A stretch of 64,000 nucleotides of DNA from Cupriavidus basilensis (lineage in GTDB: Bacteria > Pseudomonadota > Gammaproteobacteria > Burkholderiales > Burkholderiaceae): positions 124,001-188,000 of the forward strand of contig NZ_CP062805.1 of NCBI RefSeq assembly GCF_008801925.2. The letters are read 5' to 3'. Numbering within the stretch: position 1 is the stretch's first letter; each line of letters begins with the position of its first letter. This document shows positions 1 to 64,000 of the stretch, piece after piece. The position numbers were made by a program, and so were the translations under genes. The notes under the pieces were generated by a model, which searched no databases, was not told the origin of the DNA, and saw only the letters and a program-made list of their open reading frames with translations.

Positions 1-78
1 GTTTGCTGGCACCGAAAGGACGTTGGGCGCCTGCACGGCAACGGTGAGGTAGGCGAAGTCCTTGAAAGGATCGTACGG
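1..78 (-). pseudogene. Bug/TctC-type periplasmic receptor fragment
   Basis: Read on the minus strand from 78 down to 1, the sequence is open and gives PYDPFKDFAYLTVAVQAPNV and continues. This matches the internal 'LPYDPxKDFAPVTLVAxAPNVLVV' segment of Bug (TctC) tripartite tricarboxylate receptors. Homology stops abruptly at about 78, where an ETF-QO fragment begins on the other strand, and no start codon or signal peptide precedes it. The rest lies outside the window to the left. A broken remnant is the likely reading, but the left part cannot be seen. Confidence 0.6.
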
Positions 79-310
79 CGCACTCGTCGGTTGCGACGCC
101 GGCTTTCTGAATGCGGCGCGCCTCAAGGGCAGTCACGCCGCCATCAAGAGCGGCATGCTGTGCGCCGAGGCGGCTTCCGACGCGATCGCCGCCGGCTGCC
201 AGTACGATGAACTCACAGGCTTCTCAGAGAGCTTCGAGGGAACCTGGCTGCACGGATCTATCAAAATTTCAAGAACTGCTTCAAGGAGAGTTCGCTGCTG
301 TGCGCTTGCA
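77..310 (+). pseudogene. ETF-ubiquinone oxidoreductase remnant (frameshifted)
   Basis: From about 77 the plus strand encodes GALVGCDAGFLNAARLKGSH and then AAIKSGMLCAEAA, the highly conserved middle of electron-transfer-flavoprotein:ubiquinone oxidoreductases. After the Trp-Leu-His near 250 the family sequence continues in another frame (IYQNFKNCFKE), so at least one frameshift is present, and homology ends near 300. A whole ETF-QO has about 550 residues, so only a short internal piece survives. An intact copy presumably exists elsewhere, since the acyl-CoA dehydrogenase in this locus would need one. Confidence 0.75.
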
Positions 311-387
311 GAAGGTTTGCATGCCGGACTTGTAGCCGATGGCCTGCCTTGGGACTGTCTTCGGTAAATACATGTTCGCAGGCACGA

Positions 388-413
388 GTGTACTCAGCGG
401 GGGGCGAATACAC
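388..413. promoter_or_regulatory. Inverted repeat GTGTA / TACAC upstream of the importer operon
   Basis: GTGTA at 388-392 and TACAC at 409-413 form an inverted repeat, 43-68 bp upstream of the sigma-54 promoter at 456. The right part reads CGAATACAC, as does the inverted repeat at 18191-18211 near the sigma-54 activator gene, but the spacer here is 16 nt against 9 nt there. It is a candidate upstream activating site by position and sequence only. Confidence 0.35.
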
Positions 414-455
414 CTCCAAGGGCATATTTATGGCTAAAACGGACGTAATTGGACC

Positions 456-471
456 TGGCACCGAAGTTGCA
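456..471 (+). promoter_or_regulatory. Sigma-54 (-24/-12) promoter
   Basis: TGGCACCGAAGTTGCA matches the sigma-54 consensus TGGCAC-N5-TTGCW with the canonical 10-bp gap between GG and GC. It predicts a transcript start near 483 and a leader of about 63 nt before the ATG at 546. It also argues against the GTG at 489 as the start of the receptor gene. The adjacent sigma-54 activator at 18246 is the obvious regulator. Confidence 0.8.
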
Positions 472-545
472 GATAGCGGGTATGGACGGTGAATGTGTTC
501 GAGGAAAACGCTGTCCGTCATGATAACGAACGATTGGAGACATCC

Positions 546-1745
546 ATGAATGCACCCGCACTGCGCTTCGGCGCACTCGCCGCACTGACGGCGATTTGCC
601 AGTTGGCTTCCGCCGCGGAGCCATTCCGCATCGGCGCCTTGGTAGATATGTCCGGGGTCTATTCCGGCATCGGCGGTCCTGGCGGTATCGCAGCCGTCAA
701 GATGGCGGTTCAGGACTTCGGCGGTAAGGTTCTGGACCGGCCCATCGAGGTGTTGGGTGCCGACTACCAGAACAAGGTCGATATTGCTTCCACCCGTGCC
801 CGGGAGTGGTATGACCGGAACAACGTCGAAATGATCATCGAGTCCACCGACTCGGCCTCGGCGCTGGCGCTGCAGAAACTTGGCGAGAGCAAAAAGAAGA
901 TCACGATCTTCGCGGGTTCCGCCACTACGGAACTGACGGGCAAGCAGTGCTCGCCTTACGGTATTCACTACGTGTACAACACCTACGCGCTGGCAAACGG
1001 CACGGCACGCGCAATCCTGGAAGAAGGCAAGAAGGACTGGTTCTTCATCACCGCCGACTATGCATTCGGCCATTCGCTCGAGTCGAATGCCATCAATGTG
1101 GTGGAGCAGCTGGGCGGGAAGGTTGCCGGCAAGGTCCGCCATCCGCTTGCGGCATCGGACTTCGCATCGTTCCTGCTGCAGGCACAGGCGTCAAATGCGC
1201 AGGTGATTGCATTGGCCAACGCGGGACGCGATACACAGAATGCGGTTCGCCAGGCTTCGGAGTTCGGACTCGGGACTGGCAAGCAGGTGGTGGCGCCGCT
1301 GCTGATTTTCGATAGCGACCTGAAAGGCATGGGCCTGAAGGCGGCGCAGGGACTGCAGTTCACCACGGCATTCTACTGGGACTACAACGACGAGACCCGC
1401 GCTTTTGGCAAGAAGTTCTTCGCACAGACCAAGATGATGCCGACCATGGTTCAGGCCGGTATGTACTCCGCGGTGACGCACTACCTGAAGGCGGTACAGG
1501 CGGCAGGTAGCGCGGACCCCGACAAGGTCATGGCGAAGATGCGCGCGACGCCGGTCAATGACTTCTTTGCCAAGGACGGCCGCATTCTGGCAAACGGGCT
1601 GATGGCGCATGACATGTACCTGGCTGAAGCCAAGAAGCCGTCTGAGTCCAAGGGCGAATGGGACCTGCTGAAGATCCGCAAGATCATCCCCAAGGACAAG
1701 GCCTTCGAGCCACTGGAAAAGAGCGCCTGTCCGCTCAAGGGCTGA
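546..1745 (+). CDS. LIV-type ABC transporter substrate-binding protein
   Basis: Periplasmic receptor of the branched-chain amino acid/aromatic acid ABC class (Peripla_BP_6), 399 aa. A signal peptide covers the first ~23 residues (hydrophobic run ending in QLASAAE), followed by the typical opening FRIGALVDMSGVYSGIGG. The ATG at 546 is chosen because GGAGA lies 6 nt upstream and the signal peptide begins directly; an in-frame GTG at 489 would bury it. First gene of a five-gene importer operon from the sigma-54 promoter at 456. Receptors of this class next to CoA-catabolic operons often bind aromatic or alicyclic acids; the ligand here is unknown. Confidence 0.9.
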   Translation: MNAPALRFGALAALTAICQLASAAEPFRIGALVDMSGVYSGIGGPGGIAAVKMAVQDFGGKVLDRPIEVLGADYQNKVDIASTRAREWYDRNNVEMIIESTDSASALALQKLGESKKKITIFAGSATTELTGKQCSPYGIHYVYNTYALANGTARAILEEGKKDWFFITADYAFGHSLESNAINVVEQLGGKVAGKVRHPLAASDFASFLLQAQASNAQVIALANAGRDTQNAVRQASEFGLGTGKQVVAPLLIFDSDLKGMGLKAAQGLQFTTAFYWDYNDETRAFGKKFFAQTKMMPTMVQAGMYSAVTHYLKAVQAAGSADPDKVMAKMRATPVNDFFAKDGRILANGLMAHDMYLAEAKKPSESKGEWDLLKIRKIIPKDKAFEPLEKSACPLKG

Positions 1746-1881
1746 CGCACTAGGGAACTTGAGGTGGCCAGGCAGCTGGCCACGCTTCTACGCACTCTCC
1801 GGGCGTCTTTCCACGGCCGCTGCGTCGCCCCGGCCGCGCGGAAGACGCTTCCTTTTTCTCCAGATTGGCTTTGCTCCTGTT

Positions 1882-2652
1882 ATGCCGGATTTCATTCTGC
1901 AGACGCAGCGGTTGTCCAAGTCATTCAGAGGCTTTACTGCCGTCAGTGAAGTCGACCTGAATGTACGCCGCGGCTCGATCCACGCCTTGATCGGGCCGAA
2001 CGGCGCGGGCAAGACCACCTGCTTCAACCTGCTGACCAAGTTCCTGGAGCCGACCGCCGGCACCATTCTGTTCAACGGCATCGACATCACGCGCGAAAAG
2101 CCAGCGCAGATTGCGCGGCGGGGCGTGATCCGCTCGTTTCAGATTTCCGCGGTGTTCCCGCACCTGACCGTACGCGAGAACGTACGCATCGGCCTGCAGC
2201 GTCAACTGGGTACTGCCTACCAGTTCTGGCGCAGCAAGCGTTCGCTCGACGTGCTAAATGCCCGCGCGATGGATTTGCTCGAACAAGTCGGGCTGACCGA
2301 GTTCGCCGAGACCATCACTGTCAACCTGCCTTACGGCCGCAAGCGTGCGCTCGAGATCGCGACCACCCTCGCGATGGAGCCGGAACTGATGCTGCTCGAT
2401 GAGCCGACGCAGGGCATGGGCCATGAGGACGTGGATCGCGTGACCCAGCTGATCAAGCAGGTTTCTGCCGGCCGCACGATCCTGATGGTCGAGCACAACA
2501 TGAATGTCGTGTCGTCGATTGCCGACAAGATCACCGTACTGCAACGCGGTGCGATTCTGGCCGAGGGCCCTTACGCCGAAGTCTCGAAGGATTCGCGCGT
2601 CATGGAAGCCTACATGGGTACGGCCGACGCCGAGCTGCAAGGCGCGCATTGA
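1882..2652 (+). CDS. LIV-type ABC transporter ATP-binding protein (LivG-like)
   Basis: Cytoplasmic ATPase subunit, 256 aa, the usual LivG length. Walker A GPNGAGKTT lies near residue 37, a signature-like PYGRKRALEIA near 155, and Walker B LMLLDEPTQGM follows. The ATG at 1882 (MPDFILQTQRL) is preferred because upstream in-frame sequence is not LivG-like, although its ribosome-binding site is weak. A 136-nt gap separates it from the receptor gene. It is expected to pair with the LivF-like ATPase downstream, whose Walker A lysine is replaced, so this subunit may carry most of the hydrolysis. Confidence 0.88.
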   Translation: MPDFILQTQRLSKSFRGFTAVSEVDLNVRRGSIHALIGPNGAGKTTCFNLLTKFLEPTAGTILFNGIDITREKPAQIARRGVIRSFQISAVFPHLTVRENVRIGLQRQLGTAYQFWRSKRSLDVLNARAMDLLEQVGLTEFAETITVNLPYGRKRALEIATTLAMEPELMLLDEPTQGMGHEDVDRVTQLIKQVSAGRTILMVEHNMNVVSSIADKITVLQRGAILAEGPYAEVSKDSRVMEAYMGTADAELQGAH

Positions 2653-2665
2653 GGGGGAAAAAGTA

Positions 2666-3391
2666 ATGGCAAACGACAACACCCCGGCCCTCGAGATCAG
2701 GGACCTGCATGCCTGGTACGGCGAGTCGCACATCCTGCATGGTGTGGACCTGACCGTCAATCGTGGCGAAGTGGTCACGCTGCTTGGGCGCAATGGTGCC
2801 GGGCGCACGACAACGCTGCGCGCGATCATGGGACTCACCGGTACGCGCAAGGGATCGATCAAGGTCAACGGCCACGAAACCATCGGCCTGCCGACACACA
2901 AGATCGCGCACTACGGCATTGGCTACTGTCCCGAAGAGCGGGCGATCTTCTCAAGCCTGTCCTGCGAAGAGAACCTGCTGCTGCCGCCGGAACTCAAGAG
3001 CGCCAATGCGGGAAAAGGCATGAGCAAGGCCGAGATCTACGACATGTTCCCGAACCTGATGGAGCGCAAGCAGAGCCAGGGCACGCGCCTCTCCGGCGGT
3101 GAACAGCAGATGCTTGCCGTGGGCCGGATCTTGCGTACCGGGGCGAACCTGCTCCTGCTTGACGAGATCTCGGAAGGGCTGGCGCCTGTGATTGTGCAGG
3201 CCCTGGCGCGCATGATCTTGATGCTCAAGAAGAAGGGCTACACGGTGGTAATGGTGGAGCAGAATTTCCGATTCGCCGCGCCGCTGGCCGACCGCTTCTA
3301 CCTGATGGAGCACGGCGCGATCGTCGAGCGCTTTGCCGCCGACGAGCTGCAGGACAAGATGCCGGTGCTCAATGAGCTGCTCGGCGTGTAA
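2666..3391 (+). CDS. LIV-type ABC transporter ATP-binding protein (LivF-like) with Walker A Lys-to-Arg change
   Basis: Second ATPase subunit, 241 aa. The start at 2666 follows a strong GAGGGGGAAAA ribosome-binding site, 13 nt after the LivG-like stop. The signature LSGGEQQML and Walker B LLLLDEISEG are intact, but Walker A reads GRNGAGRTT: the P-loop lysine is Arg47, codon CGC at 2804-2806. Going from a Lys codon (AAA/AAG) to CGC takes at least two base changes, so a single sequencing error is unlikely. The paralogue at 35359 has GRNGAGKTT. Loss of this lysine usually cripples ATP hydrolysis, so one of the two composite sites may be degenerate. Confidence 0.88.
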   Translation: MANDNTPALEIRDLHAWYGESHILHGVDLTVNRGEVVTLLGRNGAGRTTTLRAIMGLTGTRKGSIKVNGHETIGLPTHKIAHYGIGYCPEERAIFSSLSCEENLLLPPELKSANAGKGMSKAEIYDMFPNLMERKQSQGTRLSGGEQQMLAVGRILRTGANLLLLDEISEGLAPVIVQALARMILMLKKKGYTVVMVEQNFRFAAPLADRFYLMEHGAIVERFAADELQDKMPVLNELLGV

Positions 3392-3405
3392 CGAGGGGAA
3401 GTGCA

Positions 3406-4293
3406 ATGAACCTTGATTTTGGAATTCCCCTGCCGGCTTTGATGTCGCAGTTGCTGCTCGGCCTGGCGAATGGCGCGTTCTACGCAATGCTAAGCTTGGG
3501 GTTGGCGGTGATCTTTGGATTGCTCAACGTGATCAACTTCGCGCACGGTGCGCTGTTCATGCTGGGCGCTCTGCTGGCGTGGGCCGGCATGGAGTACGTC
3601 GGGCTGAGCTACTGGGCAATGCTGCTGCTGTCGCCCCTGGTCATCGGCTTGTTGGGCGTGCTGATCGAAAAGACGATGCTGCGCTGGATCTACAAGCTAG
3701 ACCATATTTACGGTCTGCTGCTCACGCTGGGTATTACGCTGGTGATCGAAGGCGTGTTCCGGTCAATCTACGGCGTCTCGGGCCAGCCTTACTCCGCGCC
3801 CGAGCTGCTGCAGGGCGCTACCGACGTTGGCTTTATGCACCTGCCGAACTATCGCGCCTGGGTCGTGGTGGCTTCCATCACGGTCTGCCTGGGCACGTGG
3901 TTCGTGATCGAGAAGACCAAGCTGGGCGCCTACCTGCGTGCGGGCACCGAGAACCCCAAGGTCGTCGAGGCGTTCGGCGTCAATGTGCCGCTGATGGTCA
4001 CCCTGACCTACGGCTTCGGCGTGGCACTGGCTGCGTTCGCCGGGGTGCTGGCCGCGCCGGTGATCCAGGTGTCGCCGCTGATGGGACAGAACCTGATCAT
4101 CGTGGTGTTTGCAGTTGTAGTGATCGGTGGAATGGGCTCGATCCTCGGCGCCATCGTCACCGGTCTGGGCCTGGGCGTGATCGAGGGGCTGACCAAGGTG
4201 GTCTACCCGGAAGCGTCGTCAACGGTGGTCTTTGTTGTAATGGTGATTGTCCTGCTGCTTCGTCCGGCGGGGCTGTTTGGCAAGGAAAAGTGA
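3406..4293 (+). CDS. LIV-type ABC transporter permease (LivH-like)
   Basis: Inner-membrane permease, 295 aa, almost wholly hydrophobic with about eight predicted membrane segments. The LivH hallmark GLLNVINFAHGALFMLGA lies near residue 45 and GGMGSILGAIVTGLGLGVIE near residue 245. The start at 3406 has a GAGGGGAAG ribosome-binding site and lies 14 nt after the LivF-like stop. Its stop overlaps the next permease start (TGATG), indicating translational coupling. It should form the transmembrane heterodimer with the 4293 product. Confidence 0.92.
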   Translation: MNLDFGIPLPALMSQLLLGLANGAFYAMLSLGLAVIFGLLNVINFAHGALFMLGALLAWAGMEYVGLSYWAMLLLSPLVIGLLGVLIEKTMLRWIYKLDHIYGLLLTLGITLVIEGVFRSIYGVSGQPYSAPELLQGATDVGFMHLPNYRAWVVVASITVCLGTWFVIEKTKLGAYLRAGTENPKVVEAFGVNVPLMVTLTYGFGVALAAFAGVLAAPVIQVSPLMGQNLIIVVFAVVVIGGMGSILGAIVTGLGLGVIEGLTKVVYPEASSTVVFVVMVIVLLLRPAGLFGKEK

Positions 4294-5327
4294 TGACCGA
4301 ATTCTCTCTCCCTTCAACGGTGACCTCGGCGGCCGGTGGGGACGCGTTGGTGCGAAGCCGGGCGCCGGCATACATCTCCATCGTGCTGGTTGCACTGCTG
4401 TTGCTGGCGCCCCATCTTGGCTTCTATCCGGTCTTCGTGATGAAGATCCTGTGCTTTGCGCTGTTTGCCGCGGCATTCAACCTGCTGCTCGGCTACACCG
4501 GCTTGCTGTCGTTCGGCCATGCCGCCTTGTTCGGCGGCGCGGGCTACATAGCCGGGTATGCGATCAAGAACTGGCATGTCACGACGGAGGTCAGCCTGCT
4601 GATCGGCGTGGCAACCGCCGTAGCGATTGGATTTCTGATGGGCGTGCTGGCAATCCGCCGCCAGGGCATCTACTTCGCCATGATCACGCTCGCGCTGGCA
4701 CAGATGTTCTTTTTCATTTGCCTGCAGACACCGCAAACGGGCGGCGAGGACGGCTTGCAAGGCGTTCCGCGCGGCGCGTTGTTCGGGGTGATCGACCTGT
4801 CATCGGATGTCAGCTTCTACTATGTCGTTGTCGCCGTCTTTGTCGCAGCGATGGTGCTGATTGCCCGCATAGTCAGTTCCCCGTTTGGCCAGCTCCTCCA
4901 GGCGGTCAAGGAGAACGAGAGTCGCGCCATCTCGCTGGGCTACAGTACAGACCGCTTCAAGCTGATGGCCTTCGTGCTGTCGGCCGCGCTGGCGGGACTG
5001 GCGGGAGCGATGAAAGCGCTGGTGCTTGGCTTTGCGACGCTGGCCGACGTCCATTGGACCATGTCGGGGGCAGTCATCCTGATGACGCTGGTGGGCGGGA
5101 TGGGGACGTTGAGCGGGCCAGTCGCCGGTGCGCTCGTCATTGTGATCCTGGAGAACAAGCTGGGCGAGATAGGTGCCGGACTTGCCAATGTCACCGGGAT
5201 CGACTGGTTCGCATCCCTTGGCGAGTCAGTGACGCTCGTGACCGGTGTCATTTTCATTCTGTGCGTTCTGTTGTTCCGGAAAGGACTGGTTGGGGCGGTC
5301 CTTGGCCGGCTTCCGTCCGGACGATGA
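4293..5327 (+). CDS. LIV-type ABC transporter permease (LivM-like)
   Basis: Second permease, 344 aa, multi-spanning. The family motif AAFNLLLGYTGLLSFGHAAL lies at about residues 60-80, and GGMGTLSGPVAGA is present near residue 270. The start ATG at 4293 shares a base with the stop of the preceding permease gene. It is the last gene of the importer operon; the next gene on the other strand ends at 5410, so the two operons converge across about 80 bp. Confidence 0.92.
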   Translation: MTEFSLPSTVTSAAGGDALVRSRAPAYISIVLVALLLLAPHLGFYPVFVMKILCFALFAAAFNLLLGYTGLLSFGHAALFGGAGYIAGYAIKNWHVTTEVSLLIGVATAVAIGFLMGVLAIRRQGIYFAMITLALAQMFFFICLQTPQTGGEDGLQGVPRGALFGVIDLSSDVSFYYVVVAVFVAAMVLIARIVSSPFGQLLQAVKENESRAISLGYSTDRFKLMAFVLSAALAGLAGAMKALVLGFATLADVHWTMSGAVILMTLVGGMGTLSGPVAGALVIVILENKLGEIGAGLANVTGIDWFASLGESVTLVTGVIFILCVLLFRKGLVGAVLGRLPSGR

Positions 5328-5341
5328 TTGCTAGAAAGACG

Positions 5342-5365
5342 GCCGGCAGCACGCGGTCGGCCGGC
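5342..5365. terminator. Possible hairpin between convergent operons
   Basis: GCCGGC occurs at 5342-5347 and 5360-5365 and can pair as a 6-bp GC stem across a 12-nt loop. It lies between the convergent ends of the importer operon and the long minus-strand operon. There is no clear U tract, so its role as a bidirectional terminator is inferred from position only. Confidence 0.35.
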
Positions 5366-5409
5366 TAAGTCATCGCTACGGGGCGCCGCGGGCAGGTTGT
5401 TCGCCCTTG

Positions 5410-6012
5410 CTAGCGGCCATTCAGCAGACGATGCAGCAGTGAAGCGTTCACCCCGAATCGATCGAAGATCGCATCTTCGAAGCGAGCGCGATCCGGGAAG
5501 CCATAGGATCCGACCCTTGCAGCTTCCCGGTCGGCGCCGGCGAGGTCAAACAGCGCGCGCATCAGGCGCTGCGTCGCCACCAGATCGACAAAGCTCTCGC
5601 CTTCACTCAACAAGGTTCGGGACAATTGACCCGCCTGATCGATGCGGAGCTCTCGCGACGCCGATGCGAGCCGCCACGGCTTTTGCGGTGCCTGGAACAC
5701 CGCCATAGCCAGGCTACTCGCAATTGGCTTGTGCGATCGCTCTTCTACCCGTATCCGCTGACCGGACCACGGCAGCTGCCGGAACGCTACGCGGGCGCGC
5801 TCTGCCAGCACAAGGTGTGGCGACTCGAGCGGGCGGATCGCGTGCCATCCACCGTCGTGGGTTGCACGCATCTGACCCGGCACGTTGAGCTCACAATCAC
5901 CTTCGATGACCTCTGCAATCACGGGGAACGGGAAACGCAGCCCGCGCAGATGGACACGCGCATACGCTGGCGATTGGAGAATGAGCGAAAGGGGAGCGAC
6001 CTCTGGCTGCAC
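5410..6012 (-). CDS. AraC-family transcriptional regulator
   Basis: About 200 aa from a GTG at 6012; a TTG at 6042 overlapping the previous gene is an alternative, and neither has a strong ribosome-binding site. The last ~80 residues fit the AraC double helix-turn-helix: LSRTLLSEGESF matches the first recognition region and GFPDRARFEDAIFDRFGV the second. The N-terminal ~115 residues resemble a small ligand-sensing domain but are not recognised specifically. It is the final gene of the long minus-strand operon, so it would be made when the pathway is on. Shorter than usual AraC proteins (250-330 aa). Confidence 0.6.
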   Translation of the reverse strand: MQPEVAPLSLILQSPAYARVHLRGLRFPFPVIAEVIEGDCELNVPGQMRATHDGGWHAIRPLESPHLVLAERARVAFRQLPWSGQRIRVEERSHKPIASSLAMAVFQAPQKPWRLASASRELRIDQAGQLSRTLLSEGESFVDLVATQRLMRALFDLAGADREAARVGSYGFPDRARFEDAIFDRFGVNASLLHRLLNGR

Positions 6013-6038
6013 TGCGGTCTTTGATGGTCGGGGGGCGA

Positions 6039-7583
6039 TCAAGCCTCGTCCGTCAGCAGCGACAGGCCCAGGCCGGCGCGGCGCCACAGCCACGGGCTCG
6101 GGCGGTAGCGCATGTCGCCGGTCAGGGCTTCCATGTTGCGCAGCGTCTCCAGCACCAGTTGCGGGCCGACGGCGTCGCCCAGGGCCAGCGGGCCCTTCGG
6201 GTAGCCCAGGCCCAGGTTCACGGCCAGGTCGATGTCCGCGGGCGAGGCAATGCGCTGCTGCGCGATATCGCTGGCGATGTTGATGATGCAGCAGAGCACG
6301 CGCTGGGCCACGAAGCCGGCCGAGTCGCGGATCACCGTGACCGGCACGCCGTCGCTCGCGAACAGGCCGTGCGCGGCGTCGCGCGCGGCGGCGCCAGTGG
6401 CCGGCGTGGTCATCAGCGTGCGGCGCTTGGTGGCCTCGAACGGCAGGAGGGTGTCGATGGCCACCGTGCGCGAGGCGTCCAGGCCCTGCTGGAGCGCGGT
6501 GGTGGTCGCGTCCAGGCCCAGCGGCGTGACGACGATCAGTGCCTCGGCGGAAGGCTGGTCGCCACTTTCAGGCGTGATACCGAGCGCGCCGAGCAGCTTC
6601 GTCACCATGGCATGGCCGCGTTCGCTGGCGCGGCTGACCCACACGCTGGCCGGACGGGCCGACGGGACCGCGGCCGCGGCCGTGGCCGGGACCTGCTTCT
6701 GGCCATCCACGTAGCGGTAGAAGCCGGCGCCGGCCTTTCGGCCGACCAGCCCGCCAACCGAGCGGATCGCCGTGATCGGCGACGGGCGGTAGCGCGGCTC
6801 CTGGTAGAACTGGTTGTAGATCGATTCCATCACCGGGTGCGACACGTCCAGCCCGGTCAGGTCCATCAGCTCGAACGGCCCCATGCGGAAGCCGGCCTGC
6901 TCGCGCATGATGTTGTCGATGTCGGCGAACTCCGCCACGCCTTCCTGCGCGACCTTGATGCCTTCGATATTCATGCCGCGGCCGGCATGGTTGACGATAA
7001 AGCCCGGCATGTCCTTGCAGCGCACCGGCGTATGGCCCATGCGGCGCGACAGCGCCATCAGCGCATCGCCCACGGCCGGGTTGCCGGACAGGCCGTCGAT
7101 GACCTCGACCACCTTCATCAGCGGCACCGGGTTGAAGAAGTGGTAGCCGACCACGCGGCCCGGTTCCTTTGCGCCCACGGCGATCGCGGTGATCGACAGC
7201 GACGAGGTGTTCGAGGCGATGACCACGTCAGGACGCAGCACGGCTTCCAGCTTCGCCACGAGATCTCGCTTCACTTCGAGCTTCTCGACGATGGCTTCCA
7301 CCACCATGTCGCAGCCGGCCAGGTCTTCCAGCGCGCCGCACGGCTTCACGCGGCCCAGCGTGGCCTGGGCGTCAGCCGCCGAGATCTTGCCCTTTTCGGC
7401 CAGCTTGCCGAGCGTATCCTGCAGGTACTTGCGTGCCGCTTCCACCGCTTGCGGGTTGGCGTCGTACAGGTTGACGGTCAGGCCTGCCTGCGCGGCGATC
7501 TGGGCGATGCCGCGGCCCATGGCGCCGGTGCCGACGATGCCCAGTGTCTGGATAGCGGTGATCGAAGGAGAGGTTGTGTTCAT
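6039..7583 (-). CDS. 3-hydroxyacyl-CoA dehydrogenase, two-domain PaaH type
   Basis: Oxidises (3S)-hydroxyacyl-CoA to 3-oxoacyl-CoA with NAD+; 514 aa. The Rossmann motif GTGAMGRGIAQ is near residue 14, the HFFNPVP segment follows, then a first C-terminal domain (DMPGFIVNHAGRGMNIEG). A second copy at residues ~380-500 contains DSAGFVAQRVLCCIINIASD. This layout is that of the PaaC/PaaH family, which acts on dicarboxylyl-CoA esters such as 3-hydroxyadipyl-CoA, a fit for a pathway ending in pimelyl-CoA. The ATG at 7583 begins MNTTSPSITAIQTLG; upstream codons are not family-like. Compare the split version at 9815-11357. Confidence 0.9.
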   Translation of the reverse strand: MNTTSPSITAIQTLGIVGTGAMGRGIAQIAAQAGLTVNLYDANPQAVEAARKYLQDTLGKLAEKGKISAADAQATLGRVKPCGALEDLAGCDMVVEAIVEKLEVKRDLVAKLEAVLRPDVVIASNTSSLSITAIAVGAKEPGRVVGYHFFNPVPLMKVVEVIDGLSGNPAVGDALMALSRRMGHTPVRCKDMPGFIVNHAGRGMNIEGIKVAQEGVAEFADIDNIMREQAGFRMGPFELMDLTGLDVSHPVMESIYNQFYQEPRYRPSPITAIRSVGGLVGRKAGAGFYRYVDGQKQVPATAAAAVPSARPASVWVSRASERGHAMVTKLLGALGITPESGDQPSAEALIVVTPLGLDATTTALQQGLDASRTVAIDTLLPFEATKRRTLMTTPATGAAARDAAHGLFASDGVPVTVIRDSAGFVAQRVLCCIINIASDIAQQRIASPADIDLAVNLGLGYPKGPLALGDAVGPQLVLETLRNMEALTGDMRYRPSPWLWRRAGLGLSLLTDEA

Positions 7584-7694
7584 GATGTCCGGATCGCAGG
7601 AGATGGTGGGCGACGCCGCAAAGCACTGCAGCCGTGAGGAGGAACCCACGGCTGCAGACGGGCATGGCATTCGCCCAGGGTTGTTCGGTAAGCC

Positions 7695-8684
7695 TCAGTT
7701 CAGCGTCAGCACGTACTTGCCGGACACCTGCCCGGAGGCGAGCTGCGCCAGCGCTTCACCGGCACGGGAAAGGGGCAGGGCACCGGCGATCTTCGGCCTG
7801 AGCGCACCTTGCTGATACAGCTTGAAGATCTCTTGCTGTACGGCCAGCACCTTTTCCGGCTGGCGATCGCGATAGTCGCTCCACTGCAGGCCACTGACGC
7901 CAATGTTCTTGAGCAGCAGATAGTTGGCCTTGATCTCGGGGATGCGGCCGGCCGCGAAGCCAATGACCACCGCGCGGCCGCACCATGCGATCGCACGCAG
8001 TGCGGCATCGAAGACATCGCCGCCCAGGGTGTCAAGCACCACATCGGCGCCATGGCCCGAGGTGGCATTGCGCACCTGCTCGCGCAGCGATTCGCGCAGG
8101 TCAGGGGCGGAAAGATCGATCACTGCGTCGGCTCCCAGTTCCCGTGCCGCCTGCGCGTGCTCGGCACCGCTGACGCCGGCCAGCGCGATGCCGCCGAGAC
8201 CCTTGACGATCTGGATGGCCGCCGAGCCGACGCCGCCGGCAGCCCCGGTGACAAGCACAGTCTCGCCGGCACGGAATCCGCCACGTTCCACCAGGGCGAA
8301 GTAGGCGGTCTGATATGCCAGCCCCATCGCGGCAGCGTCTTCGAACGGCATGGCATCGGGGATGCGGAAGCATGAATCGGCAGGCACGCTGACGAGCTCG
8401 GCGAACGCGCCATATTCCAGTTGCGCCACCACGCGATCGCCAGGTTGGACATGGGTGACATTGGCACCGACGGCGCGTACCACGCCGGCGGCATCCTTGC
8501 CCGGTGCGAACGGGCGTTGCGGCAGGATCTGATACTTGCCCTGCACCACCAGCACGTCGGGATAGTTGACCGCGGCGGCTCGGACTTCGACGAGCACGTC
8601 GCCGTCGCCAACCTGCGGGTCGGGAAGGTCGCCGATGGTGACGGCGTCTGGTGCATTGAATTCCTGGATGACGATGGCTTTCAT
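7695..8684 (-). CDS. NADPH:quinone oxidoreductase-like MDR protein
   Basis: 329 aa medium-chain dehydrogenase/reductase of the zinc-free quinone oxidoreductase branch. An N-terminal GroES-like domain ([14 protein letters not shown] near residue 40) precedes an NADP-binding domain with [19 protein letters not shown] near residue 147. No structural-zinc cysteine cluster is seen. Such proteins reduce quinones or alpha,beta-unsaturated carbonyls; in this operon an enoyl-CoA or enone reduction is conceivable but not shown. It lies between the PaaH-like gene (111 nt) and the CoA-transferase gene (12 nt). Confidence 0.85.
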
Positions 8685-8696
8685 GTCGGCTGGACC

Positions 8697-9818
8697 TCAG
8701 CGATTCAGAAGTTGGTTGTGTGCTCCCAGGGCCGGGGACGCGGCGGAGCGATCCTGGCTGCGAAAGGCGGCATCGATGGGCACCGGCAATGCCGGCATGC
8801 TCCCGTTCGCCGCAGTGGTAGCGGTGCGGTCAAACAGGCCGCGTTCCCGGAAATGCGGATCGTGCCGGGCTTCTTCCAGACTGACCACACGGCTGGTGCA
8901 GACGTCTTGCCCGGCGAAGCGGTCTTCCCAATAGGCAACCGGGTGCCGGGAAATGGCCGCCGCAACGGCACCGATGGCCTGGTCCGGTGACATCCGCGCC
9001 AGCGCGTCCGCATCCAGCCCGACCAGTGCGACGAAGTTGTCCCAGAACTTGTCTTCCAGTGGCGCGGCCGCCAGGAAGGCACCATCGGCGGTACGGTAGA
9101 TCTGGTAGCGCGGCGTGCCTCCCGTGACCAGCTCCGACGCCGGTGCGGGCCACGATCCCAGCGCGCCGTTGCCAAGCCCCCAGTACTGGAACGTAAAGAG
9201 GTTGTCGGCCATGGCCACATCCAGGTGAACGCCCCTGCCGGTCTGGTCGCGCTGACGCAAGGCGAGCAGGATATTGATCATGGCCGGATAGGTGCCGCCA
9301 GCAATGTCGGCAATGAGGGCAGGCGGCAGGACCGGCGCACCATCGTTGCCGGCAGTCAGCGACAGCGTGCCGGATGCCGCCACATAGTTCAGGTCATGCG
9401 CGGCTTCTGATGCGCGCGGGCCGTACTGTCCGAAGCCGGTGATCGAGCAGTAGACCAGCCGTGGGTTGATTTCCGAAAGCGCTGCATAGCCGAGGCCCAG
9501 ACGATCCATGACGCCGGGACGGAACTGCTCGATCAGGACATCGGCATCGCGGATCAACGGCGTCAACTGGCTCAGCGTCTCAGGCGCCTTCAGGTCGATC
9601 GCGACAGATTGCTTGCCGCGGTTGAGCAGCACGAAATTCGCGCTGTCGTCATCGACCTTCGGCTCATACGCGCGCATTTCGTCGCCACGGCCGGGGCGCT
9701 CGAACTTGATGACTTCGGCTCCCGCCTCGGCCAGCAGCAGCGAGCACAGCGGTCCGGGCAGGAGGGTGCTGAAATCCAGCACCTTCACACCGGTCAGGGG
9801 TTGGCTCATGGCAATCAT
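8697..9818 (-). CDS. Family III CoA-transferase (CaiB/BaiF)
   Basis: 373 aa. The N-terminal VKVLDFSTLLPGPLCSLLLAE and AGAEVIKFERPGRGDEMR are hallmarks of formyl-CoA transferase-like enzymes, and AHDLNYVAASG near residue 140 carries the catalytic aspartate. It moves CoA between acyl-CoA and a free acid, activating substrate without ATP. The ATG at 9818 overlaps the upstream stop (ATGA); an in-frame ATG at 9809 is possible. It is the second such transferase in this operon (see 16748), which suggests two different acids are activated. Confidence 0.9.
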   Translation of the reverse strand: MIAMSQPLTGVKVLDFSTLLPGPLCSLLLAEAGAEVIKFERPGRGDEMRAYEPKVDDDSANFVLLNRGKQSVAIDLKAPETLSQLTPLIRDADVLIEQFRPGVMDRLGLGYAALSEINPRLVYCSITGFGQYGPRASEAAHDLNYVAASGTLSLTAGNDGAPVLPPALIADIAGGTYPAMINILLALRQRDQTGRGVHLDVAMADNLFTFQYWGLGNGALGSWPAPASELVTGGTPRYQIYRTADGAFLAAAPLEDKFWDNFVALVGLDADALARMSPDQAIGAVAAAISRHPVAYWEDRFAGQDVCTSRVVSLEEARHDPHFRERGLFDRTATTAANGSMPALPVPIDAAFRSQDRSAASPALGAHNQLLNR

Positions 9819-10480
9819 CGCTTTACCCGCTCTTCGCGTTCCTCGCGCTCCGCTGCGACGCGCGCGCGCCGCGCCGGGGCATAAGGCTCCTGCCCGAGAG
9901 CTTCATGCAAGGCTTGAGTGACACGGAAATGGTGCGCCAGGCCAGTCCGTTCCAGCAGCGAGATCGGACCCTCCGGGTAGCCGAGGCCCAGGCACAAGGT
10001 CTTGTCCAGGTCATCGGCGCTGGCCAGTTTCTCGTCCAGGCGGCGCAGCGCCGCATTGAAGTACGGGCGGATCAGCCGGTCGACGATGCGACCCGGAAAG
10101 TCATGACATACCGCGACAACCAGCCCCGCAGCCTGGAACACCACCTTGGCGGCTTCGATCGCGCCAGGGGTCGTGCCCGGTTGCCTGACGAGTTCCACCA
10201 GCGGGCTCGGGTCGGCGTCGCCGAGACGAAAGCGGGCGAATCCAACCACATTGGAGCCTTCGACGCCGCGGCTCTCGCCTGTGTGGATGCCCAGGCATTC
10301 GGTGCCCAGCTCGATGGCGACAAAGGTGCGCGCTTCGTGTCCTTTGCCTACGCTGTAGGCGCGACCGGCTTGCGAACCGAGGTAGACCAGCCCGTCGCCT
10401 TGCGCCGCTGCCTGTTCGAGGAAGGGATGGGATTCGGGAAAGGAACGGCTCTCGCCAGCTTGTATGATTTCGTAGCGCAT
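9815..10480 (-). CDS. Stand-alone 3-hydroxyacyl-CoA dehydrogenase C-terminal half
   Basis: 221 aa with no Rossmann GxGxxG. Residues ~105-200 match the second C-terminal domain of PaaH-type dehydrogenases (AKVVFQAAGLVVAVCHDFPG, then GLGYPEGPISLLERTGL). The ATG at 10480 has a GGAG site 9 nt upstream and overlaps the stop of the preceding dehydrogenase. Together the two coupled genes encode 291 + 221 residues, close to the 514 residues of the fused homologue at 6039. They therefore look like a split version of the same architecture. The Arg/Glu-rich tail (AEREEREERVKR) is unusual. Confidence 0.75.
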   Translation of the reverse strand: MRYEIIQAGESRSFPESHPFLEQAAAQGDGLVYLGSQAGRAYSVGKGHEARTFVAIELGTECLGIHTGESRGVEGSNVVGFARFRLGDADPSPLVELVRQPGTTPGAIEAAKVVFQAAGLVVAVCHDFPGRIVDRLIRPYFNAALRRLDEKLASADDLDKTLCLGLGYPEGPISLLERTGLAHHFRVTQALHEALGQEPYAPARRARVAAEREEREERVKR

Positions 10481-10481
10481 A

Positions 10482-11357
10482 TCAGGCTCCAAACATCTTG
10501 GTGTCGCCGTAGGTATGGAAGCCTTTGCCGGTCTTCTTGCCCAGGCGCCTGGCGGCGATCATGCGGCGCACCAGCGGCGGGCAGGCGGCGCGCGGCTCGT
10601 GGGTCAGGCCATGCATGGCTTCGCACAGCAGCTTCTGGGTGTCCATGCCGACCAGGTCCAGCAGCTCGAGCGGGCCCATCGGATAGCCCAGCGCAGTCTT
10701 GATGGCGGTGTCGATGTCGGCCGGCTCGGCGACGCCTTGTTCCACCAGCCGGATCGCATCGTTATTGAACGGGATCAGGAAGTAGTTGAGGATGAAGCCC
10801 GGCGTATCCTGTGTGGCCACCGGCTTCTGTCCCATTGCCTCGGCAAAGGCCCACGCTTTCTGGAAGGTCTCATCCGAAGTGGCCAGGCCTGGCGACATCT
10901 CGATCAGCTTCATCAGCTGCGCAGGCAGGCAGAAATGCATGCCGACGAAGCGGTCCGGCCGGCCGGAACCGCCGGCGATTTCGGTGATAGAGATCGTGGA
11001 CGTATTGGATGCGAAGAGGGTAGCCGGCGGGCAGACCTCATTGAGCTGGCCGAACAACTGATGCTTGACTGCAAGATCCTCGAAGATGGCTTCAATGATG
11101 ATGTCGCATTTGGCCAGGTCGCTCAGTGAGGTAGTGCCCTCCCAGCGGGACAACGCCTCAGCGGCGGCGCCGGCCGGCAGCTTGCCGCGCTCCTCGGATT
11201 TCTTCAGGAACGCTTCGGTCTGGCCGCGGGCGCGGTCCAGCGCATCCTGCCGGGCATCGAATACGATGGTCTTGAAGCCCGCGCGGGCCGCAACGATGGC
11301 GATGCCCGCGCCCATGGTGCCGGCGCCCGCGACGCCGACGGTTTGAATGGTTGTCAC
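10482..11357 (-). CDS. 3-hydroxyacyl-CoA dehydrogenase, single-domain (Hbd-like)
   Basis: 291 aa, the normal length for 3-hydroxybutyryl-CoA dehydrogenases. GAGTMGAGIAIVAARAGF is near residue 11, SNTSTISITEIA near 117, and GMHFCLPAQLMKLIEM near 138, with HFC in place of the usual HFFNP. The C-terminal domain has QDTPGFILNYFLIPFNN. The GTG start at 11357 has GGAG about 8 nt upstream. It is coupled to the downstream C-terminal-half protein (9815). Role: NAD+-dependent oxidation of a 3-hydroxyacyl-CoA intermediate. Confidence 0.88.
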   Translation of the reverse strand: MTTIQTVGVAGAGTMGAGIAIVAARAGFKTIVFDARQDALDRARGQTEAFLKKSEERGKLPAGAAAEALSRWEGTTSLSDLAKCDIIIEAIFEDLAVKHQLFGQLNEVCPPATLFASNTSTISITEIAGGSGRPDRFVGMHFCLPAQLMKLIEMSPGLATSDETFQKAWAFAEAMGQKPVATQDTPGFILNYFLIPFNNDAIRLVEQGVAEPADIDTAIKTALGYPMGPLELLDLVGMDTQKLLCEAMHGLTHEPRAACPPLVRRMIAARRLGKKTGKGFHTYGDTKMFGA

Positions 11358-11366
11358 GTTCGTCTC

Positions 11367-12533
11367 CTATTTCTTCAGGAAGCTGCGCCCGATCAGCTGC
11401 CGGTGCACCTGGTTGGTTCCTTCCCAGATCTGGGTAATCTTGGCGTCGCGCATCAGCCGCTCGACCCGGTAGTCGTTGCAGTAGCCATAGCCGCCGAACA
11501 GTTGCACGGCATCGGTCGTGATGCGCATGGCCGCGTCGGTGGCGCGTTGCTTGAGCATCGAGGCTTCGATGCCGAAATCCTGGTCGCCGGCATCGACCAT
11601 CTCGGCCACGCGCCAGAGCCACGATTCACACAAGGCCAGCTCCGTGGCCAGGTCTGCCAGCATGAACTGGATGCCCTGGAACTCGAGGATCCGCTTGCCG
11701 GACTGGCGCCGCTCGTTGATGTAGTCGACCGCATCCTCGAACGCCGCGCGCGCAATGCCCAGGGCATGCGCGGCAACGCTGGGGCGCGAGCGGTTCAGCG
11801 AGCCGAACAGGATCTGCAGGCCCTCGCCGGGAGCGCCGATAAGGTTGGCGCGTGGCACGCGGCAGCCGTCGAAGGCCAGGCTGGCCGTGCTGGACGCACG
11901 GGTGCCCATCTTGTGCTCGGTGCCGAGCACGCGCAGACCCTCCGTGCCCTTTTCCAGAATCAGCACGGAGATGGCGGCCTTCGGATCGCTGATCTCGGAC
12001 CATTTGCCGAACACCAGATACAGGTCGGCCACGTCGCCGTTGGTAATGAAGGTCTTGCCGCCATTGATGACGATGTCGTCACCGTCGGGGGTAAAGGTGG
12101 TGCGCATGCCAGTGGCATCCGATCCCGCAGAGGGCTCGGTGATTGCCAGCGACGCCAGGCCGCCTTCGGCAATGCGCGGCAGCAGACGACTCTTCTGTTC
12201 TTCGCTCCCGTACTGGATCAGCGGCTTAATGGCGTGGAAGTTCGTGGCCCAGACAATACCGGTGGAGGCACAAGCCTTCGAAATCTCCCGCACGCAAGCG
12301 AGATAGCTCAGGAAGGACAGTTGCGCGCCGCCATAGTTGTCAGGGATGAACATGGCGTTCAGGCCCAGTTCATTGATGGCTTTCACGTTCTCCCAGGGAA
12401 ACACCCCGGTGCGGTCGTACTCGGCCGCCCGTGGCGCGATCTGGGTGTTGCAAAGCTCCTTGACGCTGTCGAGGAGCATGCGTTCCTCGGACGATAGCGG
12501 CAGCCGCGCGTCCATCCGGTCCAGCATGTTCAT
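11367..12533 (-). CDS. Acyl-CoA dehydrogenase (AliB-like candidate)
   Basis: 388 aa FAD enzyme introducing the alpha,beta double bond into acyl-CoA, with electrons passing to ETF. LAITEPSAGSDATGM is near residue 128, FQGIQFMLADLA near 290, VQLFGGYGY near 340, and the catalytic base is Glu371 in QIWEGTNQ, the short/medium-chain position. The ATG at 12533 has a GGAGGAAG ribosome-binding site. Operon context with AliA-, BadK-, BadH- and BadI-like genes suggests cyclohexanecarboxyl-CoA dehydrogenase, by inference only. A 161-bp palindromic element lies directly upstream. Confidence 0.92.
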   Translation of the reverse strand: MNMLDRMDARLPLSSEERMLLDSVKELCNTQIAPRAAEYDRTGVFPWENVKAINELGLNAMFIPDNYGGAQLSFLSYLACVREISKACASTGIVWATNFHAIKPLIQYGSEEQKSRLLPRIAEGGLASLAITEPSAGSDATGMRTTFTPDGDDIVINGGKTFITNGDVADLYLVFGKWSEISDPKAAISVLILEKGTEGLRVLGTEHKMGTRASSTASLAFDGCRVPRANLIGAPGEGLQILFGSLNRSRPSVAAHALGIARAAFEDAVDYINERRQSGKRILEFQGIQFMLADLATELALCESWLWRVAEMVDAGDQDFGIEASMLKQRATDAAMRITTDAVQLFGGYGYCNDYRVERLMRDAKITQIWEGTNQVHRQLIGRSFLKK

Positions 12534-12570
12534 GTCTTCCTCCGTTGGTGGGCTGTGAACCGCCCGGATC

Positions 12571-12731
12571 AGTCCACTGAATCACTGAAATTGGTCGGCG
12601 CCTGCCATGTCATGCGGGCGCATCGCGTCGTTGCAAATGCTCGCAATAGCCGTGCTATTGCTGCGCTTTGCGCCTGCGCTGCATCCCGCCTGACATGTCC
12701 TTCGCCTCCCATTTCAATGATTCAGTGGACT
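12571..12731. repeat. 161-bp palindromic repeat element inside the operon
   Basis: The ends, 12571-12591 and 12711-12731, are 21-bp inverted repeats matching at 20 of 21 positions. The centre is a perfect 8-bp stem, GCAATAGC-cgt-GCTATTGC at 12643-12661, and the arms in between pair imperfectly along most of their length. No open frame is present. It lies between the SDR and acyl-CoA dehydrogenase genes of one operon, so the transcript can fold into a long hairpin. It resembles a MITE or large REP/BIME-like unit. Confidence 0.75.
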
Positions 12732-12735
12732 AGTG

Positions 12736-13491
12736 CTACAGCGCCATGCCCTGGCCGCCATCGACATAGAGCGTCTCGCCGGTCAGGAAGCGGCCGGGCA
12801 GCCGGAACAGCATGGCGGCAAGCCGTCCGATATCGTCGGACTGCCCGGGGCCTCCGACGGGAATGCGCTTCTTGAGGAATGCCTGGAGCGCACCTTCGTT
12901 CAACTCGTCGCGGTTCAGATCGGTCTCGATATAGCCAGGCGCGATATTGACGACCTGTATGCCATCGCGCGCCCATTCGACGGCCAGGCAGCGCGAGATC
13001 GCGCCGACGGCAGCCTTGGATGCGCAATAGGCGGCATTGCCGCGCACGCCGAGCTTGTCGTAGAACGAGCCAATGTTGACGATCAGCGCCGAGCCGGCCT
13101 CGCGCAGGTAGGGGTAGGCCACCTGGCTGGCGAGCAGGACCGACGAGGCGTTGGTTTGCATCACGCGCTCGAAGTCGGCGATCGGGAACGATGCGGACGG
13201 CCCCTGCAGGTGGATGCCCGCGTTGTTGACCAGGCCGACGATCGGCTTGCCGAACAGAGTGGGCACCTCGGCGAATGCCGCGTCGACAGAAGCGGCATCG
13301 GTGATATCGCAGTGTATTGCCGCCAGCCGCTTCTGTGCATCGGCATCGAGCGAGCCGGCGTCAGGAAGTTCGCCCGAACGCGAAAGGCAGGCAACGTGCA
13401 GGCCGGCGCGTGCCAGCTCCACGGAAATGGAGGCACCGATGCCGCGGCTCCCGCCGGTCACGATGACGGCGCCCTGGGTGAGATCAGGCAT
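12736..13491 (-). CDS. SDR-family dehydrogenase (BadH-like candidate)
   Basis: 251 aa classical short-chain dehydrogenase. TGGSRGIGASI near residue 12 binds NAD(P), VNNAGI is near 95, the catalytic Ser is in NIGSFYD and Tyr-Lys in YCASK near 160, and the C-terminus has GGQGMAL. The ATG at 13491 overlaps the upstream hydratase gene by 8 nt. In cyclohexanecarboxylate degradation an SDR (BadH) oxidises 2-hydroxycyclohexanecarboxyl-CoA to the 2-keto ester, and the neighbours fit that role. Other hydroxyacyl-CoA or alcohol substrates are possible. Confidence 0.88.
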   Translation of the reverse strand: MPDLTQGAVIVTGGSRGIGASISVELARAGLHVACLSRSGELPDAGSLDADAQKRLAAIHCDITDAASVDAAFAEVPTLFGKPIVGLVNNAGIHLQGPSASFPIADFERVMQTNASSVLLASQVAYPYLREAGSALIVNIGSFYDKLGVRGNAAYCASKAAVGAISRCLAVEWARDGIQVVNIAPGYIETDLNRDELNEGALQAFLKKRIPVGGPGQSDDIGRLAAMLFRLPGRFLTGETLYVDGGQGMAL

Positions 13492-14254
13492 CCTTGAACT
13501 CCGGTGTGCGTTTCTCGATAAAGGCGCGCATGCCTTCGACGGAGTCATCCGTCTGGTAGGCCAGCGTGGACAGGTCGGCCTCGATCTCGAGTCCGGCGTC
13601 GAGCGTGGTCTCCATGCCGCGTACCACTGCCTCTCTTGCGAACTGAGAGGCGCAACGGCTATAGCCGATGAACTCGGACATGAAAGCCTTGCCAAGTTCG
13701 GCCGGGTCGCCGGCGGCCACCACACGGTTCACCAATCCGATGCGCTCGGCTTCGATCGCGTCGACTGTTCGTCCGGACATCACCATCTCCAGCGCACGGC
13801 CTTCGCCAACGAGGCGTGGCAAACGTTGCGTGCCACCGTAGCCAGGGATCAGACCGAGCTTGATCTCCGGCAGACCCATTCGGCCATGTACCGTCGCGAT
13901 ACGGAAGGTACAGGCCATGGCCAGCTCCAGCCCGCCGCCAAAGGCATAGCCATGCAATACGGCGACCGACGGAATCGGCAGGCTGGCCAGCTTGTCGAAG
14001 ATACGTTGACCCAGCTGTGCGCCCTGGCGTTGTGCCATCAGGCTGCGGTCCATCAGTTCCTTGATGTCGGCGCCGGCGCAGAACGCCTTCGGCCCGGCCC
14101 CAGTCACAATGAGCGCGCGAGCGCCGGAGGCTGCCACCTGATCGAGCGTGTACGACAGTGCTTCGATCATCGTGAACTGCAAGGCGTTGCGGGCTTCGGG
14201 CCGGTTGAGCGTGAGGATCGCGTACGGGCCGTCAAACTTGATATCGATGGACAT
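13484..14254 (-). CDS. Enoyl-CoA hydratase/isomerase (BadK-like candidate)
   Basis: 256 aa crotonase-fold protein. The oxyanion-hole elements CAGADIKEL and GYAFGGGLELAMACT are present, and both catalytic glutamates are kept (GGGLELA and GLPEIKLGLIPGYGGT), so it should be a true hydratase. The ATG at 14254 is preferred because AGGAG sits 7 nt upstream; an ATG at 14260 overlaps the ligase stop as ATGA but is too close to that site. It would hydrate the 1-ene-CoA made by the acyl-CoA dehydrogenase to a 2-hydroxyacyl-type ring CoA ester. Confidence 0.9.
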   Translation of the reverse strand: MSIDIKFDGPYAILTLNRPEARNALQFTMIEALSYTLDQVAASGARALIVTGAGPKAFCAGADIKELMDRSLMAQRQGAQLGQRIFDKLASLPIPSVAVLHGYAFGGGLELAMACTFRIATVHGRMGLPEIKLGLIPGYGGTQRLPRLVGEGRALEMVMSGRTVDAIEAERIGLVNRVVAAGDPAELGKAFMSEFIGYSRCASQFAREAVVRGMETTLDAGLEIEADLSTLAYQTDDSVEGMRAFIEKRTPEFKDA

Positions 14255-14256
14255 GG

Positions 14257-15939
14257 TCATGCTCCTGCTGTAGCGCTGGCCTTGTAGCGCACCGCCTGCG
14301 GCTTGAGTTCGCCACGCATGGTCATCTCGACCAGATCGCGTTTCAGGATCTTGCCGCTGGGTGTCAGCGGGAACTGGTCCAGGCCCAGGAAGTACTCCGG
14401 CATGTCGTACTTCGACAGGCCGCAGCTCGCCAGGTGGGCGAGCATGTCAGCCGGTTCCAGCGTTTGACCCGCGCGGAGCACAACCGACAGGCAGACCTTC
14501 TCGCCGAGTCGTTCGTCCTGCACGGGATAGGCCGCTGCGCGCTCCACCAGGGGATGCCGCATGGCCAGTTCCTCGATACGGGCGGGGTGGATATTGTGGC
14601 CGCCGCGGATGATCAGGTCCTTCTTGCGCCCGACGATCACGATGCAGCCGTTCTCGTCGATGATCCCGAGGTCGCCGCTCATGAACCAGCCATGGATGTT
14701 GAACGACGTTTCCGTGGCGACCTGGTTGCTGAAGTAGCCCAGCATCAGCAAGCCGCCGCGCCCGCCGATCTCACCGATCTCGCCCACTTCGGCCTCGACG
14801 TCCCAGTTGTCCTGCTTCCACAGGCGGACCTCATATCCGCGGCACGCGCGCCCGCATGTCGACACAATGGTGTCCGCGGTATCGGACGGGATGGTGTAGT
14901 TGTGCGAACCGTTCTCGGTCATGCCGTAGACGTTCTGCGGCGTCACGCCGAGCGTCAGGAACTTCTGCGCCACATCACGCGGGATTGCCGCGCCCGCCAT
15001 GTAGAAGGTGCGGACTTCGCCGAGGGACGTCAGCTTGCGGTCGCGCACGGCCTGCAGAATGTCCATGGCGTGGGTCGGCACCCCCATCACATACGTGGCG
15101 CCGGTTTCCAGGATCCAATCGAGAGCATGCTTGCCGGCACGCAGGTTGGTCATGACCAGCTCCGCGCCTGCCACCAGCACTTGTTCCAGGGCCACGGTGG
15201 CAATGTGGTGGCTCATCGGGCTCAGCGTCAGAACCGTGGTATCGGCCGAGTGACCCCAGTCGTTGACCAGTGCGCGTCCGTTGGCCAGCAGCGTGTTGTC
15301 GCTGTGCATCACACCCTTGGGGAGGCCTGTGGTGCCAGACGTGAAGGCCAGATACACGATCTTGTCCGGGTTCAGGTCCGGCGTCGACAGTGCGGAGGGC
15401 GGCAGCTGATCCGGGAATGGATGGGCGTCGGCGGGCAGGGTGAAGTCGCCATTGGCCTGGCCGGGCATGGCAAACATGGCGGCGAGCGTCGGAATGTCGG
15501 CGGCGCGGCCGAAGATCGAGTTGTGGTCCGAATCGGCGCCGTAGCCGGGCATTGCGAACAGGGCCCGGCACTGGATGCGGTTCAGCAGCGTGCAGATCTC
15601 GTCGACGGTGTAGTTCTGGTGCAGTGACGGGCAACAGACGTAGCCATTGCGCGAGCAGGCCAGGAACACGATGGTTGCCTGTACCACGTTGGGCAGCCAG
15701 ATGCCGACCCGGTCACCAGGTTTCAGGCCCTGCCTGTGCAGCGCCTCGGCTACGCTATCGACCCAGTCGACCACTTCGCGCCAGGTCAACCGGACATCCG
15801 CGTCGCGCAGGGCGGCCGACGTGGGGCGTTCCCGCGAATGGCGACGGGCGAGCGTGTAAAGGGTCTCCTGCTGCCAGATCCCCGACAGGTAGTAGTCCCG
15901 TGCATTCTGCGGATTGTGCAGCGTCAGGATGTTTTGCAT
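14257..15939 (-). CDS. Acyl-CoA ligase, AMP-forming (AliA-like)
   Basis: 560 aa ANL-superfamily ligase. The AMP-binding motif AFTSGTTGLPKGV is at about 198-210, NVYGMTENGSH near 355, SGDLG near 432, and GRKKDLIIRGGHNIHP near 450; the C-terminal lysine motif is PSGKILKRDL. The VYGMTEN...HNIHP region resembles cyclohexanecarboxylate-CoA ligase AliA from memory of that family. It would activate a free acid imported by the LIV-type system. The ATG at 15939 (MQNILTLHNPQN) is chosen because the longer frame runs through the neighbouring gene. Confidence 0.9.
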   Translation of the reverse strand: MQNILTLHNPQNARDYYLSGIWQQETLYTLARRHSRERPTSAALRDADVRLTWREVVDWVDSVAEALHRQGLKPGDRVGIWLPNVVQATIVFLACSRNGYVCCPSLHQNYTVDEICTLLNRIQCRALFAMPGYGADSDHNSIFGRAADIPTLAAMFAMPGQANGDFTLPADAHPFPDQLPPSALSTPDLNPDKIVYLAFTSGTTGLPKGVMHSDNTLLANGRALVNDWGHSADTTVLTLSPMSHHIATVALEQVLVAGAELVMTNLRAGKHALDWILETGATYVMGVPTHAMDILQAVRDRKLTSLGEVRTFYMAGAAIPRDVAQKFLTLGVTPQNVYGMTENGSHNYTIPSDTADTIVSTCGRACRGYEVRLWKQDNWDVEAEVGEIGEIGGRGGLLMLGYFSNQVATETSFNIHGWFMSGDLGIIDENGCIVIVGRKKDLIIRGGHNIHPARIEELAMRHPLVERAAAYPVQDERLGEKVCLSVVLRAGQTLEPADMLAHLASCGLSKYDMPEYFLGLDQFPLTPSGKILKRDLVEMTMRGELKPQAVRYKASATAGA

Positions 15940-15955
15940 GATCTTCACCCGGGCA

Positions 15956-16735
15956 TCAATGGCCAAATTTGGAAGCATCCGGCTTGCGGCGTTCGGCAAA
16001 CGCCGCCGCCAGTTCGTCGTGTTCGCTGGTGTCGAGATAACCGCGCAGCAGCAGGTCATGCGCCATGCGGGACAGCCCGCTGACACCGCCATGACGCGCG
16101 TTGAACGCGCTCTTCAGCGAGGCGAGCGCAAACGCGCCGCGCTCGGCCACCTCCAGCGCATATTCGCGCGTGGCTTCGGCCAGTTGCTCATCCGGGACGA
16201 CGCGATTGATCAGCCCGATTTCCATGGCTTCGCGTGCCGTCATCTTGGGATTGCGATACCAGATGTCCTTGGCGCGCTTCTTTCCCACCAGGTCTTCCAG
16301 ATACCAGGTGCCATAGCCCGCATCGAAGCTGCCGACCATCGGACCGACCTGGCGAAAGATGGCCGACTCCTTGGCAATGGTCAGGTCGCAGACCACCTGC
16401 AGCACGTTGCCGCCGCCGACGGCAAAGCCGTTCACCGAGGCGATGACCGGCTTCTGCAGGCGGTCGATGCTTTCGTACATCTCCAGCGTCGGCAGCACGC
16501 CCGCGTAGAGCGTGGTGTCCTGCATGCCGTCCTTGCGCCCGCCAGTGCAGAAGAACTTGTCGCCCGCGCCGGTGATCACGATGACGCGGGTGCGGGTTTC
16601 GCGGCGGATCGCGTTGATGCAGTCACGGATCTCGTGGCACATGGTCTCGGTGAACATGTTGCCGTCGTGGGGACGGTTCAGCGTGATCGTGCCGATGGGG
16701 CCGTCTTCCTTGTAGAGAATTTCGGTATAGGACAT
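15956..16735 (-). CDS. MenB/BadI-like crotonase (ring-opening hydrolase candidate)
   Basis: 259 aa. FFCTGGRKDG near residue 61, GFAVGGGNVLQVVCDLTIA near 103 and GPMVGSFDAGYGTWYLEDLVG at 131-150 follow the MenB/BadI pattern rather than ordinary hydratases. Ser136 and Asp138 correspond to MenB/BadI active-site positions. BadI cleaves 2-ketocyclohexanecarboxyl-CoA to pimelyl-CoA by a retro-Dieckmann-type hydrolysis; MenB runs a related Dieckmann cyclisation. With ligase, dehydrogenase, hydratase and SDR genes downstream, a BadI-like ring cleavage is the best reading. No menaquinone genes are nearby. Confidence 0.8.
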   Translation of the reverse strand: MSYTEILYKEDGPIGTITLNRPHDGNMFTETMCHEIRDCINAIRRETRTRVIVITGAGDKFFCTGGRKDGMQDTTLYAGVLPTLEMYESIDRLQKPVIASVNGFAVGGGNVLQVVCDLTIAKESAIFRQVGPMVGSFDAGYGTWYLEDLVGKKRAKDIWYRNPKMTAREAMEIGLINRVVPDEQLAEATREYALEVAERGAFALASLKSAFNARHGGVSGLSRMAHDLLLRGYLDTSEHDELAAAFAERRKPDASKFGH

Positions 16736-16747
16736 CGTGTCTCCTGT

Positions 16748-17977
16748 TTAGACGATTTCTGAGTCGATGAGGCCCGCGATGCATGTCGCGGACATGGAAA
16801 GTTCTTCCCTGAGAATGCGTTCGGTGTGCTCGCCCAGCGCCGGCGGCGGGTTGCGGAGCACGGCACTGGCGCCGTCGAAGCGGATGCCCAGGCCAACCTG
16901 CGGCACCAGGCCGGTAATGCCCTGGGTGGCGAAGAACATGCCGCTCTCGCGCAGCGGGATGTCGTCGGCCAGTTGGTCAATGCTGTTGATGGGGCCGGAC
17001 GGGATGCGGTGTTGCGCAAACAGCGCAAGCCAGTGCTGGCGTGGTTGCGTCGCAAGGAGTTCGGCAATGGCCTGCACGATCGCCTGGCGCGCCTCGCGCC
17101 GGCGGGCGTTGGTCTCGAATCCCGGTTGCCGCGCGTAGTCCGGACGCCCGACCGCCGTCCAGAAGCGCTGCCAGATGGCGTCGTTGCCGAGTCCCAGCGT
17201 GATGGGGGAATCCGCGGTATCGAAGACCTGATAGATCGCGATCACGGAATCAGTCCCGCCCGAGCGGTTCGGCGCCTCGCCGGAACCCAGATAGGGCACG
17301 ATCCGCGGCGCCATGAACCGCGCCATCGTCGCCACCATCGACACATCGATCTGCTTTCCGGCCCCCGTGCGTTCCCGTTCGAACAGCGCGGCCAGCGTGG
17401 CCATGGCAATGTCCTGGCCGGACAGCAGATCGGCGGCAGGGGTGCCGACCTTCTGGGGCGGGCGATCCGCCTCGCCGGTCAGGTGCATGACTCCTGAGTA
17501 GCCCTCTGCGATGAGGTCGTAGCATGGCAGGTCGGCGCGTTCGCCCTCGAGCCCGAACCCGGTCACGGACACATGGATCAGCCTGCCGTTGATGGCCTTG
17601 AGCGTCGTGTAATCGAGGCCGAGCTTTTCCTGCACACGCTGGGCGGTGTTGAGGACGACGACGTCGGCATGGCGCACCAGTTCATGCGCCACCCGCTGGC
17701 CCTCCGGGCGTGTGAGGTCGATGGTCATGCTCTGCTTGTTGCGGTTCATGCTCAGGAACCACAGGGACTCACCGTCCAGGAACGGCGGCCCCCAGCTGCG
17801 TGTATCGTCGCCGCCATGGCGCTTTTCCACCTTGACGACCTCGGCCCCCAGGTCGGCGAGCAGGAGCGTGCCATAAGGGCCAGCCACCGAGGTGGTGAAG
17901 TCGAGCACGCGAATACCCCGCAGGCAGGAAAGGCCTGCGCCGGGTGTCTGGAACGGGAGTGTCTTCAGTGTGTCCAT
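16748..17977 (-). CDS. Family III CoA-transferase (CaiB/BaiF), first gene of the catabolic operon
   Basis: 409 aa. GIRVLDFTTSVAGPYGTLLL and AEVVKVEKRHGGDDTRSW are typical of the family; the catalytic Asp lies in LPCYDLIAEGYSG near residue 155. It begins the long minus-strand operon, about 23 nt after the start predicted from the sigma-54 promoter at 18011-18026. Only distantly similar to the transferase at 8697. It probably transfers CoA to the incoming acid from a pathway product such as a dicarboxylyl-CoA, alongside the ATP-dependent ligase. Confidence 0.9.
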   Translation of the reverse strand: MDTLKTLPFQTPGAGLSCLRGIRVLDFTTSVAGPYGTLLLADLGAEVVKVEKRHGGDDTRSWGPPFLDGESLWFLSMNRNKQSMTIDLTRPEGQRVAHELVRHADVVVLNTAQRVQEKLGLDYTTLKAINGRLIHVSVTGFGLEGERADLPCYDLIAEGYSGVMHLTGEADRPPQKVGTPAADLLSGQDIAMATLAALFERERTGAGKQIDVSMVATMARFMAPRIVPYLGSGEAPNRSGGTDSVIAIYQVFDTADSPITLGLGNDAIWQRFWTAVGRPDYARQPGFETNARRREARQAIVQAIAELLATQPRQHWLALFAQHRIPSGPINSIDQLADDIPLRESGMFFATQGITGLVPQVGLGIRFDGASAVLRNPPPALGEHTERILREELSMSATCIAGLIDSEIV

Positions 17978-18010
17978 TTCAGGTCGGATCTACGCAAGTG
18001 ACCGACATAC

Positions 18011-18026
18011 TGCAAAGCGTGTGCCA
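18011..18026 (-). promoter_or_regulatory. Sigma-54 (-24/-12) promoter of the catabolic operon
   Basis: Read on the minus strand this is TGGCACACGCTTTGCA: a perfect TGGCAC, the correct 10-bp GG-GC gap and a perfect TTGCA. The predicted start near 18000 leaves a leader of about 23 nt before the CoA-transferase ATG at 17977. The sigma-54 activator gene is divergent, starting at 18246. Confidence 0.85.
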
Positions 18027-18061
18027 ACACATGGCGCGAAATTTGCGGCTACGCGAGTGAT

Positions 18062-18079
18062 TGCCTGGGGGCTTAGGCA
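18062..18079. promoter_or_regulatory. Inverted repeat TGCCT-N8-AGGCA
   Basis: TGCCT at 18062-18066 and AGGCA at 18075-18079 form a short inverted repeat between the sigma-54 promoter and the activator gene. It could bind the activator or another regulator. Five-base arms are weak evidence alone. Confidence 0.25.
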
Positions 18080-18190
18080 CTGCCTGCGTTAGCGGCCTTG
18101 CGGGCGGATCGGAAGGCCGACGAACCGGGGGGAAACTGCTTAGAATGAGACTGTCTTTGCAGTGTCCTTGCCTGCCATCGAGAAGGCAAT

Positions 18191-18211
18191 TGTGTAGTCG
18201 CCGAATACACA
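18191..18211. promoter_or_regulatory. Perfect inverted repeat TGTGTA-N9-TACACA (candidate activator site)
   Basis: TGTGTA (18191-18196) and TACACA (18206-18211) are perfect 6-bp arms about 165 bp upstream of the sigma-54 -24 element on the minus strand, the usual place for an enhancer. It is also 35 bp upstream of the activator gene, so it could mediate autoregulation. The right part, CGAATACAC, recurs upstream of the importer operon at 405-413. Confidence 0.5.
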
Positions 18212-18245
18212 GCGTTCCGTAAAACAGACGAACCGTGGTGGAGAC

Positions 18246-19928
18246 ATGAAACGAGAATCAGAGGGCGTCCTCGTACTCGATGCCGAGGGCAACACAACAT
18301 TCGCCAGCGGACTCGGCAGGGATTCGCTGGTCGCCAAGTCGCTGGGCCGGCTCTGGCAGAACCGCGACCGCGTGCCGCTCAGGCGGATGTCGGCCATGGC
18401 CGACCTGGAGCGCCCACTGACGGTCGCGGCGATCCCGACGCGCGATTCAGTGTGCTTCCTGATCTTTGCCGTGCAGGAAGGCGATGAGCTGAGCGAGTTC
18501 CTGGCAAGCGTGGATGCGGCGCCGGACATCCTCAGGCATTTCATTACCGATCCCTACAAGGCGATGGTCGTGGTGGATACGTCGGCGCGCATCACTTACA
18601 TGAGCCCGGTCCATGAGCGCTTTTTCGGCCTCAAGCATGGCGAGGCGATCGGGCGGGATGTGACATCGGTGATCGAGAACACGAAGCTGCAGGAGGTGGT
18701 AGCGACCGGCAAGGGGCAGGTGGCCCAGTTGCAGGAGATGAACGGCGTGACGCGCGTGGTGTCGCGGCTGCCGATCTTCGATCGCAACAAGCGCGTCGTG
18801 GCAGCCATCGGGCAGGTGATGTTCAAGGGGCCCGAGGCCATGCGCGAACTCACCGTGGAGCTTGCCAAGGTCAAGCAGGAACTCGATTTCTATCGCCGGG
18901 AGTTGTCCGGGATCCGCAACCGGAGCTACGGCCTGGATCAGATCGTGGGCAGCAGCGATGCCGTGCGACGGCTGAAGGAGGACATCCTGCGCGTGGCGCC
19001 ATTGGATGTGCCGGTATTGCTGGCGGGCGAGAGCGGGACCGGCAAGGAGATGGTGGCGCACGCGATCCATATGCTAAGCCCGCGCAGCGACAAGCCGTTA
19101 GTGCTGGTGAACTCGGCGGCGATGCCGCCCAACCTGGTCGAGAGCGAACTGTTTGGCTATGAGCCCGGCGCTTTCACCGGCGCGGACCGAAAAGGCCGCA
19201 AGGGCAAGTTCGAGGCCGCCGATACCGGCACGCTGTTTCTCGATGAAATCGGCGACATGCCGATCGACATGCAGGTCAAGCTGCTTCGCGTGCTGCAGGA
19301 TGGCCAGTTCGAGCGTGTCGGGGGCGATCGCGCCCGGCATTCGGATTTCCGCCTGATATCGGCCAGCAATCGGGACTTCAAGGCGATGATCGCCAACTCG
19401 AGCTTCCGGCTGGACCTGTTCTATCGGATCAGCGCGGTGACGCTGCGGCTGCCGGCATTGCGCGACCGTCTGGAGGACATTCCGGAGCTGGCCGATACCT
19501 TCCTGGAGGCGTTTGCGATCCGGCACGGCGCGCCGAAGAAGTCGATTGCCGAATCCGCGATCCGCTTCCTCCAGTCGCGCGCCTGGCCGGGAAATATCCG
19601 GCAACTGCAACATGCGATCGAGCGCGCGGCAATCTTCTGCGACGGACCGGTCTTGTCGGTCGCAGAGTTCGGCAGTATGGAAGGCGCTGAGCAGACGCTG
19701 GCGTGGCGCCAGAGCGGAGCCCCGGCGGGCGCCGCGGAAAAGTCGCGGCAGCCCGATATCCGTGAAGCGAAGGAACGGCTGGAATCGGCGTTGATTTTGG
19801 AAGCCATGCGCCGTACCGGTGGTAACAAGAAGCGCGTCGCCGAAGAACTTGGGATCTCGCGTTCGTACCTCTACAAGCGCCTGAGCATGATGGAGGAAGA
19901 AAAGAGCGAGGTGCCGGCGCCGCGCTAG
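18246..19928 (+). CDS. Sigma-54-dependent transcriptional activator (PAS-AAA+-Fis)
   Basis: 560 aa enhancer-binding protein. A PAS domain at ~100-195 is followed by a short coiled linker (ELAKVKQELDFYRREL) and the AAA+ domain: Walker A GESGTGKE at 261-268, GAFTGA at 308-313, Walker B LFLDEIGD near 330. The C-terminal Fis-type helix-turn-helix is NKKRVAEELGISRSYLYKRL. There is no receiver domain, so it probably senses a ligand, perhaps through the PAS or the ~95-residue N-terminal region. GGTGGAGA precedes the ATG. Sigma-54 promoters flank it at 456, 18011 and 24264, making it the likely master regulator of Region A. Confidence 0.93.
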   Translation: MKRESEGVLVLDAEGNTTFASGLGRDSLVAKSLGRLWQNRDRVPLRRMSAMADLERPLTVAAIPTRDSVCFLIFAVQEGDELSEFLASVDAAPDILRHFITDPYKAMVVVDTSARITYMSPVHERFFGLKHGEAIGRDVTSVIENTKLQEVVATGKGQVAQLQEMNGVTRVVSRLPIFDRNKRVVAAIGQVMFKGPEAMRELTVELAKVKQELDFYRRELSGIRNRSYGLDQIVGSSDAVRRLKEDILRVAPLDVPVLLAGESGTGKEMVAHAIHMLSPRSDKPLVLVNSAAMPPNLVESELFGYEPGAFTGADRKGRKGKFEAADTGTLFLDEIGDMPIDMQVKLLRVLQDGQFERVGGDRARHSDFRLISASNRDFKAMIANSSFRLDLFYRISAVTLRLPALRDRLEDIPELADTFLEAFAIRHGAPKKSIAESAIRFLQSRAWPGNIRQLQHAIERAAIFCDGPVLSVAEFGSMEGAEQTLAWRQSGAPAGAAEKSRQPDIREAKERLESALILEAMRRTGGNKKRVAEELGISRSYLYKRLSMMEEEKSEVPAPR

Positions 19929-19970
19929 GCGGTTGCGCGGGCCGGCGGTGCAAGCGTCGCTAGTGCCCGC

Positions 19971-21029
19971 CTACGGAATGATCCGGTTTGCGCGCAGTTC
20001 GTCGAACTGGCGCAGGAACATTTGCTCCGAATCCACGGCTTCGCTGAAGCCATGCTGGCGAGCCTTGGTGGTGGACGAAATGACGTCGAACTCCGGGGTG
20101 AAGACGAAGTTTCCGTACTTCCAGCCCACCAGTTGCTCGTACGGGATCGGCCGCAGGTCGTGCTCCCTGACCAGTCGCTCCCAGAGCGGTCCCTTGTCGG
20201 CCATCATGTGGACCAGATCGATCTTCTGGGCCGCAGCGGTTTCCATGTCGAAGTAGCGCGCGATGGCGGGCCACAAGTCCTGCCACCGGAAAATGTCGCC
20301 GTTGGTGATGTTGAACGGCTCGTTGGCAGCGGCCGGATCGGTTGCCATCCACTTGCAGGCGCGTGCCAGCAAGCCGCTGTCGGTCACGTTGTACAGCGCG
20401 CGCGCGTTGGCCTCGGAGCCCGGATGGCGCAACGGCAGCCCCAGTGCCTTGGAGATAGTGGCGTACACGGCGAGGACCATGACGAGATTCATCGGGTTGC
20501 CGATGGCAAAGCCGCAGATGCCGTGGGGGCGCGCGGCAGACCACGTCCACGCCTTGCCTTTCTGGCGCTGGGCGATGAATGCCTGCTGGTCATAGTAGAA
20601 GTTGGGCGGCATGTGACCCGGGTCGGTTTCCTTTGCGGGCGTCTTGAACGGTCCGAGATGATTGCCATACCACTTGGTGCCGTGCATCAGGTTGACGTGC
20701 TGGAGCCGGTCCGCCACCGGCTCGATGGCATCCATCAGGTTCGCGAGCAATGCCATGTTCGGCGCCACCATTTCGGCCCAGCCGGCCTTCTCGATGTAGG
20801 CAGAGAAGAAGATATGGGTGACCTCCCGCAGCCCGCCGAGCTTGGCCTTCGTATCGCCGGCGTCAAGCAGGTCGGCCGGGATGTGGCGGTACTCGCCGGT
20901 GATATCTGGCTCGCGACGCGAAACGGCGATCACATCCCATTCCGGGTCGGCGGCAAGCAGCCGCAGCAGGTTCCGTCCTACCACGCCGGTGGCGCCGGCA
21001 ATCAGTGCGGTCTTCCTTGGTTGTGTCAT
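19971..21029 (-). CDS. PRISE-like SDR (progesterone 5-beta-reductase/iridoid synthase fold)
   Basis: 352 aa atypical SDR. NAD(P) binding is by GATGVVGRNLLRLL near residue 11. HGTKWYGNHLGPF near 115 and NFYYDQQ near 143 carry the Lys and Tyr typical of PRISE enzymes. It also has AARPHGICGFAIGNPMN, common in this group. Members reduce activated C=C bonds such as enones and enals. It is the last gene of the MFS operon and converges on the sigma-54 activator (42-nt gap). The substrate is unknown; an enone intermediate of alicyclic or terpenoid breakdown is possible. Confidence 0.82.
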   Translation of the reverse strand: MTQPRKTALIAGATGVVGRNLLRLLAADPEWDVIAVSRREPDITGEYRHIPADLLDAGDTKAKLGGLREVTHIFFSAYIEKAGWAEMVAPNMALLANLMDAIEPVADRLQHVNLMHGTKWYGNHLGPFKTPAKETDPGHMPPNFYYDQQAFIAQRQKGKAWTWSAARPHGICGFAIGNPMNLVMVLAVYATISKALGLPLRHPGSEANARALYNVTDSGLLARACKWMATDPAAANEPFNITNGDIFRWQDLWPAIARYFDMETAAAQKIDLVHMMADKGPLWERLVREHDLRPIPYEQLVGWKYGNFVFTPEFDVISSTTKARQHGFSEAVDSEQMFLRQFDELRANRIIP

Positions 21030-21044
21030 GGTGTCTTTTGCTGG

Positions 21045-21761
21045 TTATCGAATGGCCCGGCCGCCGTCGACGCTCAGGGACGCTCCGGTGATGAAGGCGG
21101 CTTCCGCGCTGCACAGGAAGGCCGCCGCCGCTGCCTGGTCTTCCGCGGTCGAGATTCGCTTCAGGGGATGCAACGCCAGCCGCTCCTGGGCCCGATCCGC
21201 GGTGTTGCCATGAATGTTGCGGAACATCGGGGTATCGACGGTGCCGGGGCAGATCGCGTTGACGCGAATGCCGTCGTTGGCCAGTTCCAGTGCCAGGGCG
21301 CGGGTCAGGGAATCCACGCCGCCCTTGCTGGCGGCGTAAGCGCTGTGACGCAGGCTGCCGCGCAGCGCGTCGATGGAGGCCACATTGAGGATGCACGGCG
21401 AGTCGCTGCGCTTCAGCAGCGTCAGCATGGTCCGGCAGCCAAGGAAGGCGCCGGTCAGGTTGACGCCGATGACTTCGTTCCAGTCCGCCAGGCTGGTGTC
21501 CTCCAATGGCGCCTCGCGCAGGATGCCGGCATTGTTCACCAGCACGTCGAGTTGCCCGACTTCGGTACCGATACGATCTGCCAGCCTTTGCCAGTCCGCT
21601 TCGGAGCGGACATCACCGCTTACGGCGCGCTCGCGATCCTGCGGCATGCGGTCAAATCGGTATACGGTCCAGCCGTCCCGTTCGAAGCGTTCGGCAATGG
21701 CAAGGCCAATGCCAACGGCCGCCCCGGTAACCAGCGCCGTTCTTGGTTTCGCTTCAGGCAT
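21045..21761 (-). CDS. SDR-family oxidoreductase
   Basis: 238 aa classical SDR. TGAAVGIGLAIAERF is near residue 10 and VNNAGIL near 77; the catalytic Ser is in NVASIDALRG and Tyr-Lys in YAASKGGV near 147; the C-terminal FITGASLSVDGGRAIR is standard for FabG-like proteins. The ATG at 21761 follows AGAGGAAC and overlaps the upstream AroQ-like gene by 8 nt. The gap to the PRISE gene is 15 nt. It probably oxidises or reduces a hydroxy/keto intermediate in the same pathway. Confidence 0.88.
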   Translation of the reverse strand: MPEAKPRTALVTGAAVGIGLAIAERFERDGWTVYRFDRMPQDRERAVSGDVRSEADWQRLADRIGTEVGQLDVLVNNAGILREAPLEDTSLADWNEVIGVNLTGAFLGCRTMLTLLKRSDSPCILNVASIDALRGSLRHSAYAASKGGVDSLTRALALELANDGIRVNAICPGTVDTPMFRNIHGNTADRAQERLALHPLKRISTAEDQAAAAAFLCSAEAAFITGASLSVDGGRAIR

Positions 21762-22197
21762 GTTTGTTCCTCTTGTGAATGACCTTCTGGATGGCAACCA
21801 GCGCAAGCCGGTAGGAGTCGACACCAAGCCCTGTCACCATGCCTGCGCTCTCGGAAGCGGTAACAGAATGCATGCCGCGGGCGTCGATATTGCTCATATG
21901 CACTTCGATGTAGGGCAGCGGCACCGCTTTCAGGCAATCGCGCAAGGCATGACCCGCATAGAGAAAGCCCGCGGGATTCATGACAAGACCGTCTACTTGC
22001 TCGCGTGTGGCGCGATAAATGGCGCTGATGGCTTCACCTTCGACGTTGGTGTAGAGGATGTCGAGTTGCATGCCGAGCCCCACGGCGTCCGCGCGCAGGA
22101 TGTCGTCCAGTTCGGCGGCGGTGGTGGTGCCATAGATTTCCGGCTGGCGAAAACCCAGATACTCCATGTTGGCACCCTGGATCAGCAGAATTCGCAT
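21754..22197 (-). CDS. AroQ-like (type II dehydroquinase fold) protein with altered active site
   Basis: 147 aa, the usual AroQ length. ILLIQGANMEYLGFRQPEIYG aligns with the AroQ N-terminus and keeps Asn10, Arg17 and the catalytic Tyr22; EVHMSNIDAR keeps the second catalytic His (100) and Arg107. However, the NPGAxTH element reads NPAGFLY, so the histidine after it is Tyr80, and the segment after Arg107 is about three residues short and loses the next arginine. Dehydroquinate dehydration therefore looks doubtful. It lies between an MFS operon start and SDR genes, not among aro genes. A related dehydratase or hydrolase role is possible. Confidence 0.78.
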   Translation of the reverse strand: MRILLIQGANMEYLGFRQPEIYGTTTAAELDDILRADAVGLGMQLDILYTNVEGEAISAIYRATREQVDGLVMNPAGFLYAGHALRDCLKAVPLPYIEVHMSNIDARGMHSVTASESAGMVTGLGVDSYRLALVAIQKVIHKRNKHA

Positions 22198-22829
22198 TAC
22201 AAGTCCTCCTGGTTCAGTGAGCACAGCAGACGATAGGTGCCGACGTAGGCGTCCGGGAACTGCCGGCGCAGCGTGTTCGCCACGCGATTTGCCACTTCGG
22301 GCCGCAGGTATTCCAACACCAGGCAGGCGTTGATCTTCACGTCACCGCCGCGCAGTGCTTCTTCTGCGGAGATCTCCTTCGTGTCGGGCTCCGCCGAGAT
22401 CCACATCTCGGAATGCGTGTGCGCCGCGTCGACCTCCAGCATGCCAACGGCGTCGCGCAGCCGCGGGTAGGCATCGGCTGCATTCAGCGCAACGGTCAGC
22501 ACCACGCTGCCGCGACTCGCCCCGCGGAGATCGCGCCGCTCGCAGACCGTGCGGGACATGTTGGTGAAGCCGTCCTGCATCATGGAGATGGTGCGCGCGG
22601 TGGGGTGGGCGAGCCGTTCGCGATATGCCGCCGACCTCAGCACCTCGGGATGGACCACCTCGTAGGTGGTCAGGAACTGCCGCGAAGCGCAGATGGCTTC
22701 GAACCGGCGACCCGTCAGGAAGCCGGCGATGCCAAGCCGCTCCGGCAGGTGTTCCTCCTGATACCAGGATTCGTAGGCTGCTGCGCGCGACGCATTGCAG
22801 TCATTCCAGATAGCCAGGATCCCGCTCAT
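22197..22829 (-). CDS. Dimeric alpha/beta-barrel family protein, function unknown
   Basis: 210 aa. The start MSGILAIWNDCNAS is followed by YESWYQEEHLPERLGIAGFL, the W-Y-x-x-E-H-L-P-E-R pattern of EthD/DUF4286-like ferredoxin-fold proteins. The second half (DVKINACLVLEYLRPEVANR) may be a second barrel half. Its ATG at 22829 overlaps the MFS stop (ATGA) and its stop overlaps the AroQ-like start (TAATG), so it is tightly coupled. Such proteins are often small ligand-binding or cyclase/isomerase-type enzymes in catabolic operons. No catalytic residues are assigned. Confidence 0.7.
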   Translation of the reverse strand: MSGILAIWNDCNASRAAAYESWYQEEHLPERLGIAGFLTGRRFEAICASRQFLTTYEVVHPEVLRSAAYRERLAHPTARTISMMQDGFTNMSRTVCERRDLRGASRGSVVLTVALNAADAYPRLRDAVGMLEVDAAHTHSEMWISAEPDTKEISAEEALRGGDVKINACLVLEYLRPEVANRVANTLRRQFPDAYVGTYRLLCSLNQEDL

Positions 22830-24184
22830 GCGCGTGCTCCGGCTTGCGCTTCGGCCGACCTGAGTTGCCGGGGCAGCCCCAATGCCATGCACGCGGCGAT
22901 CACGAACGTTCCTGCCAGGAACACCAGGCCAACGGTGTCGGTGTGGAAGGTCTGGCGGAACACGCCGAGGATGTATGGGCCGAAGAAGCCGCCGATATTG
23001 CCGACGGAATTCACGAGCGCCAGAGCAACGGCCGCCCGTGCGCCGGCAAAGTGCTGTGACGGAAAGCTGTAGAACAGGGGCACGGCTGCCTGCATGCAGG
23101 CAGCCATGCATAGCCCGGCGAACGCCAGGATAGCGCTCTGCGCGAATGCGGACATGGTCAATCCGATCGCCGCCAGCATCAGGATGGCGCTGAGCACGCC
23201 GGCGCGATTCTTTTCGCGCGGCGGAATGCGCGACAGCGTGAAGAGCGCCATGGCGCAGAACACCCAGGGCACCGCCGAGAGCAGTCCGGCCTGGACCGCG
23301 CTGACCGAGAAGCGCAGCTTGATGATCTGCGGCAGCCAGTAGGTGACGGCGTAGAAGCCGATGAGCATGGACGTGTACTGGAAGCAGTAGTACCACGCCG
23401 CGCGGGTCTTCATGACCGAGGCGATGGCGCTCAGGCCGTGACTGTCATCGGCCCCGCTGTTCCGGTCGCTGCGGATCGCCGCGATGAGCGTCTGCTTCTC
23501 GCGGGCCGTCAGCCATCGCGCCTTCTCAGGGGTGCTGGCCATGGCGAAACAGGTGATGATGCCCACCACCACGGCCAGGGCGCCCTCGATGATCAGGACC
23601 CACTGCCAGCCGGAAACGCCAAGGATCCCGTCCATGGTCAATAGGGCGGCGGTCATGGCGCTGCCCAGCGCCAGTGAAATGGGAATGCCGATCTGGAATA
23701 CCGCAAATGCCCTGGTCAGATAGCGGATCGGCACGAACAGACTGAGATAGAAGAGAATGCCGGGGTAAAAGCCGGCTTCGCCGACCCCAAGCAACAGGCG
23801 GAAGATATAGAGCGACGTGGCACCGGTGACCAGGGATGTGCCCATGCAGATCAGGCCCCACGTGACCATGATCCGGGCGATCCAAAGCTTGGCGCCGTAA
23901 CGTTGCAGAGCAATGTTCGATGGGATCTCGAACAGCACATAACCGATAAAGAAGAGTCCCGAGGCCAGACCGAACATTGCCGGCGTCAGGCCGAGCGCGG
24001 CTTGCATGTCGGGGCCGGCAACGGAGAGGTTGGTGCGGTCGACATAGGACACGAAGATCCCGATCAATGCCAGAGGCATGATCTTTCGGATGACTTTCGA
24101 TACGATGCGCTGCTGTTCTGCGATGCTCTCATCAACCGCATCGGGACTAAGTGCCCCGGGAATGGACTGAAGCGATGTCGTCAT
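22826..24184 (-). CDS. MFS transporter, anion:cation symporter (ACS) type
   Basis: 452 aa, about 12 membrane segments. FVSYVDRTNLSVAGPDMQAALGL near residue 45 and RLLLGVGEAGFYPGILFYLSLF near 128 are hallmarks of the ACS family (phthalate, hexuronate, tartrate and similar carriers). The ATG at 24184 has a GGAGGA ribosome-binding site and lies about 68 nt after the start predicted from the sigma-54 promoter at 24264. First gene of a five-gene operon. It is probably a second uptake route for an organic acid used by the same regulon. Confidence 0.9.
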   Translation of the reverse strand: MTTSLQSIPGALSPDAVDESIAEQQRIVSKVIRKIMPLALIGIFVSYVDRTNLSVAGPDMQAALGLTPAMFGLASGLFFIGYVLFEIPSNIALQRYGAKLWIARIMVTWGLICMGTSLVTGATSLYIFRLLLGVGEAGFYPGILFYLSLFVPIRYLTRAFAVFQIGIPISLALGSAMTAALLTMDGILGVSGWQWVLIIEGALAVVVGIITCFAMASTPEKARWLTAREKQTLIAAIRSDRNSGADDSHGLSAIASVMKTRAAWYYCFQYTSMLIGFYAVTYWLPQIIKLRFSVSAVQAGLLSAVPWVFCAMALFTLSRIPPREKNRAGVLSAILMLAAIGLTMSAFAQSAILAFAGLCMAACMQAAVPLFYSFPSQHFAGARAAVALALVNSVGNIGGFFGPYILGVFRQTFHTDTVGLVFLAGTFVIAACMALGLPRQLRSAEAQAGARA

Positions 24185-24263
24185 GTCTCCTCCATTGTTG
24201 GAGTGGATGTTGGATAGTTAGGACGGAAGAAGCTCACCGGAAATCCCTCCGCCGGGGAAGCCT

Positions 24264-24279
24264 CGCAACATCGATGCCA
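24264..24279 (-). promoter_or_regulatory. Sigma-54 (-24/-12) promoter of the MFS operon
   Basis: On the minus strand it reads TGGCATCGATGTTGCG, with exact GG-GC spacing and two mismatches to TGGCAC-N5-TTGCW. Predicted start near 24252, 68 nt before the MFS ATG. A TACATGTTTGC at 24361-24371 resembles TACATGTTCGC at 369-379 upstream of the importer's sigma-54 promoter. A 19-bp palindrome (TGGCGCGCG, G, CGCGCGCCA) lies further upstream at 24389-24407. Confidence 0.65.
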
Positions 24280-24421
24280 TGTCCGCGACGACGCAACTGA
24301 AGGGCAAACAGGCGTGCCTTCTGGGGTCGGAGCGTTGTCAGGATGACAATTGTGTCCACGTACATGTTTGCCGCGAGGACATCGGTCCTGGCGCGCGGCG
24401 CGCGCCACTCAAAAAAGGCTG

Positions 24422-24449
24422 GAAAGAACGGCCGGCATCAGGCCGGCCG
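24422..24449 (-). terminator. Rho-independent terminator of the aldo/keto reductase gene
   Basis: On the minus strand CGGCCGGC-ctgat-GCCGGCCG (24449-24429) forms an 8-bp GC stem followed by TTCTTT, with a run of six Ts ten bases further on. It lies 33-60 nt beyond the aldo/keto reductase stop and separates that gene from the MFS operon. Confidence 0.75.
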
Positions 24450-24482
24450 GTCGCGGCGGCGTCGGGCTGTCAGTGCCAGGTC

Positions 24483-25505
24483 CTAAACGTGTCCCAGCAC
24501 CGGATGCGGTTCATATCCTTCCTCGAGGTGCCGAACTTCTTCGGGTGTGAGCCTCACTTCCAGCGCGGCCACCGCCTGGTCCAGTTGGGCCGCCTTGCTG
24601 ATGCCGATGACGGGAGCCGTCACGCCCTTGTGCAGTAGCCAGGCATAGGCCAGTTCCGCGTTGCTGATGCCCTTCTGGCCGGCCATCCGGGTGAGGTTGT
24701 CGACGACATTGAAATCCGATTCCCGAAAATAGAATTTCTTGGCCAGATGATCGGTCTTTGCGCGCTCGGTGTCTCCGAACCCCTCACGCTTGCGGTTGCC
24801 CGCGAGGAAGCCGCGGGCGAGCGGGCTCCACGGCAGCAGGGCTACACCGGAGTCCTTGCACAAGGGATTCATTTCGCGCTCTTCTTCCCGGTACAAGAGG
24901 TTGTAGTGGTTCTGCATGCTGACGAACCGGGTCCAGCCATTTTCCTTCGCCACCTGCTGGGCCTTCGCAAATTGCCACGCCCACATGCTGCTGGCGCCGA
25001 GATAGCGGACCTTGCCGGCCTTGACCACATCATGCAAGGCCTCCATCGTTTCCTCGATCGGCGTCTGCGTGTCGTAACGGTGGATCTGGTACAGGTCTAT
25101 GTAGTCGGTACCCAGGCGCTGCAACGAAGCGTCGACCGCATGGAAAATGCGTTTACGGCTCAAGCCATCCCTGTTCGGCCGGCGCACGAACGAGGCCATC
25201 TTGACGCCCTCGTAGGCAATATCGACCGGCTCGTAGACCTTGGTAGCGACCACGGCTTCTTCGCGTCGGCTCCCCGGAAACATCTCTTTGAGGAACTTGC
25301 CGGTCAGGACCTCCGACATGCCGCCCGAATAGGTGTCGCCGGTGTCGAAGAAATTGATGCCAAGGTCGACCGCGCGTTTGACCAGCGGCCGGGATGCGTC
25401 TTCATCCATGACCCAGGGACGCCACTCAGGGCTCCCGAATGTCAGCATGCCGAGGCAGATTCGCGAAACCTTCAGGCCGGTCGTGCCGAGGCGGACGTAT
25501 TCCAT
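24483..25505 (-). CDS. Aldo/keto reductase
   Basis: 340 aa TIM-barrel NADPH oxidoreductase. FFDTGDTYSGG near residue 53 carries the catalytic Asp and Tyr, VVATKVY the Lys, and YQIHRYD the His; the C-terminal GISKAAQLDQAV contacts NADP. The ATG at 25505 follows GGAGA and starts at the conserved MEYVRLGTTGLKVSRI. Closest in type to the YajO/GSP69-like branch. It stands alone, with its own terminator and a palindromic operator-like site 28-46 bp upstream. Substrate not predictable. Confidence 0.92.
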   Translation of the reverse strand: MEYVRLGTTGLKVSRICLGMLTFGSPEWRPWVMDEDASRPLVKRAVDLGINFFDTGDTYSGGMSEVLTGKFLKEMFPGSRREEAVVATKVYEPVDIAYEGVKMASFVRRPNRDGLSRKRIFHAVDASLQRLGTDYIDLYQIHRYDTQTPIEETMEALHDVVKAGKVRYLGASSMWAWQFAKAQQVAKENGWTRFVSMQNHYNLLYREEEREMNPLCKDSGVALLPWSPLARGFLAGNRKREGFGDTERAKTDHLAKKFYFRESDFNVVDNLTRMAGQKGISNAELAYAWLLHKGVTAPVIGISKAAQLDQAVAALEVRLTPEEVRHLEEGYEPHPVLGHV

Positions 25506-25842
25506 GCGTATGTCTCCAGGTTGTATGCATGACGCTCCGAGGATCGGAGCGGAAGGCATTGCTTCCGCACCGTCTGTCGGGTCGAGCGATTGGCTGAGCA
25601 CTATGCATGCCAGCCTGGGATCGTCCTCTCTACGTTCAGGCGGCGTGTGCAGAGGCGCTTTTGTGGCGTTGGCATGTACGCGCAGAGGACAATGACTGTC
25701 CGCGGTTGTGCACGCGGAAGACAGTTGGGCGCCTTAGCCTGCGAGACCAGTCATTCACGGCGACTAAGTGCAACGAATCGATGTGCTAGCATGGCGTGCC
25801 ACACGAACACTCAAGCAGGCCCATCCTGCCCGCCGTGAGAAC
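25506..25842. other. Divergent intergenic region with 8-bp perfect palindrome
   Basis: 337 bp between the aldo/keto reductase (minus) and Lrp-family regulator (plus) genes. CGCTCCGA-gga-TCGGAGCG at 25533-25551 is a perfect inverted repeat in the reductase leader or promoter, a plausible operator. No coding sequence is evident; short open frames here have no recognisable features. Confidence 0.5.
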
Positions 25843-26301
25843 ATGAAGCTCGACAACATCGATCGCCGGATTCTGAACGCCTTGCAGGAGGATGGACGTT
25901 TGCAGAACGTGGATCTGGCCAAGCGGGTGGGGCTGTCTCCTTCGCCCTGTTTGCGGCGCGTCAGATTGCTGGAGGAGGCGGGAGTTATCGAGCGCTACGT
26001 TGCGGTTGTGAACCCGGCGAAGGTGGGCGTGGGCCTGACGGTCTTCGTGCGAGTTTGGCTCAAGGGGCAGGACGAGGAGACGGTCAACAGCTTCGTGGCA
26101 GCCATCAAGGACATGCCCGAGGTGACGGAGTGTCACCTGATGGCGGGCGACTGCGACTTTCTCTTGCGCGTCGTGAGCCAGGATCTGGACGCGTACCGGC
26201 AGTTTCAGATGACCCATCTTGCCCGGTTGAAGGCCGTCCAGAACGTCAAGAGCGAAATCCCGATGCAGCGGATCAAGCAGACGTCCACGATCCTCCTTTG
26301 A
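25843..26301 (+). CDS. Lrp/AsnC-family transcriptional regulator
   Basis: 152 aa. The N-terminal winged helix (LDNIDRRILNALQEDGRLQN, then SPSPCLRRVRLLEEAGVI) is followed by a RAM ligand-binding domain (FVRVWLKGQ..., ECHLMAGDCDFLLRV). The ATG at 25843 begins at the conserved MKLDNIDRRIL; an upstream in-frame ATG at 25768 adds 25 unlikely residues. It is divergent from the aldo/keto reductase, so that gene is a probable target. Lrp proteins typically sense amino acids. Confidence 0.93.
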   Translation: MKLDNIDRRILNALQEDGRLQNVDLAKRVGLSPSPCLRRVRLLEEAGVIERYVAVVNPAKVGVGLTVFVRVWLKGQDEETVNSFVAAIKDMPEVTECHLMAGDCDFLLRVVSQDLDAYRQFQMTHLARLKAVQNVKSEIPMQRIKQTSTILL

Positions 26302-26303
26302 AG

Positions 26304-26326
26304 CTGCATTGCGTGGCGCGATGCAG
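26304..26326. terminator. Hairpin between convergent Lrp and TetR genes
   Basis: CTGCATTGCG (26304-26313) and CGCGATGCAG (26317-26326) pair over 10 bp with one G-T pair and a 3-nt loop, right after the Lrp stop. No strong U tract follows in either direction, so termination is inferred from position. Confidence 0.45.
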
Positions 26327-26419
26327 ATCTCGCCGTATCAAAGCCGTCGAGGCTGCATGTGACCGCCGAGGTGGCCACATGCTCGAGTCAGCCCGCGGCA
26401 GGGAAGTTCCAGCGTTGCG

Positions 26420-27094
26420 CTAAATCGTGGCGCCTTGGATTTTGCGCAAGGTAGCCGGGGCACCGCACAAGAATATGTCGACCTTTTGTCGGATGACCGC
26501 TTCCATGTCGTCCGGCACACTGAGTCCATACACCCACTTGCGCACGCCCAGATAGAAGATTGCCGCGTGCAGGCTCCAGACCATCTCGATCGCGGCATCG
26601 TTTTCCGCGGCATTGCGCGGCGCGGCAATGCCGAACGCTTCGCGTATCTCAGCCAGGACCGGCAGGAAGACCTTGCTGCGCAGCATGTCCATGTACCTGT
26701 CGTTGATGCCCTCGTGGGTCAGGCCGGAAAAGATGAACAGCCGGATCCATTCTTCGCGCAGGATCACTGACGAGTAGTCGATATAGAAGGCATAGAGCCG
26801 CTCGATCAGTGGGAGCGAACAGTCGGCGATCTGCTGTTCCCATTCGGGACGCCACTGGAAGACCTCGTTGTACACGCGCTCGATGAGGGCCTCCTTGTTC
26901 TCGAAGTACCGATAGAGCAGCGGCTGGGTGATCCCGATCTGCCTGGCGAGATCGCGCGTACTGCCTCCGAAGCCGCTCCGGGTAAAGTGTTCGATCGCCT
27001 TTTCGACAATCTGCTGTTGCCGTTCCGCGGGCAGGAGCCGACGGGCAACTTTGTCGGAGGCGCTATCCCAATCCGCTACTTTGCTTGTTTCCAT
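26420..27094 (-). CDS. TetR-family transcriptional regulator (paralogue 1)
   Basis: 224 aa. The N-terminal helix-turn-helix is AIEHFTRSGFGGSTRDLARQ, then IGITQPLLYRYFENKEALIERVYNEV. The C-terminal half is very close to the regulator at 38804: same length, shared blocks such as YSSVILREEWIRLFIFSGLT versus YASVILREEWIRIFIFAGLT, and EIEM/AIEMVWSLHA. The pair may recognise related operators, such as those at 30957 and 46599. Neighbours are actP and the flavin monooxygenase pair. Confidence 0.93.
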   Translation of the reverse strand: METSKVADWDSASDKVARRLLPAERQQQIVEKAIEHFTRSGFGGSTRDLARQIGITQPLLYRYFENKEALIERVYNEVFQWRPEWEQQIADCSLPLIERLYAFYIDYSSVILREEWIRLFIFSGLTHEGINDRYMDMLRSKVFLPVLAEIREAFGIAAPRNAAENDAAIEMVWSLHAAIFYLGVRKWVYGLSVPDDMEAVIRQKVDIFLCGAPATLRKIQGATI

Positions 27095-27168
27095 GATGTA
27101 TGGCCCGACTTTGCCGCGGATCGCGCCCGTGGGAACCCGACCATGCCGCGGATGCTCCGGTTAAGGGC

Positions 27169-27190
27169 CCCTCTCCCAGGTGGGAGAGGG
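27169..27190. terminator. Perfect hairpin downstream of actP
   Basis: CCCTCTCCCA and TGGGAGAGGG (10-bp arms, 2-nt loop) lie 15 nt beyond the actP stop, between it and the TetR gene start. No U tract is obvious. It could end the actP transcript or be a dispersed repeat of this common type. Confidence 0.5.
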
Positions 27191-27204
27191 TAGAAGTCAT
27201 GCCC

Positions 27205-28848
27205 TTACGCCTCGGCCGTCCCCTTGGTCCCCATCCCCAATTCACAAGCCACGCGCTGATTCTGATACGCCGCACGCTCCCACGCGCCTCTTGCCGAACG
27301 GTCCGTCACCGAGAAGGCGTAGATGCCGGCGAACGCGACCAGCATGGAGAACAGTGCCGGATACTCGTACGGGTAGATTGCCGAGGCATGGCCCAGTACC
27401 TGCACCCAGACCGTTGGGCTCAGGATCGTGAGAACCACAGCCGTGACGAGTCCCAGCGTCCCGCCGATTACGGCGCCACGCGTAGTCAGTCCCCGCCAGT
27501 AGATCGACAGCAGCAGCACCGGGAAGTTGGAGCTGGCGGCAATCGAGAACGTCAGGCTGACGATGAAGGCGATGGTCTGCTTCTCGAACAGGATGCCGAG
27601 CAGGATCGACAGCACACCCAGCACCAGCGTAGTGGTACGCGAGACCCGCATCTCATCCTTCTCAGATGCCTTGCCTTGGCGAATGACCGTTGCATAGAGG
27701 TCATGCGAGATGGCGGAAGAGCCAGCCAGGGCGAGCCCGGCAACGACGGCAAGGATAGTCGAGAACGCCACGGCGCAGATGAAGCCGAGGAACACGTTGC
27801 CGCCGACCGCATGGGCCAGGTGCACGGCCACCATGTTGACGCCACCGATCACGGCACCTGTGCCATTGTGGTACAGCGGATCGCCGGCGACCAGTGCGAT
27901 CGTGCCGAAGCCGATCACGATGATCATGGCGTAGCCAGTGCCGACGATGCCGGTGGCATAGAGCACGCTCTTGCGCGCGGCCTTGACATTGCTGACGGTG
28001 AAGAAGCGCATCAGGATGTGCGGCAGGCCTGCGGTGCCGAAGATCAGCGCCAGGCCGAGCGACACGGCCGACACCGGGTCGGACACCAGACCGCCTGGAC
28101 GCATGATGGCGTCATGCTTGCCATGCGTGGTGACGGCATGCTCGAACAGGCTGTTCAGGTTGAAGCCAAAGCGGCTCATCACCATGAAGGCCATGAAGGC
28201 GCAACCGGCAAGCAGCAGGACGGCCTTGATGATCTGGATCCAGGTGGTGGCCAGCATGCCGCCAAAGAACACGTACACGACCATCAGCACGCCGACCAGC
28301 ACCACGGCCGAGGTGTAGCTGAAACCAAACAGCAACTCCACCAGCTTGCCCGCGCCCACCATCTGCGACACCAGATAGAGCAGGACGATCACGATCGAGC
28401 TCGACGCCGAGAACGCCCGGATGGGTCGCTGCTTGAGCCGGTACGAGAGCACATCGGCGAGCGTATAGCGGCCCAGGTTGCGCAACGGCTCCGCGATCAG
28501 GAACAGGATGATCGGCCAGCTTGCCAGGAAGCCGATCGAATAGATCAGGCCGTCATAGCCGCTGGTGAAGACGAGCGCCGAAATGCCGAGGAGCGATGCG
28601 GCGGACATATAGTCGCCGGCAATGGCCCAGCCGTTCTGCATGGCGGTGATCTTGCCGCCCGCGGCGTAGTGGTCGGCGACGCTGTTATTGCGCTTTGCCG
28701 CCCACCGCGTCACGACAAGCGTCGCGGCTACGAACACCAGGAACATGGCAATGGCGATCAGGTTCAGGCCCTGGCCAACCGGCGGGGTGGCTGCCAGCAC
28801 GGGAGTGGCAGCCGTGAGGGCAGCGGCTGCAGTCAGTACGCGTTTCAT
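27205..28848 (-). CDS. actP: Cation/acetate symporter
   Basis: 547 aa sodium:solute symporter with an N-terminal cleavable-looking segment ([19 protein letters not shown]) and about 13 membrane helices. Characteristic blocks are [31 protein letters not shown] near residue 125 and [17 protein letters not shown] near 290. It imports acetate and other short monocarboxylates. It overlaps the DUF485 gene by 4 nt, the standard yjcH-actP arrangement. Confidence 0.95.
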
Positions 28849-29204
28849 GACGGCTCTCCCTGGCGGATCTCGTCGATCATCTTGTCGTAGACGGTGTTGC
28901 TGCGGTACACGTAGACTGCCACCATCGCGAACGTGAAGGCAAACATGCCAAAGCCGATGGGAATGCCCACCGTCATCGGCTGTCCCGGCGTCAGCGGCAC
29001 GGCAAGCAAGTCCGGGCGGAAGGCCAGCGTGAGAATGAAACCGAAGTAGACCAGCAGCATGACAGCGGTGAGCGTCCAGGAGAAGGCGCGACGCGCGCGG
29101 TGCAAGCGCTCGAAGCGCGGTTGCCTCAGCATCGGGTGCGGGTCCACCGAGCCGTCGATGCGGGCTAGTCCTGGCGCCGAAGGAAAGGGGGCGGTGTGGG
29201 TCAT
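28845..29204 (-). CDS. DUF485 membrane protein (YjcH-like), partner of ActP
   Basis: 119 aa with two membrane helices ([17 protein letters not shown] near 45 and [19 protein letters not shown] near 85). [14 protein letters not shown] is the DUF485 signature. Its stop overlaps the actP start as ATGA. The family is consistently linked to acetate symporters and is thought to assist them; its biochemical role is not settled. Confidence 0.92.
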
Positions 29205-29240
29205 GACATTGTCTCCATATGCCTGTTGTCTGGATCTGCG

Positions 29241-30464
29241 TCAGAACTGACGGGATACTGCTGTCTCGCGCATGACCGCCTCCGGTGTGCGATAACGTTC
29301 GGCCATTTCGCGGTCCTGATCGCTCTTGAGCTGGGCCTGCATGTAGGCGCCGAGGTGGCGCGCGTGCTCGACAATCGCATGTCCGAACTGGACGCGCTCG
29401 GTACTGTACGCGTCGAGGGCCGTCTCGACGGTCGAATGTTCGCTGAGGGCGCGCACGATTGCCATCGCATCTCCCGCAGCCTTGGTGACGCCCATGCCGC
29501 AGTGAGGGCGGGCGACAAAAGCGGCGTCACCGAGCAAGGCAATCCTGCCGAAAGCCATGCGCGGCACCGTCAGATCGAAGATCGGCTGGAACAGTGGTTG
29601 GGCTGTCTTGGTGACGACCTCGGCAAACTGCGGGGCGAGCAAGGATGTCGCCGCATCTTCCATGTCGGCGATCACGTCGGGGCGAATCAGGCCCGGCGGG
29701 ATGCCGTTGGGCCAGCGCTTGCCGCTGGCGTCAGTCAGCAGATCGGGCAATTCGTCGTCCTCGCGCGTCGCGCGATACCAGACGAAGTTGTAGCGACGCT
29801 GCCCAGGTTCGGTGCTGTTGGCTTCACCCGCCACCGGATACCCGAGGATTTGCTCGCGCGGAGGCAGGCAGAAGGCGAACTTGTCAAAGATCGCCGCGTG
29901 AGTGTCGGGCGAAAGCTGTGACTCGTCGACCAGGCCGCGCCACGCAATGTATCCGGCGTATTCCAGGCCGGCCGAAGGCAAGAGCTGTTCGCGCACGCTG
30001 GAACGGAAGCCGTCGGCGGCGATAACCAGATCGGCCCGGTGGGTCGAACCGTCCTGCAGCGTCACCGTAGCGTGGTCCCGGTACGTATCGACGGACGTCA
30101 CGAACGCGCCCGTCCGATAGGTGCCCGTGAAAGCCTTGCCGAGCACGTCATACATCTTGCCCCAGGCGGTCAGCGTCTGAGGCATGTCCCGATCGGCAAG
30201 CGACACACCCTCCCGGGAGAGCGTGATTCGGGTATTGACGTGCACGCCAATGCTTTCATCGACCACCACGCCCGCCGATGCCAGCGCGTCGAACAATTCC
30301 GGGTGCGTGACGATGCCGGCGCCGCGCCCAGTCAGCGCTTCGGGCGTGCGCTCGAAGATCTCTACATTCCAGCCATTGCGGCTGAGCATGTTGGCCGCAA
30401 ACAGCCCGCCCAGCGATCCACCTACGACAATCGCCTTCGGCTTGTTGTGCAATACGGTATTCAT
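29241..30464 (-). CDS. FAD-dependent aromatic-ring monooxygenase, class A
   Basis: 407 aa. FAD-binding [20 protein letters not shown] is near residue 15, the DG motif [12 protein letters not shown] near 148, and the GD motif [20 protein letters not shown] near 308. The [17 protein letters not shown] stretch resembles 2,6-dihydroxypyridine 3-hydroxylase-type enzymes. It hydroxylates an aromatic or heteroaromatic ring using NAD(P)H and O2. The start overlaps the VOC gene stop (ATGA), so the two are coupled, under the palindromic operator at 30957. Confidence 0.88.
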
Positions 30465-30940
30465 GCCAGTGCTCCAGTCTTTGCTTGTGCACTGTCGGGC
30501 AGTGCCAGTCCTGCCACTTCGGCAGCGGGGTAGTTGAGTTCGATCGTGACGCCGGAAGGATCCTCGAGGAAAACCTGATGCAGGCCGAGGCTTGGTACCG
30601 TGCGATCACGCCAGGAGATGCCTTCAGCACGCAGGGTCGCCCACATCTGCTCGACGCCCGTGGCCAGGAAGGCGATGTGGTCCAGCGTGCCGGTGCCAGA
30701 CGCGGGCAGGGATTTGTCGCCCAGATAGGCGGACAGGCCGGAAGGGTTGTCCGGATCCACGCCAATGATGTGAACCGTCCCGTAGTCGCTCTCGTCGTCA
30801 CCCATATAGAGCCATGCGCCGGGAAAGTCGAAGGGTGGTCGATAGCCGCGCCGGAACCCCAGGACGCGTTCGTAGAACGCGCAGGACCGCTCCAGGTCCG
30901 TGGTGCGTATCGAATAGTGTGCTAGTTTGGCCAGTGCCAT
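30461..30940 (-). CDS. VOC-superfamily metalloenzyme (glyoxalase/dioxygenase type)
   Basis: 159 aa, two beta-alpha-beta-beta-beta modules. Candidate metal ligands are His8 (KLAHYSIRTTDLE), His near 88 (LDHIAF) and Glu near 133 (VTIELNY), the usual H-H-E set. It is translationally coupled to the flavin monooxygenase, which suggests it acts on the hydroxylated product, as an extradiol-like dioxygenase or an isomerase. GGAGG precedes the ATG at 30940. Confidence 0.85.
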   Translation of the reverse strand: MALAKLAHYSIRTTDLERSCAFYERVLGFRRGYRPPFDFPGAWLYMGDDESDYGTVHIIGVDPDNPSGLSAYLGDKSLPASGTGTLDHIAFLATGVEQMWATLRAEGISWRDRTVPSLGLHQVFLEDPSGVTIELNYPAAEVAGLALPDSAQAKTGALA

Positions 30941-30956
30941 CGAAGCCTCCTGTAAA

Positions 30957-30985
30957 TTATCAACCGATCAGTGATCGATGGATAA
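30957..30985. promoter_or_regulatory. 29-bp palindromic operator
   Basis: The outer arms TTATC and GATAA and the inner arms CGATCA-g-TGATCG form a near-perfect palindrome, 24 of 28 positions symmetric. It starts 17 bp upstream of the VOC gene ATG, in the region divergent to the second ABC importer. On the minus strand TTGGCC-N17-TACTAT, overlapping its upstream edge, could be the promoter. The right half with flanking bases (30971-30992) recurs at 46599-46620 with 21 of 22 matches. A TetR-family site is the natural guess. Confidence 0.65.
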
Positions 30986-31347
30986 ATAGTAGGGCGGAAG
31001 CTGTTGGAGGCCAAGAACCTCTAGGGTGGGACATACCCTAACTTCCTGATTATTTTCGGCCGATAAATGACCTGGGGTGCACCTTTAGACGCCGAAGCGT
31101 GGAAGCCGGCGAGTTCGTCAGTCTGATTGCTGCTGCGCAAACTGAAAAGCGATCCGTTGGCAGGGTAGACGGGAGGTCACAATCACAGCGGCAGCCTTGC
31201 CCAAGGCGTCCTCAGACCAGGTGTACTTCTCCGGGTTTTCCCTTCGTATTTATCATTTGACAAGCAATTTGACGTATATCAAAGTTATCGATAGCTAAAC
31301 AAAGAACCGGGCTGCATCGAATAGCTGCGGCCTAACAGGAGACCTTC
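30986..31347. other. Divergent intergenic region upstream of the second ABC importer
   Basis: About 360 bp beyond the operator contain no gene. The last 100 bp are AT-rich; TTGACG at 31269 with a 17-bp gap to TAGCTA is a candidate sigma-70 promoter for the importer, and TTTATCATTTGACAAG nearby has a TTATC element like the operator arms. An AGGAGA ribosome-binding site ends the region. No sigma-54 motif was found. Confidence 0.45.
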
Positions 31348-32568
31348 ATGGGACATGCAGTCATGGGTGCGCAGCGCACCGCTCGTCGCTTCTGTATTGG
31401 GGTGTTCGCTGGCTTGCTCGCCGTGGGTGCGCAAGCACAGACGATCAAGATTGGGCTTCCTGTACCGCTTACCGGTCCCTACGGCGCGGAGGCAAAGGAC
31501 CAGGTGCGAAATGCCGAGCTGGCCGTCAAGGAATTCAATGATGCCGGCGGTCTGAACGGCCGCAAGGCCGAGTTGCTGGTGCGTGACGACAAGCTCAATC
31601 CCGGTGAGGCAGCCACGCGGACCCTGGAATTGCTCGAGAAGGACGGTGCGCAGTTCATCGTAGGTGGTCTTTCTGCCGCGACGCAGCTATCCATCAACAA
31701 CGTTACCAAGCAGCGCAAGGTCATCTATATCTCGATCAGTCAGTCCGACGTCATTAATGAGGCGACCGATGCGAGCCCTTACACGTTTCATGAGGCAATG
31801 AATCCCCACATGACGACGCAGGCCGTGGGCCGCTATGTCTTCAAGAAGGGGATGCGTATTGCCTTCCTGACCGCTGACTACGCCTATGGCCACGAGATGA
31901 CGCGCGGCTTCACGCGAGTGGCCAAAGACCTTGGCGCCGAGGTGGTTGGCGAAGTGCGGCATCCGCTTGGGCAACAGGACTACTCCACCTTTCTGCCACG
32001 GCTGATGGCACTCAAGCCGGATGTGCTGATATTCAACAACTTCGGCCGCGATAACCAGATCTCCATCAAGCAGGCCTCGGACTACGGCATGAAGAAGTCC
32101 ATAAAGTTCGTCACCCCCGTGATGACTTACACCTCTCGCGTCGCAGGCGGGGCTAACACATATGAAGGTGTCATTGGCGGGACGCAGTACTTCTGGGAGA
32201 TGGAAGCGACAACGTCATCCGCGAAAGCCTTCAATGCGGCTTTCCGGGCCAAGAACGAGGGACGCTACCCGTCTGACTATGGCGCGATGGCATACTCGGC
32301 CGTCAAGTCATTGCTCCTGGCGGTCAAGTCCGCCGGTAGCAGCGAGACGGAAAAGGTCGCGACGGCGCTGCGCAACCTGAAATATGACACCTACAAGGGG
32401 CAGCAGTACTACAGACCCTGTGACCAGCAATCCGTTCAGTCGGTACTTGTGATCCAGTCGAACTCCAAGGAAGCGGCCAATCCCGACGACGTGTTCAAGG
32501 TTTTGCACGTCGAACCAGCCAGCGAGAAGCTGTTGCGTCCGTGCACCGAACTCGGCTTCAAGGGCTGA
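31348..32568 (+). CDS. LIV-type ABC transporter substrate-binding protein (second system)
   Basis: 406 aa Peripla_BP_6 receptor. The signal peptide runs to about residue 31 (FAGLLAVGAQAQ), followed by TIKIGLPVPLTGPYGAEAKD. ADYAYGHEMTRGFTR near residue 175 parallels ADYAFGHSLESNA in the first system's receptor. AGGAGACC sits before the ATG. It heads a six-gene plus-strand unit ending at 37363. The ligand is unknown; the flavin monooxygenase and VOC genes divergent from it hint at an aromatic or heterocyclic acid. Confidence 0.9.
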   Translation: MGHAVMGAQRTARRFCIGVFAGLLAVGAQAQTIKIGLPVPLTGPYGAEAKDQVRNAELAVKEFNDAGGLNGRKAELLVRDDKLNPGEAATRTLELLEKDGAQFIVGGLSAATQLSINNVTKQRKVIYISISQSDVINEATDASPYTFHEAMNPHMTTQAVGRYVFKKGMRIAFLTADYAYGHEMTRGFTRVAKDLGAEVVGEVRHPLGQQDYSTFLPRLMALKPDVLIFNNFGRDNQISIKQASDYGMKKSIKFVTPVMTYTSRVAGGANTYEGVIGGTQYFWEMEATTSSAKAFNAAFRAKNEGRYPSDYGAMAYSAVKSLLLAVKSAGSSETEKVATALRNLKYDTYKGQQYYRPCDQQSVQSVLVIQSNSKEAANPDDVFKVLHVEPASEKLLRPCTELGFKG

Positions 32569-32724
32569 GCTATCGGCAGGTCGGTATGGGGCGATCCGTT
32601 ACAACGCTGGTCGTCCCTACGGAGCATGATGTCACTGATCGTGGCTAGCGCCTTGCACCTGCAGCGTCGCCAGAGGAAGTTTTAGGGCTGTCGTAGCGGG
32701 CGCACGGCGAGAGGCGGGAAAGCG

Positions 32725-33606
32725 ATGGAAATCTCATTAGATCTACTGGCACTGCAGCTCTTTACAGGGCTGGCGCTAGGTGCAATTTACGTGCTGCTGG
32801 CGGTCGGCCTGTCCCTTATCTTCGGGATGCTGACAGTTGTCAATTTTGCGCACGGCGCCTTCTACATGATAGGCGCCTATGTTGGGCTGCTGGCTGTCGA
32901 AAAGACAGGAAGCTTCTGGGCTGCGCTCGTAGTTGCTCCGTTGACCGTTGCGGCCATTGGCATGCTATGCGAGCGATGGCTGATTCGCCCCTTGTATGGT
33001 CGCGGTATCGACTACCCGCTTCTGCTCACCTTCGGCTTGTCATACATCATGGTCGAGGCCATACGTATCTGGTTCGGAAAGGCCGGGCTGCCGTTCGACA
33101 CCCCGGAAGTCCTGCAAGGGGCTACTAATCTTGGCTTTGCCGATTTTCCTACCTACCGATTGTTTGTGATCGGCGTCGTTTCGCTTCTGCTGCTCGCCTT
33201 GTGGTTGCTGATCGAGCGGACGCCATTCGGCCTGATTGTCCGGGCAGGAGCCCGTGACCCGGTCATTGTTCGCGTACTTGGCATCGACGTCTCACGTGTC
33301 TGGCTGATCGTGTTCGGGATGGGTACTGGCATTGCGGCGCTGGCTGGCGTCCTGTCGGCGCCGTTGCAAGGCGTATCGCCGGAAATGGGGACGTCCGTTC
33401 TCACTGTAGCTTTCGTTGTTACCGTTGTGGGCGGGATGGGGTCCTTGATGGGTGCCGTCGTGGCGGGCTTGCTTGTCGGCGTTGTGGAGAGCATGGCCGT
33501 ACTCTTCTTCCCTGAGGCAGCGAAGGTGTCCATGTTCGTGATCATGGCCGCAGTGCTTCTCATCCGGCCGCAAGGACTCTTCGGCCGAACAGGATTGATG
33601 ACATGA
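32725..33606 (+). CDS. LIV-type ABC transporter permease (LivH-like, second system)
   Basis: 293 aa inner-membrane permease. FGMLTVVNFAHGAFYMIGA near residue 35 and GGMGSLMGAVVAGLLVGVVE near 235 are LivH signatures; about eight membrane segments. A 156-nt gap separates it from the receptor gene, which has no other gene in it. GAGGCGGGAAAG precedes the ATG, and its end overlaps the next permease start. Confidence 0.92.
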   Translation: MEISLDLLALQLFTGLALGAIYVLLAVGLSLIFGMLTVVNFAHGAFYMIGAYVGLLAVEKTGSFWAALVVAPLTVAAIGMLCERWLIRPLYGRGIDYPLLLTFGLSYIMVEAIRIWFGKAGLPFDTPEVLQGATNLGFADFPTYRLFVIGVVSLLLLALWLLIERTPFGLIVRAGARDPVIVRVLGIDVSRVWLIVFGMGTGIAALAGVLSAPLQGVSPEMGTSVLTVAFVVTVVGGMGSLMGAVVAGLLVGVVESMAVLFFPEAAKVSMFVIMAAVLLIRPQGLFGRTGLMT

Positions 33607-34607
33607 AGAACTTCCATGTTCATGGCGCCATTCGCCTAAGGAATGAAGCTACCGGACTTGCAAGCCAGATGTGCAGGGTTGTCGCGATGCACCGCGTCCT
33701 GGCGACTGTCGTCTTCTTCGCGGCATTTCCATGGCTGGTGCCCTACCACTCATTGGCCATCAACGTTCTGATCTATGGACTGTTTGCAGTCGGCTTCAAC
33801 CTGCTGTTCGGATACACCGGTCTCCTTTCGTTTGGCCATGCCGCATTCCTCGGGGTCGGTGCATATTCGGCGGGCATTCTTATCGCACAGTACCAATTGG
33901 CATGGTGGGCGGCGATTCCCGCGGCCATGGTCGCTGGCTGCATGGTAGCCCTCGTGATGGGACTCCTGGCCATTCGGACCAGGGGCATCTACTTTGCGAT
34001 GGTGACGCTGGCGCTGTCCCAATGTGTTTACTTCCTGGTTTATCAGATGCCAAGCTCCGGGGGGGAGAACGGATTGCGAGGCGTGAACATTGCCGAGCTG
34101 GATCTCTTTGGATTCCGTCTGGACCTGCTCGATCCGTTGCAGAAGTACTACTTCATCTTCGCGCTCGTCTCGGTCTCTCTTTGGGTGCTCTCTCGCATCC
34201 TCGCATCTCCTCTGGGTGGCGTTATCGAAGCCGTCCGCGAGAACGAAGCTCGCGCCCGTGCCTGTGGTTTCGATATTGAACGCACGAAGCTGTTGGCATT
34301 CGTCCTTTCCGCCGCCTTCTGCGCCCTTGCCGGAGCGCTCAACGCTATCCATCTCGGAAGTGTTCCCATTGAAACACTCCATTACTCGACGTCCGGGATG
34401 GTTGTAATGTTGTGCCTGCTCGGAGGCATGGGCACTTATTTCGGTCCGTTCGTCGGCGCGGCGCTGTTCCTGCTTATTCAGGATTTTGCTTCAGGCTGGA
34501 CTGAGCACTGGCAGCTGATTGTCGGGGCGGTCTTCGTGGTCTTCGTGCTCTTCTTCCCAAAGGGCGTCTGGGGCACGTTTCTGGAGAAGGTGCACCATGA
34601 GCGCTGA
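33603..34607 (+). CDS. LIV-type ABC transporter permease (LivM-like, second system)
   Basis: 334 aa. GFNLLFGYTGLLSFGHAAFL near residue 60 is the LivM signature and GGMGTYFGPFVGAALFL lies near 278. The ATG at 33603 overlaps the LivH-like stop (ATGA). The first ~25 residues before the first helix are unusually polar for the family, so a later start is possible. Its 3' end overlaps the ATPase gene by 11 nt. Confidence 0.9.
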   Translation: MKNFHVHGAIRLRNEATGLASQMCRVVAMHRVLATVVFFAAFPWLVPYHSLAINVLIYGLFAVGFNLLFGYTGLLSFGHAAFLGVGAYSAGILIAQYQLAWWAAIPAAMVAGCMVALVMGLLAIRTRGIYFAMVTLALSQCVYFLVYQMPSSGGENGLRGVNIAELDLFGFRLDLLDPLQKYYFIFALVSVSLWVLSRILASPLGGVIEAVRENEARARACGFDIERTKLLAFVLSAAFCALAGALNAIHLGSVPIETLHYSTSGMVVMLCLLGGMGTYFGPFVGAALFLLIQDFASGWTEHWQLIVGAVFVVFVLFFPKGVWGTFLEKVHHER

Positions 34608-35349
34608 CGCCATTATTGAAACCAGAGGGGTCAGCAAGCGCTTCGGTGACTTCAAGGCGCTCACTGATGTGAGCGTGAGCATTCGCCCCGGAATGCTGAC
34701 GTCTATCATCGGCCCTAACGGCGCTGGAAAGAGTACCTACTTCAACCTGCTGTCCGGTGCGTTCGCGCCTAGTGAAGGTCGGATTCTGTTCATGGGCAGG
34801 GATATCACCGGCATGCGGCAACACGAGTTCGCGCATATCGGGATCGCCAAGTCGTTTCAGATCACCAGCCTTTTTCCGAACTTCACCGTGCTCGAAAACG
34901 TACGGATTGCTTTGCAAGCGCACGTTTCGCGCTACGGTATGTGGCGCCGACGCTCAGCCTTGTCGGGGCTGACGGAGCAAGCCAGCGTCCTGCTGGAGAC
35001 AGTGGGACTTTCTGGCCGCGCAAAGAGCTTCGCCAGGGAACTCGCGCATGGGCAGCAACGGTGCCTCGAGATCGCCGTCGCTCTTGCTGCTCAACCGAAG
35101 TTGCTACTGATGGATGAGCCGACCGCGGGAATGAGCCCGGAGGAAACAAAGGTGATGATGGGACTTATCCGCCGACTCGTGGAACAGCGGACGGTCGTGC
35201 TTGTCGAGCACAAGATGAAGCTTGTCATGGGGATCAGCGAGCGTGTCGTAGTCCTGCATCACGGTGAACTGATCGCGGAAGGTACGCCGGATGATATCCG
35301 GGCCAATGATTTGGTGAAGCGCGTGTACCTTGGACAAGGCAACCATTGA
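34597..35349 (+). CDS. LIV-type ABC transporter ATP-binding protein (LivG-like, second system)
   Basis: 250 aa. Walker A GPNGAGKST is intact near residue 37, the signature is LAHGQQRCLEIAVAL, and Walker B is LLLMDEPTAGM. The ATG at 34597 (MSADAIIETRGVSKRF) overlaps the permease gene end by 11 nt. It forms the ATPase heterodimer with the 35359 product. Confidence 0.92.
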   Translation: MSADAIIETRGVSKRFGDFKALTDVSVSIRPGMLTSIIGPNGAGKSTYFNLLSGAFAPSEGRILFMGRDITGMRQHEFAHIGIAKSFQITSLFPNFTVLENVRIALQAHVSRYGMWRRRSALSGLTEQASVLLETVGLSGRAKSFARELAHGQQRCLEIAVALAAQPKLLLMDEPTAGMSPEETKVMMGLIRRLVEQRTVVLVEHKMKLVMGISERVVVLHHGELIAEGTPDDIRANDLVKRVYLGQGNH

Positions 35350-35358
35350 GGGCACATC

Positions 35359-36063
35359 ATGCTGGAAGTTGCGAATCTCAACGCCTGGTACGGGTCGAGT
35401 CACGTATTGCAAGGTGTCGACCTCAAGGTTGGTGAGGGCGAGCTGGTCTGTCTTATCGGCCGCAATGGGGCAGGTAAGACCACTACCGTGAAGTCCATCG
35501 CTGGTCTCATGTCCAAGGTCACCGGGTCGGTAAAGTTTGAAGGCGTTGAACTCCTGGGGCAGCCTGCGCATAAGAGATACTTGCGGCAACTCGCCTACGT
35601 CCCGGAGGAGCGTCGCATCGTACCTGGTCTCACTGTTCGGGAAAACATTCGACTCGGACTGCTCGCGTCGCCGCACCGTACACGAGAGTCGGATGTCATT
35701 GATGAAATTGCCGAGACTTTTCCTCGACTGAAGGAGCGGCTCGACCAGCAGGCAGTGACAATGTCTGGCGGTGAGCAGCAAATGCTTGCCATTGCGCGGG
35801 CAGTGGCATCGAAGCCGAAGATGGTGCTGCTCGACGAGCCGTCCGAAGGGATCATGCCAGTTCTCGTGGATGAAATGTTCGAGTATTTCGCGGCATTGAA
35901 GCGCGCCGGAGTCACGATTCTCCTCATCGAACAGAACGTGGGCCTGGCCTTGAGAATTGCCGACCGCGCCTATATTCTGGATCAGGGCGAGGTAGTCTAC
36001 AGCGGTACGGCGCAAGCAATGCTGGGCGACGAGGAAATCCAGGAGCGGTATTGCTCGGTCTGA
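35359..36063 (+). CDS. LIV-type ABC transporter ATP-binding protein (LivF-like, second system)
   Basis: 234 aa with all catalytic motifs: Walker A GRNGAGKTTT, signature MSGGEQQMLAIARA, Walker B MVLLDEPSEGI. It differs from the first system's LivF-like protein, which has Arg in place of the Walker A Lys. It begins 9 nt after the LivG-like stop with a GAGGG ribosome-binding site. Confidence 0.93.
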   Translation: MLEVANLNAWYGSSHVLQGVDLKVGEGELVCLIGRNGAGKTTTVKSIAGLMSKVTGSVKFEGVELLGQPAHKRYLRQLAYVPEERRIVPGLTVRENIRLGLLASPHRTRESDVIDEIAETFPRLKERLDQQAVTMSGGEQQMLAIARAVASKPKMVLLDEPSEGIMPVLVDEMFEYFAALKRAGVTILLIEQNVGLALRIADRAYILDQGEVVYSGTAQAMLGDEEIQERYCSV

Positions 36064-36091
36064 TCAGACGAGTGACGGAGGGCCAGAAGCC

Positions 36092-37363
36092 ATGAAGACT
36101 GATGACACCGAACGGCGTGCGAGAGTTGTCCTTACCGGCGCGACGGACAGCAAGAAGGCCTTCGAGTTGAGGGACTTCCTGAACCGTAGTGTTGTCGCGT
36201 TCGACTGGAGGCCTTTGCAGTCGGATGAGGACGCCAGGACGATACCCGGCATCCGTGGATTGGACGATACACGTTTGCCCGTTTGTGAGTTTCCGGACGG
36301 AACGCGCTTGTTTGATCCGAGCGTCAAGGAGGTCGCCGCGCGACTGGGATGGGTGCAGGTACCGCGGCTGCGAGAATACGACGTTTCCATCTACGGTGCG
36401 GGCCCAGCCGGATTGAGTGCGGCCGTTTACGCTGCAAGCGAGGGGCTCAAGACCGTTCTTATCGAACGTCACGCGGTAGGTGGACAGGCGGGCTGCTCAT
36501 CGCTGATCGAGAACTACATGGGTTTTCCGCAAGGCATCAGTGGTGCCGAGCTGGCGGAACGCGCCCGCCAGCAAGCCGTTCGATTTGGTGCCGAGATTCT
36601 CCAGATGCGCGAGGGTGTCAATGCTACGTTCGAGAATGGTCAAATCATCGTCGACATGGCCGATGGCTCGAAGCTCAGGGCAAAGACCAACATCTGCGCG
36701 ACGGGCATCGAATGGCGAAGGTTGAACCTGCCGAACGAGAGCCGCTTTTTGCACGCGGGGTTGTTCTACGGGGCGGGCGCAAGCGAAGCACCCATATGCA
36801 AAGGTGAAACGGTTTATGTGGTAGGCGGAGGTAACTCCGCCGGTCAGGCGGCCATGCACCTGTCCGAGTACGCCGACGAGGTTGTGATGCTTGTGCGAGG
36901 CCCGTCGCTGGCCGCAACGCTCTCGGACTATCTCGTGAAGAAGATCGAGCGATCGAGTGTCGTGCGTGTCGTCAGCAACTGCGAAGTGGTTGCTGTCGAC
37001 GGGGACCATCGCTTGCGAGAGGTAACGGTTCGCGATCGCGTGAACGGCGGGACGGAAACACTTGCCGCCACGCGCATCTTCGTGTGTATCGGCGGGGCAC
37101 CACATACCGAATGGGCTCGCAATACCGACATCGTGCGGGACGCCGCCGGGTATCTGGTCACGGGGCCTGATTTGTTGCGGGATGGACGTGCCCCCGAGTC
37201 GTGGCCGCTGCAAAGAGCGCCGTTTTATCTCGAGACGAGCGTGCCAGGCTCGTTTGCAGCAGGCGACGTTCGGCACAACTCGATCAAGCGGGTTGCGTCG
37301 GCTGTGGGCGAGGGCGCCATGGCGGTGTCGTTCGTTCATCAGCACCTGGCCCATCAGGGGTGA
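36092..37363 (+). CDS. Thioredoxin-reductase-like flavoprotein lacking the CxxC dithiol
   Basis: 423 aa. Residues 1-95 look like a thioredoxin/glutaredoxin-fold domain without a CxxC (FELRDFLNRSVVAFDW). Then come the FAD motif GAGPAGLSAAVYAA near 103, GGQAGCSSLIENYMGFP near 131, and the NAD(P) motif GGGNSAGQAAMHLS near 250. Where thioredoxin reductases carry CxTC, this protein has YGAGASEAPIC, so no redox dithiol is available. It is thus more like the TrxR-type ferredoxin reductases or the stand-alone form of cNMP-domain fusion reductases. It lies 28 nt after the LivF-like gene. Confidence 0.8.
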   Translation: MKTDDTERRARVVLTGATDSKKAFELRDFLNRSVVAFDWRPLQSDEDARTIPGIRGLDDTRLPVCEFPDGTRLFDPSVKEVAARLGWVQVPRLREYDVSIYGAGPAGLSAAVYAASEGLKTVLIERHAVGGQAGCSSLIENYMGFPQGISGAELAERARQQAVRFGAEILQMREGVNATFENGQIIVDMADGSKLRAKTNICATGIEWRRLNLPNESRFLHAGLFYGAGASEAPICKGETVYVVGGGNSAGQAAMHLSEYADEVVMLVRGPSLAATLSDYLVKKIERSSVVRVVSNCEVVAVDGDHRLREVTVRDRVNGGTETLAATRIFVCIGGAPHTEWARNTDIVRDAAGYLVTGPDLLRDGRAPESWPLQRAPFYLETSVPGSFAAGDVRHNSIKRVASAVGEGAMAVSFVHQHLAHQG

Positions 37364-37390
37364 GGCGCCGTTACTTGCGTCGTGCGTCAA

Positions 37391-37687
37391 TTAGCCGAGC
37401 AAATATCGCAGTGTCCCCGCAGAAGCGATGCCGATCACGACGGTAGGAAGGATCGAGAGCCGCGTGGCGGCCGCTAAAGTCAGTGCGAGGGCTGCGAGGT
37501 CGGCGGGGCGATCCGATACAAAATATGGCGCAATGACTGAAATCAGTACGCATCCCGGTGCGACTTCCAGCGTGGCGGCAGCGCGCGGACTCAGTTTCCT
37601 GTTGTGCAGCAGGAGGTACCCTCCGATACGCGTCAGATAAGTGACCGAGGCCATAGCGAAGATCGTGGCAAGTGTAAGGAATGTCAC
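37391..37687 (-). CDS. azlD: Branched-chain amino acid exporter small subunit
   Basis: 98 aa AzlD-type membrane protein with about four hydrophobic segments (MASVTYLTRIGGYLLL, AATLEVAPGCVLISVIAPYFV, LAALALTLAAATRLSILPTVV). It overlaps the azlC stop/start by 4 nt. AzlCD exports leucine-like or azaleucine-type amino acids. Confidence 0.88.
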   Translation of the reverse strand: MTFLTLATIFAMASVTYLTRIGGYLLLHNRKLSPRAAATLEVAPGCVLISVIAPYFVSDRPADLAALALTLAAATRLSILPTVVIGIASAGTLRYLLG

Positions 37688-38451
37688 TGCTTCGCCTCCT
37701 TGCGATCAGCCATCCAGTATGCGGCGGTGACGCCGGACAAGGCACCGGCCAACACATACCAGGCGCCAGGCACCAGAAGATGTGTAATCGCCGCGACGGC
37801 CAGGCTGACAAGCCATGGCCTGGCTGTGCGAAGGTCTTTCCACATGCCACGCATCAGCACCAGAAACACGGCAGGGAAAGCCATGTGGAAGCCGTAGGCC
37901 TCAACATCACCAAGTATCGGTCCAACTGCCGCGCCGATGGCAGTGCACCCGACCCATGTCAGATAGAACGGGGCTGCGACGCCCCAGTAATACGGCAGGC
38001 TCAACACGGGCAACACGGGCGTTCGCTGGCGTTGGGCGCGTTGTTTTGCATCTGCCAGCCCGAACGCCCAGCTTTCGTCGCACATCACGAACAGCGCAGC
38101 TAGTGCCTTGCGCCGAGGCAGGTGGTGAAGCAATGGTGCGAGCACTGCGCCCATCAGGAGATGGCGGCTATTGACCAGCAAGGTGATCGCAACAATCAGA
38201 AGAACGCTGGGCGGGGACGCCCACAAGGCGATTGCGGCAAATTCCGAGCCGCCGGCAAAGTTCAGGCCGGTCATCAGGGAGACTTCCGCAGGGTTCAGGC
38301 CGTGGCGAGCCGCCTGTGCGCCGAGTACGAGGCCAAAGGGAACAAAGCCAACCAGCATGGGCACGCTGTCCCTAGCTCCCCGCTTCAACTCCGCAAGTTG
38401 CTGAACCTGTGCCGGGCGTCTTCCAACGTTCTGGCCCTCTACTGCTTCCAT
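37684..38451 (-). CDS. azlC: AzlC-family branched-chain amino acid exporter permease
   Basis: 255 aa. The conserved PMLVGFVPFGLVLGAQAARHGL near residue 32, LNFAGGSEFAAIALW near 63 and VNSRHLLMGAVLAPLL near 93 identify AzlC. About seven membrane segments. The first ~28 polar residues may be over-called; a later start is possible. Coupled to azlD downstream. Confidence 0.9.
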   Translation of the reverse strand: MEAVEGQNVGRRPAQVQQLAELKRGARDSVPMLVGFVPFGLVLGAQAARHGLNPAEVSLMTGLNFAGGSEFAAIALWASPPSVLLIVAITLLVNSRHLLMGAVLAPLLHHLPRRKALAALFVMCDESWAFGLADAKQRAQRQRTPVLPVLSLPYYWGVAAPFYLTWVGCTAIGAAVGPILGDVEAYGFHMAFPAVFLVLMRGMWKDLRTARPWLVSLAVAAITHLLVPGAWYVLAGALSGVTAAYWMADRKEAKQ

Positions 38452-38803
38452 CTCACTACAGTCCTTCGTTGGCCGGATTTGTCAGGCCACAATTCAAAGA
38501 AAGCATTGTATGCGCTTTTGGTAGCAATTTGCTTGTTTTGTTGTGGTAAATTGATTGGTTGCTTGGTGTCTGATGCCAGAAATGTCAGAAACGTTGGCAG
38601 TCAATGCCAGGTAGGTTTCTTGGTGCCGCGTGATACATTCGCCGGGGACTTGATAGGTTTCGCGGGGCCTCGTCAGAAGTGGAACGTGAGATCTTCTTCG
38701 CAATCGGAGGGCCAATGGTTCGCCCCTGCCTTTGCCTTACAATTTATCGCCTGATTGGTAGAATGGAGGCGTAACACGCCATTGTCTGGTGCCAGGGGGA
38801 TGC
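38452..38803. other. AT-rich divergent intergenic region upstream of the second TetR gene
   Basis: About 350 bp, clearly AT-richer than its surroundings, with no convincing gene. TGGCA-gtcaa-TGCCA at 38595-38609 is a perfect inverted repeat. TACAATTTATC at 38738-38748 is identical to the minus-strand reading of the operator half-site at 46608-46620, and lies 56-66 bp upstream of the TetR start, consistent with autoregulation. Confidence 0.45.
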
Positions 38804-39478
38804 ATGGAGCGAGGGGAAACAGGGGCGAGGGGGGAAGCGCCCGAGAAGACCGGTAGACGGCTTCCACCAGAGGAGCGGGAAGAGCAGATTGTCCGCATGG
38901 CCATCGAGCACTTCACGCGCAATGGCTTCTCCGGCAGCACGCGTGAACTGGCCAAGCAGATCGGTGTGACCCAGCCGCTGCTGTACCGCTACTTCGAAAA
39001 CAAGGAAGCGCTGATCGACCGCGTCTACAACGAGGTATTCCAGTGGCGCCGGGAGTGGGAGCGGCAGATTGCCGATCGGTCCGTGCCGCTCGTCGAGCGC
39101 CTGCCTGCCTTTTATGTCGACTACGCGTCGGTGATCTTGCGCGAGGAGTGGATCCGGATCTTTATTTTCGCCGGCCTGACGCGGGAAGGGATCAACAACA
39201 AGTATCTCAGCAAATTGCGCAACCGAGTCTTCCTCCCGGTGCTGGCCGAGGTGCGGGCCGAGTTCGGCATCGGCGAGCCGCGCAATGCGGCGGAGCTGGA
39301 GGCGGAAATCGAGATGATCTGGAGTCTGCATGCGTCGATCTTCTATCTCGGGTTGCGCAGGTGGGTGTATGGTCTGAAGGTACCGGTGGATATTGATGCG
39401 GCCGTGCGGCAGCAGGTTGATATGTTCCTTAACGGCGCGCCGGCAGCCATGCGCAAGCTGCGGCAGGCGCGCACCTGA
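38804..39478 (+). CDS. TetR-family transcriptional regulator (paralogue 2)
   Basis: 224 aa from the ATG at 38804, which has AGGGGG 5 nt upstream; the GTG at 38789 would overlap that site. HTH: MAIEHFTRNGFSGSTRELAK, then QIGVTQPLLYRYFENKEALI. Equal in length and strongly similar to the protein at 26420, differing mainly in the first ~20 residues. LysR gene follows 27 nt downstream in the same direction. Probable ligand: a hydrophobic acyl or aromatic compound, by family only. Confidence 0.93.
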   Translation: MERGETGARGEAPEKTGRRLPPEEREEQIVRMAIEHFTRNGFSGSTRELAKQIGVTQPLLYRYFENKEALIDRVYNEVFQWRREWERQIADRSVPLVERLPAFYVDYASVILREEWIRIFIFAGLTREGINNKYLSKLRNRVFLPVLAEVRAEFGIGEPRNAAELEAEIEMIWSLHASIFYLGLRRWVYGLKVPVDIDAAVRQQVDMFLNGAPAAMRKLRQART

Positions 39479-39505
39479 GCAGGCGCAAGCTCGGAGACGC
39501 ATGGC

Positions 39506-40429
39506 ATGGATAAGCTGCTGGCACTGAAGATGTTTGTCGAGGCCGTGGATGCCAAGGGATTTTCGGCAGCGGCCAGGCGGCTGAACCTGGCCACCTCGTC
39601 GGTCACGCGCACCATCGATGGACTTGAGGAGGAGCTCGGCGCCGTGCTCCTGAACCGTTCGACGCGGCAGGTAACAGTCTCCGAAGCCGGTGCAGCCTAC
39701 TACCAGCGGGCGCGCAAGATCCTTGAAGCCGTGGCTGAGGCGGATTCACTGATTGCTGACCGGGGCGATACGCCGGTCGGTCAGTTGCGCGTATCTTTGC
39801 CCGTCGCATTTGGACGTCGCTGCATTGCCCCGTTCCTCGGCGGCCTGATGGCCAAGTATCCCCAGCTGGAACTTGAGGTGACAATGACCGACGAGATCGT
39901 CGATCTGATCGGCGAGCGCATCGACGTGTCGATCCGGCTCGGCAGCGCGGCATCGTACGACGATGTCGTGGCGCGCCAGGTTGGCGTATTCCGGCGAAGG
40001 GTCGTTGCCAGCCCGGCATACCTGCTTGAGCGTGAAATCCCGGCATCGCCGATCGAACTGGCAAACCATTCGTGTCTGCGCTTCAACTACGGGGCCCATC
40101 CTCAAGTCTGGACATTCCATCGCGAGGGCGAGGAGGTTCAGGTGCCTGTCTCAGGGCGATTCCGCAGCAACAATGCCGAGGTGCTGCGCGAGCTGGCGCT
40201 CGCCGACGGCGGCGTCGGCCTTTTGCCGGATTGGATGGTCGATGAGGACGTGCAGGCTGGCAAGCTGACGTCATTGTTCGATGACTGGACGGTCAATCCC
40301 AATCGTGCCAGCTCGGCAATTACAGCGCTGTATCTGCCTAACCAGCGCGGCTCCCGCCGTATTGCGGCCTTCCTCGACTTTCTGGGCGAGATACCTGGCC
40401 CGACTCACAGGGACAGGGCCGCGGCTTAA
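39506..40429 (+). CDS. LysR-family transcriptional regulator
   Basis: 307 aa. The N-terminal winged helix (MFVEAVDAKGFSAAARRLNL, then ATSSVTRTIDGLEEELG) is followed by the LysR substrate-binding domain (GQLRVSLPVAFGRR..., LADGGVGLLPDWMV). Typical of the CrgA/DsdC-like group with RLG...SYDDVVARQVG. Lies after the TetR gene; no divergent partner, so its targets are not evident. Downstream aldolase and MFS genes are candidates. Confidence 0.93.
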   Translation: MDKLLALKMFVEAVDAKGFSAAARRLNLATSSVTRTIDGLEEELGAVLLNRSTRQVTVSEAGAAYYQRARKILEAVAEADSLIADRGDTPVGQLRVSLPVAFGRRCIAPFLGGLMAKYPQLELEVTMTDEIVDLIGERIDVSIRLGSAASYDDVVARQVGVFRRRVVASPAYLLEREIPASPIELANHSCLRFNYGAHPQVWTFHREGEEVQVPVSGRFRSNNAEVLRELALADGGVGLLPDWMVDEDVQAGKLTSLFDDWTVNPNRASSAITALYLPNQRGSRRIAAFLDFLGEIPGPTHRDRAAA

Positions 40430-40846
40430 TTGCCCGTTGTGTACCTCGCATTGCGGGTTACATTCAAGCTGATTCTCCAGGCTTGCGATCCTGATGCCTC
40501 CTCCTCCAGGAGGATGTCCCCCAGAGGCGTGGCCAAGTCCGCGCTGTGCTTTACGACAACATTCCTGCAACTCGAGATTTCCTACACGGCGTATCCGATT
40601 CGCTTCTGATAAGTGAATGAGGCCGAGGGTGCTGCGGGCGTATGCCGTGTCGTCGCGACGAACATGTCGAAGACAAAGTGTCTCTCGCGCGGGCATTTCG
40701 CTGCGCGCTGCCAACGGCTGTTCCAGTTGGTCTTATGCAAACGCTTAATTGCGCCGTGGCATCGGGGTCCGTTGTTCTGCTGCTGGCATAGGCCTTGCTG
40801 ATTGGCTCGGGCCCGATAGGCCAACAACAACAGACAGGAGATACCC
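40430..40846. other. Intergenic region before the aldolase gene
   Basis: 417 bp without a supported gene. TCCTCCT-cc-AGGAGGA at 40499-40514 is a perfect 7-bp inverted repeat with a 2-nt loop, a possible weak terminator for the LysR gene. An AGGAGA ribosome-binding site ends the region. No promoter of a known class was recognised with confidence. Confidence 0.4.
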
Positions 40847-41635
40847 ATGCGTTCGAACTACAGCGATGCCGAGTGGAAGACGCGCTGCGAACTCGCAGCG
40901 CTCTATCGAATCCTAGCCCATCACAGAATGACGGATCACATCTATACGCACATCAGCGCGCGGGTGCCCGGCACGGATGAACATCATTTCCTGATCAATC
41001 CGTATGGCCTGATGTTCCATGAAATCACGGCTTCCAGTCTGGTCAAGATCGATATGCATGGCCGGATCCTGGAGAGCGGAAGCAAGGGACCGCAGCGGGT
41101 GAATACCGCGGGCTTCATGATTCATTCCGCAGTCCACATGGCCCGCCATGATATTTCCTGTGTCGTGCATACCCATACCGCCGCAGGTATCGCAGTATCC
41201 GCACAGGAACAGGGGTTGTTGCCCATTAGTCAGCACGCGCTCAAGTTCTACGAGCGAATCTCTTACCATGAGTATGAAGGAATCGCGTCAGACGAAGCGG
41301 AGCGGGCCAGGCTGGTAGCTGACCTTGGAAACAACAAGGCAATGGTCCTGCGCAACCATGGACTGCTGGCGGCGGGAACCACGGTCGCGGAGGCGTTTAT
41401 TGTCATCTACTATCTGGAGCGTGCATGTCAGGCGCAAGTGGCGGCACTTGCCGGCGGCTCCAGGCTGACATATCCGCCTGTCGCGGTGAGGCAGCACACC
41501 GCGCAGCAGTTTGCAGAACTCGATATTGCCGACAACCTCGCCATCGATACCGGTGGCCTGCAAAGCTACCATCAGGTCGGCTTTGACGCAGCGATCAGAT
41601 TGATCAAGGACGACGCTCCGAGATACGACAGCTGA
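40847..41635 (+). CDS. Class II aldolase/adducin-family protein
   Basis: 262 aa. The zinc site is seen in SCVVHTHTAAGIAVSA near residue 105 (His-x-His) and VLRNHGLLAAG near 168; the N-terminal ILAHHRMTDHIYTHISARVPG is typical of the family. Members are aldolases (fuculose-phosphate type), epimerases or decarboxylases of small hydroxy-acids; this longer adducin-like branch is common in catabolic clusters with unknown substrate. AGGAGAT precedes the ATG. An MFS carrier gene follows. Confidence 0.88.
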   Translation: MRSNYSDAEWKTRCELAALYRILAHHRMTDHIYTHISARVPGTDEHHFLINPYGLMFHEITASSLVKIDMHGRILESGSKGPQRVNTAGFMIHSAVHMARHDISCVVHTHTAAGIAVSAQEQGLLPISQHALKFYERISYHEYEGIASDEAERARLVADLGNNKAMVLRNHGLLAAGTTVAEAFIVIYYLERACQAQVAALAGGSRLTYPPVAVRQHTAQQFAELDIADNLAIDTGGLQSYHQVGFDAAIRLIKDDAPRYDS

Positions 41636-41789
41636 CGCCTGGCGTCGCGCAGCGCCGGGCCTCTCCGGCTTCCGAAAGTCTGTACGAAAGGTGTATCGCC
41701 CCGAATTGCGAAAGCGAGCAAGGCAGGCGGTCAACCGCGCACGCCTGCTCGCCTGGTACAACGCATAACTATATAAGGATGGAAGAGAC

Positions 41790-43244
41790 ATGACCCCAGT
41801 CGATCAGCGCTGTATGCGCAAGATCCTCATCCGGTTCCTCCCCTTGTTGCTGATCTGCTATGTGGTTGCGCACCTGGATCGCGTCAATGTCGGCTACGCG
41901 GCATTGACGATGAACCACGATATCGGCTTGACGACGGCGGCCTTCGGGCTGGGTGCGGGCCTGTTCTTCATTACGTACTTTGCTTTCGAGATTCCGTCCA
42001 ACCTGGCCCTGGAGCGGTTCGGCGCGAGACGCTGGATTGCCCGCATCATGCTCACCTGGGGACTGCTGTCCGGTGCCACGGCATTCGTGCAGGGCGAGAC
42101 GGGCTTCTACGTGGTCCGCCTGCTGCTTGGTGCGGCGGAAGCCGGGTTTTTCCCAGGCATCCTCATTTTTCTGACGCTATGGGTGCCGGGCAAATGGCGG
42201 GCAACCTTCGTCGGCAGCTTTATGGTGGCGATTCCGCTGGCAAGCGTGGTCGGTGCGCCGGTCTCCGCCTTTCTGATCAACAGCCCTGGACTCTGGGGGC
42301 TGAAAAGCTGGCAGACGATGTTCCTGATCGAAGCCGTGCCCGCGATCTTCCTCGCCTTCGTTGTGCTAAGGGTGTTGCGTGACACGCCGGACCAAGCTGA
42401 ATGGCTGGATCCCGAAGAGAAGCGGTGGTTGCAGCAGGCACTGGCCGCAGAACGGCAGCAGGCGAGTGGAGGGCAGAAGGAGACGCTGGTCGATATCCTG
42501 AAGAATCCACGGGTCTGGTTGCTCGCCTTTGTCTACTTCGGCATCACGGGATTTTCTTATGGCATGGCCTTCTTCCTGCCCCTGATCTTGAAAGATGCAA
42601 ATCTGTCCGTGATGCAGACCGGCGTGGCTACGGCGTTGCCGTTTGCCGTCGGAGCCATTGGCATGGTGGTCTGGGGCAGGCGCTCCGATCGGTTGGGGGA
42701 ACGCCGGCAGCATGTCCTCATCCCGTTGATGATTGCCGTGGTGGGTCTTGCTGCGTCCACGATGGCGCCGTCTCCCTGGCTCAAGATCGTCCTCATCAGC
42801 GTTTCGGCCTTCGGGGTCATGGCGGCACTGCCGGTGTTCTGGACGTTGCCGCCACTGCTGTTCGGCGCCTCGATCGGGGCGGGAGGCATTGCGATGATCA
42901 ATTCGCTTGGCAACATCTCCGGCTTCGCGCACTCGCTGCTTATGGGAGTCATCAGGGATAAGACGGGAAGCTACACATATGGCCTGATTCTCATCTCGGT
43001 GGTCGGTGCCTGTGGCTTCATCGTGTTGATGGTATTGACCCGGAAGCTGTCTGGCCGACCGGGGAACAGTCTCTCCCTGACACCACAGCGACAACCGACA
43101 GGTTGCGGGAGTCATACGGACTTCGTAACCACAGGAAGCCGCGCTAGCGCAGCCTATGGCGGGCCCGCCTCCTCCTTCGGCAGGGGCCGTTCGTCGACGC
43201 ATGTAAAGGAAAGAGGGGAAGCGGATTCACATGCTGCTTCATGA
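41790..43244 (+). CDS. MFS transporter, ACS type, with long C-terminal tail
   Basis: 484 aa. CYVVAHLDRVNVGYAALTMN near residue 25 and RLLLGAAEAGFFPGILIFLTLW near 112 mark the anion:cation symporter family. Twelve helices end near residue 430 (VVGACGFIVLMVLTRKL); the last ~50 residues are polar, low-complexity and unlike the family. This suggests read-through after a frameshift, or a recent extension. Compare the ACS carrier at 22826, which ends normally. Probably imports an organic acid used with the aldolase. Confidence 0.88.
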   Translation: MTPVDQRCMRKILIRFLPLLLICYVVAHLDRVNVGYAALTMNHDIGLTTAAFGLGAGLFFITYFAFEIPSNLALERFGARRWIARIMLTWGLLSGATAFVQGETGFYVVRLLLGAAEAGFFPGILIFLTLWVPGKWRATFVGSFMVAIPLASVVGAPVSAFLINSPGLWGLKSWQTMFLIEAVPAIFLAFVVLRVLRDTPDQAEWLDPEEKRWLQQALAAERQQASGGQKETLVDILKNPRVWLLAFVYFGITGFSYGMAFFLPLILKDANLSVMQTGVATALPFAVGAIGMVVWGRRSDRLGERRQHVLIPLMIAVVGLAASTMAPSPWLKIVLISVSAFGVMAALPVFWTLPPLLFGASIGAGGIAMINSLGNISGFAHSLLMGVIRDKTGSYTYGLILISVVGACGFIVLMVLTRKLSGRPGNSLSLTPQRQPTGCGSHTDFVTTGSRASAAYGGPASSFGRGRSSTHVKERGEADSHAAS

Positions 43245-43629
43245 TCCATCGGGGCGCGCTCCGCGGCGCTACGCGTAAGGAAGCAGCGGCCACCAGCCCA
43301 TCTTGCGCGCGCTGCCCATTCTCCAGGCGTGCCGCGGACAGGGTTTTCTGAGCCTGGCGGCACGTCTTTGCGGGAGAACAGGGTGGGGCATGTGTGCCGC
43401 CCGGGCTGACTTGAGCCAGACGTTGCGCCGCGCGCAACGCAGACTTGCGCTACGAACCCATTCTCAGCGAAGGGCGGCTTGCCTACGCTTCAAGGCACCG
43501 GAGCCCTGTCGGGCCAATTGCTCGCAGGACATCGAAGCTCCGCGCGTATCGTTCGCCGCCTCACCATCACCGGGAGCTCGCGGCGCAACAGGATCGAAAG
43601 CACTTCTCCACGCATCAGGAAGTCCATCC
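43245..43629. other. Intergenic region before an old yellow enzyme gene
   Basis: 385 bp with no supported gene. Several short frames on both strands lack recognisable features. No clear promoter, operator or terminator structure was identified. Confidence 0.4.
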
Positions 43630-44757
43630 ATGACTACTCATCTCTTCCGTCCGATCTCGGTCGGTCCGCTGTCCCTGCCGCATCGCGTGGCGATGGCGCC
43701 ACTTACCCGTTCGCGTGCGGGCCAGCCCGGCAACATACCGACCGACATGAACACGACGTACTACCGGCAGCGTGCATCGGCGGCGTTGATCATCTCGGAA
43801 GCGACCCAGATTTCGCCGCAAGGTCAGGGCTACGCCTGGACACCCGGTATCCATACCGAGGCGCAGATCGATGGCTGGCGGGCCGTGGCCGATGCCGTTC
43901 ACGCTGAAGGGGGCAGGATGTTCCTGCAGCTGTGGCACGTGGGCCGGGTTTCGCACCCCATGTTCCAGCCCGGCAACGCGTTGCCGGTCGCCCCCAGCGC
44001 CTTGCCTGTTCCTGGCAAGACCTTCGTAACCGATGCGGACGGCAATGGCATCTGGGCCGAAATACCGGTGCCGCAAGCCCTGACGGCGGCGGGGATTGCA
44101 GACATCGTGGCGGACTACCGCCAGGCTGCACGCAATGCCATATCTGCGGGGATGGACGGCGTGGAAATCCATGCAGGCAACGGCTACTTGCTCGACCAGT
44201 TCATCAATTCCGCCAGTAACCATCGGCAGGACAACTATGGCGGCAGCATCGAGAACCGCGCGCGCTTCCTGCTCGAGGTGGTTGACGCGGTCAGTGCGGA
44301 GATTGGTGCCGAGCGCGTGGCCGTACGCCTGACGCCAATGGGTCGCTTCATGGGCATGGGCGATGCGACGCCGGAGGACACCTTCGGCTACATCGTCGGG
44401 CGCCTCAACGACTGGCCGCTCGCCTACCTGCACCTCGTGGAGCCCGCCATCGTCGGCACTGTGCGGGATGAGCAGGTTGATCCTCGCTGGGACGCCATCA
44501 TCCGACAGTTGCGCAAGACCTATCAGGGGGTGTTGATGCTGGCGGGCGGCTATGACGGTGAGAGCGCCGAACGAGCCGTCGCGGATGGCCGTGCCGACAT
44601 CATTGCGTTCGGTCGTCCGTTCATCGGCAACCCCGACCTGCCTGAACGGCTGCGTGGCGACCATCCGCTGAATACGCCCGACCCTGCCGCTTTCTTCGGT
44701 GGCGGCGCGGAGGGCTACGTGGATTATCCCGAACTGGACCAAAGTCAGGCGGCGTGA
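43630..44757 (+). CDS. Old yellow enzyme family alkene reductase (OYE 1)
   Basis: 375 aa FMN TIM-barrel. RVAMAPLTRSRAG near residue 22, LQLWHVGRVSHP near 98, the His-x-x-Asn-x-Tyr active site in EIHAGNGYLLDQF near 178, and FGRPFIGNPDLPERL near 325. It reduces activated C=C bonds of enals, enones, nitroalkenes or nitrate esters with NAD(P)H. The ATG at 43630 starts at the conserved MTTHLFRPISVG; the longer frame upstream is not family-like. One of three OYEs in the window. Confidence 0.93.
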   Translation: MTTHLFRPISVGPLSLPHRVAMAPLTRSRAGQPGNIPTDMNTTYYRQRASAALIISEATQISPQGQGYAWTPGIHTEAQIDGWRAVADAVHAEGGRMFLQLWHVGRVSHPMFQPGNALPVAPSALPVPGKTFVTDADGNGIWAEIPVPQALTAAGIADIVADYRQAARNAISAGMDGVEIHAGNGYLLDQFINSASNHRQDNYGGSIENRARFLLEVVDAVSAEIGAERVAVRLTPMGRFMGMGDATPEDTFGYIVGRLNDWPLAYLHLVEPAIVGTVRDEQVDPRWDAIIRQLRKTYQGVLMLAGGYDGESAERAVADGRADIIAFGRPFIGNPDLPERLRGDHPLNTPDPAAFFGGGAEGYVDYPELDQSQAA

Positions 44758-44801
44758 ATACCCCTGCCTTTCCGGTACACGACCCAATAAATAGCTGACA
44801 T

Positions 44802-45179
44802 ATGAACATGCCAATCAAATCAGTGGACACCAACAGAGTGCCCTGGGAGTTCCTTGAAATTCCTGAGTTAGGCGCAAAGCTGCCGGTCAAGACCTGCCAT
44901 GTCGACGATGAAACCGGCGTCTCCATTTCCAAGATCTGCTACAAGGCAGGCTTCATTAATCGGTCTCACTGGCACAATTGCTCTCATGGTATCTACGTTC
45001 TGGACGGGATCCTGAAGACGCATGCCGGAGAGTTCGGCCCGGGGAGCTTTGTGTGGTTCCAGGAGGGCACCACCATGTTCCATGGAGCGACCGAGGACAA
45101 TGACGTGACGTTCCTGTTCATTACCAACAAGGCTTTCGATATCCACTACGAACATATCGAAGGCGCCAGAGCCGGGTAG
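44802..45179 (+). CDS. Cupin-fold protein
   Basis: 125 aa single-domain cupin. SHWHNCSHGIYVLDGIL near residue 55 gives the His-x-His motif 1, and the second motif is around GSFVWFQEGTTMFHG with a His. Metal binding is likely. Members include small dioxygenases, isomerases and ligand-binding proteins, so no reaction is assigned. It is the end of a plus-strand run followed by a strong terminator. Confidence 0.75.
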   Translation: MNMPIKSVDTNRVPWEFLEIPELGAKLPVKTCHVDDETGVSISKICYKAGFINRSHWHNCSHGIYVLDGILKTHAGEFGPGSFVWFQEGTTMFHGATEDNDVTFLFITNKAFDIHYEHIEGARAG

Positions 45180-45203
45180 TTCAGCATAGTAGTGCTTCTC
45201 GCC

Positions 45204-45237
45204 AATGAGAAACCCGCCAGCCGGCGGGTTTCTCATT
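45204..45237. terminator. Strong bidirectional terminator
   Basis: Perfect 15-bp arms, AATGAGAAACCCGCC at 45204-45218 and its complement at 45223-45237, with loop AGCC. It lies between the convergent cupin (plus) and alcohol dehydrogenase (minus) genes; the AAT/ATT ends supply short U-rich flanks in both directions. Confidence 0.85.
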
Positions 45238-45271
45238 CTTGCGTGGCACTTGCTGGAAGGGGCCTTGCCCG

Positions 45272-46345
45272 TCAGGGCTTCAGTGCTAGTTTCACGACTC
45301 CATCGCGCTGATGACCGAATAGTTCGTATGCCGCAACGACGTCATCGAGCGAGTAGGTGTGCGTGACGAGATGATCGAGCTTGATACGCTGACTCGATAC
45401 CACATTCAGCAGCCGCCGCATGCGTTCCTTGCCGCCTGGGCAGGTGGAAGTCACAATGCGTTTGTTCGCAAGGCCGGCCCCGAACCCGTCGAGCGGGATG
45501 GGGATGCTCTTGGAATAGATGCCGACGCTTGAGATCGTTCCGCCCGGGCGTGTCACGTTGACGCAGGTAGCGATCGTCTCATCCCTGCCCAGGCATTCGA
45601 GCGCGACATCCGCGCCCACGCCTTGCGTAAGCTTCATCACTTCCTCGACGACATCGCACTTCGTTGGATTGAGCAGGACATCTGCACCCATTGTCTTGGC
45701 CTTCTGCAGGCGGTCCTCGACCGGATCGACTGCGATGATCAGGCCGGCGCCCATCAGCCGCGCACCGCTTGTCGCGCACAGTCCGATAGGCCCTTGCGCC
45801 ACCACGACCACAACGTCGCCGATCTTGACACCGGCAGATTCGGCAGCGGAAAAGCCGGTACTGACGATATCCGGCACCAGTAGCACGTCCTCGTCGGTGA
45901 GGTTGTCGGGGATCACGGTCAGGTTGGCTTGCGCGTCCGGTACAACAAAGTATTCCGCCTGGCAGCCATCGAGGTAGTTGCCGATCTTCCAGCCCCCCGC
46001 GACTTTCCAGCCGCTGGCGGAATTGCTGCCGCACTGGGAATGGAACCCCATCAGGCATGACGAGCACTGGCCACACGGGGTGACCGCCGCGCACAGCACG
46101 CGCTGGCCCTCATGATAGCCCTTCACTTGCGAGCCGAGTTTCTCGATGATTCCGATCGGCTCGTGCCCCAGCGTCAGGCCCTTCTCGACGGGATACTCGC
46201 CTTTCAGGATATGGATGTCGGTACCACAAATGGTTGTAGTGGTAATGCGGATCAGCGCATCGGTCGGACCGACGTCGGGAATGGGTTTGTCCTCCAGTGC
46301 GATACGGCCAGGCTCTACGAACACAGTTGCTTTCATGGTTGCCAT
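45272..46345 (-). CDS. Zinc-dependent (secondary) alcohol dehydrogenase
   Basis: 357 aa MDR enzyme. TTTICGTDIHILKGEYP near residue 38, GHEPIGIIEKLGS near 62, LVPDIVSTGFSAAESAGV near 150 and GPIGLCATSGARLMGAG near 180. The whole, including TCPGGKERMRRLLNV and GHQRDGVVKLALKP, is very like the isopropanol-type secondary ADH of Cupriavidus necator. The ATG at 46345 has AGGAGA 6 nt upstream. A decayed copy of the same gene lies at 62590-62860. TTATCGA half-sites like the 30957 operator lie 115-140 bp upstream. Confidence 0.93.
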   Translation of the reverse strand: MATMKATVFVEPGRIALEDKPIPDVGPTDALIRITTTTICGTDIHILKGEYPVEKGLTLGHEPIGIIEKLGSQVKGYHEGQRVLCAAVTPCGQCSSCLMGFHSQCGSNSASGWKVAGGWKIGNYLDGCQAEYFVVPDAQANLTVIPDNLTDEDVLLVPDIVSTGFSAAESAGVKIGDVVVVVAQGPIGLCATSGARLMGAGLIIAVDPVEDRLQKAKTMGADVLLNPTKCDVVEEVMKLTQGVGADVALECLGRDETIATCVNVTRPGGTISSVGIYSKSIPIPLDGFGAGLANKRIVTSTCPGGKERMRRLLNVVSSQRIKLDHLVTHTYSLDDVVAAYELFGHQRDGVVKLALKP

Positions 46346-46459
46346 GCGGGTCTCCTGTTGGCGGGGCATTCTGATCGCACTACGGGCCAGGGCAGCCCGT
46401 CGTACGATCGGCGTCTCCAGCGGCAATCAGCATGCCTCTGAGTCAATGACGCTTGATAG

Positions 46460-46620
46460 TTATCGATCGACCACTTATCGAGCGAGCGCCAACCATCCTG
46501 GTTCCTGGTTCGTTCTTGCCAGCAATGGTTTCAGGTGGGGAATGATCATGGTGCTGTCCGGGCAGGTCCCGTTCAGCGGCTCTCGCCAATGCAAGATGGT
46601 GATCGATGGATAAATTGTAG
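46460..46620. promoter_or_regulatory. TTATC/GATAA half-sites shared with the 30957 operator
   Basis: TTATCGATCGA at 46460-46470 and TTATCGAGCGA at 46475-46485 are tandem direct half-sites upstream of the alcohol dehydrogenase. Further out, 46599-46620 matches 30971-30992 at 21 of 22 positions, covering the GTGATCGATGGATAAAT half-site and the flanking GTAG. The left half of the palindrome is not conserved here. Control by one of the TetR paralogues is inferred. Confidence 0.5.
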
Positions 46621-47144
46621 AATGCGCTTTCGAGGCAGGGTAGCTCTGTGGGCTAGTGGTTTACCCCTTTGGGTCGGCGTAATCATGGCGTTGGTACCTA
46701 CAGTACTTCGACGATCTTAGGGGGCTGCACCGTGCCACCGATCATGCGGATGCACTCCAGGATTGAAAACTGGAGCCGTGCAATACATGTCGTCGGCTAC
46801 TACAGTTTGTCCACAACGAATACACCGAGATCGTGACAACACGGAGAGCTCAAAAGCTATGCGCGGACGCTCCTCGTCCGTATCGCATCTTTTATCTCGT
46901 GCCATCAACATTGATACCGCGCTCGATGGAGTTGGACTATTCTAGTCACGGCCGCTCATACATTGCTATCAGCGCTTCGGGCGGTATCACTGTACCGTTA
47001 GCGTCTAACGTACTGATTTTCAGGCGGAGGAGTTCTTGTGGCTGCGGTTCGACTAAATAGGGAGCACTCTGCCCGCATTCAGCACGCCCACAAACATCCG
47101 GCGCGAGCCAATGAGGTCGCGCCATGCACCAAAGGAACCCCAAC
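46621..47144. other. Long intergenic region before the catalase gene
   Basis: About 520 bp of AT-richer, irregular sequence between the alcohol dehydrogenase (minus) and catalase (plus) genes. It holds one doubtful small minus-strand frame (46717-46911, listed separately) and a short frame ending in PQPQELLRLKISTLDANGTV on the minus strand (about 46946-47060) that looks gene-like but has no convincing start. It could be decayed foreign DNA. Confidence 0.35.
46717..46911 (-). CDS. Doubtful small protein with CxxC pair
   Basis: 64 aa frame with SRCIRCGQTVVADDMYC, which could be a small zinc-binding knuckle, and no recognisable family otherwise. The ATG has no clear ribosome-binding site. It sits in AT-rich intergenic DNA and may be noncoding or a remnant. 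Confidence 0.2.
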   Translation of the reverse strand: MLMARDKRCDTDEERPRIAFELSVLSRSRCIRCGQTVVADDMYCTAPVFNPGVHPHDRWHGAAP

Positions 47145-48593
47145 ATGAAGAAGCTCACGACCGCATTTGGCGCTCCTGTCGCCGACAATCAAAATATCCA
47201 GACTGCCGGTGCGCGCGGACCTGCACTGCTACAGGATGTCTGGCTCTTGGAGAAACTGGCGCACTTCGACCGCGAGGTCATCCCCGAGCGCCGCATGCAC
47301 GCAAAAGGCTCCGGCGCCTACGGCACATTCACGGTTACGAAAGACATCGCCAAGTACACGCGTGCCGACCTGTTCTCGGAAATCGGCAAGAAGACGGAAG
47401 TGTTTGTGCGCTTCTCGTCAGTGGCCGGCGAGCGTGGTGCGGCCGATGCCGAGCGGGACATCCGCGGCTTTGCGATCAAGTTCTACACGGAAGAAGGCAA
47501 CTGGGACCTGGTGGGCAACAACACGCCAGTGTTCTTCCTCCGCGATCCGCTCAAGTTCCCCGATCTGAACCACGCCGTGAAGCGCGACCCGCGTACCGGC
47601 TTGCGAAGCGCCGAGAACAACTGGGACTTCTGGACCAGCCTGCCCGAAGCGCTGCACCAGATCACCATTGTCATGAGCGACCGCGGCATCCCGCGCAGTT
47701 GGCGTCATATGCACGTCTTCGGCAGCCACACGTACAGCTTCATTAGTCAGGACATGCAGCGCTACTGGGTAAAGTTTCACTTCGTGACCCAGCAGGGCAT
47801 CCAGAACCTGACCGACGCCGAGGCTGCCGAAGTCACGGGGCAGGATCGCGAGTATCACCAGCGTGACCTGTACGAAGCCATCGACCGTGGCGATTTCCCG
47901 CGCTGGAAGCTCTGCGTGCAGATCATGCCCGAGGCCGATGCCAGCAAGGTGCCGTACAACCCATTCGACTTGACCAAGATCTGGCCGAAGAAGGACTATC
48001 CGCTGATCGAAGTTGGCATGCTGGAGCTCAATCGCAATCCGGACAACCACTTCGCCGAAGTCGAGCAAGCATCGTTTGCACCGTCGACAATTGTTCCTGG
48101 CATCGGCTTCTCTCCGGACAAGATGCTGCAGGGCCGTCTGTTCTCGTATGGCGACGCCGCGCGCTATCGTCTGGGTGTCAACCACCATCTGATCCCGGTG
48201 AATTCGCCGAAGGCCGCGAAGTATGTCAACAGCTATCACCGGGATGGCCGGATGCGCACGGACAACAACCAGGGTGGCACCATCGCGTATGAGCCAAATA
48301 CGAAGGGCGAGTGGGCTGACCAGCCCGACTTCCTCGAGCCGCCGCTGACGCTGGAAGGCGCGGCCGACCACTGGAACCATCGCGCGGACGACGACTACTT
48401 CTCTCAGCCGGGGGCGCTGTTCCGCCTGATGTCGCCAGCGCAGCAGCAGTCACTGTTCGACAACACGTCTCGTTCGATCAAGGGTGTATCGAAGCACATT
48501 CAGCAACGCCACATCGACCACTGCACGGCCGCCGACCCGGCCTACGGTGCCGGCGTAGCTGCGGCGATTGAACGTATCGAAAGCCAAAGGTAA
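47145..48593 (+). CDS. katA: Monofunctional heme catalase
   Basis: 482 aa, small-subunit clade 3 length. The distal His lies in [17 protein letters not shown] near residue 55, Asn in [12 protein letters not shown] near 130, and the proximal Tyr in [14 protein letters not shown] near 340. It breaks down hydrogen peroxide in the cytoplasm. The ATG at 47145 has AAAGGAAC upstream; an ATG at 47124 lies over that site. An ankyrin-repeat gene follows, as in the katB-ankB pair of Pseudomonas aeruginosa, though the protein itself is KatA-like. Confidence 0.95.
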
Positions 48594-48625
48594 GAACGGC
48601 CCTGCGTCTGACCTGTACAGCTCTC

Positions 48626-48646
48626 TCCCGCCTTGCGGGGGAGAGA
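48626..48646. terminator. Hairpin between catalase and ankyrin genes
   Basis: CTCTCCC and GGGAGAG flank GCCTTGCGG just before the ankyrin gene's AAGGA ribosome-binding site. It may attenuate read-through from the catalase gene. No U tract. Confidence 0.4.
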
Positions 48647-48655
48647 ACAAGGATA

Positions 48656-49174
48656 ATGACCCAAGCTATATCAGACTGGAAACGGAACATGACGCCTGAG
48701 GAAGAGGCTCGCGTGGTCGCCGCGCTGGCCGAGGTTTTCAACCTGGTGCGCCAAGGGGATGCGGGTTCGCTTGCTGCCCTGATTGCGCGCGGCTTGTCGC
48801 CGGACCTGCGCAACGAGAAGGGCGACAGCCTTGTGATGCTGGCCGCCTACCACGGACAGGTGGACACCCTGCGCACTTTGCTTGATGCCGGAGCCTCGCC
48901 TGACATGTGTAACGCGGCTGGCCAGACACCAATTGCCGGAGCGGCCTACAAGGGCTTCAAGGACGTAATTGAAGTACTGCTGGCGTATGGCGCCGACGTC
49001 GAAGGCGCGTCGCCAGACGGCCGCACTGCGCTAATGGTCGCCGCGATGTTCGACAGGACTGAAATCGTAGATCTACTAGTCTCAAGCGGCGCCAACCTCG
49101 GCGCGCGCGACAATTGGGGCATGACCGCCGCCGATGCAGCCGCCTTCATGGGAGGCCGGCACCGCGGTCATTGA
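48656..49174 (+). CDS. Ankyrin-repeat protein (AnkB-like)
   Basis: 172 aa with about four ankyrin repeats from residue 30 onward (GDAGSLAALIARGLSPDLRN, EKGDSLVMLAAYHGQVDTLR, AAGQTPIAGAAYKGFKDVIE, DGRTALMVAAMFDRTEIVDL). Ankyrin proteins of this type lie after catalase genes in pseudomonads and are needed for full catalase activity there, so it is probably a catalase accessory. The last residues (AAAFMGGRHRGH) diverge from the repeat, so a 3' frameshift is possible. Confidence 0.88.
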   Translation: MTQAISDWKRNMTPEEEARVVAALAEVFNLVRQGDAGSLAALIARGLSPDLRNEKGDSLVMLAAYHGQVDTLRTLLDAGASPDMCNAAGQTPIAGAAYKGFKDVIEVLLAYGADVEGASPDGRTALMVAAMFDRTEIVDLLVSSGANLGARDNWGMTAADAAAFMGGRHRGH

Positions 49175-49541
49175 TACGCTGGCCGCGTCGCCTCTTAGCG
49201 ATGCCGCTGAACGTGAGCCAATTTACCCCAATACCGACGCTAAAGTGGTATTGACGATTCGAGAGTTCGAGCAGTCTCTGATTCAGGAGATCGGAAAATT
49301 TACCGTCATGCCACCCACCGAGGTCTACAGGGGGACAATGGCGGGTAGCCACGCTACAGGTTCCCTTTACAAGTCACCCTCTGACGCCTTGTGTGCATTG
49401 TGCAGTCTCTGCGAAGGAAGTGCGGGACGATCCAATCCGATGGGTTTGCGCTGTTCCCTCTCCGCTACTGGCATCCGCTCTTTGCAGCTTGGCAAGTTGC
49501 AAAGCGTCAGGTCCTACGCGGCTGAGGAGGTCGCCCATGGA
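49175..49541. other. Intergenic region downstream of the ankyrin gene
   Basis: 367 bp with no supported gene, between the ankyrin (plus) and a luciferase-like monooxygenase (minus). Its right end carries one copy of the 27-bp tandem repeat described separately. No terminator was recognised. Confidence 0.4.
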
Positions 49542-49571
49542 CTAGCGGCTGAGGAGGTCGCCCATGGACTC
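49518..49571. repeat. 27-bp tandem duplication at a gene end
   Basis: Positions 49518-49544 and 49545-49571 are two adjacent copies differing only at the last base. The unit covers the last codons (SMGDLLSR) and stop of the luciferase-like gene on the minus strand; the outer copy lies beyond the stop and would encode the same peptide again. It looks like recent slippage or unequal exchange. Confidence 0.85.
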
Positions 49572-50528
49572 CGCGGCATACTGGTGCGAGCGCATCCGCG
49601 CCTGCGGGTCGTAGATGCGGCAGTCGATCATCAGCTCGTCGGCACCGGTCTGGTCAACGATCTTCTCAATCCACGCGCCGACGGTCGGCTTGTCGCCGGC
49701 CACGGTGCAGGCCATGACCTGGTCCAGGACTTCGCGCTCGTGATCGGGCAAGCGCCGCACGTAGTCCTCCACGGGCTTGGGCAACAGGCCAAGGCGCCCC
49801 ATGTGCAGGTTCAGCATCCATTGTTGGTGCGAACTCGCCAGGTACTCCGCTTCCTCGTTTGTCTCAGCCGCGAATATATTCACGCCGACCATGACGTACG
49901 GCGTGGCGAGTTGCTGCGAGGGCCGGAAGTTGTTGCGGTAGTGGGTGATCGCCTGGTGCAGGTAACGCGGCGCGAAGTGCGAAGCAAATGCATAGGGCAG
50001 GCCGAGCTTTGCCGCAAGATCGGCACCGTACATGCTGGAGCCGAGAATCCAGAGCGGTACGTCATGCCGTTCCGGAACCGCGCGCACCGGCTGCTTGCCG
50101 TTGTCGGCCAGATAGTCCATCAACTCGACGACATCCTGCGCAAAGTCGCGTTCCCTGGCGCCGCGTCGCAACGCCTGAACCGTCGGGCCGCCGCTGCCTG
50201 GCGCGCGTCCGAGGCCAAGATCGATTCGACCTGGATATAGCGCTTCCAGGGTGCCGAACTGCTCGGCGACAACCAGCGGTGCATGGTTGGGCAGCATGAC
50301 GCCACCGGACCCGACACGGATGGACGACGTGGCCGAGGCGATATCGCTGATGATCAGCGAGGTGGCGGCCGAGCCAATGCCTGGCATATTGTGATGCTCC
50401 GCGACCCAGTAGCGACGGAAGCCATGCTGCTCGACATGCCGGGCCAGCTGGCGCGACTCATCCACGGCCTCGGCAAGACTCTTGTCTTGTCCGATCATTA
50501 CCAGATCCAGGACGGACAGGGCGGTCAT
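49542..50528 (-). CDS. Luciferase-like (LLM) flavin monooxygenase family protein
   Basis: 328 aa. [39 protein letters not shown] near residue 45, [20 protein letters not shown] near 72 and [12 protein letters not shown] near 103 place it in the YhbW-like LLM group (MsnO8-type). It uses FMNH2 from a separate reductase or is a flavoprotein of unknown activity. The ATG at 50528 follows GGAG. It lies 96 nt after an old yellow enzyme gene in the same direction. Confidence 0.9.
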
Positions 50529-50624
50529 AGGAACTCCATTGAGAGGTTGCAAGGGGCAGGGCAGCGGCCCACGCCCCTGGTTTTGGTGAGCAAGTCTGAG
50601 GCGGCGCTATGCCTTGTCCGCCTG

Positions 50625-51758
50625 TCATGCCTGGCGGTGGCTGGCCTGTCTTTCATGGGTCGGCTCGTTTGCCGGTGCTCTGGCCGGATCGTAAGCCGGG
50701 TAGTCGATGTACCCACGGGCGCCGCCACCATAGAAGGCCTCACGCCCGGCTTCCGCCAATGGCCAATCGTTGCGCAAGCGCTCCACCAGGTCCGGATTCG
50801 AGATAAACGGCCGGCCGAACACAATCACATCGGCCTGCCCTGCGTCCAGGGCCTCTCGGGCGCTTTCCGAATTGAAACCGCCTGCCAGCATTAGCGTGCC
50901 CTGGTAGGCCTTGCGGAAAGCCTGCTGGAATGCGGGCGATTCGAGGTGACTCGCGTGCATGTAAGCCAGGCTGCGGCGGGACAATGCCTCGGCCAAAGCG
51001 AGCCAGGTCGCTTCCTCTTCTTCGAACGCATGCAGGTCGTTAAGCCGGGCCTGCGGCGACACGCGCACGCCCACGCGCGCATTGCCAATCTCACCGGCGA
51101 CCGCATCGACGGTCTCCAGCAGGAGGCGCAGCCGGTTGTCGATGGACGCGCCCCCATATTGGTCGGTGCGGGTGTTCAGGCCGGCATTGATGAACTGCTC
51201 GAACAGGAACCCGTTACCCGCATGGATTTCGACGCCGTCAAAGCCAGCGGCCATGGCGTTGCGTGCGGCGTTGCGAAAGTCCTCGATCACGCCGCGGATG
51301 CCGGCCAGGTCCAGGGCCGCCGGCGCGCTGACCTGCACCTGGGCCGGCTGACCGTTGGTGTCGTAGGCGAGTACCTGGGTATCGGCTGCCGTTACCGCCA
51401 CCGAAGAGACCGGTGCATTGCCGTCCGCTTGTAGCGAAACATGCGAGACCCGCCCGACATGCCAGAGCTGGATGAAGATCCGGCCGCCGGCGCGATGCAC
51501 TGCGTCGGTGGTGCGCTGCCATCCTGCGATTTGCTGGGGCGTGTGGATCCCTGGCGTGTACAGGTAGCCGCGGCCCTGAGCCGAGACCTGGGCGCTTTCG
51601 GTGATGATCAGGCCGGCGCTGGCACGCTGGGCGTAATACGTGGCCATATCCGTCGGCGGGACGGTGTCGACTGCCCGGGCGCGTGTCATCGGCGCCATGA
51701 CGACGCGATTTGGCAACTGCAGGCCGGCAAGGTCATAAGGATCGAAGAGGGATGTCAT
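50625..51758 (-). CDS. Old yellow enzyme family alkene reductase (OYE 2)
   Basis: 377 aa FMN enzyme. NRVVMAPMTRARAVDTVP near residue 17, IQLWHVGRVSHVSL near 98, the active-site EIHAGNGFLFEQF near 178 with Phe where many family members have Tyr, and FGRPFISNPDLVERL near 318. The ATG at 51758 has GGAG 8 nt upstream. Flanked on both sides by luciferase-like genes, suggesting functional coupling of the flavoenzymes. Confidence 0.93.
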   Translation of the reverse strand: MTSLFDPYDLAGLQLPNRVVMAPMTRARAVDTVPPTDMATYYAQRASAGLIITESAQVSAQGRGYLYTPGIHTPQQIAGWQRTTDAVHRAGGRIFIQLWHVGRVSHVSLQADGNAPVSSVAVTAADTQVLAYDTNGQPAQVQVSAPAALDLAGIRGVIEDFRNAARNAMAAGFDGVEIHAGNGFLFEQFINAGLNTRTDQYGGASIDNRLRLLLETVDAVAGEIGNARVGVRVSPQARLNDLHAFEEEEATWLALAEALSRRSLAYMHASHLESPAFQQAFRKAYQGTLMLAGGFNSESAREALDAGQADVIVFGRPFISNPDLVERLRNDWPLAEAGREAFYGGGARGYIDYPAYDPARAPANEPTHERQASHRQA

Positions 51759-51808
51759 GGCAAGGGCTCCGGGTAGCAGGTGCGAGTATTGGCGTGCGTG
51801 CTGCCGGT

Positions 51809-52831
51809 TCACGGATGCGAAGGGAAGTGTGGCAACACGTACTCCGCCAGTTCGTCCAGGATCTCGCCATAGGGCTGGCGGCTGACCTTCGGATTGAGGG
51901 CAACGTGGGAAATGCCGGCTGCCTGAGCCAGTTCCAGATAGTCACGCAGCCCGTTGCGTCCGGCGCGGAAACCGCCAGGGAAGCGCTGGAACGGCACATC
52001 CGGGTCTTCGGCCAGGTCGAGGTAGCCTCCCAGCCCCAAAGGCTTGAAGGCTTGCTCACCCGCCGCAGCGTGCACGTGCTTGCGCCACTCTTCGCCGAGC
52101 TGTGCCAGCCCGTACGGAGCGGGCGCTCCTCCCAGGAATCCGTCCAGGTTATGCGCCAGCCATTCCATGCTTTGCTGTGCCTGGCCCACGGCGATGGCGG
52201 GAACTCGCCCGAACGGCGCCTTGGGAACCAGGTCGAGGGCGCCAGGCGATCCTCCGAAGCGTGCAGACTGAAAGCTCGGAAAGCTTTCTTCAGACAGCGT
52301 CCGGAAGACGCCATAGGCGTCGCGATAGCGCTCGCCGCGGCTCTCGTAGTCGATGCCGAACATCGGGTAATCGCTATAGCGGTCGCCTGAGGACAGCCCG
52401 AGCACCAGCCTGCCACCACTGAGTTGGTCCAGCGACGTCGCCTGCTTGGCCAGGTTCATCGGCTCGCGCGTTGGAAGCACGATGCCAGTGGTACCCAGGG
52501 CAATTCGTTCGGTCGCAGCAGCCAGGTACGAGATGTAGACCATTGGCTCGAAAATCTGTGCCACATCGCCGTAATTCGGATCGAAGAAGGGTACGTCGCG
52601 CATCCAAAGTGCGCCGAAACCCAGCTGCTCGGCGCGCTGGGCCATCTGCACGTGGCCGCGCATGGTCGGCGCGGGCCGTCCCGGATGGGTTTCGAGCGGG
52701 AGGATCAGCCCGATGGTCAGGGCACCTGGCTGGAACAGGCGCTGGAAGCCCGGATGCTGTTGCAGGGCCGGGTGCGGGCTCGGCAGCTCGGCAGGCAACG
52801 CCTTTGGGGTGGCAGAGGCTGGGACAGTCAT
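51809..52831 (-). CDS. LLM-class flavin oxidoreductase (paralogue A)
   Basis: 340 aa. GFGALWMRDVPFFDPNYGD near residue 72, RIALGTTGIVLPTREPMNLA, GRLVLGLSSGDRYSDYP near 142 and FRAGRNGLRDYLEL near 290. It shares these blocks with the proteins at 54115 and, more distantly, 56185. Flavin/F420-type LLM fold; the substrate is unknown. It begins a minus-strand run LLM-OYE-LLM, downstream of the LysR gene. Confidence 0.9.
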   Translation of the reverse strand: MTVPASATPKALPAELPSPHPALQQHPGFQRLFQPGALTIGLILPLETHPGRPAPTMRGHVQMAQRAEQLGFGALWMRDVPFFDPNYGDVAQIFEPMVYISYLAAATERIALGTTGIVLPTREPMNLAKQATSLDQLSGGRLVLGLSSGDRYSDYPMFGIDYESRGERYRDAYGVFRTLSEESFPSFQSARFGGSPGALDLVPKAPFGRVPAIAVGQAQQSMEWLAHNLDGFLGGAPAPYGLAQLGEEWRKHVHAAAGEQAFKPLGLGGYLDLAEDPDVPFQRFPGGFRAGRNGLRDYLELAQAAGISHVALNPKVSRQPYGEILDELAEYVLPHFPSHP

Positions 52832-52984
52832 GGCAGAGGACCACTGGGGATTGGGATGTCGTAAGTCTCATTGAATCCCGTGTGGAGATAAACCGCTTTG
52901 CGAGACCGGCACTCGGTCCTCATGGGCCCCAATCCCACCCCCCAACACTCTCCTGCAGCCCGCTGTTCAGCAAAGTGGCGCGAG

Positions 52985-53914
52985 TCAGGTATTGGCCTGT
53001 GTACCAGGCTCCCATGGCACACCAGCTTCCCACCGTGCCACCAGCAGGTCGATGAACGCCCGGATGCGCGGCGACAGGTGGCGCTTGCTGGGATAAACGA
53101 CCCGGATGGGGTCAGGCGTTGTGCGATACGCGCCAAGCACTTCCACCAGCGTGCCCGCGCGAACGTCGGCGCCCGTGAGATAGGACGGCAGGCAGACCAG
53201 GCCGAAGCCAGCCAGCGCCGCTTCGCGCATCGCCTCCGAACTGTCGATGCTCAGGCGTCCCGGGCCATCAAACAGATAGTGGCCTTCAGGCGTGTCAAAG
53301 CGCCACGGACGTGGCCGCTCCGCGCTCTGGAAGACAATGGTGTCGTGACCGGCCAGGTCCTGCGGAACTTGTGGCACCCCACGCCGGGCTAGATACTCCG
53401 GTGAGGCGCACGTGAGGAACTGCTGCTCGGCAATCGTGCGAGTGAGGATCTGCGAGTCATCCTTCGGGATGCCGATACGGATGGCAATGTCGAAGCCTTC
53501 TTCGATGAGGTCCACGAAGCGGTCGGTGAACGAGATATCCGCACGCAGCTCGGGCCACTGCTTCAGGTAGGCATCAAGGACCGGCAGGATGTGGCGCTGT
53601 CCGAAGGACAAGGGTGCCGTCAGCTTGAGGGTGCCGGTTGGCCTGCCGCGGCGCAGTGCCATGGTGGCATCCACCTCCTCGAGGTCTTCCAGGATCTGGC
53701 GCCAGCGTTCATATACCACCAGGCCCTCGTCAGTCAGGCTCAGCTTGCGCGTGGTGCGGTTGAGCAGGCGCACGCCCAGTCGCCCCTCCAGGCGCACGAT
53801 GCTCTTGCCAATGGCTGAACGGGTGAGGCTGAGCGAATCGGCGGCGGCGGTAAAGCTGCCAGCCTTTACTGCCGCCACGAACGCGGCGATGTCGCCGAAT
53901 CGGTTGGGCTCCAT
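52985..53914 (-). CDS. LysR-family transcriptional regulator of the flavoenzyme cluster
   Basis: 309 aa. The winged helix is FVAAVKAGSFTAAADSLSLT, then RSAIGKSIVRLEGRLGVRLL; the effector domain has GFDIAIRIGIPKDDSQ and EAALAGFGLVCLPSYLTG. It is divergent from the LLM gene at 54115 and upstream of the LLM/OYE run, so it probably controls both directions. A CTTG-N11-CAAG dyad in the shared region is a typical LysR box. Confidence 0.93.
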   Translation of the reverse strand: MEPNRFGDIAAFVAAVKAGSFTAAADSLSLTRSAIGKSIVRLEGRLGVRLLNRTTRKLSLTDEGLVVYERWRQILEDLEEVDATMALRRGRPTGTLKLTAPLSFGQRHILPVLDAYLKQWPELRADISFTDRFVDLIEEGFDIAIRIGIPKDDSQILTRTIAEQQFLTCASPEYLARRGVPQVPQDLAGHDTIVFQSAERPRPWRFDTPEGHYLFDGPGRLSIDSSEAMREAALAGFGLVCLPSYLTGADVRAGTLVEVLGAYRTTPDPIRVVYPSKRHLSPRIRAFIDLLVARWEAGVPWEPGTQANT

Positions 53915-53951
53915 GGTGTTGTGTCCTCACACCCACAGCGGGGCATCAGCG

Positions 53952-54013
53952 TTCCCTGACACGGGAATCCAAATCCCCAATCATCGCCTTATCCTTGCTA
54001 CCTGTCCACAAGG
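53952..54013. promoter_or_regulatory. LysR-type operator dyads in the divergent promoter
   Basis: CCTTG (53993-53997), an 11-base gap and CAAGG (54009-54013) form a LysR-box dyad with the typical N11 spacing. TTCCC-tgacac-GGGAA at 53952-53967 is a second inverted repeat 38-53 bp upstream of the LysR start codon. Binding by the adjacent regulator is inferred. Confidence 0.55.
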
Positions 54014-54114
54014 CAGAGCAATGCGGGCTAATGCGGCGGGCCGAGTTGCTACCAAGGCATTGGGTCAACGCAGACCTCGGAGCGTGCCGCTCGCCGTTTA
54101 GCGGAGTCATCACT

Positions 54115-55092
54115 ATGAATAACCCTTCAATCGGTCCAGTGCCTGCGGAATTGCAGGCCCACCCCGGATACCGCCGGGTCTTCCAGCCTGGCCGGCTGAC
54201 GTTTGGCTTCATCATGCCCCTGGAGGGCTATCCATCGTCGCCGTTCCCCACTCTGCAAGACCATCAGCGCCTGGCCACGATGGCTGACGAGGCGGGATTT
54301 TCTGCGCTATGGATGCGCGATGTTCCCTTCTACGACCCCAACTTCGGGGATACCGGGCAGATGCTGGACCCGATGGTGTATCTGGGCTTTCTCGCTGCTC
54401 ACACCAAAAAGATCGCGCTGGGCACAGCCGGCATCATCCTGACGCTGCGCGACCCGCTCATCGTCGCCAAACAAGCCGCATCCGCTGATCAGCTGCTGCA
54501 AGGCCGCTTGCTGCTGGGGCTTTCAACTGGTGACCGCGCCATCGAATATCCGGCGTTCGGGGCGGACTACGAGAGCCGCGGGGACCGCTTCCGCGAAGCC
54601 TTCGGTCTGATCAAGACGGTTACGGAGCAGTCCTTTCCGCGCGCGGCCACTAGCTACTACGGCACCTTCCGCGGCGAGATCGATCTGATTCCGAAGCCGG
54701 TGGGTGGGCGCATGCCCATGCTGGTGATCGGCCGGGCCCGCCAGGATCTCGGCTGGATCGCCAGGCACAGCGATGGCTGGATCTGGCACCTGAGCGACCT
54801 CGACCGGATGCCGCAGCTATTGGAAAGCTGGCGGGCCAGCCATGAGGAGGGGTGGCTGCGGCCATACGGCTATGCCGCGTTCTTCGACCTGTCCGAGAAC
54901 CCCAACGCCCCGTTGCAGTACGTCGGCAACGGCATCCGCGCCGGCCGCAACGCTTTGATCGCCCTGTGGCGAAGGCAGCAGGCTCAGGGCGTCAGCCACG
55001 TCGCGCTTAACCTCAAGCCCTTGCGCCGGCCCGCGGCAGAGGTGCTGGAGGAACTGGCGGAATTTGTCCTGCCCCACTTCCGGGCCGACTGA
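54115..55092 (+). CDS. LLM-class flavin oxidoreductase (paralogue B)
   Basis: 325 aa. GFSALWMRDVPFYDPNFGD near residue 62, KIALGTAGIILTLRDPLIVA, GRLLLGLSTGDRAIEYPAFG near 132 and IRAGRNALIALWRR near 280 make it a close paralogue of the 51809 protein. The ATG at 54115 follows GCGGAG. It is divergent from the LysR gene and begins a plus-strand run with an NTF2-like protein and a third LLM protein. Confidence 0.9.
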   Translation: MNNPSIGPVPAELQAHPGYRRVFQPGRLTFGFIMPLEGYPSSPFPTLQDHQRLATMADEAGFSALWMRDVPFYDPNFGDTGQMLDPMVYLGFLAAHTKKIALGTAGIILTLRDPLIVAKQAASADQLLQGRLLLGLSTGDRAIEYPAFGADYESRGDRFREAFGLIKTVTEQSFPRAATSYYGTFRGEIDLIPKPVGGRMPMLVIGRARQDLGWIARHSDGWIWHLSDLDRMPQLLESWRASHEEGWLRPYGYAAFFDLSENPNAPLQYVGNGIRAGRNALIALWRRQQAQGVSHVALNLKPLRRPAAEVLEELAEFVLPHFRAD

Positions 55093-55104
55093 ATGGAGAA
55101 ATCA

Positions 55105-56037
55105 ATGTCGTCCACTGTTACACGTCATCAACTTCTGGATCTGCTTGCTGCCTTCTGCGATACGTGGGCCGGAAGACCGTCGATGCCTGCGGAAGATCTG
55201 CTGGCCGATGCAGTCGAGCTGTTCAGCAGCCACCGTGGCCATTTCCGGGGAGCCCATGATGTCCTTGGGGCGCTGGCCAGCGACTTCCCAGGCCTGGAGG
55301 CCGTGCATATCGCCGCGACCAATCGTGTTCCTCGGGCATATGGGAGCGAGAGCATGGTCAGCGCCTATTTTCATGGCGAGGCGCGGCAATCTGCCGGCAA
55401 CGCTGAAGCGGTAGCGTTCGGCGGCGTGGTGATCCTGTCTTTCGAGAGCCAGGGAAGCCGTGCGCGCATACGCGAAATCAGGATCCAGCTCCATTGGGTC
55501 CATGGCGAGTCGGCCAGGCTGACGGGCTGGCAGCTGCCGCCGACCGACAGGGCATGGCAGCCCGGCGATCCGCCTGCCGTCGTCGTCAGCGAGCTGGATG
55601 CACCGTGGCATCGAATCCCGGTGTCGGAATTGGCCACCAGCAACGAGGAGGCGGCCGCCGAGGCTTGGTTCCGCTATGCCTGGGCCCTGGATCAAGCCGA
55701 TTTCGTGTTGTTCGGTCAATGCTTCAGCGAGGATGCCGAGGCTGAACTGACGCCCATGGGACATCTGAAAGGGCGCCGCGAGTTGATGGCAACGCTCAAG
55801 GCGTTCCGCCTGCCGTGGCCGTGGATGCAGCATTATGGTGAGCCGCTGCAGGTCGAGATCCAGTCCGACGGGAGCAGCGCGGCGCTCCTGTTGGGACGCG
55901 TTATGCCCGGGCGGACGACAACGCCGGAGAACAAACCGCTCTACGGCGCGCACTATCGCATACAGCTGATCAAGGACGATGGCGAGACATGGCGGATTGG
56001 CCAGATGGCATACGTGCCGGGCTGGTTCAGCGTCTGA
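55105..56037 (+). CDS. Two-domain NTF2/SnoaL-like protein
   Basis: 310 aa. The C-terminal ~130 residues (EEAAAEAWFRYAWALDQADF, then GHLKGRRELMATLKAF, GRVMPGRTTT, YRIQLIKDDGETWRI) fit a SnoaL-like NTF2 domain. The N-terminal half (DLLADAVELFSSHRGHFRGA..., ATNRVPRAYGSESMVSAYFHG) looks like a second, diverged copy. Such folds are dehydratases, isomerases or epoxide hydrolases, or ligand-binding only. GGAGA precedes the ATG at 55105; the ATG at 55093 overlaps that site. It lies between two LLM genes. Confidence 0.75.
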   Translation: MSSTVTRHQLLDLLAAFCDTWAGRPSMPAEDLLADAVELFSSHRGHFRGAHDVLGALASDFPGLEAVHIAATNRVPRAYGSESMVSAYFHGEARQSAGNAEAVAFGGVVILSFESQGSRARIREIRIQLHWVHGESARLTGWQLPPTDRAWQPGDPPAVVVSELDAPWHRIPVSELATSNEEAAAEAWFRYAWALDQADFVLFGQCFSEDAEAELTPMGHLKGRRELMATLKAFRLPWPWMQHYGEPLQVEIQSDGSSAALLLGRVMPGRTTTPENKPLYGAHYRIQLIKDDGETWRIGQMAYVPGWFSV

Positions 56038-56184
56038 TTTGGACACGTGCAACGGCGGGAGCGCCTCGCGTACAGATATTGTCCAGGTGCGCGAATCACA
56101 CCTATGCTTCACCGAGTCTCCGGTTGTCGAGCGTAGCGCCAAAATCGGGGGCACCGAAAGCCACGTCACGATCGGGAACGAGCC

Positions 56185-57129
56185 ATGGACCTACTCAATC
56201 ACGCTTATGAGCGCACCCTTGCCGCCGGGCAATTGACCGTAGGCTTGATGACCCCGCTCGGGCGCAAGCCCGGTGAGATGGCCGACATCGAGTCTGAGCT
56301 GCGCCTGGCCGCACGCGCCGACGCCCTCCAGTTCGCTGCGCTTTGGGCCCGCGACGTACCTCTGATGATCCCGCAAGGATCCACCATGGAAGCCGCGGCG
56401 CTGGATGACCCGTTCGTGTGGTTGTCATTCCTTGCCGGGGTAACCCGTTCGATTGCACTCGGTACGGCCGCAGCGGTGCTTCCACTGCGACACCCGATCC
56501 ACCTGGCGAAGTCCGCCCTGTCGCTGGACCGGCTGTCGCAGGGCCGCTTTATCCTGGGCTTAGGCTCCGGTGACAGGGAGGCCGAATTTGCGGCGTTTGG
56601 CCTCGACCCTGAACAAAGGGCAGAAGCGTTCCGGACGCGATGGGCGATCGTCAGGGCGGCGCTGTCGCCTTCGCAGGCCGATCGTGCCGCCTTGCTGAGC
56701 GCCACCGATGGCTACGATCTTGCTGTGCCGCCGGCTGCTCGCGTGCCGATGATGGCGGTGGGTTCAGCCCGGCAAACCTTGCAATGGATCGCAGCCCATG
56801 CAGACGCATGGGCCACGTACCACAGAGAGGAAGTTCGCCAGCAGGGGCGCATTGGCCTCTGGCAATCCGCGCTACGAGAACGGTCCCCTGGTATGCCAAA
56901 GCCGTTCGTTCAGTCCATACACCTGGACCTGGTCGACGACCCTTCGACCGAGGCAGTACCTATCGAACTGGGCCTGCGAACTGGCCGCTGGGCATTGATC
57001 GATTATCTGAAGCGACTGGAGGCCAATGGTGTCGCCCACGCCATGCTGCATCTCGCCCCCGGTCCGCGGCCTCTTTTGGGCGTTGTGGAAGAACTTGGTA
57101 TGGCTGTTCTTCCGGCTTTGCGCCAGTGA
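56185..57129 (+). CDS. LLM-class flavin oxidoreductase (paralogue C)
   Basis: 314 aa, the most diverged of the three similar LLM proteins. FAALWARDVPLMIPQGS near residue 50, SIALGTAAAVLPLRHPIHLA near 90, GRFILGLGSGDREAEFAAFG near 122 and LRTGRWALIDYLKR near 265. It lacks the DPNxGD sequence of the other two. It is 147 nt downstream of the NTF2-like gene. Function unknown. Confidence 0.88.
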   Translation: MDLLNHAYERTLAAGQLTVGLMTPLGRKPGEMADIESELRLAARADALQFAALWARDVPLMIPQGSTMEAAALDDPFVWLSFLAGVTRSIALGTAAAVLPLRHPIHLAKSALSLDRLSQGRFILGLGSGDREAEFAAFGLDPEQRAEAFRTRWAIVRAALSPSQADRAALLSATDGYDLAVPPAARVPMMAVGSARQTLQWIAAHADAWATYHREEVRQQGRIGLWQSALRERSPGMPKPFVQSIHLDLVDDPSTEAVPIELGLRTGRWALIDYLKRLEANGVAHAMLHLAPGPRPLLGVVEELGMAVLPALRQ

Positions 57130-57725
57130 ATTGTTTCTGCCGGTCCGACTTTACCAGGCCTTCTTCACACCAGGCGATCCTCATCACTCGATTGCCGATG
57201 AGGATTCCCCAGTCGGTCATGTGCGTGCCTTTCGTCAGGCAGCCTTGCGGTTTCGCTCTTCGCTTCAGCGTATCGGCAACGATTCACAGCGGCGCCTCGA
57301 TCAGGTCTAAACACCCCACCAAGTTCAAACACGAATGCTTGGACGCGCCTGCCAAGTGGAACCTGGTGCGCGCTAAACGGTGTGGAAGGGTCATAGTTCC
57401 GGAACGCAAACCAGCTGCCGATTAGGGATCCATTGTCCCGTATTCCGGGACACCATCCCTCTATATCACCAACATCAGATCCCTGACACTGCAGTCATTC
57501 AACAGCGGGGTTGGTGGGCAGCATTGAATAGCTGACTACCGCACCATCAACCGACGCACCGAGATGTCGTCCGGCCCAGGCAAGGCGGCATAAGGAGCGG
57601 AAGCCAGCCGAGTATGGCTACCCGTTGCACCACGCTCGCCTTTATCGAGGCGTTTCGTTTTCAGGCAGCGAACAGGGTATTCCTTTCGCGCCGAACACCC
57701 CGTGTCTTTTCAGGAGAAAGCGCAC
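57130..57725. other. Intergenic region with a large palindrome, upstream of OYE 3
   Basis: 596 bp without a supported gene; several frames on the plus strand look like decayed coding sequence but match nothing recognised. At 57424-57460 nested inverted repeats AGGGAT...TGTCCCG-tattc-CGGGACA...ATCCCT form an operator-like palindrome about 270 bp before OYE 3. A TGGCT-N5-TTGCA at 57615-57629 is one base short of sigma-54 spacing. Confidence 0.5.
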
Positions 57726-58823
57726 ATGCCAAACCTATTTGATTCCTACCAACTCGGCGCGATCCCGCTCGCCAACCGTGTCGTGATGGCGCCGCTGACC
57801 CGCTCCAGAGCGGATGCAAACGATGTCCCTTCCGCATTGATGGAGCAGTACTACGTTCAGCGCGCCGGTGCAGGGCTGTTGATCTCCGAAGCGATCAATG
57901 TGACCCGCAACTCCCAGTCCTTCGAGGGATCGCCTGGCCTGTACAGCCCGGAGCAGACCGAAGCGTGGCGGCGCATCGTGGAAAGCCTGCATCTGGCGGG
58001 CGGGCGCATCGTAGCGCAACTTTGGCACACCGGTCGAGCGAGCTCTTTCGCGATCCTGAACGGGAATGCGCCGGTTTCTCCCTCGGCTGTCAACGATGAC
58101 CTGCACCAGCTTCATGTCTGGGGAAAACTGCAGAACGGCGTATACACCAGGATCCATGCCACCCCATCGCGCGCAATGAGTACGCAGGAGGTGAAGGCCG
58201 CCATTCAGGAATATCGGTATGCTGCCGCCAATGCGCGCACTGCCGGCTTCGATGGTGTCGAAGTCCATGCGGCCAACGGCTATCTGCCACATCAGTTCTT
58301 GTCCGCAACGACCAACCAACGGGACGACGAATACGGAGGCTCCGTCGAAAATCGTGCCCGCTTCTTGCGCGAGATTATCGAGCAGGTTTCGCGAGTGATG
58401 CCGATAGATCGGATCGGGGTGAGAATCTCCCCATTCGCGGCATACAACAATGTGCGTGACCTCGATCCAGTGGGCACGTACCAATATGTCGCAGCCATGC
58501 TTCAGGATCTTGGCGTGGCTTACGTTCACATCGCGGATACCAATGGCTGGTTCGACCGTCCAGACTTGCCCAATATCCTCGAGATCGTGCGGCCAGCGTA
58601 CTCCGGCTCGCTGATTGTCAACGGCGGTATCAGTCCGGAAAAGGCAAAGCAACTGGTGAGCGAAGGCACGACAGACCTGGTTGCATTCGGCCGTGCGTTC
58701 ATCGCCAACCCGGACCTGGTGTCGCGACTGAAGCACGACATTCCGCTTGCACAATCCAGCCCGGAAGACTGGTATGGCGGTTCCGCCAAAGGCTACACCG
58801 ACTACCCGGCGCATGCTGCCTGA
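57726..58823 (+). CDS. Old yellow enzyme family alkene reductase (OYE 3)
   Basis: 365 aa. NRVVMAPLTRSRADANDVPS near residue 17, QLWHTGRASSF near 98, the His-x-x-Asn-x-Tyr active site in EVHAANGYLPHQF near 180, and FGRAFIANPDLVSRL near 322. Close to the NemA branch (N-ethylmaleimide/nitrate ester reductases). The ATG at 57726 has AGGAGA. Single gene with a long leader region carrying a palindrome. Confidence 0.93.
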   Translation: MPNLFDSYQLGAIPLANRVVMAPLTRSRADANDVPSALMEQYYVQRAGAGLLISEAINVTRNSQSFEGSPGLYSPEQTEAWRRIVESLHLAGGRIVAQLWHTGRASSFAILNGNAPVSPSAVNDDLHQLHVWGKLQNGVYTRIHATPSRAMSTQEVKAAIQEYRYAAANARTAGFDGVEVHAANGYLPHQFLSATTNQRDDEYGGSVENRARFLREIIEQVSRVMPIDRIGVRISPFAAYNNVRDLDPVGTYQYVAAMLQDLGVAYVHIADTNGWFDRPDLPNILEIVRPAYSGSLIVNGGISPEKAKQLVSEGTTDLVAFGRAFIANPDLVSRLKHDIPLAQSSPEDWYGGSAKGYTDYPAHAA

Positions 58824-58894
58824 TGCAATGATCCTCCGTTCAACAGGAAAGGAGGAACACCTCATCGACCTGGTACCGGGAGCAATCGAGATTA

Positions 58895-59128
58895 ATGATC
58901 ATGAATTTTAGCAACCTGAAGAAATTTTCAAAGACCGCTGTTCTCGCTGTAGTTGGCGCACTCGCAATTGCCAATTTTAGTGTTGTGGTTTTAGAGCGCA
59001 TTGAAGTGGCCGCCGTCGGCAGTCTGCCATCCATGAATTCAACGACAATGATTGCCGGAATGGACCGAACAGGGCCTTCGGAGCCGCCAAAGAGAACAGG
59101 CGAACACGAGCGCAATCGAGTGGCGTAA
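58895..59128 (+). CDS. Small single-span membrane or exported protein
   Basis: 77 aa. MNFSNLKKFSKTAVLAVVGA forms a basic start followed by a hydrophobic segment to about residue 35, then a polar Pro/Ser/Thr-rich tail (STTMIAGMDRTGPSEPPKRT). It could be an uncleaved membrane anchor or a signal peptide. No family recognised. GGGAG lies rather far upstream (~13 nt). Hypothetical, but the composition is protein-like. Confidence 0.5.
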   Translation: MIMNFSNLKKFSKTAVLAVVGALAIANFSVVVLERIEVAAVGSLPSMNSTTMIAGMDRTGPSEPPKRTGEHERNRVA

Positions 59129-59199
59129 CGGTTAATACTTGCCTCCTTCGTCTGCATTGAATGGCGTGATTCAGTGCAGACTTGGGCAGGAATCCAATC

Positions 59200-59886
59200 A
59201 TGCTGACAAGAGAGCTGATTAGCACAGGTGCTTACCTGGAATCGTTTCAGGATCTGCCGGAGCAATTCCGCTGGTCCCGGGAGCGCATCGAAACCTCAAT
59301 GCGCGAAACCCTGGCGCGACGTCCGCAACCTGAGGAACCGGTCTGGGTGTTCGCATACGGCTCGCTGATCTGGAATCCACTATTCCACTTTGCCGAGAAG
59401 CAACGGGCGACGCTGCATGGCTGGCACCGTAGCTTCTGCATTCGCCTCGTCACGGCACGCGGAACCAGCACGCACCCTGGTCGCATGCTGGGGCTCGAGC
59501 TGGCCGGAGAGTCGGTTGGTGTGGCGTTCAGGCTGAGAGAGGATGAATTGGTTCACGAACTCATGATGGTGTGGGTGCGAGAAATGGTGGGCGGTGTTTA
59601 TCAGCCGACGTGGGGGGAGGTCAAGCTGGCCGATGGCAAGACCGTGAGCGCTATCACGTTTGTCGCCGATACGGCGCACGCCTTGTACGAGGATGATTCG
59701 TCGATCGCGACAACCGCTCCGATGATTGCGACCGCAAATGGGCATCTTGGAAGCAATCGCGACTATTTGCTGCAGCTCGACGAATCCCTAGTTGAGCACG
59801 ACATTTCCGACGACTACGTTAAAAGTCTTGCCGAGGCGGTTCGTGTACACCGGACTTCGGGCGGTTCCTCTTCACCGAAAAGCTAA
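59200..59886 (+). CDS. ChaC-type gamma-glutamylcyclotransferase
   Basis: 228 aa. VWVFAYGSLIWNPLFHFAEK near residue 48 is the ChaC substrate-binding loop, and the catalytic Glu lies in MMVWVREMVGGVYQPTW near 130. It releases 5-oxoproline and Cys-Gly from glutathione. The ATG at 59200 follows AGGAATCC; an in-frame ATG at 59182 adds six residues. It is monocistronic between an OYE region and an activator gene. Confidence 0.92.
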   Translation: MLTRELISTGAYLESFQDLPEQFRWSRERIETSMRETLARRPQPEEPVWVFAYGSLIWNPLFHFAEKQRATLHGWHRSFCIRLVTARGTSTHPGRMLGLELAGESVGVAFRLREDELVHELMMVWVREMVGGVYQPTWGEVKLADGKTVSAITFVADTAHALYEDDSSIATTAPMIATANGHLGSNRDYLLQLDESLVEHDISDDYVKSLAEAVRVHRTSGGSSSPKS

Positions 59887-60454
59887 CCAGGGCATGGTCA
59901 CCGGCATTGGCTTGGCAAGCCAGAGGACATCCGTGCGATAGTCTGCCGATTAAGCCAGTTTGTCATACGCACGCATTACGGAAGTGCGTATGTGGACGCC
60001 TCCCGGGTTGCAAGCGGCTTGACATGGTGGTCAGCGGATCCGAACGTGAGGCTGGTGTTTCAGATCGAGCCCTGTGCAATCCATGGTGGTGATGCACCAG
60101 CGCCTTGATTGCCGGCATTCATGATCAAGTTCCGTGCCGTCGTCGCTTGAGACGGTGCTTGCAGGTATTCCCGGGGAAATTGGGTCTAATTGCTGTGTTG
60201 AAGCAGGCTTGCACCCTGTCCGGGCGAGATGCGCCGGACAAATCCGACCGATCGATGAGACCCCGCTGTCCTTCGAATGTCTTCCGTGACAGGCGAGCCT
60301 GCGTGAGAGAGCCGAACAGCTTTAAGGGAAAGGGGTGCACGCCGCAATCACGCGAAGATGTGCCGCGCGAGTTGGCTTGGCGAGGGGAAAGGAAGATGCG
60401 TCTCAACGGTCTGCAAGCCTGACCTTGGGGTGATATGGACGCATGCAGTACGAA
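59887..60454. other. Intergenic region between ChaC-type and activator genes
   Basis: 568 bp between convergent genes, with no supported coding sequence. CATACGCAC (59964-59972) and GTGCGTATG (59984-59992) form a perfect 9-bp stem with an 11-nt loop about 80 nt beyond the ChaC stop, a possible terminator without a U tract. Nothing else was recognised. Confidence 0.45.
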
Positions 60455-62416
60455 TTAATCGTCCTGGCCCGACGTGTACTGACCCGGATCGATATTGAGC
60501 TCGGCGAATTTTCGGTAGAGCGTGGAACGTGCGATGCCGAGCGCCTTGGCAGCGTAGTTGGCCTTCCGGTACTTGCGCAGCATCCCGATGATCAGTTGAC
60601 GCTCATAATCCTGCATGGAAGACAGGTTGTCCGTTGGTGGCGGTTTCGGGCCGGCTTCTAGCCTCTCGGTTTGCTGAGGTGGTTGCGTGACTTCAGGCGG
60701 CAGGCAGGAAATATCGATGGGCCCTTCAGAACACAGCAGCGCCGCCTCGATGACATTGCGCACCTCGCGGGCGTTGCCTGGCCAAGTGTAGCGTTCGAGT
60801 GCCGCGCGGGCTTCTGGCGTGATGTCGACGGCAGCGATCCTGTGCTTCTCGCGCATGGCGCCGACAAACTGTTCGATCAAAGGGGGGATATCGCAAGGGC
60901 GCGCCCTCAGTGGCTTGACGGTCTTCTGCACGATCTTCAGGCGAAAGTAGAGGTCCTGGCGGAATTGTCCCTCGGCGACCAACTGCTCCAGATTCCGGTG
61001 GGTAGCCGCGATGATCCGACACTGTGCGCGCTGCGATTCGCACGAACCGACCCGTTGGTACGAGCCATCTTCCAATACCCGAAGCAGGCCGGCCTGCATT
61101 GCCAGCGGCAGTTCGCCGACCTCATCAAGAAACAGGGTGCCACCCCTCGCTGATTCGAAGTATCCGGCGCGGCCGCGTGGATCGGCGCCGGAAAACGCGC
61201 CTCTCACGTAGCCAAAAAACGTACTTTCCATCAACTCCGCGCTGATGGCGCCGCAATTGACTGGCAGATAGGGCTCATTGGAGCGGTGACTGCACGCGTG
61301 CAGATGTCTCGCCAGCAATTCCTTGCCGGTGCCGGTTTCGCCAATGATCAGCACATTGACGTCCGTCGTTGCCACGCGCTGGAGTTCGTCCAGCATGCGC
61401 CGGGTTTCCGGGTCGCGGGTCAGGAACTGGCCGAACCGCCTGACGGGATCCGCATCGCTTTGCGGAAAGGGCGCGCGTTCGGAAGTAGGCAAGCGGATTT
61501 GCGGCTCGCTGGCCAGCAGGATAATCGCGCCAATTCTCTCGCCGGATTCAGGCGAAGAAACGTCGATCGTTTGCCTGACCGGCGTGACCTGCAGCGATCC
61601 CGCCCCCCAGGCTGCGACGATCTTGCTGCAGCGATCGGTTGGCGAGTGAGCAACCACGCGTCCGACGTGATCCAGCGCTAACATTTCGTCGTGAGGGTAG
61701 CGGCGCGCCGTTTCGCCGAACGCTGAGATCAGCCGGCTACGCTCCAGTTCCCTGTACATGACCATGCGCGCTTGAATCGAGTTGGCCATCGACACAGTCA
61801 ATGCCAATGCCTGGTCGCGGAAGGCGGATTCTTCAATAGTGAAGTCAACGACACCAAGGACGGTGCGCCCGTCAATGTCGAATATCGGCGCCGCGGCGCA
61901 CGACCACGAATGCCAGCCTTCGCAAAAATGTTCCGTGGCAAAGACATGGACTGGCTGCCCCGTGGCAAGCGCGGTGCCCATTCCGTTCGTGCCTGCGGAA
62001 GCCTCGTTCCATTTGGAGCCCTCCACAATGCCCGAGCGAGTGGCAGCCTGTTCGCGGATCCTGGGAGCGCCCGTGATATGCAGGACACATCCCGTGGCTT
62101 CAGTAAGGATGATCAGGCCGGGAATCTCATCGAGAAAATGCCCTACATCCTGGATGACTGGCACAGAGGCGTTCAGCAGGCGCTGGCCCGACTGGAGACG
62201 CTGCCGGAACTCTTCCTCGTTGAGTCGCTGGGCTACCGTTAACGCAACGTCGACGCCGAGCGTGGTGCAGCGTTGCCATTCGTTGAGCAGAAACTGCTGG
62301 TAGGGCGGCCGCCGGTCGCTGATATCGATCAGCCCTGCATTGAAGCGTTCCCACAGGCTTCGCACGCCACGGGCATCTTTGTCGAAGCCGAAGTAGGGGC
62401 TTTGGTTTGAAGTCAC
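60455..62416 (-). CDS. Sigma-54-dependent activator, AcoR type (GAF-AAA+-Fis)
   Basis: 653 aa. An N-terminal GAF-like sensor at ~80-220 ([20 protein letters not shown] and [17 protein letters not shown] are AcoR hallmarks) precedes the AAA+ domain: Walker A GETGTGKE at 359-366, the sigma-54 contact loop GAFSGA at 406-411 (Ser in place of the usual Thr), and Walker [10 protein letters not shown]. The C-terminal HTH is [19 protein letters not shown]. AcoR-type proteins sense acetoin, alcohols or related compounds. The decayed ADH and the HSL hydrolase upstream are its natural neighbours and probable targets. Confidence 0.93.
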
Positions 62417-62589
62417 CGCTTGTCTCCTTCTGGCTGCACAGTCTGAAGTGCGAGACCAGTTACCGGGCCTTTCCAGGCAGCCTTTTCTTTATCTTTAGAT
62501 CATTACACAACTCCGTTTGGGAAGAAAGGGGGACGATTCGCCAGGCTTTGTCGCAGCCGGGTGAAGCTGCGGGCAAACTCGTGTGCACC

Positions 62590-62860
62590 ACCACATCGTC
62601 CAGCGAGTACTTGTGCGTGACGAGGCAAGGAAGCCAGATGCGCTGGCTGAAAACGACATTGCGCATTCGGCACATGCGCTCCTAGCCGCCCGGGCACGAC
62701 GACCGGGCCAGCGCCTTGCTTCGGCTCCATGACGTCGCGCACCACATTGCGTTTCGTCGGATCCAGCACGAAATCGGCACCCATCGACTTCTCGTTTCCA
62801 GGCGGGCGTCCACACGATCCACTGCGATGAGGCCTGCAACCTGCGGTCGTGCGCCAGCCA
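62590..62860 (-). pseudogene. Decayed secondary alcohol dehydrogenase copy
   Basis: On the minus strand, fragments AGLIAVDRVDARLE, MGADFVLDPTKRNVVRDVME and LVTHKYSLDDVV appear in order but in different frames. They match AGLIIAVDPVEDRLQ, MGADVLLNPTKCDVVEEVMK and LVTHTYSLDDVV of the intact ADH at 45272. About 80 codons between the second and third pieces are missing and both ends are lost. It sits between an AcoR-like activator and a hydrolase, where an ADH gene would be expected for such a regulon. Confidence 0.8.
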
Positions 62861-62925
62861 TGCCGCTAGCAAGTCCACTCGCTCCAAAGCCGGCGTGTCC
62901 TGTCCCAAGACTCGCGAGACATTTT

Positions 62926-62945
62926 TGTCCGACCGGCCTCGGACA
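62926..62945. promoter_or_regulatory. Inverted repeat TGTCCGA-N6-TCGGACA
   Basis: Perfect 7-bp arms about 215 bp before the hydrolase gene, in the region divergent from the AcoR-like activator. Position and symmetry suit an activator site. Confidence 0.45.
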
Positions 62946-62998
62946 GATGCGGCACGTCCACTTGAAATCAGCGCATTTTCACAGGGAAAACCCTTGCT

Positions 62999-63032
62999 TT
63001 CTGTGCCAAAACCGGGTGGCACAGAACTTGAT
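62999..63032 (+). promoter_or_regulatory. 10-bp perfect palindrome overlapping a sigma-54-like motif
   Basis: TTCTGTGCCA (62999-63008) and TGGCACAGAA (63017-63026) are perfect inverted repeats with an 8-nt centre. TGGCACAGAACTTGAT at 63017-63032 has a perfect -24 half but TTGAT instead of TTGCA, so it lacks the key GC at -12. It may be an activator site, or a weak sigma-54 promoter for the hydrolase gene at 63158. Confidence 0.4.
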
Positions 63033-63157
63033 CTATGAGGTTTGCCCGTGATGTCGCATCTACAGGTAACACCAATGCATCTGGGGGCGGCGGTTCGCGA
63101 CGCGCCGACCCGATGCAAAGGGAACTGACTACTACTCACAAGACTGAAAGGAGACGT

Positions 63158-64000
63158 ATGGCTAGCGTTGAATCTGAAGCGCTCAAGACCTTGTATGCAG
63201 GTTGGGTCAAGACAATGAGCGAGAAGCCCGACATGTCGCTGGAAGAAGTGCGACAACTGTTCTCCCATTGGGGCGATGTCACCGCCGAACCTGGTGGTGT
63301 CGACTACATCGAAGTCAATGCCGCAGGCGTGCCGGCAATGTGGGCCATTCCCAAAGGGTGCGATCCGGACCGCGCACTGCTCTGCTCGCACGGAGGTGGC
63401 TATGTCGTCGGATCGATGTACACGCACAGGAAGATGTTCGCCCACATTGCCAAGGCCGTAGGCTGCCGGGCGCTGATTGTCGACTATGGCCGGGCTCCGG
63501 AGAATCCGCACCCGGGTCCGGTCAATGACATGACGACAGCTTATGAATGGCTCCTGAAGGATCAGGGCCTGAAGCCCCGGCATATTGCATTGGTGGGGGA
63601 TTCGGCAGGCGGCGCACTTGCGTTGACAACCATTGCGTCAGCACGTGCGCGCGATCTTCCGCTGCCGGCGGCCACCATGCCGATTTCGCCGTGGGCGGGC
63701 TGGGATATCTCCGGGAAAACCTACGAGACCAACGCACATCGGGATGCCTTTGTGTCGAAGGACACCACGGAGTTTCTGGGGCCGCTGTTCATCGGTCCGG
63801 AGGGAGACCGCTACGACCCGTTGGCGAACCCGCTCTACACCGACTACAGCGGATATCCCCCGATCTACCTGACGGTGGGTAATGCGGAGACGCTGCTCGA
63901 TGACAGCATTCGCATCGTCGAGAAGGCAAAGCAGGCCGGTGTCGAGGTGAAGTTCGATTGCTACGACGATATGCAGCACGTCTTCCAGTTCCTGGCCGGC
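63158..64000 (+). CDS. Alpha/beta-hydrolase, HSL family (partial, runs off the right edge)
   Basis: 281 residues visible, open to the end of the window. The HSL hallmark SHGGGYVVGS near residue 77, nucleophile GDSAGGAL near 147, and the catalytic His in YDDMQHVFQFLAG near 275; Asp is probably in LLDDSIR near 248. Esterases or lactonases of this family IV group include the monoterpene epsilon-lactone hydrolase. AAGGAGAC precedes the ATG. Downstream of an operator-like palindrome and divergent from the AcoR-like activator, its probable regulator. Confidence 0.92.
   Translation, partial: MASVESEALKTLYAGWVKTMSEKPDMSLEEVRQLFSHWGDVTAEPGGVDYIEVNAAGVPAMWAIPKGCDPDRALLCSHGGGYVVGSMYTHRKMFAHIAKAVGCRALIVDYGRAPENPHPGPVNDMTTAYEWLLKDQGLKPRHIALVGDSAGGALALTTIASARARDLPLPAATMPISPWAGWDISGKTYETNAHRDAFVSKDTTEFLGPLFIGPEGDRYDPLANPLYTDYSGYPPIYLTVGNAETLLDDSIRIVEKAKQAGVEVKFDCYDDMQHVFQFLAG

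Follow-up and report, generated by a model that had tools for sequence, protein, structure and literature searches.

Our analysis indicates that a 64,000-nucleotide stretch of a Cupriavidus basilensis plasmid (hereafter the window) carries a catabolic σ54 regulon. In this regulon, the activator encoded at 18246 would act through a palindromic enhancer on an importer operon and a long CoA operon, and probably also on an MFS operon. We consider this reading likely. That the importer and CoA operons belong to a common σ54 regulon is strongly supported by sequence comparison, and it is the shared enhancer that, at the sequence level, makes them and the other predicted targets a regulon. As proposed in the initial annotation, the three operons may serve one inducible pathway.

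The importer operon (546..5327, plus strand) was delimited from translations, the Pfam model Peripla_BP_6 and the pMTS2 annotation. Its five genes encode a periplasmic binding protein (546-1745), two ATPases (1882-2652 and 2666-3391) and two permeases (3406-4293 and 4440-5327, the latter possibly starting at 4293). The CoA operon (6039..17977, minus strand) has 11 genes, based on translations, the pMTS2 annotation and a gene order kept in relatives; seven were assigned with NCBIfam and three with Pfam. The products are CaiB1 (16748-17977), a BadI/MenB-like hydratase (15956-16735), an acid-CoA ligase (14257-15939), an enoyl-CoA hydratase (13484-14254), an SDR (12736-13491), an acyl-CoA dehydrogenase (11367-12533), two members of the 3-hydroxyacyl-CoA dehydrogenase family (10482-11357 and 9815-10480), CaiB2 (8697-9809), a quinone-oxidoreductase-like protein (7695-8684) and a 3-hydroxyacyl-CoA dehydrogenase (6039-7583). 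Together with the activator gene and the five genes of the MFS operon, these agree with the 22 genes counted in the initial annotation. Searches of PDB sequences assigned three of the proteins to known families, with no indication of a substrate. The pMTS2 annotation adds a hypothetical gene at 5410-6042 (minus strand, window coordinates).

GG-N10-GC motifs are indeed present at all three positions where they had been reported: ahead of the importer operon (456..471, plus strand, TGGCACCGAAGTTGCA), the CoA operon (18011..18026, minus strand, TGGCACACGCTTTGCA) and the MFS operon (24264..24279, minus strand, TGGCATCGATGTTGCG). The first two had been described as perfect matches to TGGCAC-N5-TTGCA, and both are exact copies of TGGCAC-N5-TTGCW; the third is a σ54-like site with two mismatches. 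The exact pattern occurs 16 times in the 8,942,610-bp genome, compared to five times for a reversed-pattern control, and the Poisson chance of finding two such sites within the 64-kb window is about 0.006. When up to two mismatches are allowed, the window contains 42 matches versus a mean of 38.75 in shuffles. At this chance frequency, the MFS motif is uninformative by itself, and the degenerate-motif count was discarded as support for a regulon. The σ54 weights, initially hand-set on a consensus, were rechecked with a matrix built from the 29 Salmonella sites printed in PMC3844500. On the 425-kb plasmid contig, that matrix puts the importer and CoA operon promoters in joint first place and the MFS promoter in 25th. 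The importer promoter is kept in all five close importer loci (window locus counted), and a -24/-12 site is found in all eight close CoA operon loci compared and before the CoA operon in 4/4 genomes of another genus. Neither the promoter nor the enhancer motif was found at a 56% identical importer binding protein in genome G046 (locus L103). One rpoN gene was found. No σ70-like site was detected in 5300-24800, and no known RNA was detected in 1-26000 (Rfam, gathering score).

A 17-bp palindromic enhancer, approximately TGTNNTCGNCGAANACA, had been missed in the initial annotation. At the importer operon it occupies 356..372 (TGTCTTCGGTAAATACA), 100 bp from the promoter, and this spacing is 100-101 bp in four orthologous loci. 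The copy shared by the activator gene and the CoA operon (18193..18209, TGTAGTCGCCGAATACA) is 182 bp from the operon promoter, with a spacing of 180-190 bp in seven other loci. Promoter, enhancer and spacing are kept in all five close importer and all eight close operon loci compared. With a matrix whose training sites came exclusively from other species, the window sites being left out, the sites at 18193 and 356 were the best and second-best enhancer matches on the plasmid contig, and they stand beside its top two σ54 sites. The enhancer scored at least 14 upstream of 16/16 tested non-paralog members of the activator family, down to approximately 48% identity (5 of these 16 had contributed training sites), compared to a single hit among 17 longer regions preceding other σ54 activators. 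Across the plasmid contig, an enhancer-like site lies 40-300 bp upstream of 7 of 25 strong σ54 sites, versus 0.89 expected from shifted sites; the σ54 cut-off (14.7) was chosen with the MFS score (14.8) already known. Column-shuffled matrices (60 shuffles) also produced pairs, with a maximum of 5 versus 7 for the real matrix at the loosest comparison and 2 versus 2 at the strictest; lone weak enhancer-promoter pairs are therefore not proof. Strong enhancer-like sites also occur without a promoter at 46788 and 46808 in the window and as an exact chromosomal match (C2:630720). Among nine chromosomal loci scanned (L085, L087-L094), L091 alone has a σ54-like site (13.9) within 300 bp. Taken together, the sequences point to a common upstream enhancer at the targets, as looked for with an enhancer-binding protein.

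A further σ54 promoter, also overlooked at first, faces the activator gene (18032..18047, plus strand, TGGCGCGAAATTTGCG). Because 5 bp separate its -24 element from the -24 element of the CoA operon promoter, simultaneous occupancy of both promoters may be impossible. This back-to-back arrangement, with -24 elements 5-6 bp apart, is conserved. The divergent promoter is present in 6/6 loci where the activator gene is beside the operon and decayed in 2/2 loci where it is not; in this genome it is weak (score 8.1, rank 291 on the plasmid contig with the Salmonella-site matrix).

The activator itself (18246..19928, plus strand, 560 aa) has the features sought in a σ54 enhancer-binding protein, namely an AAA+ Sigma54_activat domain (PF00158, 219.4 bits) with a GAFTGA loop and a DNA-binding, Fis-type HTH (PF02954 HTH_8, 46.4 bits). 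No PAS model was detected in it at E <= 1e-5 using Pfam; PF00989 and PF13426, which we take to be PAS families, are present in many of its relatives among the matches listed. Of 7998 candidates scored, 1248 matched the activator family at E <= 1e-100, and none of the 120 matches listed bore a specific name. An importer binding protein at or above 86% occurs in exactly those 6 of 60 genomes with an orthologous activator. The gene at 18246 had been called the sole activator, and it is the only one found between 456 and 24279; however, the window has another at 60455-62416 (minus strand), and an 82% paralog (C3:232759-234414) sits 90 kb away on the same plasmid contig.

It is possible, if somewhat doubtful, that these promoters answer chiefly to this paralog, which could control some or all of the targets, or that both proteins share control through one enhancer type. 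The HTH stretch RRTGGNKKRVAEELGISRSYLYKRL is identical in the two proteins of this genome. Further, the CoA operon retains its promoter and enhancer in strains A5-1 and 16, where the only activators found at E <= 1e-100 are a 49-51% relative and the paralog type, the latter 7-10 kb from the promoter. Control by one activator, as originally claimed, is thus too strong a statement. However, two HTH positions differ between the window activator and the proteins of A5-1 and 16, and the enhancer was found upstream of 0/6 paralog genes. In addition, the divergent promoter was seen at no locus without the local activator, and activator, CoA operon and importer occur together in the genomes that have this activator.

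The MFS operon (19971..24184, minus strand; Pfam and pMTS2 annotation) consists of five genes for an MFS transporter (22826-24184), a DUF4286-family protein (22197-22829, named from the pMTS2 annotation, with no Pfam match), a type II dehydroquinase (21754-22197), an SDR (21045-21761) and a PRISE-like reductase (19971-21029). That the true regulon consists of the importer and CoA operons, with an MFS promoter motif that arose by chance and separate control of the MFS operon, appears quite unlikely to us. Besides its mismatched promoter motif, the operon has an enhancer-like site (24365..24381) that scores only 10.5, and orthologues passing the thresholds used were confined to the same plasmid type, which rules out footprinting of the operon. 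Nevertheless, this site is 101 bp upstream of the promoter, an importer-like distance, and an adjoining 24-mer matches the importer enhancer found in strain UYPR2.512 at 20/24 bases, 2 bp off register, a likeness equalled by 1 of 20,000 random plasmid stretches. Compared to five importer enhancers, the best agreement of this stretch was 20, 19, 17, 17 and 12 of 24 bases, the null being computed for the best of these only. A Burkholderia multivorans MFS gene with a σ54-like site (14.8) and an enhancer-like site of only 6.9 was dropped as independent support for this arm; BLASTP gave it no significant hit to the MFS transporter of the window. The single regulon proposed in the initial annotation is upheld for the importer and CoA operons by the conserved common enhancer, fixed spacing and co-occurrence, and the MFS operon probably belongs to it as well, with good support from a single plasmid type. 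Finally, it is extremely improbable that all of these motifs are chance GG-N10-GC matches and that the operons are served by other sigma factors. Degenerate matches are common in window DNA, but exact matches are rare, the promoters are conserved across orthologues, σ54 sites are paired with enhancers and the divergent site decays where the activator is missing.

The regulon probably extends beyond three promoters. A candidate σ54 promoter at 25597..25612 (minus strand, plasmid-contig rank 13) precedes an aldo-keto reductase gene (24483-25505), with an enhancer-like site 78 bp upstream (25675-25691). Another candidate at 40784..40799 (plus strand, score 18.6, plasmid-contig rank 5) precedes a class II aldolase gene, 47 bp ahead of an ATG at 40847 (the annotation starts the gene at 40841), with enhancer-like sites at 40545 and, weaker, at 40648.

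Similar to NifA/VnfA-type regulons, this system combines a predicted enhancer-binding protein with a palindromic upstream activating sequence (UAS) and σ54. The NifA upstream site is described as TGT-N10-ACA (PMC10590331), in contrast to TGT-N11-ACA here. VnfA1 targets include divergent σ54 promoters and an ABC substrate-binding protein (PMC10590331, PMC9542535), whereas the targets here would function in CoA-dependent acid catabolism. Membership in the NifA family was rejected based on the N11 spacing and a TIGR01817 score of 312.9 versus a cut-off of 528.85 bits. The one-component σ54 regulons that comparative genomics predicted for Desulfovibrio likewise have a conserved UAS beside conserved -24/-12 sites, with predicted autoregulation and a few UAS downstream of the promoter (PMC4641369); however, they involve another bacterial group and other activators, and the term acyl-CoA does not occur in the main text of that report. 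The top-scoring NCBIfam model for the 18246 activator is that of PrdR-type activators, with 374 bits versus a curated cut-off of 795 (NF041552), and we did not assign it to PrdR; nor did it reach the NCBIfam cut-off for AtoC. Models of the cyclohexanecarboxylate (bad/ali) pathway rank third for the CoA ligase and second for both the acyl-CoA dehydrogenase and the BadI-like protein among NCBIfam hits, but the scores (270.4/792.3, 318.6/650 and 219/467.6 bits, respectively) are far under the curated cut-offs. The product of 15956-16735 was therefore not named a BadI 2-ketocyclohexanecarboxyl-CoA hydrolase (TIGR03210); MenB models gave it 242.5 and 213.6 bits, near the BadI score and also short of their own cut-offs. 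A genome announcement is available for strain P-10 (PMC6256540).

Based on these observations, we predict that the product of the 18246 gene is a one-component activator whose N-terminal sensor region responds to an inducer (likely a branched or alicyclic carboxylic acid, or the CoA thioester of such an acid) and whose Fis-type HTH binds the 17-bp palindrome. Once induced, it would oligomerise on the enhancer, and its AAA+ motor would open σ54 RNA polymerase by DNA looping at the importer operon and the CoA operon, over distances of 100 and 182 bp, respectively, and probably at the MFS operon, over 101 bp. The activator would probably boost its own synthesis via the divergent promoter, and the paralog, with its identical HTH, probably binds the same enhancers and could provide a second input. 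A bolder and rather unlikely extension has two paralogous activators working on one TGT-N11-ACA enhancer at six or more target promoters plasmid-wide, with mutually exclusive back-to-back promoters. If true, a single enhancer, lying upstream of one of these promoters and downstream of its partner, would trade further activator synthesis against synthesis of the enzymes.

In conclusion, this kind of gene switch is already known, and the sequence evidence provides good support for a further example together with an overlooked twin regulator. It poses the questions of how paralogous activators share one enhancer and how overlapping divergent σ54 promoters are used. The acid-degradation genes of a conjugative plasmid become testable as a single regulon, and an activator family unnamed among the matches listed gains a predicted DNA site that may be used to search for its targets in Burkholderiales genomes.

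Promoters of the -24/-12 type depend on enhancer-binding proteins. This dependence is also stated in passages of two published studies (PMC4641369, PMC3844500). The initial annotation placed three GG-N10-GC motifs before an importer operon (546..5327, + strand; motif at 456-471), an 11-gene CoA operon (6039..17977, - strand; motif at 18011-18026) and an MFS operon (19971..24184, - strand; motif at 24264-24279), and all three were found exactly as described. It also proposed that one activator gene (18246..19928, +) joins these operons in a single inducible regulon, and this reading stands in outline. Membership of the importer and CoA operons is well supported by conserved promoters, enhancers, spacing and co-occurrence, comparative evidence that goes beyond what could be known at that time; the MFS operon is a probable member, and the idea of a single activator on the plasmid did not hold. 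No paper describing this activator, enhancer or operon was found in the literature searched, judged by the titles and abstracts shown.

The exact pattern TGGCAC-N5-TTGCW occurs 16 times in the 8.94 Mb genome, and two of these sites are the importer and CoA-operon promoters. When two mismatches were allowed, the window held 42 sites against 38.75 expected, and the MFS motif therefore requires other support. A sigma-54 matrix was built from 29 Salmonella sites printed in PMC3844500. On both strands of the 425-kb plasmid contig (C3), it ranked the CoA-operon and importer sites in a tie for first, C3:241658 fourth, window position 40784 fifth and the MFS site 25th. The site at 40784 is a candidate promoter; it is accompanied by enhancer-like sites and precedes a group of class II aldolase, MFS and alkene reductase genes. 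Another candidate, at 25597, lies ahead of an aldo-keto reductase gene and likewise has an enhancer-like site.

The region between the CoA operon and the activator gene was aligned across six loci (the window, Cupriavidus sp. LEh25, C. numazuensis, genome G035, C. necator UYPR2.512 and B. multivorans). Mean column identity was 0.90 at the CoA-operon promoter, 0.80 at a divergent -24/-12 site facing the activator gene (18032-18047, +) and 0.90 over a palindrome at 18191-18211, with 0.69 for the entire non-coding stretch. This palindrome, the enhancer, follows the pattern TGT-N11-ACA around a core close to TGTNNTCGNCGAANACA. The importer promoter is kept in the window, G035, UYPR2.512, C. numazuensis and LEh25. 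Enhancer and promoter are separated by 100-101 bp at the importer in all five close loci (window counted) and by 180-190 bp at the CoA operon in all eight, including strains A5-1 and 16. Four genomes of another genus, whose activator is 54-56% identical, also carry a -24/-12 site before the operon, and enhancer sites accompany it at distances of about 70 bp, 100 bp or both. Neither promoter nor enhancer motif was present in the scanned locus of a 56% identical importer protein from genome G046 (L103).

An enhancer matrix was made from nine sites in other species, all of which differ from the window sites. It ranked window positions 18193 (22.4) and 356 (22.0) first and second over the 425 kb. 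Enhancer-like sites (score at least 10) lay 40-300 bp upstream of 7 of the 25 sigma-54 sites scoring at least 14.7 on the contig, compared with a mean of 0.89 for shifted sites (P 0.0005, 2000 shifts) and 1.33 for column-shuffled matrices (maximum 5 in 60); the 14.7 cut-off was picked with the MFS score (14.8) already known. Under strict cut-offs (enhancer 20, promoter 18), 2/5 were paired versus 0.004 for shifted sites and 0.05 for column-shuffled matrices (maximum 2). Of the non-paralog members of the activator family, 16 were tested, six of them close orthologues and the other ten about 48-56% identical, and every one had an enhancer site scoring at least 14 upstream of the activator, no more than 480 bp from where the match begins; five of these loci had given training sites. 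Among the genome's other sigma-54 activators, 1 of 17 upstream regions of 2.5 kb had a site of this score; the best upstream score for the window's second activator (60455-62416, -) was only 8.8, and none of six paralog genes had such a site upstream. A further pair of enhancer-like sites, scoring 17.8 and 16.2 and spaced by 20 bp, occurs at 46788-46824 between alcohol dehydrogenase and catalase genes, with no good sigma-54 site nearby.

Co-occurrence of the activator and importer binding protein was searched with E limits of 1e-150 and 1e-140. The orthologous activator was found in 6/60 genomes (our own, G025, G019, G017, G035 and G029), and exactly these six carry an importer binding protein that is at least 86% identical; in G019 the importer sits on a different contig. 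In UYPR2.512 (G029; L025 14628-20000), the activator, CoA ligase and CaiB1 each match in two pieces in different frames, which may reflect either real decay or sequencing error.

The activator is the only one of its kind found between 456 and 24279, as first claimed, but not on the plasmid, where an 82% identical paralog with an identical HTH is encoded at C3:232759-234414. Strains A5-1 and 16 have the CoA operon with promoter and enhancer, but no adjoining activator gene; 9/11 operon genes were found in each stretch analysed, all except CaiB2 and the quinone-oxidoreductase-like gene. Their divergent site has decayed, scoring 4.7 and 7.6 with hand-set weights versus 13.4-16.2 in six activator-bearing loci, and thus this site most likely serves the activator. 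The only proteins passing E <= 1e-100 in these strains are a paralog of 82-83% identity, located 7-10 kb from the promoter, and a relative at 49-51%. Since the operon enhancer is kept there, the paralog type can probably use it as well; the paralog HTH in these strains differs at two residues, with ISRSYLYKRL unchanged. The C3:241658 promoter, about 7 kb from our own paralog gene, is paired with two enhancer-like sites, one at 80 bp and one at 100 bp. By the Salmonella matrix the divergent promoter is weak in our genome (8.1) and stronger in C. numazuensis and G035 (18.7). In all six loci its -24 element lies 5-6 bp from that of the CoA-operon promoter, and we infer that two polymerases would be mutually exclusive at these back-to-back promoters.

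At the MFS promoter, a weak enhancer-like site (10.5) lies at 101 bp, which is the importer spacing. The adjoining stretch, AACATGTACGTGGACACAATTGTC, shares 20/24 positions with the importer enhancer of UYPR2.512, 2 bp off register, and among 20,000 random plasmid stretches the fraction that agree as closely is 5e-5; best counts against other importer enhancers were 19 (G035), 17 (window), 17 (LEh25) and 12 (C. numazuensis). The MFS protein was found only in our genome and G025 among 60 genomes (E 1e-140), and only in our own among 399 of the order, itself included (E 1e-130). The MFS operon is likely a regulon member, on evidence from a single plasmid type.

The window spans C3:124001-188000. 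Its positions 5000-25000, queried as 20 kb, match a plasmid of Cupriavidus sp. P-10, pMTS2 (NZ_AP025173.1; typed as conjugative, MOBP), with 100% identity, and the activator of C. necator SHC 2-3 is 100% identical to ours. In the pMTS2 annotation the importer binding protein (489-1745) begins at 489, leaving only a few nucleotides after the predicted start of transcription. A start at the ATG of position 546 looks likelier; a GGAG stretch shared with G035 and UYPR2.512 precedes it. Upstream, at 62-367, a short reading frame resembles, by eye, a piece of ETF-ubiquinone oxidoreductase. Some 15 kb upstream of the importer, pMTS2 (320-326 kb) has a second alicyclic-acid-like cluster including a gene annotated badI. 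The third-ranked sigma-54 site of the contig, C3:197388-197403 (-), TGGCATTAGTCTTGCA, precedes an IS630 transposase gene on the pMTS2 map and has no enhancer-like partner in the pair list. CoA-operon genes also occur as a partial second copy, about 80-89% identical, at L006 9886-11761 (C3, about 215.9-217.8 kb), roughly 15 kb away from the paralog activator; this copy comprises two genes for 3-hydroxyacyl-CoA dehydrogenases and part of CaiB2 split over two frames.

Within the CoA operon itself, the gap between the SDR and acyl-CoA dehydrogenase genes (12534-12735) contains a near-perfect palindrome of roughly 160 bp (fold z-score -8.7) that occurs once in the genome; the same gap measures about 15-50 bp in the orthologues measured. 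Of the 7/11 operon proteins scanned against NCBIfam, none reached an equivalog cut-off among the matches listed, and one reached a subfamily cut-off, that for 3-hydroxyacyl-CoA dehydrogenase. The operon encodes an acid-CoA ligase, two class III CoA-transferases, an acyl-CoA dehydrogenase, an SDR, three 3-hydroxyacyl-CoA dehydrogenase proteins and two enoyl-CoA-hydratase-like proteins, one nearest the MenB and BadI models. Judged by sequence, this predicted set would suit beta-oxidation-like degradation of a cyclic or branched acid, including ring cleavage.
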